Source of the DNA: Selenomonadaceae bacterium
GTDB taxonomy: Bacteria > Bacillota > Negativicutes > Selenomonadales > Selenomonadaceae
DNA length: 47,449 nucleotides
NCBI GenBank assembly: GCA_017535925.1
Contig: JAFXTD010000060.1
Span: 1 to 47,449 of the forward strand
Direction of reading: 5' to 3'
Each line of letters starts with the position of its first letter. Position 1 is the first letter of the stretch. Shown piece by piece: positions 1-47,449 of this stretch. The position numbers were made by a program, and so were the translations under genes. The notes below the pieces were generated by a model. It worked only from the letters and a program-made list of their open reading frames with translations, was not told the DNA's origin and searched no databases.

Positions 1-494
1 AACTTGATAATCTTCGCCGTGAAAAAAATTCCGTCGAGGGTGAACGCGAACGTTTGAAGTCTGAACTTGATAATCTTCGCCGTGAAAAAAATTCCGTCGA
101 GGGTGAACGCGAACGTTTGAAGTCTGAACTTGATAATCTTCGCAACGGAAAAAATTCCGTCGAGGATGAGCGTAATCGTTTGAAGTCTGAGCTTGAAAAT
201 CTTCGCCGCGAAAAAAATTCCGTCGAGGGTGAACGCGAACGTTTGAAGTCTGAACTTGAAAACCTTCGCAATGAAAAAAATTCCGTCGAGGGTGAACGCG
301 ACCGTTTGAAGTCTGAGCTTGAAAATCTTCGCCGCGAAAAAAATTCCGTCGAGGATGAACGCGAGCGTTTGAAGTCTGAACTTGATAACCTTCGCAACGA
401 AAAAAATTCCGTCGAAGGCGAGCGCGAACGTTTGAAGTCTGAACTTGAAAATCTTCGCAATGAAAAAAATTCCGTCGAGAGTGAACGCGACAAC
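1..494 (+). repeat. 63-bp in-frame tandem repeat, about 8 units
   Basis: Units begin at 54, 117, 180, 243, 306, 369 and 432, with a partial unit before 54 and a diverged one at 495. The period is exactly 63 bp, so unit gain or loss keeps the frame. Nucleotide identity between units is very high, including synonymous sites, which points to recent slippage or recombination. The array continues past the left window edge. Confidence 0.95.
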
Positions 495-935
495 TTGAAG
501 AATCAGCTTGCCGAAAGATTCCCCGAAGGTTGGGAGATTTATCGGAAATTTTTGCGTATCGATTCGGCAACACGCCAAAATTCCGGTCTCTACACGGAAA
601 ACTTTGCATCGTTCATTTGCAGCGGCGCGCAGATGAAACGCCTTGAAAATATTTGGGACGCGGCACTTGACAGCAAACGCGAAAGAAACTTCGACGAGGC
701 AGAAATTTTTTGGGAAGTCTTTAAATATTGTGTTCGACTTGTCAACGCCGCGCAGGGCGATAAAGTCATTGAGTTGCTCAATACGCAAATCGGCGAAGGT
801 TACACCTCCGACAAACACTCAACCGGCGGAACGAACAGCACGGCTCAAGGCGTCGTTCGCGAAATAAATCTTGCCGGCTATCGAAACAATATCAGCAAAA
901 AAATTGTCAGGAAAAGCAACGTTCGGGTGGGGTGA
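1..935 (+). CDS. Coiled-coil protein with 21-residue tandem repeats, 5' partial
   Basis: The frame is open from the window edge, so the start lies upstream; the TTG at 54 is only a repeat-internal leucine codon. Residues up to about nucleotide 494 are near-identical 21-residue units (type LKSELDNLRREKNSVEGERE), three heptads each with Leu/Val at core positions, predicting a long charged coiled coil. Units alternate irregularly between LRRE and LRNE versions. The last about 145 residues are non-repetitive and probably globular (aromatic-rich, begins near ERFPEGWEIYRKF). The stop is 4 nt before the ATG of the next gene, whose ribosome-binding site lies in this gene's end, so it belongs to the downstream Hsp70-like/HerA operon. 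No family is recognised; a scaffold or partner of the adjacent ATPases is inference. Confidence 0.85.
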   Translation, partial: LDNLRREKNSVEGERERLKSELDNLRREKNSVEGERERLKSELDNLRNGKNSVEDERNRLKSELENLRREKNSVEGERERLKSELENLRNEKNSVEGERDRLKSELENLRREKNSVEDERERLKSELDNLRNEKNSVEGERERLKSELENLRNEKNSVESERDNLKNQLAERFPEGWEIYRKFLRIDSATRQNSGLYTENFASFICSGAQMKRLENIWDAALDSKRERNFDEAEIFWEVFKYCVRLVNAAQGDKVIELLNTQIGEGYTSDKHSTGGTNSTAQGVVREINLAGYRNNISKKIVRKSNVRVG

Positions 936-939
936 GCTG

Positions 940-3870
940 ATGGGATTGTTGAAGACAAAATCCGTTCGTGAAGTCTGCCTCTCGCGAAGTCGTCTCTTCA
1001 AAGGCAATGTCCAAGAAATTATCGGCGCGGCTCAAGAATCACTTGCCGAATTCAAAAATTATGTTGAGAAACTTTGCGCGTTGCTTGACAATCGCTTTTT
1101 ATTTTTCAAGCAAGATGTTTGGTATGATTCGTTGACGAATTTGTTGTTGCCGAAGTTCGATAAAAATTTTTGTCCGTTGCTTACGCTTGAAGAATTTTCC
1201 GCGCTCATTGAAGGCAAACATAAGGAAGATTTTTTTTTGACATTCGCGGGTTTCAAAGGTCGTTGCATTTCCGCCGAAGAATGCAAAGAAATTTTCACGG
1301 GCAAAGCAAATCATTATCCTCACGCGCCGGGCAATCGTCGTCCGCGTTTTTTTATTGACGGCAGGGAAGTCACGGCAAGCTGTCTTTATACTCAAATGTC
1401 TTGGTCGACGAAAGATTTCGGCTCGGACAAAGCGCGCAGTGTCTTTTCCGTTGCCGGCGGAAAAAATTATTTTTGCGTTGAAAAGACGGGTCAGTTTGTC
1501 GAATATTTCGGCTCGGCAAGTCGTGTTTGCGGCTCGAATCCTTCGAAAAGCGCGGTGCTGATTCCCGTTTGCAACTTGCCGCTTGAAAATAAATTCGACA
1601 AAAAAATCGCGGCGGCTTGTGCTCTGCTTGAGGCGGGTCTTGTCCCGAAAGATTTTGACAGCGACAACGCCGATAAACTTCGCAAGCAGTATTCGCAGAT
1701 GAAAAATTATTTGTCGTTTGACGGAAGAAATTTTCAACTCGACACGGAGGCTTGGCAGGCGGCGGCGAATCGTCTTGAAAATTTCGGCGGAGAGGTCGAT
1801 ACTAATCTCTTGAAAAAATTTTTCTTGGAGTGCGACACGCGACGCGCAAACCTCACGCCTTATCCCGAAAGATTTTTGACTGATTCGGAGGCGGGGCATT
1901 GGGAACTTCACGAGGAAAAATTTTTCCCTGCCGACGATGATTTGATAACTTTGCCGATTAATGAAGAATGGTACATGCGCGACCCGAAACTCGACGTGAA
2001 AACGAGCGGCGTCTGCGCGATTGACTTCGGCACGAAAAGCACTGTGGCTGTTTGCCTCGACGACGGGAAAAAACTTTTGCGAATCGGGCGCGGCGACTTG
2101 GAAAAAGAACCTTCGCCGAACGATTACGAAAATCCGACGGTCATTGAGTTACGCGATTATGTTTCGTTCGCGCAGGCTTATCAAATTAAAGACGGGCGAC
2201 CTTTCACGGAATGGGAACAGTTGACGGTTTCGCACGAGGCTTTGAATCGACTTTTGGACAGCGAAGACAGGCAGGTTGCTCAAAGTATTTTCGGCGAGCT
2301 CAAGCAGTGGGCGAATCGACGCAACGGAATTATTCGCTTGCAAGACCGAAGCGGCAAAGATATTTTTTTGTACCCTTACGACACCTTGAGCAAGGGCGAC
2401 CTCGACCCGATTGAACTTTACGCCTATTATCTCGGTCTTTACATCAACAGCATGTACAACGGAATTTATCTCGAATACATTTTGTCGTTCCCCGTCAAGT
2501 ACAAACAATCTGTCCGCGAAAAAATTTTGCAAAGTTTTGAACGCGGCTTGAAAAAATCTTTGCCCGAATCAATTTTGAATGACGAGGCTTTGATGAAAAA
2601 TTTTTCGGTTTATGCCGGAGCAAGTGAACCGGCGGCTTATGCGGTCTGTGCTCTTCGCGAATTGGAACGTGCAAAAAAAATTTCTCGCCCGACGGAAAAG
2701 GAGCCGATTTATTTTGCGGTCTTCGACTTCGGAGGCGGCACTACCGATTTTGATTTCGGACTTTGGCGGTTGCCGAACGACGACGACAAAAAAGGTTTCA
2801 ATGACGTTATCGAACACTTCGCCGCCGAAAGTGACAGCGGGCTCGGCGGAGAAAAATTATTGAACCTTATAGCCTACGAGGTCTACAAAAATAATTTGAG
2901 CTTGATGCGTGAAAATGCAATTCCGTTTTCTCTGCCCGAAGGTTGCAAGCCGTTTGACGGTGCGGAATTTTTGTTGAGTGATTCGCTTGCCGCAAATTTA
3001 AATCGCCGTCGCTTGAGTGATAAGTTGCGCCCGATTTGGGAGGAATGGGACGACTTCGAATCAATCGACGACGAGCCTTTGACGATTACGCTTTTCAAAG
3101 AGCACGGGAAAAAATCTTTGGACTTGATAATTTCGGTTGAGGAACTTCGCGATGTTTTGAGCAAACGAATTTTGCGCGGCGTCGAGAATTTTTTTTGCGC
3201 ACTTCGCAGAGCTTTTCTCAATCGCCCGATTCAAGCCTGCCACATTTTGACGGCTGGCAACTCTTGCAAGTCGAAACTTCTGCAAAAAATTTTTCACGAG
3301 GAAATGATTCGTCAACGCCAAATTTTTTTCGAGGAACTTTTTCAAAAGACGGGTCGCTTGCCCGATATGATTAATTTCATTTTGCATGAGCCAATCGGTT
3401 CCGAAAAATCTTTATCGAATTACGAACGAATCCCGACGGGTAAAAGCGGCGTTGCTTTCGGCTTGCTTGATTGTCGACGCGGCGGCAACGACGTTTTGAT
3501 TGTCGACAAGAATTTTTCAAACGAGGCGGCGAATTTTTATTTCCACCTCGGCACGCAAGACGGGCACGGCGATTTCAAAATCGTGATTCCTCGCGAAGAC
3601 AACGACGGCACTTGGAAAAAATTTCTCTACGTGACAGAAGACAAATTCGATATTTTCTTCACGGACGAGCCGCGCGCTTTCGGCGGGAAAATTCCAATCG
3701 GGGAGGTCGAAAGAATTTCTTGCCGCATAAATTTTTTGAATCACGCCACTCAAGGTCAGCTTTTCATTCGCAAGACCGCGCCCGATAAAATTGAATACGT
3801 CGTCGCCGAAACGGATGACGCGCCAAAATTTTTTCTGTCGAAGGTTGCATTTGTCAATCTTAACGATTAA
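940..3870 (+). CDS. Hsp70/actin-fold ATPase with large N-terminal extension (copy A)
   Basis: About 976 residues. An uncharacterised N-terminal region of about 355 residues precedes an Hsp70-like ATPase domain: phosphate-1 motif CAIDFGTKSTVAVC near residue 357, phosphate-2 motif VFDFGGGTTDFDFG near 592, adenosine motif ILTAGNSCKS near 768. The protein is much longer than DnaK (about 630) and no classic substrate-binding domain is evident. The ATG at 940 is preferred because GGGTGGGGTGAG lies just upstream; the frame is also open back to a TTG at 871, which would overlap the previous gene by 65 nt. It is a clear paralogue of the next gene, sharing blocks such as DPIELYAYYLGLYIN and FERGLKKSLP. 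The ATPase fold is well supported; client and role are unknown. An accessory chaperone or assembly ATPase is inference. Confidence 0.85.
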   Translation: MGLLKTKSVREVCLSRSRLFKGNVQEIIGAAQESLAEFKNYVEKLCALLDNRFLFFKQDVWYDSLTNLLLPKFDKNFCPLLTLEEFSALIEGKHKEDFFLTFAGFKGRCISAEECKEIFTGKANHYPHAPGNRRPRFFIDGREVTASCLYTQMSWSTKDFGSDKARSVFSVAGGKNYFCVEKTGQFVEYFGSASRVCGSNPSKSAVLIPVCNLPLENKFDKKIAAACALLEAGLVPKDFDSDNADKLRKQYSQMKNYLSFDGRNFQLDTEAWQAAANRLENFGGEVDTNLLKKFFLECDTRRANLTPYPERFLTDSEAGHWELHEEKFFPADDDLITLPINEEWYMRDPKLDVKTSGVCAIDFGTKSTVAVCLDDGKKLLRIGRGDLEKEPSPNDYENPTVIELRDYVSFAQAYQIKDGRPFTEWEQLTVSHEALNRLLDSEDRQVAQSIFGELKQWANRRNGIIRLQDRSGKDIFLYPYDTLSKGDLDPIELYAYYLGLYINSMYNGIYLEYILSFPVKYKQSVREKILQSFERGLKKSLPESILNDEALMKNFSVYAGASEPAAYAVCALRELERAKKISRPTEKEPIYFAVFDFGGGTTDFDFGLWRLPNDDDKKGFNDVIEHFAAESDSGLGGEKLLNLIAYEVYKNNLSLMRENAIPFSLPEGCKPFDGAEFLLSDSLAANLNRRRLSDKLRPIWEEWDDFESIDDEPLTITLFKEHGKKSLDLIISVEELRDVLSKRILRGVENFFCALRRAFLNRPIQACHILTAGNSCKSKLLQKIFHEEMIRQRQIFFEELFQKTGRLPDMINFILHEPIGSEKSLSNYERIPTGKSGVAFGLLDCRRGGNDVLIVDKNFSNEAANFYFHLGTQDGHGDFKIVIPREDNDGTWKKFLYVTEDKFDIFFTDEPRAFGGKIPIGEVERISCRINFLNHATQGQLFIRKTAPDKIEYVVAETDDAPKFFLSKVAFVNLND

Positions 3871-3906
3871 AATTTTTCAGATTGTTCAAAGAGAGGAGAT
3901 TTTTTT

Positions 3907-6900
3907 ATGGGTGGATTTTCGCAAAGACTTGAAAGAGAATTGACCATGGATTCTCAAAACGACAAACCAAAAGATATTACCTTGCCTTGTTACAAAGTGG
4001 CTTTGAGGCATTCGGCTAAAAATTTTTCACCCGCCGAAGAGAAACGCGAAGTCGCTCAACCGCAAATCATTTCTTTGGAAGAATTTGAATCTTACATTTC
4101 CTTCGCGCTTGATGAGCTTGAGCAATTCAAAGACGCGCCCTTCGTCATGTTCGAAAATAAAAAAGTTTGGTTCGACAGAAAGACGGCAGGAATTTTCCCG
4201 CGCTTCGAGGCTGTCGAGTTGCCGAGCTTCCCTACAAGAGGTCGTCCGCTTGCAAATTTGCCGGGCTGGGATTTCGAAGGCTTTACCTTTTTGCCCATGA
4301 CGCCCGAAGAATTTTTAAAGAGTTTTATTGTCGGGCAAAACAATCCTTACATTGACGACGACGGCTTATTCCGCCACTTCCCCACCAAACTCAAGAGAAA
4401 TATTTTGGTTATCGGTTGGAAGAATAACAAGTCCCTTTGCATGAACACGAGCGGCATCGAAAATTATTGGGCGGACGGCGACAAGGTTACGATGGTTCCG
4501 ATTTACAGATTGAACGGCATGAACGCTACCAAAATGTGGCACGGAGAGGCTGTTCGCGCTTGGCTTGCAAACGAACTGATTCCCGAAGGTCTTTCGCCCG
4601 AAGCAAAGAAGGCTTACGTCTTCTTCATGAAAATTTTCCCCGACGTTCGACACTACACGAAAAATTCCGTTCGCAAATGCACCTTCGACTTCAAATCTTT
4701 TTATGCAAACGTCAAAAACGGCACGATTGATTTCAAAGCTTTGGTTGAAAAAGGTCTCGGCGTGAAAAATTCTTTGCCGAAGGTCAACGCCAAGATTGCC
4801 GCTCCCGAAAATCCGATTGACCGCGTCCGCTTGGAACTTTGCCATTGTGATTCCGTTCGTGCAAATATCGTGGCTTATGACGAAAAAATTTTGACAGACC
4901 CTAAAGGCGGGCATTGGGAATTGTTCGAGCCTTTGCCGCAAGACGCAGAGATTATCGAACTTCCCAAGAACGAACCGTTTTTCGGAAGACCGCCTCACAT
5001 GGATGTTAAAGACGGCATTGTCGCCATTGACTTCGGGACAAAATCGACGGTTGTCGTTCGGCGTGTCGGTGTCGACGAAAAACTTTTGCGCGTCGGCGAG
5101 GGCGATTATTCCAAAGCTCCCGAAAAGAAAGATTACGAAAATCCTACCGTCGTTGAGCTGCGCGATTACGAATCTTTCAAGGAAGCTTATCGCGCTCGTT
5201 CAGGCAGACCTTTCACCGAATGGGAACAGGCTCGTTTTTCACACACCGCAGCCGCCGTACTCAATGACGCCGAAAAAGATACGAGCATTGACGCTTCCGT
5301 TTTCTATTCCGTTTTCAGTGAGCTCAAGCAGTGGGCGAACGATAAAGATTTGCACATGTATCTGCAGGACAGAAAAAAGAATCTCGTTGAGCTCAAGCCT
5401 TATCTTCAACTTAGCGAAGACGACTTCGACCCGATTGAACTTTACGCTTATTATCTCGGACTTTATATCAACAACATGCACACGGGCATTTGTTTGGAGT
5501 ACATGTTTTCGTTCCCCGTCACTTATGAAATTGCTGTTCGCGAAAAAATTCTGCAAAGCTTTGAACGCGGTTTGAAAAAATCTTTGCCGCCTTCCATTTT
5601 GAACGACGCCGATATGATGAAAAGATTTAAAATTTCCTTCGGAGCACCGGAACCCGTCGCCTATGCAAGCTGTGCTCTCGGCGAATTGAATTTACAACCG
5701 AAAAAGCTCGGCGAGAAAGTTGCTTATGCCGTGTTTGATTTCGGAGGCGGCACCACCGATTTTGATTTCGGAATTATGAGCATCCCCGAAAAAGGGCGTT
5801 CCAAATTTGTGATTACTCAATGCGAAAACGTCGGGCGCGGCGACCCTTACTTGGGCGGCGAAAACCTCCTCAATCTTATCGCCTATGAAGTCTACAAAAA
5901 AAATCTTTCCAAGATGCGCGAGAAACAAATTCCTTTTGCCCTGCCTTACGAATGCAAAGCGGTTGCCGGCGGCGATACGATTATCCTGACGACGAAAGAG
6001 GCTTACGTCAATCGCAAACGCATTGCGGAATTTTTGCGCCCGTTCTGGGAAGAAAACGTCGACGAGAGCAACGAGCTTTTCGAGACCAAGCAGAAGATAA
6101 AACTTTATTCCAAGACGGAAAATAAAATTATCGCAGTCGATTTGCAACTGGACAGACAGCGACTGGAAGATTGCTTGACCGAGAGAATTCGTCGCGGAGC
6201 AGATAATTTCTTCGAGGCAATGATTGCCGCTTTCAAAAATCCCGAAACTCTTCCGATTCATATTTTGCTTGCGGGCAATTCCTGCAAGTCCTCAATCGTT
6301 CGAAAACTTTTTGAAGAAAAAATTCTTGAAAAGGAATTGGAGCTTGAAGAAATAATCGGCGGCGACAAAAAAGTTTCCAACGTCTTTGAATTGCACATGC
6401 CGCTTGGCTTCGACCCCGACGAGGAAAATAAAAAGGCTGCCAAGATTCACGACGCGGACGAAGACACTTCCGAAATTGTCGAAAGTCAAGATTACGAACG
6501 CCTTCGCACGGGCAAAACCGGTGTGGCTTTCGGGCTCATACGTTGTCGAAAAGGCGGACGCGATGTCGTGATTGAAGGAGCCAAAAAAGGAGCGGGAGCG
6601 GAGGCACCTTTCCTGTACTATATCGGCGAAAGTGACAACGACCGTTTCAAAATTAAAGTCGACCTCGATGTTCCGCGCAAAGTATGGACTGAATTCACCT
6701 ACGCCGATTTGGATACGTTTGAAATTTTCTACACGAAAGAAGCGGCGGCAACTTCAATAAAAGAAGTCAATGTTGTCAGATGCAATTTGGATGAAGAAGA
6801 CGTGAGCGAAGAGGACGATGTCTTTGTTTATATTCGCAAGGTCGGTTCCGATACGATAGAATATGCGGTCGGCAGAGCGGAAGATTTTGTCGGCGAAGAC

Positions 6901-6939
6901 TTCGGCGGAAAAATTTATTCAAAGAGACTGCAAGACTGA
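3907..6939 (+). CDS. Hsp70/actin-fold ATPase with large N-terminal extension (copy B)
   Basis: 1010 residues, starting at ATG behind GAGAGGAGA. It has the same architecture as the preceding gene: an N-terminal module of about 365 residues with the shared landmark GGHWEL near its end, phosphate-1 motif VAIDFGTKSTVVV near residue 370, phosphate-2 motif VFDFGGGTTDFDFG near 606, adenosine motif ILLAGNSCKSS near 788. It differs from copy A by an acidic insert (about residues 835-860, rich in Asp/Glu/Lys) and an acidic C-terminal stretch around EEDVSEEDD. The gap to copy A is 36 nt and to the HerA-like gene 14 nt, so the three are very likely co-transcribed. Tandem duplication followed by divergence is the simplest origin. 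Two different paralogues may act as a heteromer; that is inference. Confidence 0.85.
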   Translation: MGGFSQRLERELTMDSQNDKPKDITLPCYKVALRHSAKNFSPAEEKREVAQPQIISLEEFESYISFALDELEQFKDAPFVMFENKKVWFDRKTAGIFPRFEAVELPSFPTRGRPLANLPGWDFEGFTFLPMTPEEFLKSFIVGQNNPYIDDDGLFRHFPTKLKRNILVIGWKNNKSLCMNTSGIENYWADGDKVTMVPIYRLNGMNATKMWHGEAVRAWLANELIPEGLSPEAKKAYVFFMKIFPDVRHYTKNSVRKCTFDFKSFYANVKNGTIDFKALVEKGLGVKNSLPKVNAKIAAPENPIDRVRLELCHCDSVRANIVAYDEKILTDPKGGHWELFEPLPQDAEIIELPKNEPFFGRPPHMDVKDGIVAIDFGTKSTVVVRRVGVDEKLLRVGEGDYSKAPEKKDYENPTVVELRDYESFKEAYRARSGRPFTEWEQARFSHTAAAVLNDAEKDTSIDASVFYSVFSELKQWANDKDLHMYLQDRKKNLVELKPYLQLSEDDFDPIELYAYYLGLYINNMHTGICLEYMFSFPVTYEIAVREKILQSFERGLKKSLPPSILNDADMMKRFKISFGAPEPVAYASCALGELNLQPKKLGEKVAYAVFDFGGGTTDFDFGIMSIPEKGRSKFVITQCENVGRGDPYLGGENLLNLIAYEVYKKNLSKMREKQIPFALPYECKAVAGGDTIILTTKEAYVNRKRIAEFLRPFWEENVDESNELFETKQKIKLYSKTENKIIAVDLQLDRQRLEDCLTERIRRGADNFFEAMIAAFKNPETLPIHILLAGNSCKSSIVRKLFEEKILEKELELEEIIGGDKKVSNVFELHMPLGFDPDEENKKAAKIHDADEDTSEIVESQDYERLRTGKTGVAFGLIRCRKGGRDVVIEGAKKGAGAEAPFLYYIGESDNDRFKIKVDLDVPRKVWTEFTYADLDTFEIFYTKEAAATSIKEVNVVRCNLDEEDVSEEDDVFVYIRKVGSDTIEYAVGRAEDFVGEDFGGKIYSKRLQD

Positions 6940-6953
6940 TTGAGGAAAAAATT

Positions 6954-9900
6954 ATGCAGGATATGAACGCGGCGATTGAAAAAGGACGAACGCTGATAAA
7001 ATATCTTTCCGAACAATCGCGTGAAAAAATTTTTGACGGCGAACGAAAAATGCTCGGCACGGAAAGAGAGCTTGCGCTCAAAGAATGTTCATTGTTTCAA
7101 ATAGAAGAATTGACTTTCGAGGAAAAAGCCCCGCGGCGCGAGGCAATGGAAAATATTTTGGGCACCTTCCGCGACTTGGAAGGCGTGAGTTTTATTTATT
7201 TGATATTGGGCAACGGTCAGGACGTAAATTTTTATTTCGGAGTGGCAAAAGATTTTTCACATGACAAGCCCGAAAATCTTTCCGCACCGACAATCGGCAA
7301 TGACCTTCTAAAGCCCGGCATACAAGGAAATTTTCGCGGCTGTCAAATTCGAGAGTTGAGCAACGAGGACAAACGAGCGGTACTGCAACGGCTGAAAAAA
7401 AATTCATGCGCGGGCATATTGACGGGCGTACCGGGGAGCAAAAAAGATAACGAAAATTTTCAAGGCGTCGACAGATTGATAAACGTCATGTCAGGCGACG
7501 AATTCGGCTTCATGGTGATAGCGCGCCCGCTTGCCGAAACGGAGCTTAATGAACTTGAAGACGTTTTGATTGAAATTGCCGATACCTTATCGCCGACAGT
7601 TCGTCATTCACTTCAACGCACAAAAAGCGAAGGCACTTCCAAAAATTCAAGCACAACCGCGAGCACAGGAACGCAAATAAGCGAATCGAATCAGGAGAGC
7701 GAAAACACTTCCGCAGGCAAGACCACTTCGACAAGCCACAGCGAACAGAAAAATTTTTCCAATCAGCAACAGGCGACGGCAGGGCAAACTTCGGGCAGGC
7801 AACACAGCATAAACAGCACCTTCAACCGCAACGAACGCGACGCCACGAACAAAAACCTCATGACGAAAAAAGAAAACGGCGTCGTGAAAGAATCGAAAGA
7901 CGAAAATGATTCTGTGGAAAGGAGCGGCGGCAATTCGGCGGGCGCGAATTATTCCGAACAAAATCAAAGTTCCTACGTCTTCGGCTGTCAAATATCCTCA
8001 ACCGACACCACGACGAATTCAACTCAACAAAACGAAAGCTTGAGCCAAAGTTCCGCAAAAAATTTTTCGGAGAGTGTCACGGATAACAAGAGCGATTCGA
8101 CTTCGAAAACACAATCGACAAACACGCTTGAAGTTGAGCAAACGGAACTTGAGACCAAGACCGCCGCGCAGTGGTTGAAATATCTTGACGAAGTTTTATT
8201 TCCTCGTCTCGACAGCGGCAGAGGCAAGGGAATTTTTTTGTCTTGCGCATATCTTTTCGCCGCACAACCCGCCATGCTTAGACGCCTCGCCAACACAGCG
8301 ATTTCACTTTACAGCGGAGCGAAGGGCAATAAAATTCCGTTGACGTTCAGAGAAATTTCTGCGGCAGAGGCAAATTGTCTTCATGCGCTTGAAAATATGC
8401 AAATACCCGCGTTTGTGAATTCGGCGGCGGAAAAATATTCGGCGGCGTTGTCAAGATTGCAGACGTGCGGCATAAGTTATTTCGGGAATTGGATTTCGGT
8501 CGAGGAGTTGAGCATAATCGCGGCACTTCCGCAAAAAGAAATACCGGGACTTGCCCTGCGCGAGGAAGTCGAATTCGGCTTGAACATTACGCCCGTTGCC
8601 GACGAATTTAAAATTCCGCTGGGTCATCTTGTTCAAGACGGCACGGAACGAAAAATGCCCGTATGCTTGGACAGACGCGCGCTCAACAAGCACACGTTCA
8701 TTACGGGCGTCACGGGCAGCGGCAAAACGACGACTTGTCAAAATATTTTAATCAACAGCGGCTTGCCATTCTTGGTCATTGAGCCGGCAAAGACAGAGTA
8801 TCGAATTTTGAAAGAGCGTTGCCCCGAACTTATTTTTTTTACGCCGGGCAAACAGAATATCGCGCCGTTCTTTTTGAATCCTTTTGAACTTTTCCCCGAC
8901 GAAGCGATAACGGGGCGTGCCGATATGATTAAGGCAACCCTTGAGGCGTCTTTCGATATGGAGGCGGCTATCCCGCAAATTTTGGAGACAGCGGTTTATC
9001 GCGCTTACGAGGAAAAAGGCTGGGACATCCGCACGAACGAATGGCGACCGAATATCAACGGCAATGACGAGCCGCGCAATCCTTTTGAAAAAGGCGTTTA
9101 TCCTTTCCCGACCATGTCCGATTTTTGGGCGGCAGTCAAGAAAGTCACGGCGGAAGAAGGTTTCGGTCAACGTCTTCAAGATGAATACATGGGCTCACTC
9201 AAAGCGCGCATTGAAAGTCTTTTAATCGGAGCAAAGGGCATGATGCTTGACACGCCGCGTTCGATAAATTTTTTTGATTTGGTTGAGCGTAAAGTCGTGA
9301 TTGAACTTGAAGAAATAAAAAACGGCGCGGAAAAATCTTTGCTTATGGGTTTTATCCTCACGAATCTTTTGCAAGCAGTTCAAGCGTTGCACAGAAAAAA
9401 TCCCGCCTTCCAACACATAACGCTAATCGAAGAGGCGCACCGACTTTTAAGCCGCTACGTGCCCGGCGACAGCATGAACAAGAAGCAAGGCGTGGAAGTC
9501 TTCGCCGATATGTTGGCGGAGGTTCGCAAATACGGAGAATCGCTGATTATCGTCGACCAAATCCCCGATAAGATGACGCCCGAAGTTTTGAAGAACACCA
9601 ACACCAAAATTGTGCACAAACTTTTTGCCCGCGACGACAAGGACGCCATCGGCGATACGATTGCTCTTTCCGACGAACAAAAAACTTTTCTGTCGAAGTT
9701 GCCGACGGGCAGGGCGATTATTTTTTCTCAAGGTCAAGTCAAAGCAATGCAAGTTAAAATCACCAAAGAGGCAAACACTTCCGAACGCGAAATTGAGCCT
9801 GAAGAAATTCGTGCCGTTGCCGAAAATTATTATTCCGAGCCGAAAGTTATCGCGGGCGGTGTCTTGCGCGGCATTGAACATTTCCCCGCGACAATTTCAA

Positions 9901-10223
9901 AAGAGGTTGTCTGCCAATATCTTTGGATTATGCGCGGCGGCTTTTCTCTTCGAAAAAAATATCGCGAAATGTTCAAGGACACTTCGCAAGACGCTTTGAA
10001 AATTTTTCGTCGAGAAATTGAACACGTCGAAAAAAATGTTGTCCGTGACGTTTGGCAAACGTGGCTTTTTTGCAATGTCTACGAAAATTATTCGGCGCAG
10101 GCTTTTGAAATTTTCCGTGCCCTTGTCGAAAAAATTTTGTCAGCCGAAAGTGAAGAAGACTTCGAGGCGGCGGAGCTGAATATTCAACGTGAAGCTATGG
10201 GCTTTTTGAGATTGAAGAATTGA
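6954..10223 (+). CDS. HerA/DUF87-type P-loop ATPase with Ser/Asn/Thr/Gln-rich insert
   Basis: 1089 residues. Walker A TGVTGSGKTTT near residue 588 and Walker B ITLIEEAHRLL near 825 fit the HerA/FtsK-like additional-strand ATPases. The segment DKMTPEVLKNTNTKIVHKLF and the later LPTGRAIIFSQGQ are typical of the DUF87/HerA core, where such motors translocate DNA or protein. Residues 1-220 form a separate N-terminal domain with a possible regulatory fold. Residues about 225-400 are low complexity, dominated by Ser, Asn, Thr and Gln, which is unusual inside a motor ATPase. The C-terminal about 100 residues are helical. Starts at ATG after TGAGGAAAAA, 14 nt behind Hsp70-like copy B. No nuclease (NurA-like) partner is seen, so DNA processing is not shown. 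A membrane- or DNA-associated motor is inference. Confidence 0.85.
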   Translation: MQDMNAAIEKGRTLIKYLSEQSREKIFDGERKMLGTERELALKECSLFQIEELTFEEKAPRREAMENILGTFRDLEGVSFIYLILGNGQDVNFYFGVAKDFSHDKPENLSAPTIGNDLLKPGIQGNFRGCQIRELSNEDKRAVLQRLKKNSCAGILTGVPGSKKDNENFQGVDRLINVMSGDEFGFMVIARPLAETELNELEDVLIEIADTLSPTVRHSLQRTKSEGTSKNSSTTASTGTQISESNQESENTSAGKTTSTSHSEQKNFSNQQQATAGQTSGRQHSINSTFNRNERDATNKNLMTKKENGVVKESKDENDSVERSGGNSAGANYSEQNQSSYVFGCQISSTDTTTNSTQQNESLSQSSAKNFSESVTDNKSDSTSKTQSTNTLEVEQTELETKTAAQWLKYLDEVLFPRLDSGRGKGIFLSCAYLFAAQPAMLRRLANTAISLYSGAKGNKIPLTFREISAAEANCLHALENMQIPAFVNSAAEKYSAALSRLQTCGISYFGNWISVEELSIIAALPQKEIPGLALREEVEFGLNITPVADEFKIPLGHLVQDGTERKMPVCLDRRALNKHTFITGVTGSGKTTTCQNILINSGLPFLVIEPAKTEYRILKERCPELIFFTPGKQNIAPFFLNPFELFPDEAITGRADMIKATLEASFDMEAAIPQILETAVYRAYEEKGWDIRTNEWRPNINGNDEPRNPFEKGVYPFPTMSDFWAAVKKVTAEEGFGQRLQDEYMGSLKARIESLLIGAKGMMLDTPRSINFFDLVERKVVIELEEIKNGAEKSLLMGFILTNLLQAVQALHRKNPAFQHITLIEEAHRLLSRYVPGDSMNKKQGVEVFADMLAEVRKYGESLIIVDQIPDKMTPEVLKNTNTKIVHKLFARDDKDAIGDTIALSDEQKTFLSKLPTGRAIIFSQGQVKAMQVKITKEANTSEREIEPEEIRAVAENYYSEPKVIAGGVLRGIEHFPATISKEVVCQYLWIMRGGFSLRKKYREMFKDTSQDALKIFRREIEHVEKNVVRDVWQTWLFCNVYENYSAQAFEIFRALVEKILSAESEEDFEAAELNIQREAMGFLRLKN

Positions 10224-10235
10224 GGAGGAATCACC

Positions 10236-11180
10236 GTGGGCTTTTTGGGAAGTTTCTTTGGCGGTATCGCGAGCGGTATCGGGAAAATTTGCAGCGGCAT
10301 TTCGTCGGCAGTGACCGGCGCGATTGGTGCTATCAGTTCTTTGGCAAGCAAAGCCGTCACGTCATTTTTGGGCACGATAGCCGGTAAGGCAACGGGTTTT
10401 CTGAAAGTCGTAAGCGGAATCATGACGGGTCCGCTCGGTCCGATTCTTGCTCCCATTGTCGTCGATTTGCTTGTTAAGTTGGTCGTGAAAGTAATTTCGA
10501 AAATCGCGGAAGAAAATGAAGTCGTCGAAAAAAATGAACGCCCCGAAGAAATCGGCTATCGAATGGAGGAAGCCGACAAGCACGAGGATTGGAAGCGGCG
10601 CGATGAATTTAAATCTTTCAAAGAGTATTACGCCTACTTGAAGGAGCAAATTCCCGCCGAAGAAATCGACCGCATACACCTGCAAAAAAATTTCGGCGCG
10701 TATTGCGTCTTGGGCATGCAGGCTGAAGTTCAAGCTTTGGAAGAAAAAATCGGCTTGCGCATTCCCAAAGCTTCTCTTGTGGAAATCGGACGCAGTGCAA
10801 TGGAATTCAAGGAAGTGCAAGCTTTCATTCGCGCCTTCGAGGCGGCGGGCTATACAAATTTGAACATCAGCGAATATCTGAAAGGCACCTTGCCTGCAGG
10901 CGAATTGGAACGCATAACCGTTGCCGTACTTGACGCTTTGAAATTTTATTTCCCCGAAAAAACTGAACGCGATTTGCTGACACGGCTCAACGAAATGCGG
11001 CGCGCTTCCGAAGACGATAAAGTTTTGCTTGCGGTTTACAAAGAGGACTTGCAAAAAGAATACGGCGAGCAACTTCAAGAAGCCTCTCAAAGCGGCGAAC
11101 TTCCGAAGGACACCGAAAAAATTTTGGCGGAAGTCGACTTCAAGGCACCCGAAAATTCAAAAATTGAGGCGGCGAAATGA
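10236..11180 (+). CDS. Protein with glycine-rich hydrophobic N-terminus and soluble C-terminal domain
   Basis: 314 residues, GTG start with GGAGGAA 8 nt upstream; 12 nt after the HerA-like stop. Residues 1-90 are unusually rich in Gly, Ala, Ser, Ile, Val and nearly free of acidic residues (begins MGFLGSFFGGIASGIGK, later GPLGPILAPIVVDLLVKLVV). This looks like a membrane-inserting or glycine-zipper segment rather than a cleavable signal peptide. Residues 95-314 are charged and soluble, with a helical pattern. The stop overlaps the next start (ATGA). No family is recognised. The composition is compatible with a membrane anchor for the neighbouring ATPases or with a pore-forming effector; the sequence alone does not decide. 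Confidence 0.75.
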   Translation: MGFLGSFFGGIASGIGKICSGISSAVTGAIGAISSLASKAVTSFLGTIAGKATGFLKVVSGIMTGPLGPILAPIVVDLLVKLVVKVISKIAEENEVVEKNERPEEIGYRMEEADKHEDWKRRDEFKSFKEYYAYLKEQIPAEEIDRIHLQKNFGAYCVLGMQAEVQALEEKIGLRIPKASLVEIGRSAMEFKEVQAFIRAFEAAGYTNLNISEYLKGTLPAGELERITVAVLDALKFYFPEKTERDLLTRLNEMRRASEDDKVLLAVYKEDLQKEYGEQLQEASQSGELPKDTEKILAEVDFKAPENSKIEAAK

Positions 11181-11578
11181 ACGGCAGGAAGTTTGAAAAT
11201 CTTCGGCAAAAAATTTTGTCCATGCAATTCATAAAGTCAAAGTCATGCGAGCCGGCGGCGGAATTCGATTCGATAAAAAATTTGGAAAGTGCAATTCAAG
11301 CGGCGATACGTGAAATTGAATCCGAGCGGCGAGAAATTGAACGGGAAATTTCCGCCTTGAAGAAACCGACCGCCGAGCCTTTGGAAATGTTTTCCTTCCC
11401 CGAACCCTTGCCGCAAGAGGCAAAAAAAATTTTGGCACGACAAGAAAAAATTTTACAACGAATTGCCGCCGAACAATCGGAAGCAGAAAAAAATTTCAAC
11501 GCGCGAAAAAAATCCTTCGCCGAAAAAAAATCCGAGCTGCAACAAAAATTTCTTCGGCGCAAGACGGAGAGAAGGTGA
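11177..11578 (+). CDS. Small coiled-coil protein
   Basis: 133 residues; ATG overlaps the upstream stop as ATGA, a mark of translational coupling. The sequence is strongly helical and charged, with segments such as REIESERREIEREISALKK and a Lys/Glu-rich C-terminus; a proline-rich break (about residues 72-80) separates two predicted coils. No catalytic motif is present. It ends with GTGA overlap into the next gene. An adaptor or structural subunit of the operon's complex is inference. Confidence 0.7.
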   Translation: MNGRKFENLRQKILSMQFIKSKSCEPAAEFDSIKNLESAIQAAIREIESERREIEREISALKKPTAEPLEMFSFPEPLPQEAKKILARQEKILQRIAAEQSEAEKNFNARKKSFAEKKSELQQKFLRRKTERR

Positions 11579-12153
11579 AGATTTTGTCGAGAAAAGAAAT
11601 TTACAAATACGTTGTCGAATGCATTGACGCGCAAACGATTAAAACTTATTCATATGAGGCAGAAAATTTCGTTGTGTTGCGGTTGCACGGCGGCGAGCTG
11701 TATAAATTGAACGCGGCTGATTTTGCCGATTATTGGCGGCAATGGAAGCAGGAGACGGGTCACACCGACGAGGACTTGACTGACATTTGCATTATCTTCC
11801 GCGAAGGTTTTGACATAGAAAAATTTTTTCAAACGGGGAAGGAAGCTTGCGCGCAAACCGTTTCGCCGACTAATTGGACTTGCACGGAGGTAAAAAAGTT
11901 TTTTGAGTTCACGGGTCGACAACTCAAATCGAATATGAATCTTGTCAAGGCGACGGACGGAAAAAAATTTTTAATCAGCACCTTGGATAAGCCGTGCCCT
12001 GCGCTGAACAAGCCCGATTCAAAGAGCAACACGAGTGCACAACCGAAAAAACCTAAGCCGTCCGCCGAGAAAAAAATTTTGGCGACCCGCGAGGAAATTT
12101 TTACCGCCTTCGCGAAAATGAGCAACGAGCATTCAACCAAGAGGAGAGATTGA
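11575..12153 (+). CDS. Unrecognised small protein of the Hsp70-like/HerA operon
   Basis: 192 residues; GTG start overlaps the previous stop (GTGA). Residues 1-140 appear globular, with an aromatic-rich patch (YSYEAENFVVLRLHGGELYKL, then DFADYWRQWKQ). A disordered Lys/Pro/Ser linker (about 143-167) leads to a short C-terminal helix ending KRRD. No known motif was found. The 3' end carries the GAGGAGAG ribosome-binding site of the dynamin-like gene, so the genes are coupled. Confidence 0.7.
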   Translation: MKILSRKEIYKYVVECIDAQTIKTYSYEAENFVVLRLHGGELYKLNAADFADYWRQWKQETGHTDEDLTDICIIFREGFDIEKFFQTGKEACAQTVSPTNWTCTEVKKFFEFTGRQLKSNMNLVKATDGKKFLISTLDKPCPALNKPDSKSNTSAQPKKPKPSAEKKILATREEIFTAFAKMSNEHSTKRRD

Positions 12154-12156
12154 TTG

Positions 12157-14553
12157 ATGTCTGAAAATCTTAACGCCGAGCAACAAAAATTCATTGAGAA
12201 ATTGGAAGAGACCGACAAGATTTTTGAAGAAATTCTTTCGAAAGACCCGAACGGGATGATTCGACGAATTGATTCGATTGAGGGAACGCAATCAGAGAGT
12301 TTTATTCACGGTTGCGGTTGTCGGCTTGGAAAAGGCAGGCAAATCGACACCGGGCAATGCGCTTCTCAAGAGAAATTTTTTGCCCGAATACTCGACGCGT
12401 TGCTCCTACACTACCACAAAAATCTGCGCGTCCTACAACACAGAAGGATTCAAAAATATTTTCGCTGACACGCTTAAAACGATTCTTCTATATCCGCACA
12501 ATCCCGACTTCGACACAATGGACTTGGGGACTTTCGGCAGGTGGTGGGATTCCATAGCAGATAAGAATCCCGCTTTTTATAAAGAGCATAATAAAAGAAC
12601 AGCCTCCGATATAAAAAACATGTTGCAGGACAGAGATACTATTCGCTATTTACTCGCTCAAGTCCCAAAAGATTTTTACGGTGACGAACTCGAAACCAAC
12701 GATTTTAAAATTTACATAACGGGCATTAAAGGTCAGCTTACCAATAAATCGACATTTCGTACCGGTCTTCCCTATGCCGTTGTAATTGTTATATTTGTAT
12801 CGGCTTTTTTGGGCACAATGAATGATATTGTCCTTTACGACGTACCCGGCTTTAATTCGCCGACCGAACTGCATGAAAAGCAAACGCTGGAAATGTTGCG
12901 CGAGGCTGACGCGATAATTTTGGTTACCAATGACGGAACAACGCAGAATGTTGAAAGGTCACAGCTGACGATTTTGAGGAGCGGACGCGACGAGGAAAAT
13001 ATTCCTTTGAGCGATAAAGCTTTTGTTTTCGGAAATCAAATCGACCGCGCCAACAGTTTTGAAGAGGCTGAAATAAACGCCGCCGAATAAAAAAAAGATT
13101 CTCCGGAAAATAATATTGCGAAAGACAATCAAATTTTCGTCGGCACGGCAAGAGCTTATCTTGAAAGTCTCGGAATTACGCCCGCAGCAACCAAGCAGAA
13201 TCAAGACAAAGACGGCACAAAATCTTCTCAAGAAACAATGAACGGCGGGCAAATGTCTTTCGGTATCGACGAGCTTTGGAGCAGCATGACCGCTTATTAC
13301 AACAACGACCGCTTCAGAGTTTTGAAACGCCGCGCAGAAAACACAATCGCCGACGCAAAAAATTTTTTCGACGCTATTTTGAAAAAGTACGAATCCGCGC
13401 AGTGGCAACTTATCCGGAGGCAAAAGACCTTTTAAGAACCTTTAAGCGCGCGGCTTATCATATCGCCGTAAGTCACAACGACAGAATCAGCAAAACGCAA
13501 CCTTTCAGCCAAATGATTCGTGACAAGTTGGAAAGCTTGAGTCGGAATTGCTCGTTAAAGTCAAAAGCGAAGGCGACATTTCCGGCACGGGTCAACTTCC
13601 CCTTTCAAAAATAGACGCAACTTTCCGCGAAGATTTGGAACGGGAATTGTCACGGAGGAAGAGGAGCAAAAAATTTATCCGGAAATTACCGAAAAATTTC
13701 TTGAAGTCATGGGCATGCCCGCCGATTCGCCTCACAAGGAAGAACTTATCGAAAGCGTCACCGAGCTTTTCAATTCGCTGTGGATAAAAAATGCCGACAA
13801 ATGCCGTTTCAATTCTCTTGTCGAAAGATTCACTTCGGGCTTGATGGAGGCTCTTATCCGCCGACCTTTGTCTTCAACTGATTATCCGCGACGAATCTTG
13901 CGACTTATTACGAAAATTGACCGTGAAAGTCGTTACACCGATTTTTTTGCGAAGATTTTCTTGCACGACAATGTTTCGGCGAATTTGGAAATGGCGGGCA
14001 GTCTGAAAAAATTTTTGCCGGCAAACAGGGAAGTCATAAGCGCGGGTATTTCTTTTGCCGTCGAGGCTCTTCCTTTCGGCAAGTGGGCGAAAATGCTTTT
14101 GCGTGCTTGAACGGGAACGAACGCGAAAATCGCTTGAAAGAAATTATAGAATCCTATTCGGCTGAAAATTCAAGTTTCGCGGGAAGATTGACGCGTGAAA
14201 AACTTCAGAAGATGCACGAGCTTAGCCGCCAAACGGAAATAAGTTCCGAAGAAGACATGTTGCAAATTCTAAACGAGGATATTGAAATTCTGCGCGAATT
14301 CACCCGCGAGGCGATTATCTATGCAATCAGCTTGGAGCGGGCGTTCATTTCCGTGATGACCAAAAACATAAATATCATTCGCAACGAGGAAGAGACCAAA
14401 GAGAGCCGAAAAATTTTCAACAAGTGGATTCAAGACAACATCCGCAAGATAATGGAAAAAGAATTTATCGGGCTTGACCAACGAAATCTTGAGAATCAGA
14501 CAAAGAAAAATATCGTCGAGACCGTTCGCAAAGTCGTTGATAAATTGAATTGA
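12157..14553 (+). pseudogene. Dynamin-like GTPase, disrupted by several frameshifts and a stop
   Basis: Begins at ATG 12157 behind GAGGAGAG. The coding signal moves through all three frames: frame change at about 12280-12300, in-frame TAA at 13088-13090, then further frame changes near 13390-13400, 13540-13560, 13640 and 14085-14105. Read across the breaks, it gives about 790 residues with G1 motif VAVVGLEKAGKST, switch-like VLYDVPGFNSP (DxxG), a possible G4 near GNQIDRA, and a long helical C-terminal half ending VRKVVDKLN. That is the layout of bacterial dynamin-like proteins, which remodel membranes. Six separate lesions make programmed frameshifting very unlikely. The residue after the P-loop is Pro (GKSTP), also uncommon. 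It was presumably once the active partner of the next gene. Confidence 0.85.
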
Positions 14554-14572
14554 GGCGAGGAAGTGACTGTTC

Positions 14573-17170
14573 ATGAATTTTGCGTCTTGGAATGAAAAAA
14601 ATTTCGTTGCCGTTGCCGAAGAAGACTTGCGCGAAAATTTTGAGACCGTTGCCGCTTACATAAGTGCCAATCCCGCCAAAGTTTATCTGTTGCCCGCGTC
14701 GGACTTGTGCGCCCGCGAAGAATTGTCGGACGTTCGATTTGCTCTTGAAATTGAATTTCCTTGCCCCGCGACTTTAATCACTGCCTCGAAAAAATTTATC
14801 GTCAACACTTTGTCCGAAATGTTGGAGCTTGCGTCGGAAGAAAATTTTTTAATCGTGCCCGAAAATTTTTCCGATACGGCAAATGCAATTCGTCGACAAT
14901 GTTTTTTGTTGCAAGTGCCGATTAAAATTTGTTCGGAAAAAGATTTTGCCGCACTTGCCGCCGAACAAAAACTGCGCGAACATGAAGAATCTTTGCTCAA
15001 AGAACTTGCCGTTGCCAAAAAATTTTTCGACGGGAAATCCGAATTGAAGTTGGCGGAAAATATTTCTCTGCTTGAAAATTTTTTTGCGGCGACGGAAAAA
15101 TTGGAACGTCATCTGAAAAGTTCAAACGAGCCGATAAAACTTGCAATCGCGGGCGCAACAAAAGATTTTAAACTTTTTGCGGCGAAAATTATTTCGGAAG
15201 GCTCATACTCGGAGGAACTTCAGACTTGCGACGTTTGTATCTTCGCGGTGAACATTTTGGCTGACGACCTTTCACGAACTGAAAAATTTTTGCGGGCGGT
15301 CAAGTCTTCGCCGAACAAAGACAAAATTATTTTCGCGGCGATTCGTTCCGCCCTGCGCGAACAAGATTCGGCGATAAATCCTTCGCGGAAAATTTTTGAA
15401 CTCACGGAGCTTTTGAACGCGGAAGGTTTCACAAAAAATCTTATCTTCTTCCTCGACGCGCCCGACGTATTCTGTAGCGAAAAAATTTTAACGCTGCTGA
15501 AAAATAACGACGAGCCGCTCACGCCTGAAAGAATCATGGGCGAACTCTCTTTGACGGGGCGCGATGAATTTTTAATCGGTCTTTCGCCGGAAAAATTTTT
15601 CGAGGCGCAACCTGTCCAATCGAGTGAAACTTTGCTAAAAAAATCCGGAATTGCCTGCCTTGAAAATTATTTGCGTTCGGCGGGACAAAAAAATTTCGCG
15701 GAGGAAAATTTATTCGGCGAAGTCAACGAGGCGTTTTCGTTCCTCGCGGAGAATTCTTTGAAAAAAATTCGCCTGCACCAAATGCAAAAACTTGTCGAGG
15801 CACTTCACCGAGCCGAGAATTCTCACGAAAAAATTTTGTTGATTGCGGCGCAAGGAAAAATCCTTCAAGAAGAAACGACAATCAAGGCGATTCTCTTCGA
15901 CGCTGACTTCGCGATAAAAAATTTCGTTCGCTCTCTTGAGGAAAAAATTTTTGCGGCTTTTGAAAAGTTGGTCACGGCGGAAGAATTTTCTTCGGAAAAA
16001 CTTGCCGCATTGCATTCGGGAAAAACTTCTTCGGAGCTGAAAAAGTTGGTCGACGACGCGGAAAAAAATATTTCGGCGGAATATTCACGGCTCGCGAAAA
16101 TTTTTTTGGACGCAATGGCAAAGATAATCGAAACTCATCTGGCGCGGGCGAAAAAATTTTTGGATATGACAAAGACAAATCCGCCGCTGCCCGAAGTAAA
16201 AAATTTTTCCTTGCCGAATTTTGATACGGGCTTGACCGAAAATTTTTCACGCGAAAATTTGATAAATCTCATAAACATTTGCACGAAAATTTTTTGTGTC
16301 GAGGAAGCCGCCGATACTTGGGACGAGTTTAAAGCCGAGCGCGCCCGCCTGCTCAAGCGGCTTTATCTTTCGGGGACTTTTCGAAAAAATTTGCGCCGTA
16401 ATTTGGAAGAAACCGCCCGCGAAAAATTGAGCGACCTTGAAAAAATTTTGCGGAAGAATTTTTTTGAGGCACTCGTCGAATATTTCGGGCAGGTATCAAA
16501 AATCTGCAAGGCGCAACAAAATTTTTGCCTGAACACTTTCCGCAAGCAAGTCGAGGATATTTGCGGGCAGACGGATTTTTTGATTCGGGACTTTGCAATA
16601 ATGGAGACGATAACTTCCGCGCTTAAGGAACTTCATGCGACTTGGCGATTAATTTTCACGACGGAAAGTGTTTCGCAGCCCGTCGACGAAAAATTTTTGG
16701 CGGCTCTTTCAGCCGAAATAATCGAACGAAAAAATTTGTTGGTTCGCATGAAAGAGGATTTGAACACTGCAGACGCGGCGGACTTCTCTTTCAAAAAATT
16801 TTTGCCGCACGAAACGCCCGAAGTTTCAAAAGTCTCGTTGGCGGAGGAAAATTTTTCTGCCGCAAAGAGAGCTTTCCGCAACAAGAAATACGAAAACGCC
16901 TTCAAGCTTTTTTCGCAGGCGGCGGTAGCGGGTCACGTCGAAGCACTCAAATATTTGGCTTACATGAATCAAAATGCTTTGGGCACGCCGAAAAATATTT
17001 ATCGGGCGATTGAAAAATTTTTTGACGCCTTCCGTCTCGGCGATGTTATTTCCGCAGGCGAAATTGCAGAACTTTGTTTGGAGTTGAAGTGTTTCTCTCA
17101 TGCTATGGAATTCTATCAGACGGCAGCCGACGGCGGTGACAAATACAGCTCGGACTTTTTGGAAAGTTGA
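14573..17170 (+). CDS. Dynamin-like protein without a P-loop, with Sel1-like C-terminus
   Basis: 865 residues, ATG start after GGCGAGGAAG, 19 nt behind the broken dynamin-like gene. Residues 1-190 are an unrecognised alpha/beta domain. Near residue 190 a GTPase-like strand begins, KLAIAGATKDFKLFA, but the GxxxxGKS P-loop is missing, so GTP binding is doubtful. Long amphipathic helices with many Phe/Lys/Glu follow (about 330-750), resembling dynamin middle/effector regions. The last about 100 residues contain Sel1/TPR-like repeats (AFKLFSQAAVAGHVEALKYL, then AMEFYQTAADGGDKYSSDFL), a protein-interaction module. It is intact despite the decay next to it. Identification as a degenerate dynamin paralogue rests on context and pattern, not on a motif, so it is moderate. 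Confidence 0.65.
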   Translation: MNFASWNEKNFVAVAEEDLRENFETVAAYISANPAKVYLLPASDLCAREELSDVRFALEIEFPCPATLITASKKFIVNTLSEMLELASEENFLIVPENFSDTANAIRRQCFLLQVPIKICSEKDFAALAAEQKLREHEESLLKELAVAKKFFDGKSELKLAENISLLENFFAATEKLERHLKSSNEPIKLAIAGATKDFKLFAAKIISEGSYSEELQTCDVCIFAVNILADDLSRTEKFLRAVKSSPNKDKIIFAAIRSALREQDSAINPSRKIFELTELLNAEGFTKNLIFFLDAPDVFCSEKILTLLKNNDEPLTPERIMGELSLTGRDEFLIGLSPEKFFEAQPVQSSETLLKKSGIACLENYLRSAGQKNFAEENLFGEVNEAFSFLAENSLKKIRLHQMQKLVEALHRAENSHEKILLIAAQGKILQEETTIKAILFDADFAIKNFVRSLEEKIFAAFEKLVTAEEFSSEKLAALHSGKTSSELKKLVDDAEKNISAEYSRLAKIFLDAMAKIIETHLARAKKFLDMTKTNPPLPEVKNFSLPNFDTGLTENFSRENLINLINICTKIFCVEEAADTWDEFKAERARLLKRLYLSGTFRKNLRRNLEETAREKLSDLEKILRKNFFEALVEYFGQVSKICKAQQNFCLNTFRKQVEDICGQTDFLIRDFAIMETITSALKELHATWRLIFTTESVSQPVDEKFLAALSAEIIERKNLLVRMKEDLNTADAADFSFKKFLPHETPEVSKVSLAEENFSAAKRAFRNKKYENAFKLFSQAAVAGHVEALKYLAYMNQNALGTPKNIYRAIEKFFDAFRLGDVISAGEIAELCLELKCFSHAMEFYQTAADGGDKYSSDFLES

Positions 17171-17194
17171 TTAAATTTTTTTGCACACAAAAAA

Positions 17195-17222
17195 GGCAGG
17201 TAACAAACCTGCCTGATTTTTT
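17195..17222. terminator. Rho-independent terminator, probably bidirectional
   Basis: Perfect 6-bp stem GGCAGG (17195-17200) / CCTGCC (17208-17213) with a 7-nt loop, followed by a T-rich run and preceded by an A run. It ends the Hsp70-like/HerA operon on the plus strand and can also serve the minus-strand XRE pseudogene. Confidence 0.85.
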
Positions 17223-17235
17223 TCGCCTCGTGATG

Positions 17236-17595
17236 TCAGCGATTCTTTTCTGTTTCTGCGATACTCATTATCCAATTTTTTATATATTGCCGCTGATTCG
17301 GATTCATTTCAATGTAGCTCTTCAAAATCTTTCTGTCAATATCGTCCGGCGTCGGGTCTTTAAAAAATTCTTCGATTGAATCCTGCCGATACTTATCGCC
17401 TGCACCGGTACGCAACTACTCTTCCCGAACGTTAAAGGACGAGGAGATTTGTTTCAAATTGCGTTCCAAAACCGTATGCCCGTCCTGTTCAAGCCAACTT
17501 AAATTTGTTTGACTTATTCCAATCTTGCGGGCAAATTCTGTTTGATTCATTTTGAGACTTTTCCGTAATTCTTTTATTCGCTCGTTTATGCTCAT
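17236..17595 (-). pseudogene. XRE-family HTH regulator with nonsense mutation
   Basis: Reading down from ATG at 17595, codons 1-59 encode a canonical XRE/Cro helix-turn-helix (ERIKELRKSLKMNQTEFARK, then IGISQTNLSWLEQ). Codon 60 is TAG (17416-17418), followed in frame by LRTGAGDKYRQDSIEEFF and continuing to a TGA at 17236. In related regulators this junction reads NVxEEWLRTG, so a TGG (Trp) to TAG change is the likely lesion. A truncated 59-residue DNA-binding peptide might still be made. It is divergent from the decayed Tad locus, but whether it regulated that locus is unknown. Confidence 0.8.
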
Positions 17596-17665
17596 AAAAA
17601 TTTTTCCGCATGCCCCCGTTTTTAAAGCGGCACGAATAATTTTTCCTCCTTAAATTTTTCTCATT

Positions 17666-18079
17666 GTGCATTTCAATCTTACCAATAATAATTATAAAAA
17701 TCTCGACATTATACGTATGGTTGGTATATTCTTGCTGTTGCCTCTCCTTTTAATAATGTTGGTGTTGGTCATGGAGTTGGGTCATGTCTACATATATCAA
17801 TCGGAACTGCAACACGCGGCGGACGCGGCGGCTCTTGCAGGGGCAAACAATGCGACCGATGATGAACTTAATGCAATCGTCACCAAAAACGCGAACCGCA
17901 CGCCTTTTACACCGACTTTCGAACGCAGAGAAAAAACAGCAGATAAATTTTACGTTGTTTTGAAAGAGAGCATTGAACCGATTTTTGTTGAAGTATTCGG
18001 CAGGGAAGTCTTTGTAACGATAACGGCTTCTGCGGCTGCCTCAATTACAGATAAGAAATTAGTACTGTTGAATAGATGA
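17666..18079 (+). CDS. TadG-like pilus-assembly protein, possibly a fragment
   Basis: 137 residues from GTG 17666; start uncertain, since no good ribosome-binding site precedes it. One membrane segment (MVGIFLLLPLLLIMLVLVM) is followed by ELQHAADAAALAGANNA, the hallmark of TadE/TadG-like proteins (Flp pilus assembly). Typical TadG proteins are longer, so this may be a short paralogue or a remnant. It heads the decayed Tad locus. Prepilin-like insertion in the inner membrane is family knowledge. Confidence 0.65.
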   Translation: MHFNLTNNNYKNLDIIRMVGIFLLLPLLLIMLVLVMELGHVYIYQSELQHAADAAALAGANNATDDELNAIVTKNANRTPFTPTFERREKTADKFYVVLKESIEPIFVEVFGREVFVTITASAAASITDKKLVLLNR

Positions 18080-18086
18080 TTGATGT

Positions 18087-19014
18087 TTGGGGGCAGATTC
18101 TTTGTTTACCAAGATAATGAAAGCTCTCAACAGTTTGGTTAAACGCTTGACGCCGAGACAACTGCTTTTCGGAGCCGGTGCACTTGCTTTAATAACAATT
18201 TTGATGGTCTACACGACGCTTACCCATATAAAGCAATCATTTGAAGAGGAAGCCAAAGCCTTGAAGGTCGAGCCGATACAAATGACCAAAGTGGTCGTGG
18301 CGAAAGTCAATATCCCGCGCGGAGTGGTTATCCAAGCGGATATGCTCACCGTCAAAGATTTCGCTGTTAAATCACTGCCTAAAGGAACTTCAAACGAAAT
18401 TGAAAATTTTATAAATCTCCCGACAAAGCTTGAAATATTTGCGGGCGATATTTTGACAACCGAAAAAGTTTTTACCGATTACAGGCAGGCGACCGCGTCG
18501 ACATAATTCTGATTCTGAATTCCGAAGGCGGAACAAAATCCGAAGTGCTCATGGAAAACGTCTTGCTGTTGAGTACTACATACAAAAGCCTCAACAAAAG
18601 AAAAAGAAGCAGGACGAGCAATCAACTCTCACGGAGCAACTAGATGACGCGGATAATGTTGAACCCGAAGACGTCGACAAAGTTGAATTGTTGCAAAATT
18701 ATTCTCATGCGGAAGCGGTCGGCTCTGTCACTTTGGCTTTGAAGCCGGACGAAATTACAAGAATAACCGCAATGACTTCGATAGGAAGAATTTATCTTGC
18801 ACTACGCCCGTTGAAGCCGCGCAGCGACAGCATGTACATACGAGAGACCGATTATTACACAGCGACGAGAAGCAGCGAGCCTCCCGCGCCGCCAATGCCG
18901 GTAATTCCTGCCGTGCCGCCGCCGAATATCCCTTCTCCCGTACTTCCCGTCATACCAAGTAACGCAATTGCCCCATCTGACGAGGGTTTTGAAATTCGTC
19001 ACACGATATTTTGA
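18087..19014 (+). pseudogene. cpaB: cpaB/rcpC (Tad pilus periplasmic SAF-domain protein) remnant
   Basis: The first segment (to 18506) has a membrane anchor (LLFGAGALALITILMVYTTL) and the SAF-like VVVAKVNIPRGVVIQADML typical of CpaB/RcpC. It then shifts frame near 18485, where GDRVDIILILNSEGG continues in another frame, and shifts again near 18590 to the C-terminal part (AVGSVTLALKPDEITRITA, proline-rich tail). The segment normally found between the SAF domain and GDRVD is also shortened, suggesting an internal deletion. The last stop codon overlaps a transposon-type terminal repeat. The exact start (TTG 18087 or ATG 18117) is uncertain. Confidence 0.75.
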
Positions 19015-19030
19015 GTTTACCAATACGCTC
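19013..19030. mobile_element. Solitary IS terminal inverted repeat
   Basis: The 18 bp GAGTTTACCAATACGCTC is, as reverse complement, GAGCGTATTGGTAAACTC. This matches the IS end at 47313-47330 at 14 of 18 positions and the right end of the element at 24513-24730. It is followed by TA, the target dinucleotide seen at the other copies. No body or left end is present nearby, so it looks like the scar of a deleted insertion within the Tad locus. Confidence 0.6.
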
Positions 19031-19045
19031 TAATTTGGTGGAGTT

Positions 19046-19520
19046 ATGTTTAAGCTGATTTTTAAATCTGCCGTGATTTTTTTCATGCTCTTGATTTTTT
19101 TGACGCCGGCTCTTGCAAAAGAAGTTGTGAACGTCGACCCCGCAATGAACATTCCGGCGGAACGACTACGATTTTGGCATGGACAATCAACGACATGAAC
19201 TTGACGATTTTTTTTTGTGCGTCGCGGATTTTGTTCCCGCAATCAAAAACCTAAAAAACGGTTACGAGGCGATTTTGCGTTTCGGCTACGACGTGAACAA
19301 AGTACGCCCTGAAACTCTCATTGACGCCGACGATGAATTTTATCACCGCCTCGCCAATGATTTTAAAGCCGCAAGCGATTCGATTCGTTCGGGTTGCCCG
19401 CTTATTTTAACCGTTCAAATTCCAAACTCAAGAGAGATATTTACGATTTGGTCGGGCTCTACACCAATAGACCCAAGCCGAAGGAAAATGTCGTTTTTCA
19501 AGAGGCTGTGGAGCCTATAG
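19046..19520 (+). pseudogene. Exported Tad-locus protein of unknown family, frameshifted
   Basis: ATG 19046 begins a clear signal peptide (KSAVIFFMLLIFLTPALAKE). The frame then ends at 19198 with a nonsensical tail. Sensible coding continues in another frame from about 19175 (AIKNLKNGYEAILRFGYDV ... PLILTVQIPNSRE) and in a third from about 19440 (IYDLVGLYTNRPKPKENVVF). Read together it gives one exported protein of about 155 residues with two frameshifts. The position after cpaB suggests a secretin or pilotin-type component, but no domain was recognised. Confidence 0.55.
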
Positions 19521-19530
19521 GAGTTTTGCT

Positions 19531-20487
19531 TTGAACTACAACGTAATTTTGGTCGACGCCGACGAGGCGACACTCACCCACACCGCCAATATTTTTAAGC
19601 GGTTGCCGAGCTTGACTCTCATGGCGTCTTATTTGGAATCAAAATCTGCACAAGGTCTTGCCGCCGTCTTTACTCCGAATTTATTTTTAATCGACGTTGA
19701 CGACGCGGACAATCGGCTCATGTTGCCTGCCTTTGCAGATTATCGGGCTCATGAAAAAATGGGACGCCGACAAAGCTTTTGAGTCTATTCGCGCCGGAGC
19801 TGTCGGTTGTGTGCTCAAACCTTTTTCCGGTGAAAATTTTCTCTCGCGGAATCAGAAACACCAAACCGCGTTCCTGTTCTTTCTTCAGTGCAAAAGGTCG
19901 CAGCGAACCTCGCGCTTTCCATCGTTCGGCAAACGGGCGATTTGGTTGCGATTATCGACGCCGATTTACAATTCAGCGATATGGCAATTTTTTTCGACGT
20001 TGACCCGATTACGTGACGTGAAATTTCTTTCACCATTGAGGCTCAATGCTTACTTCCTGCCCGTCGCCGATAATATTCAACTCTTTATTCCGAACTGATT
20101 GATGTTGAAAGTTTAACCGCTATCTTTTCCACTACGTCTTGATTGATTTGCCTTCGGGCTTGAGTCCTTTTTCTACGAACATGTGCGAAATCGCTGATAC
20201 GGTTTTTATTTGCGCCATGCTCAATACCGGTTTCGAGATTAAGCATATAAAACGGACGCTTCCCTTGTTTGAAATGTGGAAACACTACGGCAAGAAAGTC
20301 AACATAGTTTTAAGCCGCGCCGAAGACTCTCAAAAGGTCGACATTGAAAGGCAACTTGCTCACAAAGTCACTGCACTCCTGCCCAACGAATAACAGCGGC
20401 AATATCAAAAACGTCATGGATCACGAAAATCTTCTTTCCGAAAAAATTAATGCTATGGCAAAAGAGATTATCGACGATGCTTATTAA
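19531..20487 (+). pseudogene. cpaE: cpaE/tadZ (receiver + MinD-like ATPase) remnant
   Basis: TTG start 7 nt behind AGGAG. A receiver-like N-terminus (NVILVDADEATLTHTANIF) breaks near 19750; AFESIRAGAVGCVLKPFSGE continues in a second frame. The MinD-like part is in further frames: SFFSAKG, then AANLALSIVRQTGDLVAIID, then LIDLPSGLSPFSTN and VNIVLSRAEDSQKVD, with a last shift at about 20390 to KINAMAKEIIDDAY and TAA at 20487. The deviant Walker A (KGGxGKTT) is missing: AKG is followed almost directly by VAANLALS, so the ATPase was inactivated by a small deletion as well as by frameshifts. The tail overlaps the start of tadB. Confidence 0.8.
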
Positions 20488-21315
20488 CTTGGTTGCTCTG
20501 CTTTGCGGGCTTGCGGTCTTCATGATTCTCTTCTTGCTTAGAAAATATCTTGCGCGCTACCACATAAACCTCTTCCACGCTTTGATTCGCCGCCGCAAAC
20601 GCTCATGGATTATAAAATCGTGAGAAAGGTTGTCGCCTTCCTCCCGCAAATGTCTTTTCTTTCAAATTTGGATATTCAATTGCGCCGCGCAGGAATTCCC
20701 TTGCTCGGTTCCGAGTTCATCGTTTTGGTTGCATTGTCCTCCATTCTTTTGGGCGGCATGACTTTTGCTATCACGCTCAAGCCTAAAGGAGCCGTCATTG
20801 TATTCTTCGTCGTGATTATCGTCGAATTCATTTTCTTGAGGCGAAATTTTCGTCAATCAGCTTAGCGACTGCTTAACGACAATCTCAAATGCTTTGCGCG
20901 CCGGCTTCAGCTTCATGCAGGCTATGGAGTTGGTTTCGCGGGAAATGGAGCCGCCGATAAGCGAGGAGTTCCAACACGTCATGCGCGATATTTCTTACGG
21001 TATGCTGATGGAGCAAGCACCGGAAAATATGGAAAAGCGCGTCGGCATTAACGACTTCAGCCTCGTCGTCACGGCGGTTTCAACCTCGCTCAAGTCTTGG
21101 ATTCTATCAGCGAAACTATCAACAGCCGAATCCGTATGCGCCGCGAAATTTTGACGCTCACCACTCAAGGCAGAGCCTCCTCTTGGATTTATCGCAGGCA
21201 TGTTGGTTCTCGTCGACCCGCACCACTTCGACGAATTGCTTCAAAATCAAATCGGCATGATAATTCTCGGTATCGCCGGCGTTTAGGAAATCATCGGCTT
21301 CATCGTCAATTCGCC
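20477..21315 (+). pseudogene. tadB: tadB (type II secretion F-domain platform protein) remnant
   Basis: ATG 20477 overlaps the cpaE tail. Segment 1 (membrane helix, LVALLCGLAVFMILFLL) stops at 20621. Segment 2 (20605-20865) carries two further hydrophobic helices. Segment 3 (from about 20866) has the GspF-type core SNALRAGFSFMQAMELVSRE and EFQHVMRDISYG. After another shift near 21095, SISETINSRIRMRREILTLT follows, then GMLVLVDPHHFDELLQ, and an in-frame TAG at about 21284 before EIIGFIVN. That is at least four lesions in one gene. TadB is an inner-membrane platform of the Tad pilus. Confidence 0.8.
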
Positions 21316-21548
21316 GATTCTTTTCGAAAAAAGGTCAAGGTCTTGTCGAATACGCGCTCTTGCTCGGCTTCGTGGCGATTGTCACTCTCGGCTTGTTCAC
21401 CAATGACGGCTTGTATACCAAATTCCGAACTACTCTTCAAAGTATCGCCAATCGTTTCACGACCTTCAATGAACATTACGGCAGCAGCCCCCTTAACCCC
21501 GAAAACCAAAATGAAAATCAAGAAAGCCCCATTGGCGGTGGCAATTAA
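21316..21548 (+). pseudogene. flp: Flp pilin remnant, 5' end lost
   Basis: The frame contains KKGQGLVEYALLLGFVAIVT, the Flp prepilin processing motif and hydrophobic helix, then a hydrophilic tail rich in Asn/Pro/Glu. There is no start codon in frame before the GQGLVEYALLL motif, and the 5' end runs directly out of the decayed tadB gene, so leader and promoter are gone. The intact pilin follows 120 bp downstream. Confidence 0.7.
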
Positions 21549-21667
21549 TGTCAAGCACAAGAAAAAAATTTTTAAACAAGTTATCGGATTCCTCGTGCTT
21601 CGGCGAGCTGTGGACTAAACCGAACGCGAGGATATGATATACAAACCATGGAAGGGAGAAATTTATT

Positions 21668-21886
21668 ATGTTGCAGAAAATTCAAAAGAAAATTCAGGAG
21701 CTCATCAAAGAGAAAGGGCAAGGGCTCGTTGAGTACGCACTGATTCTCGGATTGGTGGCGGTCATTGCTGTTGCTCTGTTCCAGTCCGGCGGCTTGAAAT
21801 CCAAAATAAATCAATCGACCACCGATGTCGGAAATGAACTTGAGGCAATTCACTCCGTCGCTTCTAGCTTCACAGTAGCAAATTAA
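21668..21886 (+). CDS. flp: Flp/Fap-family type IVb pilin, intact
   Basis: 72 residues; ATG behind GGAAGGGAG. It has a short basic leader, the prepilin-peptidase signature KGQGLVEYALILGLVAVIAV (cleavage expected after the Gly preceding QGLVEYA), one hydrophobic helix and a short polar tail. Length is normal for Flp pilins. A terminator follows at 21982, so it is a self-contained unit. It is the only clearly intact gene in the Tad locus; no prepilin peptidase (TadV/CpaA) is seen in the window. Confidence 0.9.
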   Translation: MLQKIQKKIQELIKEKGQGLVEYALILGLVAVIAVALFQSGGLKSKINQSTTDVGNELEAIHSVASSFTVAN

Positions 21887-21981
21887 TCACTTACGAATAA
21901 TAGCAACAGAGCATGATTGAAAATTTGACAGTCCACACAAATGGCAGATTATGATTCTGTCGGGCGCACGGTTGAAAAAAA

Positions 21982-22017
21982 TGAGTCCCTCGATTCAAAT
22001 TGAGGGGCTCACTTTTC
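21982..22017 (+). terminator. Rho-independent terminator after flp
   Basis: Ten-bp stem TGAGTCCCTC (21982-21991) / GAGGGGCTCA (22002-22011) with one G-U pair and a 10-nt loop, followed by CTTTTC. It isolates the intact pilin gene from downstream genes. Confidence 0.7.
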
Positions 22018-22100
22018 TAATTAGGAATGCGAAATGCGCAATGCGTAATGATTGACAAATTTAATTGCGCCTTACGCATTACGAATTACGCATTGCAGTT
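22018..22100. repeat. Heptamer array R1, inverted arms, upstream of tadE
   Basis: Tandem 7-bp units of the type AATGCGN (AATGCGA, AATGCGC, AATGCGT) run to about 22050. After a short spacer, units of the opposite orientation (CGCATTA, CGAATTA, CGCATTG) run to about 22095, keeping the 7-bp phase. The two arms can form a hairpin. The array ends directly at the AGGAGG ribosome-binding site of tadE. Confidence 0.75.
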
Positions 22101-22114
22101 AGGAGGTGAGCGTC

Positions 22115-22483
22115 ATGATAAAATTTTTAAAGCGGCGCGGGCAGGCGGCAGTCGAATTCGCACTGATACTTCCGATATTTGCCTTGCTTCTGCCGGCGAT
22201 GATTTATTTGGGCTTCTTCATTTTGGATTACGTGACACCGGACGCGGCGGCGGGTTACGCGGCAAGATATGTTGCGGTTCACGGCGAAAATTCAAACTTC
22301 CAAGCAAACGTAAAAGACAAAGTGCAGAACACGTTGTTGTATCTCAACCGGTATGAAATTGATGCCGCCTCGCCGAAACGATATGCGGAGACGAATAATA
22401 AAATCGTGACATACATGATAAACGAATTCGCCAACGGTATTATCGACCGACGGACACTTCGGAAAGTTTTTATCAGCAACTGA
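22115..22483 (+). CDS. tadE: TadE-like pilus assembly protein, 3' end probably altered
   Basis: ATG 22115 is 8 nt behind AGGAGG (a GTG at 22106 overlaps the ribosome-binding site and is less likely). About 122 residues. RRGQAAVEFALILPIFALLL is the TadE signature: prepilin-like Gly-x-Ala-Ala-Val-Glu-Phe followed by a hydrophobic helix. The C-terminal 10 residues (after NGIIDRR) read out of frame with the coding sequence of tadA that starts at 22453. The natural end was therefore probably lost in a deletion that joined tadE to tadA. It may be non-functional. Confidence 0.7.
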   Translation: MIKFLKRRGQAAVEFALILPIFALLLPAMIYLGFFILDYVTPDAAAGYAARYVAVHGENSNFQANVKDKVQNTLLYLNRYEIDAASPKRYAETNNKIVTYMINEFANGIIDRRTLRKVFISN

Positions 22484-23516
22484 AACTCAAAATTCACAGG
22501 CAAATAGTTTCGGAGATGTCGGCGGACGAGCAGACGATACTTGCCGGCTCAAACAGGACACGCGACGAAATTCAAGAGATAGTTTCCGGCTATTGTCACA
22601 GAGCTTTCGACGAACAGGCAAGCATTTTTTCGAGAGGCGAACGACTTCAGATTATCACGGATATTTGCGACGAGATATTGGATTTCACGACGAGACGCAC
22701 CTAATGAATATCATTGAAAAAATTTTGTCGCCGCCGGGCAGAAGGATAAACGAGGCTGCGCCGATGGTCGACGCCCGCTTGGCTGACGGTTCGCGTGTCA
22801 ACATCATAATCCCGCCGCTTGCACTTGACGGCTCAATGGTCACGATAAGAAAATTTTCCAAGTCGGCATTGACGGTTCAAGACTTGATTAATTTCGGGAC
22901 GCCGGACGAACGCATGGCAAAAAGCGCGGCTGAATATTTTGGTAAGCGGCGGCACGGGTTCGGGCAAGACGACGATTCATTCCGCCCGACGACAGAATCG
23001 TGACGATTGAAGACGCGGCGGAATTGAAACTTCAACAAGACCATGTTGTCCGCTTCGAATCACGACCAGGGCGCGATAGCAATTCGTGACTTGGTGCGCA
23101 ACGCCCTGCGCATGAGACCCGACAGAATTATCGTTGGTGAGGTTCGTTCGGGCGAGGCACTTGACATGTTACAGGCAATGAACACCGGGCACGACGGCTC
23201 CTTGACGACGGCACATGCCAACACGCCGCGAGATGCTTTATCGCGTTTGGAAACGATGGTTTTGATGGCGGGTATGGAGTTGCCGGTTCGAGCAATACGC
23301 ACGCAAATTTCCGCCGCAATCGATTTAATCCTCCAGCAGTCGAGAATTCGTGACGGCTCAAGAAAAATTACATACATTACCGAAGTGCAGAGCATGGAAG
23401 GCGATACAATAGTTTTGCAGGATATTATCGACGAGCGCGGAAAATCTGTCGGTCATTTCGAAGCGACGGGCTTGCAACCGACTTTCCTTGACAAACTTGC
23501 CTTTGTCACTTTTTGA
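22453..23516 (+). pseudogene. tadA: tadA/cpaF (Tad pilus ATPase) remnant
   Basis: Coding begins without a start codon at 22453 (FYQQLKLKIHRQIVSEM), continues to about 22700, and loses the middle part by deletion and frameshift (ITDICDEILDF runs into IIEKILSPPGRRINEAAPMV). DARLADGSRVNIIIPPLALD and the following region are typical CpaF. The Walker A ([14 protein letters not shown], 22933-22974) lies in a different frame from both neighbours. [16 protein letters not shown] then shifts again near 23035 to [20 protein letters not shown] (Walker B/His box region), which reads to the end. At least four lesions. CpaF powers pilin assembly, so the pilus cannot work from this locus. Confidence 0.85.
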
Positions 23517-23543
23517 AGCCGATAACATCGGAGGGCGTCGAAA

Positions 23544-24478
23544 ATGATTCTGTTTATTTCAATCTTCGCGGGCTTATCGGTGTTTATTTTTTTAATGATA
23601 CTCGTCCAAAAAATGAAACACGCCGAGCCGTATCCAAAACCTGTCGATATTTTCGGAAAGCGCGGGCGTTCGGTCAATCGAGCAGAGAAAATCTTCTGAG
23701 GTCATGGCAAGCCGCGATTGGTCGGAGCTGTCTTTCACGGAGCGAATCTTCACGCCGATAATAACTTCCGTGCAAAATTTATTTTTGAATTTCGCACCGC
23801 GAGCAATTTTGAAGACGATTGAGCGGCAGATTGTCCTCGCCGGCAAGCAAAACGTTTGGAGCCGCGAAAAAGTAATTTTCTCTTGGGGCATGACAATAGC
23901 CGTTGCGTTTAGCGCGGGGCTGATAATTTTCTTCACGTCGAATTTGCTTTTGATACAGCGCGTCGCAATTTTATTGACGCTGACTGCTATCGACGTGATG
24001 TTGCCCGCGTCGTACATGCGCAGGGTAATTTTAACGGAGCTGCCTCCGTTTTTGGATTTGTTGAGCGTGAGTGTGCAAGCGGGTCTTTCCTTCGATGCCT
24101 CTGTCGACAGAATCCTGCACCGTGCGAAGGGAGCACTGTCGGACGAATTTCGGCAAATGCAAAAAGATATGCGGCTCGGCTTGTCAAAAAAAAGAAGCCC
24201 TGCACGAAATGGCGGGCAGATGTGATTTGGAAGATATGTATTTGTTTACGACTTCGATAATTCAAGCGGAACGATTGGGCACGAGCATGGGCAAGGCATT
24301 GGTCGAACAGGCGGACAACATGCGCGAACGTTATCGGCAACGAATCAAGGCAGAGGCTTTGAAGGCTCCGATAAAAATTTTGTTCCCGTTGATTTTGCTG
24401 ATATTCCCTTCGGTTTTCATCATAATTTTGTTGCCGCCGATTATCAACATTCTGAACCACCTCGACATTATGCCGTGA
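23544..24478 (+). pseudogene. tadC: tadC (type II secretion F-domain platform protein) remnant
   Basis: ATG 23544 behind CGGAGGG. The N-terminal helix (ILFISIFAGLSVFIFLMILV) ends in TGA at 23697-23699 (SVNRAEKIF). The next frame from about 23704 carries IERQIVLAGKQNVWSRE, two membrane helices and the GspF core ELPPFLDLLSVSVQAGLSFD. A frameshift at the run of eight A (about 24186-24193) separates it from EALHEMAGRCDLEDMYLFTT and the C-terminal APIKILFPLILLIFPSVFII. Two lesions; otherwise near full length. It pairs with TadB in the inner-membrane platform. Confidence 0.85.
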
Positions 24479-24512
24479 CTGTCAGCTGTTAGAGATTAGT
24501 GGTTAGTGGTTA
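24479..24512. repeat. Heptamer array R2, left part
   Basis: Units of the type TTAGTGG/TTAGAGA lie directly left of the MITE-like element; inverted units (CTAACCG, CTAACCA) continue on its right side at 24733-24760. The element therefore seems to have inserted into an inverted heptamer array. Confidence 0.6.
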
Positions 24513-24730
24513 GGGGCTGTTGGTAAATTCAAAAGCAGCGGTTGACGAGTGCCCGGCCGCACATGGACGTGCGGCCGCCCGCGTAAAAAGCCGGAAGCTT
24601 TTTCAGCGGGGCAAACGCCCTTTTCTTTTGCTACTTTTCTTTTGGGCGCAGCAAAAGAAAAGTAGGTTCAATAAACAAAAATCATTGAAACGCCCAATCG
24701 GTGCCGACGATTTAATTTACCAACACGCTC
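24513..24730. mobile_element. MITE-like non-autonomous element, 218 bp, with TIRs and TA duplication
   Basis: Left end GGGGCTGTTGGTAAATT (24513-24529) and right end AATTTACCAACACGCTC (24714-24730) are inverted repeats with 3 mismatches in 17. TA flanks both sides (24511-24512, 24731-24732). There is no reading frame of note inside. The interior holds a hairpin CCCGCGTAAAAAGC / GCTTTTTCAGCGGG, a perfect 13-bp inverted repeat CTTTTCTTTTGCT (24620) / AGCAAAAGAAAAG (24650), and a GC-rich palindrome. The ends resemble those of the IS at 47313, which could mobilise it in trans. Confidence 0.75.
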
Positions 24731-24763
24731 TAGTTTCTAACCGCTAACCACTAAAATTTTTTA

Positions 24764-25507
24764 TCACCTGTGAAGTTTTTGAACTTCTTCCATGAGGTAT
24801 TCGTTTTTGATTTTAATGTAAGTGCCTTTCATGCCGAGAGATTTCGATTCGATGACACCCGCCGATTCAAATTTGCGCAGGGCGTTGACGATAACGGAAC
24901 GAGTGATACCGACGCGGTCAGCGATTTTCGAGGCGACGAGGAGTCCTTCATTGCCGTTGAGTTCGCCCAAAATGTTAATGGCAGCCTCTGCCTCCGAGAA
25001 ACTCAACGTTGCCAGCGCGATTTGAACGGTTGCTTTCTTGCGAGCTTCAATCTCAACTTTTTCTGTGTGGTCGCGCAACATTTCCATGCCGACGACCGTC
25101 GCGCCGTATTCCGCCAAAAGCAAATCGTCATCCGTGAAACTTTCTTCTTGGCGAGCGACAATGAGCGTTCCGATTCTGCGTCCCACTCCGTAAATGGGAA
25201 CGATTGTGACATGCTTGCCTTTGACCGGCGAAACATAATTTTTCGGATTGGTTTGCGTGTCGTCGAAACGATTCAACCACTTGACGTAAGCTTCGGGGAA
25301 TTTGCCTTTGCGAAGGATTTCGTTTTCGGTCGAGTAGTCTTCGTCGTCAATGAGCGAATAGCCGTAGACATCGCCTTTTTTATTGACAATGTAAACGCCG
25401 GCGTCGAGAACTTTGCTCAAGACCCTTGAGATTCCGTCGTACTCCACATTTTCGGAACGCTGGAGCAGCTTATTAATTTTCCTCGTTTTCTCCAAAAGCG
25501 TTGTCAT
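24764..25507 (-). CDS. codY: GTP-sensing global transcriptional repressor CodY
   Basis: 247 residues, near the usual CodY length of about 260. The N-terminal GAF-type ligand domain (begins MTTLLEKTRKINKLLQRS) is followed by the strongly conserved winged-helix ASKIADRVGITRSVIVNALR near residue 190. CodY responds to branched-chain amino acids and, in many species, GTP, and represses amino-acid and nutrient genes in Firmicutes. Ribosome-binding site GGAGAG precedes ATG at 25507. It is transcribed away from the dehydrogenase gene at 25762, with a shared 254-bp regulatory region that contains a CodY-box-like site. It stands alone here, not in the xerC-hslVU-codY operon usual in bacilli. Confidence 0.95.
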   Translation of the reverse strand: MTTLLEKTRKINKLLQRSENVEYDGISRVLSKVLDAGVYIVNKKGDVYGYSLIDDEDYSTENEILRKGKFPEAYVKWLNRFDDTQTNPKNYVSPVKGKHVTIVPIYGVGRRIGTLIVARQEESFTDDDLLLAEYGATVVGMEMLRDHTEKVEIEARKKATVQIALATLSFSEAEAAINILGELNGNEGLLVASKIADRVGITRSVIVNALRKFESAGVIESKSLGMKGTYIKIKNEYLMEEVQKLHR

Positions 25508-25522
25508 ATAAAAACTCTCCTT

Positions 25523-25583
25523 TGTTAGCTGTCAGCGGTTAGCTGTCAGAATTCTAATCACTAACCGCTAACCACTAAAAGCT
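25523..25583. repeat. Heptamer array R3, inverted arms, in the codY leader
   Basis: Phase-kept 7-bp units: GTTAGCT, GTCAGCG, GTTAGCT, GTCAGAA, then the inverted set TTCTAAT, CACTAAC, CGCTAAC, CACTAAA. The arms can pair around AGAATTCT. The array lies between the codY promoter and its ribosome-binding site, so it is in the untranslated leader of the codY mRNA. Confidence 0.75.
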
Positions 25584-25613
25584 GAATTTTGTTTTGCTCA
25601 ATATCCTACGTTT

Positions 25614-25641
25614 ATACTAACACGAAATTTTATAATGTCAA
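25614..25641 (-). promoter_or_regulatory. Predicted sigma-A promoter of codY
   Basis: On the minus strand TTGACA (25641-25636), 16-nt spacer, then TAGTAT (25619-25614); a TATAAA with 19-nt spacing overlaps. It lies about 110 nt before the codY start. Confidence 0.6.
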
Positions 25642-25644
25642 TTT

Positions 25645-25659
25645 AGTTTTCAGAATTTT
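25645..25659. promoter_or_regulatory. CodY-box-like site
   Basis: AGTTTTCAGAATTTT matches the CodY consensus AATTTTCWGAAAATT at 12 of 15 positions. It sits 3 nt upstream of the codY -35 and 11 nt upstream of the dehydrogenase -35, so it could serve autoregulation and control of the neighbour. AT-rich background makes chance matches possible. Confidence 0.45.
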
Positions 25660-25670
25660 TCATGCAGTTC

Positions 25671-25699
25671 TTGACGGCGGGCGGCAAAAGTTGTAAACT
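25671..25699 (+). promoter_or_regulatory. Predicted promoter of the lactate/malate dehydrogenase gene
   Basis: TTGACG (25671-25676), 17-nt spacer, TAAACT (25694-25699), about 60 nt before the ATG at 25762. A small hairpin GAGCAAAATGCTC follows in the leader. Confidence 0.5.
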
Positions 25700-25761
25700 T
25701 TCACTCAAACAGAGCAAAATGCTCCGCGAACGTTTTTTTCTATTAAAGGGAGGAATGCCAA

Positions 25762-26730
25762 ATGGGTAACCGCAGGAAAATTGTTGTCGTCGGAACTTCT
25801 AACGTCGGCTCGGCAGTCGTCAACAAACTCGCCGATTTCCAACTCGCATCTGAAATTGTTTTAATTGACCTCAATCAAGACAAGGCATGGGGCGAGGCAA
25901 CAGACTCCAGCCACGCAACCGCTTGCGTCTACAGCACCAATATCAAATTCCGCGCCACGAGTGACTACAGCGTCTGCAAAGGTGCCAACATCGTCATTAT
26001 CTGCGCAGGTCCGTCGATTCGCCCGGGCGAAACTCCCGACCGTTTGAAACTCGCGGGCACCAACGCAAAAATCATGAATTCGGTCTTCCGCAACATCGCC
26101 GAACACACCAAAGAGGCTGTCATTATCCTTATCACCAACCCGCTTGACGTTGCCACTTATGTCGTAACCAAAATCGCTGAAGAAATCGGCTATCCGACCA
26201 ACTTGATTATGGGCACGGGCACTATGCTTGAGACCTATCGCTTCCGCCGCATCCTCGCCAACAAGTACGAAGTCGACCCGAAGAATATCAACGGCTACGT
26301 TCTCGGCGAACACGGAAACGCTGCTTTTGTTGCTTGGTCAACCACCGGCTGCGCAGGCTTCCCGCTTGAAAAACTTGACGAATATTTCCGTCATACCGAA
26401 CCGCTTGACAAGAAAGCCGTTGAGCAAGAACTCATTCAGGTTGCTTACGACGTTATCAATCGCAAAGGCTACACCAACACCGGCGTTGCTATGGCGGCTG
26501 TTCGTTTCGTTAAGTCAGTCCTCTACGACGAACACACGATTCTGCCCTGCTCGGCTCTCATGAACGGCGAATACGGCATTACCAACGTTGCGCTCTCGAT
26601 GCCTCGCATGGTTTGTGCCGATGGTCTTATGCGCGTCTTTGAAATTGCTCTTACCGACGAAGAACAAGAGAAAATGTATGCTGCGGCTAAATCCGTTCGC
26701 TCTGCTCTTGACGGCGCAGGCATTAAATAA
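25762..26730 (+). CDS. L-lactate/malate dehydrogenase family enzyme, atypical active site
   Basis: 322 residues, ATG behind AAAGGGAGG. NAD-binding start IVVVGTSNVGSAVV and acidic IVLIDLN (NAD over NADP) are present, and length and blocks such as ITNPLDVATYVV fit the LDH/MDH superfamily. The catalytic His lies in LGEHGNAAF, and Thr in GYTNTGVA matches Thr246 of bacillus LDH. Two features differ from classical LDH: the mobile loop reads IRPGETPDRLKL, with two extra residues, Pro where Arg109 is expected and no Gln102; and the Asp168 position is Glu (MLETYRFRR) while Arg171 is kept. L-lactate dehydrogenase is the most likely role in a fermentative Negativicute, but the substrate is not certain. 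Monocistronic, with its own promoter and terminator. Confidence 0.8.
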   Translation: MGNRRKIVVVGTSNVGSAVVNKLADFQLASEIVLIDLNQDKAWGEATDSSHATACVYSTNIKFRATSDYSVCKGANIVIICAGPSIRPGETPDRLKLAGTNAKIMNSVFRNIAEHTKEAVIILITNPLDVATYVVTKIAEEIGYPTNLIMGTGTMLETYRFRRILANKYEVDPKNINGYVLGEHGNAAFVAWSTTGCAGFPLEKLDEYFRHTEPLDKKAVEQELIQVAYDVINRKGYTNTGVAMAAVRFVKSVLYDEHTILPCSALMNGEYGITNVALSMPRMVCADGLMRVFEIALTDEEQEKMYAAAKSVRSALDGAGIK

Positions 26731-26754
26731 TCCGACGACAAATTTTTCTTGCAT

Positions 26755-26789
26755 AAAAAAAGCCCTTCCGATTTCGGAGGGGCTTTTTG
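26755..26789. terminator. Bidirectional Rho-independent terminator
   Basis: Ten-bp stem AGCCCTTCCG (26761-26770) / CGGAGGGGCT (26775-26784) with a 4-nt loop, flanked by an A run and a T run. It separates the convergent dehydrogenase and transglycosylase genes. Confidence 0.9.
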
Positions 26790-26791
26790 AT

Positions 26792-27424
26792 TTACAGTGA
26801 TAAATTTTTTAAGCGGGCAAAGCGCAATTCGTGAAAGGCAATCGGCGTCGAAATGAAATTATCTGTGCCGTAGAGTTCGGAATATTTTTCGCGGCAATGG
26901 AGGACTCGCTTGACATAATCGCGGGTTTCGGCGTAGGGAATTTTATCAACGTCGGAAAAATTTTCTTTCCAATGATTTTTTTCAATCCACTCGTGAACGT
27001 TGCCGCGCCCGGCGTTGTAAGCGGCAAGTGCCAAAACGTCATTGCCTTTGAATTCGTCTTCAAGCTCGGCAAGATACCAAGTGCCGTATCGGATATTTGT
27101 TTCGGGCTCGCGAAGATTTTTTATGTCGTCGGCAACTTCTTCGGGAGGCTCGCCGAGCTGATAAGCTATCCAAGCCGCAGTTTCCGGCATGATTTGCATG
27201 AGCCCGACCGCCCCGCTTTGTGAATGAGCTTCCGGCGAAAAATTACTTTCGACTTTCATCACGGCGATTGCCAAAAATTTATCGACCTTCCAGCGCGAAG
27301 AATAATTTTCCAGCGTCGAGCGATATGGGAACGGATATAAAAATTTCTTCTGAATTGTCGGCGTGCTTATCAAAAAAAATATTGCGAACAACGCCGCGCA
27401 GCTTGCCAAAAATTTTTTAAGCAT
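26792..27424 (-). CDS. Membrane-anchored lytic transglycosylase (SLT domain)
   Basis: 210 residues from ATG 27424, chosen because GGAGGTGAATTG precedes it; the frame is open further upstream without a better site. N-terminal hydrophobic segment (FLASCAALFAIFFLIST) is a signal peptide or anchor. The goose-lysozyme-like SLT domain shows the catalytic Glu in AVMKVESNFSPEAHS, then GAVGLMQIMPETAAW and ALAAYNAGRGNV, all classic. It cleaves peptidoglycan glycan strands with anhydro-muropeptide formation and acts in the periplasm. Monocistronic, divergent from mlaE. Confidence 0.92.
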   Translation of the reverse strand: MLKKFLASCAALFAIFFLISTPTIQKKFLYPFPYRSTLENYSSRWKVDKFLAIAVMKVESNFSPEAHSQSGAVGLMQIMPETAAWIAYQLGEPPEEVADDIKNLREPETNIRYGTWYLAELEDEFKGNDVLALAAYNAGRGNVHEWIEKNHWKENFSDVDKIPYAETRDYVKRVLHCREKYSELYGTDNFISTPIAFHELRFARLKNLSL

Positions 27425-27452
27425 CAATTCACCTCCGCACCTTTTACAATGA

Positions 27453-27481
27453 ATTTTAAATGATTGTGTCTTTGATGTCAA
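27453..27481 (-). promoter_or_regulatory. Promoter of the lytic transglycosylase gene
   Basis: Minus strand TTGACA (27481-27476), 17-nt spacer, TAAAAT (27458-27453), about 30 nt before the start codon. Near-consensus. Confidence 0.75.
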
Positions 27482-27507
27482 ATTCGCAAAAAATTTTTTC
27501 AGCGTCT

Positions 27508-27538
27508 ATTCATGCCTCGATAAATTTTATGCTATAAT
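27508..27538 (+). promoter_or_regulatory. Predicted promoter of the mla operon
   Basis: Perfect -10 TATAAT at 27533-27538 with a poor -35 (around 27508-27513); GGAGG follows before the TTG start of mlaE at 27563. Confidence 0.5.
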
Positions 27539-27562
27539 GTTTCGGCGAAAGGAGGCGGCTCA

Positions 27563-28339
27563 TTGCTGACGAAATTTTTGGAGATAATCGGCGGCTTTAT
27601 GATAAGACGCTTTGAAGAATTCGGCACGATAATTTTGCTTTACGTTGACACGATGAAACAGCTGACGCACAAGCCGCGAATCCGTCATATAATCGCGCAG
27701 ATGGCTCACTTGGGCGTCGACTCGTTGACAATCGTATCGTTGACTTTGCTTTTTACGGGCGTGGTTTTCACGTTGCAGACGGCGCATGAATTTATTCGTT
27801 TCGGAGCGCAATCGACGGTCGGAGGAATAATCGCAATCGCAATCGGCAGAGAGCTCGGTCCGGTTTTGGTCGGAGTGGTCTGCGCGGGTCGAGTCGGTGC
27901 GGCAATCACGGCGGAAATTTCTACAATGAAAGTCACCGAACAAATCGACGCGCTTAAAGTCATGTCGGTCAGTCCCGTGAATTATCTTATCGTCCCGCGC
28001 ATGATAGCCTGCATGATAGCCGTGCCGTTGCTTACGGTCTTCGGAGATATTATCGGCGTTATCGGCGGGTGGGTCGTCGCCACTCAATATTCGGGCATAA
28101 GCTCTTACGTTTTTGTCAATTCGATTCAGATGTTCGCGACGATTCACGACTTGACAGGCGGAATGATTAAGGCAATTTTTTTCGGCAATGTCATTGCGGT
28201 GCTCGGTTGCTATTACGGCTTGAACTGCCCTGACGGCGCGGAAGGTGTCGGCATTGCCACGACAAGGACGGTTGTCACGTCGATTATCGTCATTTTTATT
28301 TTGAACGCGCTGTTGACGTTTGTAATATACAGCGGTTAG
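27563..28339 (+). CDS. mlaE: MlaE-family ABC permease for lipid transport
   Basis: 258 residues, TTG start 8 nt behind AGGAGG. Typical MlaE (DUF140) permease: a cytoplasmic N-terminal helix, five to six membrane segments, and the conserved central block GRELGPVLVGVVCAGRVGAA followed by EISTMKVTEQIDAL. It forms the inner-membrane core of the Mla phospholipid transporter with MlaF and MlaD. Its partners follow in order, though a heptamer array lies between mlaE and mlaF and a restriction-modification pair between mlaF and mlaD. Confidence 0.93.
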   Translation: MLTKFLEIIGGFMIRRFEEFGTIILLYVDTMKQLTHKPRIRHIIAQMAHLGVDSLTIVSLTLLFTGVVFTLQTAHEFIRFGAQSTVGGIIAIAIGRELGPVLVGVVCAGRVGAAITAEISTMKVTEQIDALKVMSVSPVNYLIVPRMIACMIAVPLLTVFGDIIGVIGGWVVATQYSGISSYVFVNSIQMFATIHDLTGGMIKAIFFGNVIAVLGCYYGLNCPDGAEGVGIATTRTVVTSIIVIFILNALLTFVIYSG

Positions 28340-28460
28340 CTTTTAGCTGTTAGCGATTAGCTGTTAGCTGTTAGCGATTAGCTGTTAGCTGTTAGCGATT
28401 AGCTGTTAGCTGTTAGAAAAATCCTGAAAGCTGAAAGCTGGAAGCTGATAGCTATAAAAG
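28336..28460. repeat. Heptamer array R4 between mlaE and mlaF
   Basis: About 17 consecutive 7-bp units: TTAGCTG and TTAGCGA alternate to about 28415, then a second unit type CTGAAAG/CTGGAAG/CTGATAG to about 28450. The first units overlap the mlaE stop codon region, and the last lies directly before the ribosome-binding site AAAGGTG of mlaF. It is within the mla transcript. Confidence 0.85.
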
Positions 28461-28467
28461 GTGAATC

Positions 28468-29193
28468 ATGATTAAAATTGTTAATGTCACAAAAAAATTC
28501 GGTGAAAAGGTCGCGTTGAGAGATATAAATCTTGAAATTGCCGACGGCGAAACGCTTGCGATAATCGGCGGATCGGGTTCGGGCAAGTCGACTTTGCTCC
28601 GCCTGATGATTGGTTTGATTAAACCTACAAGCGGCGAAATTTGGATTGGCGACGACGAAATTTCTCACCTCGACGAAAAAGAAATGATGCGTGTCCGTCT
28701 GCGTATGGGAATGGTCTTTCAATATTCCGCGCTGTTCGATTCAATGACGGTCGGCGATAACGTTGCCTTCGGACTTGTCGAGCACACCGATTACAGCAAA
28801 GAAAAAATTCAATCAATCGTCCGCGAGAAACTTCATCAAGTCGGCTTGGAGGGCGTGGAAAACCGTATGCCCAATGAACTTTCCGGCGGCATGAAGAAAA
28901 GAGTTTCTTTGGCGCGAGCCATTGCCTTCGGTCCGGAAATTATTTTCTACGACGAACCGAGCAGCGGTCTTGACCCTGTCACGACGACAAAAATCGACGA
29001 CTTGATTATCGAGACGCAACGCGCTTTGAAAGTCACGAGCATTGTTGTCACTCACGACATGGTCAGCGCGTGCCGCATTGCCAATCGAATTGCAATGGTT
29101 TACAACGGCGACTTGATTGCCGTCGACACGCCCGACAATTTCAAAAAAATTCAAGACGAGCGCGTCAAGGCGTTCTTCCGAATCATAGATTAA
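28468..29193 (+). CDS. mlaF: MlaF-family ABC transporter ATPase
   Basis: 241 residues, ATG with AAAGGTG upstream. Walker A IIGGSGSGKSTLL, signature LSGGMKKRVSLARA, Walker B EIIFYDEPSSGLDP and switch His VVTHDM are all intact. LSGGM with GMKKR is typical of MlaF/TtgA-type lipid transporters. It energises MlaE. The stop is 12 nt before the methyltransferase start, so the transcript probably continues into the restriction-modification genes. Confidence 0.95.
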   Translation: MIKIVNVTKKFGEKVALRDINLEIADGETLAIIGGSGSGKSTLLRLMIGLIKPTSGEIWIGDDEISHLDEKEMMRVRLRMGMVFQYSALFDSMTVGDNVAFGLVEHTDYSKEKIQSIVREKLHQVGLEGVENRMPNELSGGMKKRVSLARAIAFGPEIIFYDEPSSGLDPVTTTKIDDLIIETQRALKVTSIVVTHDMVSACRIANRIAMVYNGDLIAVDTPDNFKKIQDERVKAFFRIID

Positions 29194-29205
29194 CGCGGTG
29201 ATTTC

Positions 29206-30216
29206 ATGGAGAAAAAATTTAAAACGCTTGAACTTTTTGCAGGCGCGGGCGGGCTTGCCCTCGGACTTGAACGCGCAAATTTTGAGCCGGTTGCTTTGAT
29301 TGAAATCGATACAGACGCCGCCGCTACCTTAAAGTTAAATCGCCCGAATTGGAATGTCATAAATGAAGACATTGCAAACATTTCCTCGCTTAATCTTGAA
29401 ATATTTTTTGACATTCGGCGCGGCGAATTGGATTTATTGTCGGGTGGTGCCCCCTGCCAATCTTTTTCATACGCCGGCAAACGCCTCGGGTTGGAGGATG
29501 CTCGCGGAACGCTTTTTTATCATTACGCAATTTTTCTGCAAAAGTTACAACCGAAAATTTTTCTGTTTGAAAATGTTCGAGGTCTTTTGACGCACGACAA
29601 AGGCAGAACATATAAAACGATAGCGAATGTCTTCAAGGAATGCGGTTATCGCATCGACAAAAAAATTCTTAATGCTTGGGATTACGGCAACGCTCAAAAG
29701 CGCGAACGTCTGATAACTGTCGGCGTCCGTAAAGATTTGGACTTAAAAATAAAATTTCCGTTGCCGCACGAATATAAACCTCTTCTTCGCGACGTGTTAA
29801 AAAATGTTCCGAAAAGTGTCGGAGCGGAATATTCCGAACAAAAACGCAAGCTGTTTGAATTGGTACCACCGGGCGGATACTGGCGCGATATTCCGGCAGA
29901 ATTGGCAAAGCCGTACATGAAAAGTTGTTGGGAAATGGAAGGAGGACGAACGGGCATTTTGCGGCGTATGAGCTTGGAAGAGCCATCGTTGGCGGTTTTG
30001 ACTTCACCGACGCAAAAACAAACCGAACGTTGCCACCCGCTTGAAGCGCGCCCTTTTACTGTTCGGGAAAATGCGAGAATTCAATCTTTCCCCGACGATT
30101 GGCAATTTTGCGGCTCAATGTACAGCCAATATCGGCAAGTCGGAAATGCAGTGCCTGTAAACCTTGCGTTTTTCATTGCTGACGAAATCCGAAAATCCTT
30201 GGAGGTTTTGCAATGA
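29206..30216 (+). CDS. DNA (cytosine-5) methyltransferase of a type II R-M system
   Basis: 336 residues. All core m5C motifs are in order: I LELFAGAGGLALGL, IV GGAPCQSFSYAG with catalytic Cys, VI FLFENVRGL, VIII AQKRERLITVGV, IX RENARIQSFPDDW, X QVGNAVPVNLA. The target-recognition region between VIII and IX is about 110 residues, typical for a short recognition site. The stop overlaps the start of the endonuclease gene by 4 nt. Given the partner's resemblance to Eco47II, GGNCC is the likely target (inference). It protects host DNA from the partner. The pair interrupts the mla operon. Confidence 0.93.
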   Translation: MEKKFKTLELFAGAGGLALGLERANFEPVALIEIDTDAAATLKLNRPNWNVINEDIANISSLNLEIFFDIRRGELDLLSGGAPCQSFSYAGKRLGLEDARGTLFYHYAIFLQKLQPKIFLFENVRGLLTHDKGRTYKTIANVFKECGYRIDKKILNAWDYGNAQKRERLITVGVRKDLDLKIKFPLPHEYKPLLRDVLKNVPKSVGAEYSEQKRKLFELVPPGGYWRDIPAELAKPYMKSCWEMEGGRTGILRRMSLEEPSLAVLTSPTQKQTERCHPLEARPFTVRENARIQSFPDDWQFCGSMYSQYRQVGNAVPVNLAFFIADEIRKSLEVLQ

Positions 30217-31016
30217 GCTTGAACTTTATTTCCGATGAAAATTTTAAGAAACATATTCGCGAAACAATTTTGCAATACGGTGACAGTCTTCAACCTTATG
30301 ACTTGAAAAAATTCAATGGCAATATTATCGACCCGATAAAGCTTTTGTTTGATAAAAATATTTACGGCGTAACGTGGGAAGAAATTATTCAGAGCGAAAT
30401 TTTTCGGCAACGCGACAAATCGAATAACAACAGCATTGGTTATTTTCATCAAAATATTTTTCGATATATCGCAGGTTGCACAGTTCCAAAGTCCGGTTGG
30501 GATGTTATATTCAAAAAAGACCACGGTATTGAATTTGATGGCGATAAAGTCGGTACAATTTACGTCGAGATGAAAAACAAACATAACACGATGAATTCTT
30601 CATCCGGCGCAAAAACTTTTATGAAAATGCAGGGACAACTTTTAAGCGACAATCACTGCGCGTGTTATCTCGTTGAAGTTATTGCCAAAAAGTCTCAAAA
30701 TATCCCGTGGATAATTTCGCTTGACGGACAAAGGCAACAACACAGCAGGATTCGGCGAGTAAGCATTGATAAATTTTATGAGCTTGTTACCGGCGAAAAG
30801 GACGCTTTTTATAAAATGTGCATGGCTCTACCCGGTGCGATTAAAGAGATTCTTGAAGGGACTGATACTTTGAAAGTACCTAATGATACCGTTTTTGTCG
30901 AGCTGAAAGAAAAAGCTGCAGAAAATTCTTTCGAGCTTGCGTTATTTATTTTGGGATTTGAAACTTATTCGGGTTTTAAGGAAAATTTTCTCGGGAGGCG
31001 AGGCAATGTCAGTTGA
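30213..31016 (+). CDS. Type II restriction endonuclease, Eco47II-like
   Basis: 267 residues; ATG overlaps the methyltransferase stop (ATGA). IYVEMKNKHNTMNSSSGAK and the preceding GWDVIFKKDHGIEF resemble the Eco47II/Sau96I group (GGNCC cutters); a PD-(D/E)xK site could be formed by Asp/Glu around IEFDG and VEMKNK. The family call is from memory of the motif and should be treated as probable. The 3' end overlaps the mlaD start by 11 nt, and its last codons (GRRGNVS) are read through the mlaD ribosome-binding site, so the natural C-terminus may have been changed on insertion. Confidence 0.75.
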   Translation: MSLNFISDENFKKHIRETILQYGDSLQPYDLKKFNGNIIDPIKLLFDKNIYGVTWEEIIQSEIFRQRDKSNNNSIGYFHQNIFRYIAGCTVPKSGWDVIFKKDHGIEFDGDKVGTIYVEMKNKHNTMNSSSGAKTFMKMQGQLLSDNHCACYLVEVIAKKSQNIPWIISLDGQRQQHSRIRRVSIDKFYELVTGEKDAFYKMCMALPGAIKEILEGTDTLKVPNDTVFVELKEKAAENSFELALFILGFETYSGFKENFLGRRGNVS

Positions 31017-32310
31017 AGCAAAGGTCGGAGCGTTCACGGTCGGCGGGCTCATGTTGCTCGGCGGAGCGACGGTCGGTCTCGGAGATTTTCACTTCGGCGG
31101 AAGCAACGACTACACTTTATACGCAGGCTTTAAGCAGGTTGTAGGTCTTCAGCCGCAATCGGATGTTCGTTTGAGCGGCGTGTTGGTCGGCAAGGTCACA
31201 AAAATTGCAAACGAAGGCACGGGCGTCACCGTCACTATGGAAGTTCATGACGACGCAAAAATTCCAAAGCAGTCGAAAGTTTCCATTGCGTCGAGCGGCG
31301 TCATGGGGGAGAAGTTCATAAACTTTCAACCGAAGGTCGATAACGGCGAATATCTTCAGAACGGCGACTATCTTTATGGCGCGGATGAAGCCGGAATGGA
31401 TGCAATGTTCGACGGCTTGACAAAAGTCATGGACAAGGTTGAAACTCTTTTGGAGGACGTGCATGCGATTATCGGCGACGACACTTTTAAAAAATCTGTC
31501 GTCGAGATGAGCGACAACATGAGTAAAGCCTCCGCGAACGTCAACGACATGACCGGCACATTTGCAAACCTTGCAAGAAATAACGAGGATTTGTTCAATG
31601 ATATGATTCAACAAATGAACAGCGCGGTTGCCGGCATGAATCAAGCTATGGCGAATGTCGAACACATGACTGCCAACATTGACAAATTCGCGGGCGACCC
31701 TCATACCGTCGACGAGCTGCGACGAACGCTTGACAACATTGCAAAGACTTCGGACAGCGTGGCGAACATGGCGGACAACATGAACAAATTCGCGGGCGAC
31801 CCGAAAGTTGCCGAAGACTTGAAAGCGACCGTAAGCAACGCCCGAAGCATAACCGAACGCGCCGACAGAATGTTGGGCAAGGTGGAAGGCACGGCGAATA
31901 AAATTTCTAACATTGACGTAACGCCTTCCGTTGATATACTATACAGCGGCAAAGCTCACGACTGGAACACGAATTTTAATGTGGACTTCACAAGCGACGA
32001 TACCTCTTTGATACTCGGCGCGGAGGACATCGGCGACAACACCAAGCTCAATCTTCAAGGCGGAAAAAAATTCGGCACGTACTTCGGAGCACGCGGCGGG
32101 ATTATCGCAGGCAAGCCCGGTATCGGACTCGACGCCTACGCCGGCAGCAGATTTAAATTTTCTGCCGAAGCCTACGACCTGAATCACGGCAAACTTCGTC
32201 TCAAGTCTCAATACAAGATTGCCGATTCGACTTATCTTCTCGGCGAACTTCACAACGTCAACAAAAAGAAAGACAGAGCTTTTTACTTCGGCTTGAAGCA
32301 GGAATTTTGA
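31006..32310 (+). CDS. mlaD: MlaD-family MCE protein fused to a C-terminal outer-membrane barrel
   Basis: 434 residues from ATG 31006, chosen because GGGAGGCGAGG precedes it; the frame is open upstream inside the endonuclease gene. One N-terminal membrane helix (about residues 8-25), an MCE domain (about 33-112: FKQVVGLQPQSDVRLSGVLV, SSGVMGEKFINFQP), a long helical region (about 125-320) with repeats of the type NMxKxxANVNDM and KFAGDP, and a C-terminal segment of alternating strands ending in Phe (GLKQEF). The last segment looks like an outer-membrane beta-barrel. In diderm Firmicutes MlaD is known to bridge both membranes this way, replacing MlaA. Separated from mlaF by the R-M pair. Confidence 0.9.
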   Translation: MSVEAKVGAFTVGGLMLLGGATVGLGDFHFGGSNDYTLYAGFKQVVGLQPQSDVRLSGVLVGKVTKIANEGTGVTVTMEVHDDAKIPKQSKVSIASSGVMGEKFINFQPKVDNGEYLQNGDYLYGADEAGMDAMFDGLTKVMDKVETLLEDVHAIIGDDTFKKSVVEMSDNMSKASANVNDMTGTFANLARNNEDLFNDMIQQMNSAVAGMNQAMANVEHMTANIDKFAGDPHTVDELRRTLDNIAKTSDSVANMADNMNKFAGDPKVAEDLKATVSNARSITERADRMLGKVEGTANKISNIDVTPSVDILYSGKAHDWNTNFNVDFTSDDTSLILGAEDIGDNTKLNLQGGKKFGTYFGARGGIIAGKPGIGLDAYAGSRFKFSAEAYDLNHGKLRLKSQYKIADSTYLLGELHNVNKKKDRAFYFGLKQEF

Positions 32311-32341
32311 TTAATTGGGAATTGGGAATTGGTAATTGGGA
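32309..32341. repeat. Heptamer array R5 directly before the adaptor lipoprotein gene
   Basis: Four units of the type AATTGGG (one is AATTGGT), from the mlaD stop codon to the base before the ATG at 32342. No separate ribosome-binding site exists, so the repeat GGGA forms the initiation region. Confidence 0.8.
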
Positions 32342-33295
32342 ATGAAAAAATTTTTTTTGATAATCTGCGCGGCGATAATTTTTTTTGCGGGAATAATTTT
32401 TTTTGCCGGTTGCGGCAACGAAAATCCCGCCGAACTCAAGACGGAAAAAATTTCGCCGACGGAAGCGGTCGTGACGCTTGAGCATGACGGAAAAATTTCT
32501 TTAAGTCATGAAGTCATGATTTATTCGAACGTTTCGGGCAAAGTCTTGGAAAGATATTTCAAAGACGGCGACGAAATTGCGGAAGGTCAAAAACTTTTCA
32601 AAATCGGCAGCCAAGAGACAGAGACCGAACTCCTTCAAACAAAGGCGGCACTCGGCGAGGCAATGACCAAGTTGGCTAAAGAGACCGCGCAGAAAAATCC
32701 CGTCGAAGAAATTCAAAACGAGATTTACGAACTTCAAGAGCGCGTAAAATTTTTGGAAGAAGAATCTTCGGCGGGAATGATTCACGCGCCGATAACCGGT
32801 CAAATCGGTATCGAAACTGCCCGGCTCGGTGAAACAGTCAATGCCAACGAAACGATTCTTGCCAAAATCGGAAGGACTAATCCCGCAATCGTTCGCTTTG
32901 AAATTTCGGCGGAGGAGAAAAATTTTTTGGAGGCAAGCGCGCCGAAAGTTTCTTTGCAGTTCAGCGACGGCACCTCTTACACGAAACAAGGAACGCTAAA
33001 TTTTTTAAACGACACGACAGTTGAGGCGACCTTTGAAAATCCCGACGGGCTTTTGCTTTTGGGCAACACTGTTCAAATTAAAATTGACGGCGTGAAAATC
33101 CCGAATGCCCTGCTCGTCCCCGAAAGTGCAATTCAGCAAAGCGACAGAGAATATTTCGTCGTCACTGTTGATTCAGATAAAAAAGCCGCCCGCAAAAAAG
33201 TTTCTGTCGGCGGCAAGTCGGGAGATAAATTTATCATAAACGCCGGCTTGAATGCGGGCGACTCGGTTGTTATCGAAGACACGACGCAGAATTAG
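32342..33295 (+). CDS. Periplasmic adaptor (HlyD/RND membrane-fusion type) lipoprotein
   Basis: 317 residues. The N-terminal hydrophobic segment ends in a lipobox FFAGC (about residue 24). A biotinyl-lipoyl-like half (SNVSGKVLERYFKDGDEI), a short coiled-coil hairpin (about 98-140) and the second lipoyl half (IHAPITGQIGIETARLGETV) are followed by a beta-barrel and C-terminal domain (NALLVPESAIQQ), the order of RND-type adaptors. No inner-membrane pump gene follows; the next gene is a TolC-family channel. It may pair with a pump elsewhere or work with the envelope cluster. Confidence 0.85.
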   Translation: MKKFFLIICAAIIFFAGIIFFAGCGNENPAELKTEKISPTEAVVTLEHDGKISLSHEVMIYSNVSGKVLERYFKDGDEIAEGQKLFKIGSQETETELLQTKAALGEAMTKLAKETAQKNPVEEIQNEIYELQERVKFLEEESSAGMIHAPITGQIGIETARLGETVNANETILAKIGRTNPAIVRFEISAEEKNFLEASAPKVSLQFSDGTSYTKQGTLNFLNDTTVEATFENPDGLLLLGNTVQIKIDGVKIPNALLVPESAIQQSDREYFVVTVDSDKKAARKKVSVGGKSGDKFIINAGLNAGDSVVIEDTTQN

Positions 33296-33388
33296 TGATT
33301 AGTGATTAGTGATTAGTGGTTAGTGGTTAGTTATTAGAAACTAGTTCCTAGTTCCTAGTTCCTAGTTCCTAGTTCCTAACAGCTAAAA
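33294..33388. repeat. Heptamer array R6 before tolC
   Basis: About 13 units in constant phase: TTAGTGA (several), TTAGTGG, TTAGTTA, TTAGAAA, then CTAGTTC five times, CTAACAG. It starts at the adaptor stop codon and ends just before AAAGGAG of the next gene. Confidence 0.85.
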
Positions 33389-33401
33389 AGGAGTGATTGC
33401 G

Positions 33402-34940
33402 ATGAAAATTTTTAAACGTATCAAGAAAAATATTCACAAGAAATTGACGGCTCTGCTCGTCGCGGGTATGGCAACTTTTACGGCAGGTACGGTTGATGCC
33501 GCAGAAATAATGAACATCACGCTCGACGAAACAATTCAACGCGCCTATGAAAACAACCGCACGATTAAAGAATCGGTCGCCGAACGTGAGAGAGCTTTTT
33601 GGAGTTTGAGTGAGGCTCGTCGCCAAACCAATCCGCAAATCTCTTGGGAATTATACGCTCAAAAATTCGGCGGGCAATATTACAGAGACTATCCTTATCA
33701 CCGTTCTTTCGGTCACACTGCCGGAATCAGCATGCCGATTTATCAAGGCGGGCGTCTCAAGGAAGGTCGCAGGTCTGCTCGCTATGCCTTGAGCTCGGCG
33801 GACTTGTCTCTTGAAAATACAATGCAGATAGTTCGTTTGCAATCGACGACTTATTATTTTGACGTGTTGCAATACAGAAATTTAATCGAAGTTTACGAGG
33901 AAGAAGTTTTGACTTTGCAGGAGCATTTGCGAAACGTCAATGCTCAATTCCGCGTCGGCACCGTTGCAAAAGTTGACGTGTTGGAATCGCAGGTCGAACT
34001 TGCAAACGCCATACAAAACCTCGTGAATATTCAAAACAGATACGACGTTGCCGTTGCCAATCTGAATAATTATATCGGCTTGCCCGCCGACACCGTGATT
34101 CGCCCGCAAGACACCCTCACTTACAAAAAATATAATTTGAATTTGAGTGACTGCACCTCTTACGCTTTGGAGAATCGCGCAGATGCCGCTATGGCAGATT
34201 ACGCCGTCAAACAAGCCGAATCCGCAAAGAAGGCAGCAAAAGCCGGTTGGCGTCCCAGTGTCAACGCTTCAATTTCTAAAGGGCTCACCACTGAAAATCC
34301 TTTCGGCAGCAAGGTAAGTGACCAATGGACGGCAGGTATCAGCGCATCTTGGAATGTTTTTGACGGAGGCATAACGCGGGCTCAAGTCAATCAGGCTGAC
34401 GCAGACCTCATTCGTGCACAGGAAGTCGCCGCGCAGACTCGTGAACAAGTTCAGCTTGACGTTCAATCGGCTTTCTTGGATCTTCACGCTGCCGAAAGAA
34501 ATATCGGGACGACTCACGCCTCTGTTGCGCTCGCCGAAGAGAATTACAAAATCGCTCAAGTTCGTTACGCGGCGGGTGTCGGAACAAACCTCGACGTCAT
34601 GGACGCTTCCAGAAAATTGACGGAGGCTCGTTCAAATTATTTCACCGCGCTTTACAACTACAACACCGCCAAAGCTTCCCTTGACAGATATATGGGCGTG
34701 CCGGTTGAGATTGACGTTGTGCGCTATATCGAATCCGAACACGACGGCAAGACCGCCGCGCAGTCTCGTGAAGATGCCGCGTTGACAAGTGAGGCAGCCG
34801 CCATTCCCGAAGTTAAAGAAGTTGCGCCGGTCGTCACGATTGACTTTGAAAACGAAGCACCGTTGCCTTCCGAAAACGTCGAACGCGAAATGTCCAAAGA
34901 TGTTGAAAGCGCACTGACCAGAGAAAGAGCCTTTGAATGA
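33402..34940 (+). CDS. tolC: TolC-family outer-membrane channel protein
   Basis: 512 residues from ATG 33402, 8 nt behind AAAGGAG (upstream TTG/ATT codons in frame are less well placed). Signal peptide to about residue 33 (ending GTVDAAE). Two OEP repeats are seen: ITLDETIQRAYENNRTIKES with FRVGTVAKVDVLESQVELAN, and CTSYALENRADAAMADYAVK with YAAGVGTNLDVMDASRKLTE. Barrel strands are near WELYAQKF and SASWNVFDGGI. The C-terminal about 75 residues are an Ala/Glu-rich tail beyond the usual end. It forms a trimeric export duct with an adaptor; the adaptor gene is directly upstream. Confidence 0.9.
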   Translation: MKIFKRIKKNIHKKLTALLVAGMATFTAGTVDAAEIMNITLDETIQRAYENNRTIKESVAERERAFWSLSEARRQTNPQISWELYAQKFGGQYYRDYPYHRSFGHTAGISMPIYQGGRLKEGRRSARYALSSADLSLENTMQIVRLQSTTYYFDVLQYRNLIEVYEEEVLTLQEHLRNVNAQFRVGTVAKVDVLESQVELANAIQNLVNIQNRYDVAVANLNNYIGLPADTVIRPQDTLTYKKYNLNLSDCTSYALENRADAAMADYAVKQAESAKKAAKAGWRPSVNASISKGLTTENPFGSKVSDQWTAGISASWNVFDGGITRAQVNQADADLIRAQEVAAQTREQVQLDVQSAFLDLHAAERNIGTTHASVALAEENYKIAQVRYAAGVGTNLDVMDASRKLTEARSNYFTALYNYNTAKASLDRYMGVPVEIDVVRYIESEHDGKTAAQSREDAALTSEAAAIPEVKEVAPVVTIDFENEAPLPSENVEREMSKDVESALTRERAFE

Positions 34941-35018
34941 ATTGGGAATTGGGAATTAGGAATTGGGAATTAAATTCGCAATTCATTACCCATTCCCAAT
35001 TTCCAATTTCCAATTGAT
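34937..35018. repeat. Heptamer array R7, inverted arms, between tolC and tamB
   Basis: Units GAATTGG/GAATTAG (five) are followed in the same 7-bp phase by ATTCGCA, ATTCATT, then inverted units CCCAATT, TCCAATT, TCCAATT. The arms are complementary and can form a long hairpin in the transcript, ending just before AAGGGAG of tamB. Confidence 0.85.
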
Positions 35019-35036
35019 AGAAGGGAGTTGCCGATC

Positions 35037-38000
35037 GTGTTGAAATTTTTAAAAATACTCGGCGGCGCATTGATTGTACTTGCACTGGGCGGCGGGCTTT
35101 ACATAAATTCACAGCGAACGGCGATTATCGAAAAGGCTTTGACTAAGGCGGAAGACATTGCCTCCAAAACTTTGGGCGTGCCCGTCAAAATCGGCAGCGT
35201 CGACTTCAACGACATAAACTTTTTCGACCGCGACAAGGACAGCGATATAACGGTTAATGACATTGAAATTTTCGACAAGCAAGACGAATTGATTGCCCGC
35301 GTCGAAACGGCGAAGATTGATTTTAAATTGTTCGCCATGAAGGATGATCCCGTTGCCGCCCTCGACGAAATTAAACTCGACGGCGCGACGGTCAACCTCA
35401 AACAACGCGAAGATGATTCTTGGAACGTCAACGACATCAAGCTTGAGAGCGAGGGCGAATCGACTTTCGGTGCGAAAATTTTTTTGACACGCGGCACAAT
35501 CAATGCCGACTTCGACGGGAAAAATATTTCGGTTGAAGAAATTTCGGGCGAGGCGGACTGCGCGGACATGAACGCAATCCCCGCCAAAGTCAATGCGAAA
35601 ACTCTCGGCGCACTCGTCACGGCTTCGGGCACGGTCAGCATGAATCAGCAAGTCATCAATGCCGAAGTCGACGAAATTTTTTTTGACAAAATCCTCCCCT
35701 ACTTGCCCGCCGATAAAATTCCCGAAGACGTGGAAATTTTGGGCGGCGCGGCTGAAAAATTTTCATTGCACCTCCTGCACCGCGACGACACTTTGACTTA
35801 TCTCGGCTCGACGAAAATCAAAGACGCGGCGGTCAAAGTTGAACGAACCTCCGTTGAAAATATCAACGGCAACATAACTTTTAACGAACGCGAAATAATT
35901 TTGGACGCGGCGGCGACGGCGAACGGTCAATACGCTCTGGCAAGCGGCACAATTCGTCTCGATACCGACGAAATTTTTTTTGACATCTTCGCCGAAAGTG
36001 ACGGCTTCACTCCTTCCGCAATTATCAGCGACATAGGCATTGACGGCTCGGCAAATGTTCGCGCTCACCTCGTCGGCACTGCCAAAAATCCTCAAGTCGA
36101 CGCCGAAATTTATTCCGATTGGCTCGGCTACGAAAATCTTTCCACACAAAACATTTCAACCAAATTCCGTTACATCGGCGAAATGATTTACCTTAGCGAC
36201 ACGCACGCAAATGTTTTCGGCGGCAACGTCACGGGCACGGCGGAAATCAAGACGGCAGATTTTTCTTTTAATGCGCACGTCAAGGCGAACGGACTCGACG
36301 CGGCGACCCTTTGTGACTTCGGCGGCTCGGATAAAATCGTCAACGGAAAAATTTTCGCTGATGTCGGAATCAACGGCAACTATTCCGAACCTGCACGGCT
36401 TAAAATTTACGGCAACGCGGGCGCAACCGGGCTTGACTTCGAAGGTCTTTACGTCAACGATGCGAACGCCTCTTTTTATTTCGGCGACGACAATTTGACG
36501 ATTGACTACTTAAGCGCGAACCTCCCCGACAGAGGCACGCTCGGCTTGGAAGGAACAATCAACGACCTTACCAACCTCAATCTGAATTTTTACGGCGCGC
36601 ACGTCGATATGTCTCTCTTGAAAAAATTTAACGACGCCCTCGATATGAGCGGGCTTGCAGACTTCAAGGGGACTCTTCGCGGCGACGCCGATAATCCCAA
36701 CGTGACTTTGCAACTTTCCGCCATCGACAACTCCAAACGCGAGGGCGAACGCTTCAAAGGAAAATTTTTTAAGCAGCCCTTTGATTCGATTCAGCTTGCG
36801 GCTTCGGGCAGTCTCGACGGCGTCAACATAGACAAATTCGATTTGGAAAAAGACGGGCAAATTAAGTGGACGGTTGTCGAAGGCAACGTCGGCTTGACGG
36901 GCGAAAAGAAAATCAATCTTCAACTCGACACGACGACCGTCCGCGCAGAGGATATTGCCGCGCTCGTCGCCCCCGACCAACCGATAACCGGCAACGTCTC
37001 CAACACCGTCAAAATCACCGGCACAATCGATAATCCGCAAGTCGCAGGAAATATCAAATTCAATCGCGGCTCCTATCGCGGATTTCTCCTAAGCGGCATG
37101 ACGGGCGATTATTTTTTGGAAGGCGATATCCTCCGCCTGCAAGATTTTGAAATTACTTCGCCGATGGTCGACATGGTTTTGAACGGCACGATTAACAAGA
37201 ACACGCGGGTTATGGATTTCGTCGTCGCCGGCAAGGACATTCGCCTCGAACGTTTTCAAAGCAAGCTCCCTCAAAATTATGTTGCCGAAGGTCACACGAC
37301 TTTTGAAGGAATTATTCAAGGCACACCCGATGTTCCGATTTTCGACGGCGAACTCAAGGCGGAAGAAATTCATTTGAACGGCGTCGCTTTGAAAAATCTT
37401 TACGGGCACATTTCGACGAACGGCATGAACGTTTATCTTGACGACTTTCACTTCAGCGGCGAGGAAGGCGGCTCTTGTCAAATACAAGTCAGCACGAACC
37501 TCGACAGCGAGGCAATCAGCGGCGAACTCGATTTGACGGGCACAAGCATTGCCAACCTTTGCACGATTTTTAATAAGAAAAACGATTTAATCGACGGCGC
37601 ACTTGATAGCAAAATTTTATTGAGCGGCACTTTGAGCAACCCGCAAGGCTCCCTCGAAGGCGAAATTTTAAAAGGCACGTTCGCGGGCTACGACATTCAC
37701 GACATATCCCTCAACGTGAGGCTGCTTAACAATATCGTTTTCGTCAATCGCTTCGAAGGCAAGCAGGGCGATAAGGGAACGCTCAATCTTAGCGGCTCGG
37801 CAAAACTCGGCGGCGAACTCGATTTGAAATTGGTTGCCAAAGAAATTGAACTCGGCATGTTAAGCAAGGCGGCGGGCTACGATTGGGAAATGGTCGGCAC
37901 GTCGAATATCGCGGCGAAAGTTCAGGGCACAATGGATAATCCTTTTGCCGAAGTGGTCTTGACGGCGACGGGCGGCATTAAAGGTTCGACCTTCGACCTC

Positions 38001-39437
38001 CTGCAAGGACATTTCCTCTTGAAAGATTGGCGCGTCAACGTCGAACAATTAATCGTTCAGCGTGAACTCGGCGGCAAGGTTTACGGCGCGAGTGCGGAAG
38101 GTTTCATCCCGCTTAAAGCTATCACTGCGAAAAGCAAAGAAAATCTTCCCGATAACGAACAGCTTGATTTAATCGTTTCACTCGACGGCGCGGACTTGAG
38201 CTTGTTGCCGGTCTTGAGCAGTTACGTTGCTTGGGGTATCGGCGACCTCGACGGCTCCGTTAAAATCACGGGCACGGCTGCTCATCCTCAAGTCAACGGA
38301 AAAATTTCTCTCAACGACGGCTCGATTAAAGTCAAGAGCATGAAGAGTTTGATTGAGCACATAAATATTTCTTTGGCATTCAAGGGCGAACGCTTCGACG
38401 TGGAAAATCTTTCCGGCAATATCGGCGCGGGCACCTTTGCTTTGACGGGCGGCTTGAGTTTCGCGGGCTTGGAATTCAGCGATTATAACTTCGACCTCGC
38501 GGCGGTTGACCTCGACATCAACAGCGATTTTTACAAGGGACTTTTGAACGCGAACTTCAACTTCAGCGAAAGGCAACATATGCATTGGAAGATGCCTTGC
38601 CTTTCGGGGAAAGTCGACTTCGACAAATGCCGCTTCAGCATTCCCGATATTCCCGATGACGATACGCCGCTCCCGAATTTTCTTCTCGACGTGTCGATTA
38701 ATCTCGGCGATAAAGTTCATTTTTATAAATCGCGGCTCTACGATATGTACTTCACGGGCAATGCGCACTTCGGCGGCATGACAAATCATCCGAAAACTTC
38801 GGGAATAATCACAGTTAAACGCGGCGGCACCTTGACTTATTTGGAATCAGTGTTTAATATTCGGGAGGGCGAAGCGCACTTTAATCAAGTCGATACTTTC
38901 ATGCCTTCATTGCATTTCCGCGCCGAAACAAAAATCGAACGAACAAAAATTTTCCTAACCATCGACGGGGCGCCCGACAAGATGAAGTTCAAATTGACTT
39001 CAAGCCCGGAAATGACCGAGACGGAAATTTTGCGGCTCCTCACTTTGCGCGGCTCCTACGAAAACGGCGGCGGCAATTTGACGACGGAAGACGCTTTGGC
39101 TATCGGCTTGCAAATGACGGTCATTGCAGAGATTGAAGACGCTTTGAAACGTTCACTGGGCATAGACCGGTTGAAAGTTTCCAGAGGTTCGGGCTCCATG
39201 TTTGAAAGCCACAGCCCCGCCGACCAAAACGCCAACGAACGCGACAAAAGAGATTACAACTTCACAATCGGAAAATATATCGGCGACAAATTCATGATTC
39301 GGTACACTCACGGCTTCGGCAGCCACAAAGTCAATCGCTACGGCATTCAATACGACTTCAACGACAATATCGGTTTGACGGTTGAGCGCGAGGGCAAAGA
39401 ATATATCTTCAGTGTCGAGGCACGCTTCAAGTTTTAA
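35037..39437 (+). CDS. tamB: TamB (translocation and assembly / lipid-bridge protein)
   Basis: 1466 residues from GTG 35037, 9 nt behind AAGGGAG (a TTG at 35028 abuts the ribosome-binding site). One N-terminal membrane anchor (ILGGALIVLALGGGLYI), then a very long beta-rich periplasmic repeat region with recurring GxxxxGT...NPQVxGxI-type blocks, forming the lipid-binding groove of AsmA/TamB proteins. The C-terminal DUF490 domain has the typical SSPEMTETEILRLLTLRG and ends in VEARFKF. It spans inner to outer membrane and works in phospholipid transport or outer-membrane protein assembly. Directly followed by bamA, as in other diderm Firmicutes. Intact over 4.4 kb. Confidence 0.95.
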   Translation: MLKFLKILGGALIVLALGGGLYINSQRTAIIEKALTKAEDIASKTLGVPVKIGSVDFNDINFFDRDKDSDITVNDIEIFDKQDELIARVETAKIDFKLFAMKDDPVAALDEIKLDGATVNLKQREDDSWNVNDIKLESEGESTFGAKIFLTRGTINADFDGKNISVEEISGEADCADMNAIPAKVNAKTLGALVTASGTVSMNQQVINAEVDEIFFDKILPYLPADKIPEDVEILGGAAEKFSLHLLHRDDTLTYLGSTKIKDAAVKVERTSVENINGNITFNEREIILDAAATANGQYALASGTIRLDTDEIFFDIFAESDGFTPSAIISDIGIDGSANVRAHLVGTAKNPQVDAEIYSDWLGYENLSTQNISTKFRYIGEMIYLSDTHANVFGGNVTGTAEIKTADFSFNAHVKANGLDAATLCDFGGSDKIVNGKIFADVGINGNYSEPARLKIYGNAGATGLDFEGLYVNDANASFYFGDDNLTIDYLSANLPDRGTLGLEGTINDLTNLNLNFYGAHVDMSLLKKFNDALDMSGLADFKGTLRGDADNPNVTLQLSAIDNSKREGERFKGKFFKQPFDSIQLAASGSLDGVNIDKFDLEKDGQIKWTVVEGNVGLTGEKKINLQLDTTTVRAEDIAALVAPDQPITGNVSNTVKITGTIDNPQVAGNIKFNRGSYRGFLLSGMTGDYFLEGDILRLQDFEITSPMVDMVLNGTINKNTRVMDFVVAGKDIRLERFQSKLPQNYVAEGHTTFEGIIQGTPDVPIFDGELKAEEIHLNGVALKNLYGHISTNGMNVYLDDFHFSGEEGGSCQIQVSTNLDSEAISGELDLTGTSIANLCTIFNKKNDLIDGALDSKILLSGTLSNPQGSLEGEILKGTFAGYDIHDISLNVRLLNNIVFVNRFEGKQGDKGTLNLSGSAKLGGELDLKLVAKEIELGMLSKAAGYDWEMVGTSNIAAKVQGTMDNPFAEVVLTATGGIKGSTFDLLQGHFLLKDWRVNVEQLIVQRELGGKVYGASAEGFIPLKAITAKSKENLPDNEQLDLIVSLDGADLSLLPVLSSYVAWGIGDLDGSVKITGTAAHPQVNGKISLNDGSIKVKSMKSLIEHINISLAFKGERFDVENLSGNIGAGTFALTGGLSFAGLEFSDYNFDLAAVDLDINSDFYKGLLNANFNFSERQHMHWKMPCLSGKVDFDKCRFSIPDIPDDDTPLPNFLLDVSINLGDKVHFYKSRLYDMYFTGNAHFGGMTNHPKTSGIITVKRGGTLTYLESVFNIREGEAHFNQVDTFMPSLHFRAETKIERTKIFLTIDGAPDKMKFKLTSSPEMTETEILRLLTLRGSYENGGGNLTTEDALAIGLQMTVIAEIEDALKRSLGIDRLKVSRGSGSMFESHSPADQNANERDKRDYNFTIGKYIGDKFMIRYTHGFGSHKVNRYGIQYDFNDNIGLTVEREGKEYIFSVEARFKF

Positions 39438-39456
39438 TTAAGAGGAGGATTCACTT

Positions 39457-41505
39457 TTGAAAGTCAAAAAATTTTTGCGAAGTAAACGAGCTGCGTTGAT
39501 GGCGGCGTTAATGCTTTTCTCCGCGACGGGCGAGGCGGCTCCCGCGCAATCTTCCACGGTAAGTCAGCCCTTTGAAGATAAACAGGAGGTTCCCGCCGAA
39601 GTCGAAGTGGTTGACCCCGAACAATCAAAAATTACACCGCAACCCGTCGAGACAACCGCTCCCGAAACGCCGACAACCGAAACTCAAACCGAAACTCAAA
39701 CGACGGAACAGCCCGTTGAAAAAGAAAACGACACTTCAAAGATTGACACTTCCCAAATTGATACAAAGGAGCCGGAATCACCGACAGTGGAGACGGGCGA
39801 GCCAGTTCCCGAACCTTATCGTTCGCAAGTGGATTCGACAATCCTTGAGTACATGAAACAGTTTGACGGCAAGACGATTGTCGATATTGTCTTCGAAGGG
39901 GCAAGCGAGGCGACTCTTCCGACAGTCAAAGTTGCTGTGATTGAAAACGTCGGCGACACTTTCAACGCGGCAACGGCTCTTCGCGACAGAAATGCTCTTG
40001 TCAACACCGGCTACTTCTACGAGGCTTATCAAACTTTCGAAGAAATTCCCGAAGGCATTGTCATAACTTTCCACGTCCTCGAAAATCCGATTCTTAAAGA
40101 CGTGGTTTATTCGGGCAACACGCTTTACACCAAAGAAGAACTTGACAACATAATGACCCTCAAGCGCGGCGAAATTTTGAACAGCAACACCCTGCACGAC
40201 AACATTTCGGCGATTCAAGAGGATTATCGCAACGAAGGCTTTATCCTCATGAAAGTGACCGATATGAACATCGACAAAGACGGCGTCCTCACTCTGAAAA
40301 TCAACGAGGGCATTTTGGAAGGCTACGCCGTCAAAGGCAACAAGAAGACCAAAGATAAAGTTATCCTCCGCGAAATGCGTCAAGAGGTCGGCACGCCTTT
40401 CAATGCAAAATTGGCGCGGCGCAGTATGCAACGTGTTTACAACCTCGGCTTCTTCGAGGACGTAAATATAAAAATGAATCCCGGCGTCGAACCCAATGCG
40501 GTTGTCATGGAAATCAACGTCAAAGAAAAACGCACGGGCACTTTCGGTATCGGCGCGGGCTATTCGACTTCCGACGGCATTATCGGCATGGTCAGCGTAA
40601 GTGATACGAACTTTCGCGGGAACGGCGATTTGATTGCCATAATGTATGAAAAGAGCGGCGATGAGACAGACGCTCACGGCTACAATTTCACTTATCGCCA
40701 CCCGTGGCTTGACCGTCACGAGACCGCAATAAGATTTCAAATTTACAACCGCACCTACGCTTACAACGATTACGATACAAGAGGGCATTTCAAAGAAGAA
40801 TACATGCGCAAATATTCCGGCGGCGAAATTACGTTGAGCAGACCCGTCAGCGAATACTCGACGAACTTTATCACTTTCCGCAACCGCCGCGATAAATATG
40901 TTCGCCACGTTTCCAGCGGCAATGTCGGACGACGCGACGGCAGCAACTATGCCTCTTGGCGGCACAAAAATTTCGGCTTGACGCGTTCAATTACCCTCGA
41001 ACACGTCACAGACACCCGCGACAATATTTATTCGCCGAAAGAAGGCAACAAGGTCAATCTTGCACTTGAGGTCGGCAACTTCGGCGGCGACTTCAACTTT
41101 CAAAAAGTTTCGATTGAACATCAACACTATCGTCCTGCCGGCGACCACGATCAAGTTTGGGCATTTCGCGGCATGTACGGTTACGGGCGCGGCGACTTGA
41201 CCGAATTCAACCAATTCAGGCTCGGCGGTCAAGGCTCTCTGCGCGGCTATCGTGACGACCAATTTCGCGGCAACAGAATGATTCTCGGTTCGTTGGAATA
41301 TCGTTTCCCGCTTGCAAAAAAAATTCAAGGCGCGCTCTTCACGGACTTCGGCGGCGTGTGGGATACGGGCTTGCGACCTCGAAACTTCAAAGGCTCTTAC
41401 GGCTTCGGCGTGTCGTTGAATACTCCGATGGGTCCGTTGCGTTTGGATTACGGGCGCGGCTCTCAAGGCGGCAGATTCCATTTCACGGTCGGCACTTCAT
41501 TCTGA
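39457..41505 (+). CDS. bamA: BamA/Omp85 outer-membrane assembly protein
   Basis: 682 residues, TTG start 8 nt behind AGGAGG. Signal peptide to about residue 28, then a Pro/Glu/Thr/Gln-rich linker (about 30-125) not found in Escherichia BamA. Three POTRA domains follow (starts near IVDIVFEGASEA, LKDVVYSGNTLY, LEGYAVKGNKKT), fewer than the five of Proteobacteria but usual for this group. The 16-strand barrel carries the LRGYRDDQFRGN loop motif near residue 594 and ends with aromatic FHFTVGTSF. It folds outer-membrane proteins. A terminator follows at once, so any usual downstream OmpH/Skp or lipid A genes are not here. Confidence 0.96.
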   Translation: MKVKKFLRSKRAALMAALMLFSATGEAAPAQSSTVSQPFEDKQEVPAEVEVVDPEQSKITPQPVETTAPETPTTETQTETQTTEQPVEKENDTSKIDTSQIDTKEPESPTVETGEPVPEPYRSQVDSTILEYMKQFDGKTIVDIVFEGASEATLPTVKVAVIENVGDTFNAATALRDRNALVNTGYFYEAYQTFEEIPEGIVITFHVLENPILKDVVYSGNTLYTKEELDNIMTLKRGEILNSNTLHDNISAIQEDYRNEGFILMKVTDMNIDKDGVLTLKINEGILEGYAVKGNKKTKDKVILREMRQEVGTPFNAKLARRSMQRVYNLGFFEDVNIKMNPGVEPNAVVMEINVKEKRTGTFGIGAGYSTSDGIIGMVSVSDTNFRGNGDLIAIMYEKSGDETDAHGYNFTYRHPWLDRHETAIRFQIYNRTYAYNDYDTRGHFKEEYMRKYSGGEITLSRPVSEYSTNFITFRNRRDKYVRHVSSGNVGRRDGSNYASWRHKNFGLTRSITLEHVTDTRDNIYSPKEGNKVNLALEVGNFGGDFNFQKVSIEHQHYRPAGDHDQVWAFRGMYGYGRGDLTEFNQFRLGGQGSLRGYRDDQFRGNRMILGSLEYRFPLAKKIQGALFTDFGGVWDTGLRPRNFKGSYGFGVSLNTPMGPLRLDYGRGSQGGRFHFTVGTSF

Positions 41506-41514
41506 AATAAAAAA

Positions 41515-41550
41515 CAGACGTGCAAAAATCTGCGCGTCTTTTTTTTTTTG
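41515..41550. terminator. Bidirectional Rho-independent terminator
   Basis: Nine-bp stem AGACGTGCA (41516-41524) / TGCGCGTCT (41531-41539) with one G-U pair, followed by a run of about 10 T and preceded by an A run. It lies between convergent bamA and the ferredoxin-domain gene. Confidence 0.9.
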
Positions 41551-41564
41551 CAAGAGTCGAATCA

Positions 41565-43202
41565 TTAACCCCAAAGGCTTCCGTTCTTCAGCCAAGGAGT
41601 TTCAGACCACATTGAGCTTGACTTGAGAAAAATTTTATCGTATGCGGGCGAATATTTATTCTTGACGGTGTTAAGATATTTTTGCAACTGTTCACGCGTG
41701 CAACTGTCAAAACCATATTGACCGGAGGATAATGTAATATATCCCGTTTCATCTTTGCCGATAAAAAAAATTATTTCTTTGCTGTTGAAGACATTGTTGT
41801 CGTTTACTTCTTTTATGTTGCCGTATGGAATGATGCAATCGGCAAGCCATAAACCTTTCATGCAGAAGCTGTCCTTTGTCAAAGCGAACCCCAAAAATCT
41901 GTCCGCCTCGCTTTGTCCGCCGAGAGAACTTTTTTCTTTCCGAATGACGCCGATACGAATGCAATCACTTTCGCTGTATCTGCCTTGACAAATCAGCTCA
42001 AGCGCAAATGCTTTTTCTCTGTCGTTAATTTGGTGCCAATTGCGGTCGACACTCGTTCTGTTTCTTTCAAAACGTTCGTCAACAAATTCGTAGCCGTTAT
42101 GGCTGATATGCCACAGGTCGCCGTAATCTTTATCTTTATGATTAACAAAAACAGTATAGTTCGGATAACTGTTTATCAAAATACGTTTCAGTTCATGAAT
42201 CGGCGAAGACTTCTGAACGGTTTTTTCCTCGCGCAAGGGCTCGCGGTGTTCGCTCACCAAAAAATTTTTTTTTATGTCATCGTCACCGAGTTGCCGCAAG
42301 AGGTAAGAAATTTTTTCGTTCCACTCTTGAGCAATCTCTTTGTGAAAACGTTCAAGCTCCCGCTCGCAAAATTGTTTCGTGTACTTGCCCGCCTTCCAAG
42401 TCGCCCTCGCCACGTCACGATAAAAACGCGCAACGCTGTCGGGCTTGATGTAATAAGCGTAGGAATATTTTTTCTCTCTTGTATCCTCGCCGAACCAATG
42501 ACTGACCGTGACATATTCATAAGTTCTGTCGGTGCGGACGCAAGTATAAAATTCGCTTGCGGGCTTGAGGTGTTCTTTGATTCTGCCCGCCAACCAATCG
42601 TTTGAATGGTCTTGCCGCTCGTTTATGTAATCAGTGTCGCGTGTGCGGAAGATGAAAAAATCTGACGGTAAGGAAATTTTTTTACCTGTATAACTTTCCG
42701 ACTCGTTGACGAAAGAGCGCAAGTCTTTAATCAATCTTTTATGAACGCCGTATTTGTAATTGCCGGTAGTTTCTGCATAGCGGGCGACTTTGTTCAATCT
42801 GCGTTGCTCGTACATGACGATAACCTGTTGAGCCAAAGCTTCCGCCTGCGAATAAATTTCGTCACGGAAAGCAGCTTTGCCTGCAGATTCCGCCGAAGAT
42901 GAAGAGCTGTAATCGTATTCGTATTCGTCTGCGGAAGGCGGCGTGAATGTCAAAGTCTGTTGCATTTTTTCTTTCAGCTCTGTGAGTTTTGCAGCGGCGT
43001 TTACAAATTCTTCCGTCAAAGTCAATGCGTTCGTCGGACAAAGCGAGGCGATATTTCTGACCTTGCCGACTTCCGAATCGGAGACAATGCCTTCGCCGAC
43101 GACTTCGACTTTGCCCGAAGAATCTTCCTGCAAAATTTTGCACTCAAGGGCGCACATGCCGCAAGCGATGCATTCATTTCGATTAACGTTCAGCTTGTAC
43201 AT
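41565..43202 (-). CDS. Ferredoxin-domain protein with large unknown C-terminal region
   Basis: 545 residues. The N-terminal about 65 residues are a single 4Fe-4S ferredoxin fold: CIACGMCALECKIL supplies three Cys, and CPTNALTL supplies the fourth. A Ser-rich/Tyr-Glu linker (about 90-108) leads to about 430 residues with no known motif; the end (LADCIIPYGNIKEVN, IIFFIGKDETGYI) may be a PH-like beta domain. A ferredoxin module fused to a non-metabolic, charged body is unusual and suggests redox sensing or electron supply to an effector (inference). Last gene of a minus-strand operon with an XRE regulator; intact although its upstream neighbour is frameshifted. Confidence 0.8.
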   Translation of the reverse strand: MYKLNVNRNECIACGMCALECKILQEDSSGKVEVVGEGIVSDSEVGKVRNIASLCPTNALTLTEEFVNAAAKLTELKEKMQQTLTFTPPSADEYEYDYSSSSSAESAGKAAFRDEIYSQAEALAQQVIVMYEQRRLNKVARYAETTGNYKYGVHKRLIKDLRSFVNESESYTGKKISLPSDFFIFRTRDTDYINERQDHSNDWLAGRIKEHLKPASEFYTCVRTDRTYEYVTVSHWFGEDTREKKYSYAYYIKPDSVARFYRDVARATWKAGKYTKQFCERELERFHKEIAQEWNEKISYLLRQLGDDDIKKNFLVSEHREPLREEKTVQKSSPIHELKRILINSYPNYTVFVNHKDKDYGDLWHISHNGYEFVDERFERNRTSVDRNWHQINDREKAFALELICQGRYSESDCIRIGVIRKEKSSLGGQSEADRFLGFALTKDSFCMKGLWLADCIIPYGNIKEVNDNNVFNSKEIIFFIGKDETGYITLSSGQYGFDSCTREQLQKYLNTVKNKYSPAYDKIFLKSSSMWSETPWLKNGSLWG

Positions 43203-43208
43203 TTTCTC

Positions 43209-44058
43209 TTACCTCACGGCTTGCATTTTTTTGATATACTCGTTGCCCGCGTGCAAAGTCTTGTCAATTTGCCCGCTGATTTTTCCTTCCGAATCGAACA
43301 GAGGAGCTTTCAAAATATCGGAGACGGCTGCCGCGAAGTTGCAACAATTCATGATGTCGTCAATGTCTTCGTCGCTGTAAATTTCCACGTTGAAGCCATT
43401 GCGCCAGATAAATTCCTTTGCGTCAACAACTTCAAAAGGTCGCAGGCTTTGTTGTCGATATTTTCAAGGGCAATGCGTGCGGTGTCGGTGTTGTGCGCGA
43501 TAACCTCCGCCTCGTCGCTACGCGTGTAGGCAATGTCCAATTTTATCTTGGCGTCCTTTTTAATCGCGCCGCTTAGTCCGGTGAAAACCGCTCCGACAAA
43601 AGCTCCGCTCATACCGCCGATAATAAGCCCGCCGATTCCTCCCGCAAGTCCTCCGTGTTCGGCGGAAAACAAAAGCGTTCCGACAATTTCTCTGTCAGAC
43701 ATCTGCACGCCCGAAACAGAAATCATTTGGTTCATAAGGTTTAAATCTTCGGGGCGCAATGCCAAAGAGCGAATCACTTCGGCGGAAAGTTTTTTGTTAA
43801 AATTAATCTGCACAACTTTTTCGTGCCGGCGACAAATTTTGGAAGAGTGCCGCTCATAATTCCTTTCTTGCGATTCGCCAACTTGAGCATGGTGCCTTCC
43901 GCTTTTTCATATTGGGAACGCAATTTCCTCGACGCCGCCTCAATCATTGTGAACGCCTCGTAATTTACATTGCGCGCCTCGTGTTCGTTTTTGTCGGCTT
44001 GCCAAAAATCGCTGATAACTTTCGCGCCGATACCGCCTCCGATTAAAACGGGAATCAT
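43209..44058 (-). pseudogene. Glycine-zipper membrane protein, frameshifted
   Basis: ATG 44058 starts MIPVLIGGGIGAKVISDF, with a helical region to about 43800. The frame changes near 43800-43815, where QINFNKKLSAEVIRSLAL continues. A glycine zipper (GGLAGGIGGLIIGGMSGAF) lies near 43670-43600, followed by KLDIAYTRSDEAEVIAHNTD. A second frame change near 43435 leads to EVVDAKEFIWRNGFNVEIYS and DIDDIMNCCNFAAAVSDIL, ending at TAA 43211-43209. Together this is about 280 residues with two frameshifts. Alternatively the first break separates two real genes (94 and about 190 residues), because the 94-residue frame overlaps the next. The Gly-rich helix pair suggests membrane insertion. Confidence 0.65.
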
Positions 44059-44067
44059 AAAATCACC

Positions 44068-45030
44068 TCACAAGTTCACAACAATTTTTCTGCGCCGAAA
44101 ATCTCTGCGGAAGTCCTCGCGATTATCGAAGGCAACTTTCCCGCCGAAGTTCTGCAAAATTTTATCCAAGCCCGCCGCAATAACTTCAACGTCGTTTGAA
44201 TAAGTGCCCTTTGAAATTAATTCGAAGCCGCCTCGAATATTTTTGTCCCATTGAAATTTTTCGTCGGCAAAATATTTTTCCATCAAGCCGCGTTGACGAT
44301 TCATCTCGTTCAAAGCATCAGTCTTGATTTTTGAAACGATGTTGCGCCTGTCAGACGCCGCGTCAAGTCCTGCGTCAACCACGTCCATCAGCGCGAAAAT
44401 TTCGTTGCAAGCGTGCTCAATCGCCACGCCGGCAAAAAGACCTCCGGGAAAATTTATCGCCAAAGATTTCAAAACGAGGACGGTGCAACGGCGTGTCACG
44501 AACTTGACAAATTGTTCGTCGGAAATTTTTCCTTCCGCCCAATCAAACGCCAAGTCCTTTACAATGTCTCCGAAAGCCACCGCGTTGAGCACGGGATTGT
44601 TTGAGCCGGCAATGTTGCGAACGATTTTTTGCGAGGCTTGCCCTGCGAATTCTCTGCCGATACGTTGAGCCTCTGCCACGACAACTTTTTTACCGCGTTC
44701 AATGACGATTTTCTTGACGACGCTGTCGGATTTATCTGCCAAAGCACGACTTGCCTCGTCAAAATTTTTTTCGTCTTTCGCCACGTCAAGAAGAGTTGCC
44801 GTCGTCGAAGTTATAAGCTTAACCGTTGCCTCGTTCAAATTTTTTGCGTTCTCGCTTTTGATTTTGTCTGTGGAAATTCTAAGCTGACGTTCGACCTCGC
44901 GGGCAAGGGGCGGCGGCAATTTTTCTTCCGCGATTTCGTAGGAAACTTTATAACCGCGCTCAAGTGCCGCGTCGCTGAATTTGACAAGCTCTCGGCTGAC
45001 GGGCTCGGTGATTTTTTCTTCGTAAGCCAT
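44068..45030 (-). CDS. Unrecognised 320-residue helical protein
   Basis: ATG 45030 is 6 nt after the zinc-ribbon gene. Residues 1-130 are charged helices (ELVKFSDAALERGYKVSYE, EVERQLRISTDKIKSENAK). The middle part (about 130-215) is more hydrophobic, with INFPGGLFAGVAIEHACNEI, possibly a membrane-associated or four-helix domain. The end is basic (NREDFRRDFRRRKIVV). No family recognised. It is intact and lies between the zinc-ribbon and glycine-zipper genes, so it is probably the core of this module. Confidence 0.75.
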   Translation of the reverse strand: MAYEEKITEPVSRELVKFSDAALERGYKVSYEIAEEKLPPPLAREVERQLRISTDKIKSENAKNLNEATVKLITSTTATLLDVAKDEKNFDEASRALADKSDSVVKKIVIERGKKVVVAEAQRIGREFAGQASQKIVRNIAGSNNPVLNAVAFGDIVKDLAFDWAEGKISDEQFVKFVTRRCTVLVLKSLAINFPGGLFAGVAIEHACNEIFALMDVVDAGLDAASDRRNIVSKIKTDALNEMNRQRGLMEKYFADEKFQWDKNIRGGFELISKGTYSNDVEVIAAGLDKILQNFGGKVAFDNREDFRRDFRRRKIVVNL

Positions 45031-45036
45031 CGCGTC

Positions 45037-45129
45037 TCAACCTTTGCTGACTTTTATTTTGCCTTTGCCGTATTCGACGACGTAGCGTTTGCCGCAGTGA
45101 GGACAGTTCGCGCCCTTTGAAATCGCCAT
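45037..45129 (-). CDS. Small zinc-ribbon protein, 30 residues
   Basis: ATG 45129 is preceded by AAGGAG, which overlaps the end of the XRE gene. The product has one CPHCG motif followed by KRYVVEYGKGKIKV, a half zinc ribbon that might dimerise to bind zinc. Its good ribbon motif, ribosome-binding site and position, 6 nt before the next gene, support a real gene despite the size. Confidence 0.65.
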   Translation of the reverse strand: MAISKGANCPHCGKRYVVEYGKGKIKVSKG

Positions 45130-45134
45130 ATCAA

Positions 45135-45507
45135 TCACTCCTTAGCTTTGCTTGAAAAAATTTTATCTGCCCGCTCGAATTGCTCAAGCATTTTGTCCAT
45201 ATCGTCGTTGAGCTTTTTTATCTCGTCGAAAGTTTCTTTCATGTCGCTCCAAAAATTTTTCAAGTCCGATTTATAAATACCGTCAATGTCAGTGAGCAGA
45301 GCCAACTCGACATCCAAGGCACGGGCAATTCTTATCAGCATGGGCAGCGAAACATTTTTATTTCGGAGGCACTTTCGATATGCGACAGATATTTTTTGTT
45401 TATGTCCAACTTGTCGGCGAGTTCGACTTGTGTCATGTTTCTCAACCTGCGAAAACCGGCAATACGCATTCCGATACAACGCATCTCCTCATGAAAATCT
45501 TCTTTCA
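45135..45507 (-). pseudogene. XRE-family regulator of the second accessory operon, frameshifted
   Basis: ATG 45507 behind GAGGAGG. First frame: MRIAGFRRLRNMTQVELADK, then LDINKKYLSHIESA, a canonical helix-turn-helix. Near 45362 the frame changes; KNVSLPMLIRIARALDVELA (the last XRE helices) and a C-terminal coiled coil (DMKETFDEIKKLNDDMDKML) are in the second frame, to TGA 45135. One indel thus splits the DNA-binding domain, and the regulator is probably inactive unless frameshifting occurs. The tail overlaps the next ribosome-binding site, so it was translationally coupled to the module. Confidence 0.8.
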
Positions 45508-45673
45508 TACGCTTGCCTCCTCAAGTCCTTTTGAAAAATATTTTATCAAAAAATTTTCCTTTGTCGACGCCCGCGAAGACATACTCCTCCGCCTGACAGG
45601 TATAATTCGACAAAACGGCTTCGAAGATGCCTCCAAAAATTTTTTTGCGGCGTATGTATTCATTACCGAAAAT

Positions 45674-45702
45674 TTGACAGGTTATAACGAATTAAATATA
45701 AT
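45674..45702 (+). promoter_or_regulatory. Consensus sigma-A promoter of the AGCS symporter gene
   Basis: Perfect TTGACA (45674-45679), 17-nt spacer, perfect TATAAT (45697-45702), about 50 nt before the ATG at 45755. This is the strongest promoter match in the window. The leader is too short for a riboswitch. Confidence 0.9.
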
Positions 45703-45754
45703 TTATGCTGTGAAAAGATTTATCTTTTAATTTTTTCGGGAGGGATTTTTTTTA

Positions 45755-47137
45755 ATGGATCTATCACAGCTTTTGACTGATATTAATGATTTCGTGTGGG
45801 GTCCGATAATGCTGGCGTTCCTCGTCGGCACGGGCATTTTCTTGACAATCCGCTTAAAATTTTTGCCGTGGATAAATCTTTGGTACGCAATCAAAATGAT
45901 TATGCTCCACAAGGCGGACAACAAAGGCGACCTCTCACCGTTCCAATCGCTCATGACGGCTTTAAGTGCGACGGTCGGCACAGGTAATATCGTCGGCGTG
46001 GCAACGGCTATGGTACTCGGCGGGCCCGGCGCGATTATTTGGATGTGGATAAGTGCGGCGTTCGGTCTTTCAACCAAATACGCCGAATCCGTTTTGGCGG
46101 TCAAGTATCGCGAAACAAACTCCGTCGGCGAAATGGCGGGCGGCCCCATGTACGCCATGAAAAACGGTATCGGCGGCGGCTTCGGAAAATTTTTGGCAAC
46201 GGCTTTTGCACTGTTCGCGGTTTGCGCCTCGTTCGGTATCGGCAACATGACTCAAGCAAACTCAATCAGCTCCGCTTTTCAATCAAGTTTCGGCTGGTCG
46301 GGCGAAATCACCGGCGCAATTCTCGTTGTCTGTTCGTTGGCGGTTTTAATGCGCGGCGTTCATTCTATCGGCAAAGTCTCAAGCTTTATCGTTCCGAGTA
46401 TGGCGTTCTTTTACATTCTTTTCACCGTGATAATTGTCATTGTCAATTTTGAAAACGTGCCCGGCGGTTTGGCGATTATGTTCCAAATGGCATTTTCGTT
46501 TGACGCGGTCGCGGGCGGCGTCGGCGGTTCAATCGTTGCAAGTATGTTGACGGCAATGCGTTGGGGCGTGGCTCGCGGCGTCTTTTCAAATGAGGCGGGA
46601 CTCGGCTCGGCTCCGATTGCGGCGGCGGCGGCTCGCACAGACCATGCCTCGCGTCAAGGTTACGTCAACATGACCGGCACTTTCTTCGACACAATGATTA
46701 TCTGCTTCTTGACGGGTTTGGTTATCGCAAGTTCGGGAATGCTCGGCTCGCTCGACCCCGAAACAGGCAAAGTGATTTCCGGTGCGCCGCTCACGATTTT
46801 GGCTTTCAGCACGGTCTATGGCGAAGGTGCAAAGTATATCGTCTCGATTGCCCTCGCGCTCTTTGCTTATTCGACAATCCTCGGCTGGGAATATTACGGC
46901 GAAAAATCTCTCGAATATCTTGTCAGCAACCGCAAAGTTATTTACGCTTACAGATTTATTTTCAGCTGCATTACGTTTATCGGCGCGACGCAAACGCTCG
47001 ACGTTGTCTGGAATTTTTCGGACACAATGAACGGCTTGATGGCTATTCCGAATTTGCTCTGCCTTGTGATTCTCAACAAAGACATTGCCAATGAGTGCTT
47101 CGATTATCAAAAGAATTTTGTTGCTCAAGGAAAATGA
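45755..47137 (+). CDS. Alanine/glycine:cation symporter (AGCS family)
   Basis: 460 residues, ATG behind GGGAGGG. About 10-11 membrane helices. Family motifs are clear: SATVGTGNIVGVATAMVLGG in the first third (cation/substrate region) and RGVFSNEAGLGSAPIAAAAA in the second half. Na+ or H+ driven uptake of alanine or glycine is the family role. Length is normal. Monocistronic, with a consensus promoter and no obvious terminator before the repeats. CodY lies 20 kb away and might control it, but no CodY box is seen here. Confidence 0.95.
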   Translation: MDLSQLLTDINDFVWGPIMLAFLVGTGIFLTIRLKFLPWINLWYAIKMIMLHKADNKGDLSPFQSLMTALSATVGTGNIVGVATAMVLGGPGAIIWMWISAAFGLSTKYAESVLAVKYRETNSVGEMAGGPMYAMKNGIGGGFGKFLATAFALFAVCASFGIGNMTQANSISSAFQSSFGWSGEITGAILVVCSLAVLMRGVHSIGKVSSFIVPSMAFFYILFTVIIVIVNFENVPGGLAIMFQMAFSFDAVAGGVGGSIVASMLTAMRWGVARGVFSNEAGLGSAPIAAAAARTDHASRQGYVNMTGTFFDTMIICFLTGLVIASSGMLGSLDPETGKVISGAPLTILAFSTVYGEGAKYIVSIALALFAYSTILGWEYYGEKSLEYLVSNRKVIYAYRFIFSCITFIGATQTLDVVWNFSDTMNGLMAIPNLLCLVILNKDIANECFDYQKNFVAQGK

Positions 47138-47169
47138 TCAGTGGTTAGAATTCTAATCGCTAACAGCTA
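47138..47169. repeat. Heptamer array R8, left part
   Basis: Units such as GTGGTTA, GAATTCT, AATCGCT, AACAGCT follow the symporter stop. The truncated MITE copy begins inside the array at a TA. Confidence 0.6.
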
Positions 47170-47256
47170 GGGGCTGTTGGTAAATTAAAAAGCAGCAGTT
47201 GGCGAGTGCCCGCGTAAAAAGCCGGATGCTTTTTCAGCGGGTTATCGCCCTTTTCT
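47170..47256. mobile_element. Truncated copy of the MITE-like element
   Basis: Begins GGGGCTGTTGGTAAATT after TA, identical to the left end at 24513. It keeps the CCCGCGTAAAAAGC / GCTTTTTCAGCGGG hairpin and CGCCCTTTTCTT, then homology stops at about 47256. The right end and the 13-bp inverted repeat are missing. It lacks the GC-rich palindrome present in the full copy. Confidence 0.75.
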
Positions 47257-47312
47257 TGTAGGAATTAGGAACTGGGAACTGGGAACTAGTTTCTTATCCC
47301 TAGTCCCTACTA
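47256..47312. repeat. Heptamer array R8, right part
   Basis: Seven-bp units GGAATTA, GGAACTG, GGAACTG, GGAACTA, then GTTTCTT, ATCCCTA, GTCCCTA in constant phase with inverted character, up to the TA before the IS end. Confidence 0.7.
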
Positions 47313-47449
47313 GGGGTTGTTGGTAAACTCAAGTAAAAGAAAAACATAAGCAGTTCTTTGATAAAATGAGTTTGAAAGAAGTGAACAACTTATGTCAAAT
47401 TCATTTTACCACAAAGATTTAACGGACGCTCAATGGAACAGAATAAAAT
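47313..47449 (+). mobile_element. Left end of an IS5-like insertion sequence, cut by window edge
   Basis: Terminal repeat GGGGTTGTTGGTAAACTC (47313-47330) preceded by TA, followed by 61 nt of leader and a transposase start at 47392. The end is related to those of the MITE-like copies and to the solitary repeat at 19013. Confidence 0.8.
47392..47449 (+). CDS. IS5-family transposase, N-terminal fragment
   Basis: ATG 47392 begins MSNSFYHKDLTDAQWNRIK and runs off the window. LTDAQWxRI is the conserved N-terminus of IS5-family transposases (DUF4096-like domain). Function: cut-and-paste transposition with TA-type target duplication in the IS427/IS1031-like subgroup. Only 19 residues are visible, so completeness cannot be judged. 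Confidence 0.8.
   Translation, partial: MSNSFYHKDLTDAQWNRIK

What the first reader, a model, noticed from the sequence alone, without database searches (positions are those of the whole stretch)
1..17170. Possible undescribed system: coiled coil, two Hsp70-like ATPases, HerA-type motor, membrane-active protein, paired dynamin-like proteins
Nine genes lie on one strand with gaps of 4-36 nt or overlapping start/stop codons, ending at one terminator. The mix joins two Hsp70/actin-fold ATPases with unknown N-terminal modules, a HerA/DUF87 ATPase, a protein with a hydrophobic Gly-rich N-terminus, small coiled-coil proteins and a dynamin pair. Each family occurs in membrane remodelling, conflict or secretion contexts, but I do not recognise this combination as a named system. 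Membrane defence, envelope stress repair or assembly of a large surface machine are all possible; this is inference.
Basis: partly seen in the sequence, partly recalled or inferred. Interest (0 to 1): 0.85.

Follow-up and report, generated by a model that had tools for sequence, protein, structure and literature searches.

The report
Undescribed Hsp70-GrpE-HerA membrane gene system
A gut bacterium carries a conserved set of genes that joins a chaperone engine, a ring-shaped motor and a membrane-type protein, here followed by membrane-shaping dynamins; the same core recurs in distant bacteria, matched no described system in our searches, and may be a new kind of defence or transport machine.

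Summary
The gene set is real, with corrections. Gene 1 is cut by the contig start and gene 8 (dynamin 1) is broken. The operon probably continues upstream on contig C48 (exact 140-bp overlap). Gene 1, called a coiled coil, ends in a GrpE-like domain: profile match 94.7 against at most 1.1 in controls, and GrpE fills the first 11 fold-search hits. The Hsp70-like proteins have an Hsp70 ATPase domain but no detectable substrate-binding domain. A core of GrpE-like, Hsp70-like, HerA and gene 5 recurs in Negativicutes, Bacilli, Clostridia and, rearranged, in a zetaproteobacterium and a Campylobacteraceae; gene 5 follows HerA at 25 of 25 assessable places. The dynamin pair is a clade-specific addition; HerA, a gene-5 homologue and another dynamin meet again in a second operon without Hsp70. 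Gene 5 is patchy (strong hits in 8 of 60 genomes of the genus, own included). WYL regulators lie near 5 loci. Best reading: a chaperone-gated HerA machine at the membrane, probably a conflict (anti-phage) system, 0.45; export is the main rival. SrfABC is not supported.

The parts
3..935 (+). gene 1, GrpE-like exchange factor with long repetitive coiled coil; 5' end cut by contig start
   Evidence: C-terminal domain 507-932: hhalign to GrpE 94.7, model pLDDT 93.6, GrpE as first 11 PDB matches
940..3870 (+). gene 2, Hsp70-like ATPase type A
   Evidence: 49 percent identical to type B over its main match; Hsp70 ATPase domain by hhalign 98.5 over 326 columns
3907..6939 (+). gene 3, Hsp70-like ATPase type B
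   Evidence: alignment A5 with conserved phosphate and adenosine motifs (motif names recalled); hhalign
6954..10223 (+). gene 4, HerA-family ring ATPase with own N-terminal domain and Ser-rich linker
   Evidence: DUF87 1.3e-5, over cut-off; PDB HerA profiles; Walker A GVTGSGKTTT kept in all 15 rows
10236..11180 (+). gene 5, helical protein with hydrophobic Gly/Ala/Ser-rich N-terminus
   Evidence: model pLDDT 85, all helical, residues 1-50 low confidence; hydropathy; weak tape-measure similarity 5.8e-4
11177..11578 (+). gene 6, small coiled-coil protein
   Evidence: orthologues in L028, L030, L035
11575..12153 (+). gene 7, small protein of unknown fold, conserved next to gene 5
   Evidence: profile hits in part of the loci, 20-row alignment partly chosen by eye; no Pfam family for two orthologues
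12157..14553 (+). gene 8, dynamin 1, broken into several frames
   Evidence: six pieces against intact L028 homologue; that homologue is Dynamin_N 1.3e-14
14573..17170 (+). gene 9, dynamin-2-like protein, degenerate P-loop by eye, Sel1-type repeats at C-terminus
   Evidence: weak Sel1 hit 0.0066, orthologue Sel1 1.2e-6; active-looking relatives are Dynamin_N
17194..17214 (.). terminator-like hairpin after the last gene
   Evidence: pattern scan, both strands; consensus match only

Best explanation
A chaperone-gated HerA machine at the cytoplasmic membrane. An Hsp70-like ATPase, timed by its own GrpE-like exchange factor, binds or senses something through a variable N-terminal module and controls a HerA-family ring ATPase. 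HerA works with gene 5, which inserts hydrophobic helices in the membrane and anchors or forms a channel; the dynamin pair, where present, reshapes or seals that membrane. The most likely role is an accessory conflict (anti-phage or anti-plasmid) system. Shown by computation: family assignments, conserved gene order, GrpE-like fold, helical gene-5 model, patchy distribution. Inferred: physical contact, gating, membrane insertion and the defence role.
For: GrpE-like and Hsp70 domains. Gene 5 follows HerA at 25 of 25 assessable places, the Hsp70-like gene precedes HerA at 23 of 25; in a gene-5-first search 10 of 10 strong hits have HerA upstream and 9 of 10 the Hsp70-like gene before it (eight of these ten are genomes also in the first set). 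Front modules vary: WD40, Lcl_C, biotinyl-lipoyl in three of ten N-termini tested. Dynamins beside HerA in three arrangements. Patchy: strong gene-5 hits in 8 of 60 congeners and 3 of 398 phylum genomes, own included in both. WYL regulators within three genes at 5 loci. PADLOC families in flanks: 29 against 8 in a control of equal size. Plasmid copies with HEPN, integrase or csm6 near.
Against: Many copies lie beside housekeeping genes. The control for flanks was not taxon-matched and families overlap, so 29 against 8 is not a count of proteins. No known effector domain in genes 5-7. No Hsp70-like hit in 50,697 phage records and only 2 plasmid records. Membrane insertion of gene 5 untested; its hydrophobic part is modelled with low confidence at residues 1-50. 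The GrpE match is weak by single sequence: 3 of 28 members, best E 0.036, while one member matches another family better, a PDB profile search found no GrpE, and the fold match has TM-score 0.37.
Confidence: 0.45

Rival explanations
1. An export or injection machine: HerA pumps a protein or DNA cargo through a gene-5 channel, and the Hsp70-like/GrpE-like pair unfolds or loads the cargo.
For: In the same genus the GrpE-like/Hsp70-like pair heads clusters with a VgrG-type OB domain, an AHH nuclease and Imm11; of 16 of 60 genomes with a strong hit of the 734-762 aa candidate sheath, 14 have an Hsp70-like gene within 5 kb (my count). HNH and SMI1/KNR4 genes follow HerA in Exiguobacterium and lie near the Hsp70-like gene in Helicobacter. 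Gene 5 resembles tape-measure segments weakly.
Against: Those clusters lack HerA and gene 5 in the loci shown, and the own genome has no candidate-sheath hit. By eye the core operons show no constant cargo or immunity gene.
Confidence: 0.27
2. A membrane maintenance or stress-repair system: the chaperone pair and dynamins repair envelope damage, HerA recycles complexes.
For: Dynamin pair after the core in the window clade; recalled and listed papers link bacterial dynamins to membrane surveillance (PMC8844932, listing and start of abstract).
Against: The core occurs without dynamins in most of the loci, and it is patchy within the genus.
Confidence: 0.13
3. In this genome the locus is a decaying island: modules brought together and partly pseudogenised.
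For: Dynamin 1 is broken, dynamin 2 lacks a GTPase hit, and the Tad-type genes just downstream look fragmented by eye.
Against: HerA, gene 5 and both Hsp70-like genes are open; the same order B-HerA-5-6-7-dynamin 1-dynamin 2 is in L028, L030, L035 and L159, though dynamin 1 has an inside stop in L030 and HerA is split in L035.
Confidence: 0.1

Closest known systems
GTPase-centric conflict systems with HSP70 and GrpE (Kaur et al. 2020, PMC7159879; passages read)
   Same: NTPase switch proteins with HSP70 and GrpE, predicted to act near the membrane
   Different: the paper's DO-GTPase and GAP1 are the constant parts; here HerA and gene 5 are, and most loci have no GTPase
HerA-based anti-phage systems (PADLOC HerA and mad8 models)
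   Same: HerA-family ATPase; PADLOC mad8 8.7e-27 and HerA models up to 3e-17, PDB HerA structures by profile
   Different: no Sir2, DUF4297 or nuclease partner was hit (partner names recalled); instead GrpE-like, Hsp70-like and gene 5
Bacterial dynamin pairs (LeoBC; paired DLPs, PMC6104087, listing and start of abstract)
   Same: two neighbouring large dynamin-type genes; PADLOC LeoBC 9.1e-8 for a piece of dynamin 1
   Different: second partner degenerate here and with Sel1-type repeats; linked to HerA and Hsp70-like genes
SrfABC
   Same: a long Hsp70-fold protein and a dynamin-type protein in one operon (resemblance recalled)
   Different: no SrfB or SrfC family hit; HerA and gene 5 are extra

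Membership tests
GrpE | C-terminal beta domain after a helical part | tested here: met
   hhalign 94.7 with controls at most 1.1; model and fold search
GrpE | speeds nucleotide release from its Hsp70 | not testable with these tools
   needs biochemistry
Hsp70 | Hsp70 ATPase domain | tested here: met
   hhalign 98.5 over 326 columns
Hsp70 | substrate-binding domain | tested here: not met
   C-terminal 135 columns, probability 0.6 against canonical Hsp70 rows; sequence level only
HerA family | HerA/DUF87 ATPase core | tested here: met
HerA anti-phage systems | effector partner such as Sir2 or a nuclease | tested here: not met
   no such hit
SrfABC | SrfB and SrfC family domains | tested here: not met
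   absent from the Pfam hits of genes 2, 3 and 9 at E up to 0.1 and of the intact dynamin 1 at E up to 0.5
DO-GTPase/GAP1 systems | GAP1 partner | tested here: inconclusive
   no such name among Pfam hits, but I did not check that Pfam holds GAP1 models
Dynamin | Dynamin_N GTPase domain | tested here: inconclusive
   met in the intact homologue of dynamin 1 (1.3e-14); gene 8 here is broken; dynamin 2 has none
Type VI secretion or contractile injection | sheath, tube and baseplate genes | tested here: not met
   none among Pfam hits of the operon; no candidate-sheath hit in the own genome
Anti-phage defence | protection from phage | not testable with these tools
   needs a phage challenge

The most novel reading that the evidence does not exclude
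An undescribed class of bacterial machine in which a dedicated Hsp70-GrpE pair with swappable recognition modules switches a HerA ring that drives a membrane channel (gene 5), with dynamins recruited more than once; it kills or seals infected cells through the membrane. The same chaperone pair was also adopted by an injection-like apparatus, so Hsp70-GrpE pairs would be a general switch for membrane conflict machines.
Probability: 0.35. Interest if true: 0.88.

Novelty: new variant of a known kind. Interest (0 to 1): 0.7.

Why it matters
It gives a defined, portable gene core (four to five genes) found in named Bacilli and Clostridia, so a role of Hsp70-GrpE pairs outside general protein folding can be tested directly. 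If it is defence, it would be a chaperone-controlled route to membrane-level immunity; if export, a HerA-driven transporter.

Tried and rejected
Rejected or not supported: SrfABC. Gene-7-like proteins in the second operon type and on the Acinetobacter plasmid looked alike by eye but gave hhalign 0.3 and 0.2. A shared Lcl_C fold of the Acinetobacter and window N-termini: only the linker before the ATPase matched, probability 28 and 26. Substrate-binding domain at the Hsp70-like C-terminus: no match. Sheath identity of the 734-762 aa protein: not confirmed; labels such as sheath, tube and PAAR are mine. Viral scan with dynamin 2: no relative. Foldseek of the gene-5 model could not be run; the machine was busy at each try.

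Selection before counts: the named-genome scan kept the best 80 of 319 relatives, 79 loci, so taxon lists are from a capped list. For the 25 places I removed repeat loci of one contig (judged by equal contig length), plasmid loci, the second operon type, and three loci where HerA ends the contig. Flank survey: 103 of 108 test proteins from 18 loci were scanned (dropped: two very long ones, L095:972-4655 and L101:4119-8552, and three after gene 5 that I took for gene 7: L095:16558, L101:17206, L118:16297) and 103 of 136 control proteins (33 dropped to match the number: all of L096, L103 and L108, most of L073, four of L113, one of L066). Four of the five WYL loci were seeds of the WYL profile; L058 was found with it.

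Literature: searches listed no paper that I recognised as joining these parts, and one search found none with SrfB, dynamin and Hsp70; that is all that undescribed rests on. PMC7159879: passages only. Other papers named: search listing and start of abstract only.
Full report
Setting. The window is contig C61 of a 2.59-Mb genome in 76 contigs. Relative G016 of the same genus has a contig of 62,947 bases, as has a Selenomonadaceae genome from a goat omasum in the named collection, so I take the host for a rumen Selenomonadaceae; this rests on equal contig length. TamB, Omp85 and MlaD-family genes downstream fit a diderm.

Anatomy. Eight reading frames lie head to tail at 3-17170 with gaps of 4 to 36 nt or 4-nt overlaps, and a broken gene stands before the last. 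Contig C48 ends inside the same coiled-coil gene and shares an exact 140 bp with the window's first bases; the stretch is repetitive, so adjacency is likely, not proven. Reading back through C48 gives a GrpE-like gene (282 aa), a third Hsp70-like gene (1116 aa), a DUF6734 protein (8.9e-14) and a 406-aa protein. The 136-residue N-terminal family of that last protein has eight other non-redundant hits in the loci held, one of them on the Exiguobacterium plasmid that also carries HerA. In G016 the A and C types lie on one contig and B with HerA on another; in G023 and G024 types A and B are neighbours as here.

Gene 1. The C-terminal 142 residues, aligned with 27 homologues, match an alignment of 24 GrpE proteins with probability 94.7 (E 6.4e-8, 47 columns); 12 column shuffles, one reversal and 8 other alignments gave at most 1.1. 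A model of the domain from 27 rows has mean pLDDT 93.6 with five helices then six strands, and its first 11 PDB matches are GrpE, one of them below E 0.001 (9.7e-4, TM-score 0.37). Against: Pfam GrpE matches only 3 of 28 single sequences (best E 0.036; one member hits NanE at 0.0021), and a PDB profile search found no GrpE.

Hsp70-like proteins. The middle part is an Hsp70 ATPase domain (98.5 over 326 columns) and the C-terminal 135 columns show no match to canonical Hsp70 rows. The N-terminal parts of types B and C are homologous (hhalign 100). Of ten N-termini given to Pfam, six had no family, among them both of the window; one has WD40 repeats, one an Lcl_C match (2.3e-7, below its cut-off), one a biotinyl-lipoyl domain, and one a hit at 0.44. 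A changing front end on a constant ATPase suits a sensor or adaptor; this is inference.

HerA and gene 5. Gene 4 is a HerA-family ATPase with an invariant Walker A. In the Hsp70-first loci, after removing copies, 25 places have this HerA with the next gene visible, and gene 5 follows in 25 of 25 (in L035 and L119 HerA is in two pieces); three more end at a contig edge. The Hsp70-like gene stands just before HerA in 23 of 25; the exceptions, a zetaproteobacterium (L107) and a Campylobacteraceae (L119), carry it after gene 5. Starting from gene 5 instead, 14 of 60 genomes of the genus and 5 of 398 of the phylum match at E 0.001, own included. The ten strong ones (E below 1e-70) have HerA directly upstream, 9 of 10 with the Hsp70-like gene before it; eight of these ten genomes are also in the first set, so only G010 and G125 are new cases. 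Gene 5 is modelled as all-helical with pLDDT 85, residues 1-50 poorly. Its N-terminus is hydrophobic and often rich in Gly, Ala and Ser, with 2 to 16 charges in the first 70 residues of 21 homologues, and is weakly like tape-measure segments. Membrane insertion is likely but untested.

Dynamins. In the loci fetched the pair follows the core only in the window's clade (L028, L030, L035, L044 = L159). An intact dynamin 1 is Dynamin_N (1.3e-14). In the window it aligns in six pieces, and in G024 it has an inside stop, so decay happened more than once or assemblies err. Free-standing pairs occur in the genus (L155, L166); their second partners are Dynamin_N and their first partners match the dynamin-1 profile strongly. 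A second operon type was seen in five loci: HerA and a small dynamin in five of five, a gene-5 homologue called in four and, in L157, seen only as the hit; no Hsp70-like gene. In L156 a hexapeptide transferase, a Cys-rich protein and a radical SAM enzyme follow; the dynamin of L158 is Dynamin_N with a zinc ribbon (5.4e-17). An Acinetobacter plasmid joins WYL, HerA, a GrpE-like gene, two Hsp70-like genes, HEPN, a dynamin fragment and an integrase, with no gene 5 recognised. So HerA and dynamins lie together in three different arrangements.

Role. For conflict: patchiness, plasmid copies, WYL regulators within three genes of the core at 5 loci (L055, L058 in two pieces, L074, L118, L123; Pfam WYL checked for L118 only), and more PADLOC families in flanks than in a control (29 against 8 per 103 proteins at E 1e-15; 25 of the 29 shown, among them WYL, AbiEii, JetD and CARF-HEPN). 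By eye AbiEii lies near L074 and JetD near L083. The families overlap and the control is not taxon-matched. Against: many copies sit by housekeeping genes, and genes 5-7 show no known effector. For export: the GrpE-like/Hsp70-like pair heads injection-like clusters with toxin and immunity genes in the same genus, but those loci lack HerA and gene 5.

Novelty. The parts belong to known superfamilies, and a published class of predicted conflict systems already links HSP70, GrpE and GTPases (PMC7159879, passages). The HerA-gene 5 core with a GrpE-Hsp70 pair was not found in the searches listed, so I call it a new variant of a known kind; if the machine is shown to work as one unit, that rating is too low.

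Noticed in passing
L040:2840-17513, L032:6318-18125, L037, L038, L041: Injection-like clusters in the same genus: GrpE-like and Hsp70-like genes followed by a 734-762 aa conserved protein, a VgrG-type OB domain protein and others, in L040 with an AHH nuclease, Imm11 and a canonical Hsp70.
   Followed up: partly
L156:752-9891, L157, L158, L165, L168: Second HerA operon: HerA, gene-5 homologue, small gene, zinc-ribbon dynamin; in L156 also hexapeptide transferase, Cys-rich protein and radical SAM enzyme.
   Followed up: partly
L122:1-21500: Photobacterium plasmid: HerA and a gene-5 homologue (8e-20) behind vWA, PP2C, kinase, AAA and DUF2357 genes, csm6 nearby.
   Followed up: partly
window 17666-24478: Pieces that look by eye like a fragmented Tad-type pilus cluster directly downstream; no family search was run on them.
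   Followed up: no
window 29206-31016: A C-5 cytosine methylase and an Eco47II-type restriction gene between MlaF- and MlaD-type genes.
   Followed up: no
L025:8410-10776 (own contig C31): A shorter solitary Hsp70-like protein (788 aa) beside a gene that reads as adenylosuccinate synthase by eye; similar short forms in many congeners.
   Followed up: no
L170 (own contig C7, 41075-41542): A second protein over the GrpE cut-off (1.6e-11) next to a frame that looks PP2C-like by eye.
   Followed up: no
L107:8969-12007: Zetaproteobacterial Hsp70-like protein whose N-terminal module is a WD40 propeller.
   Followed up: no
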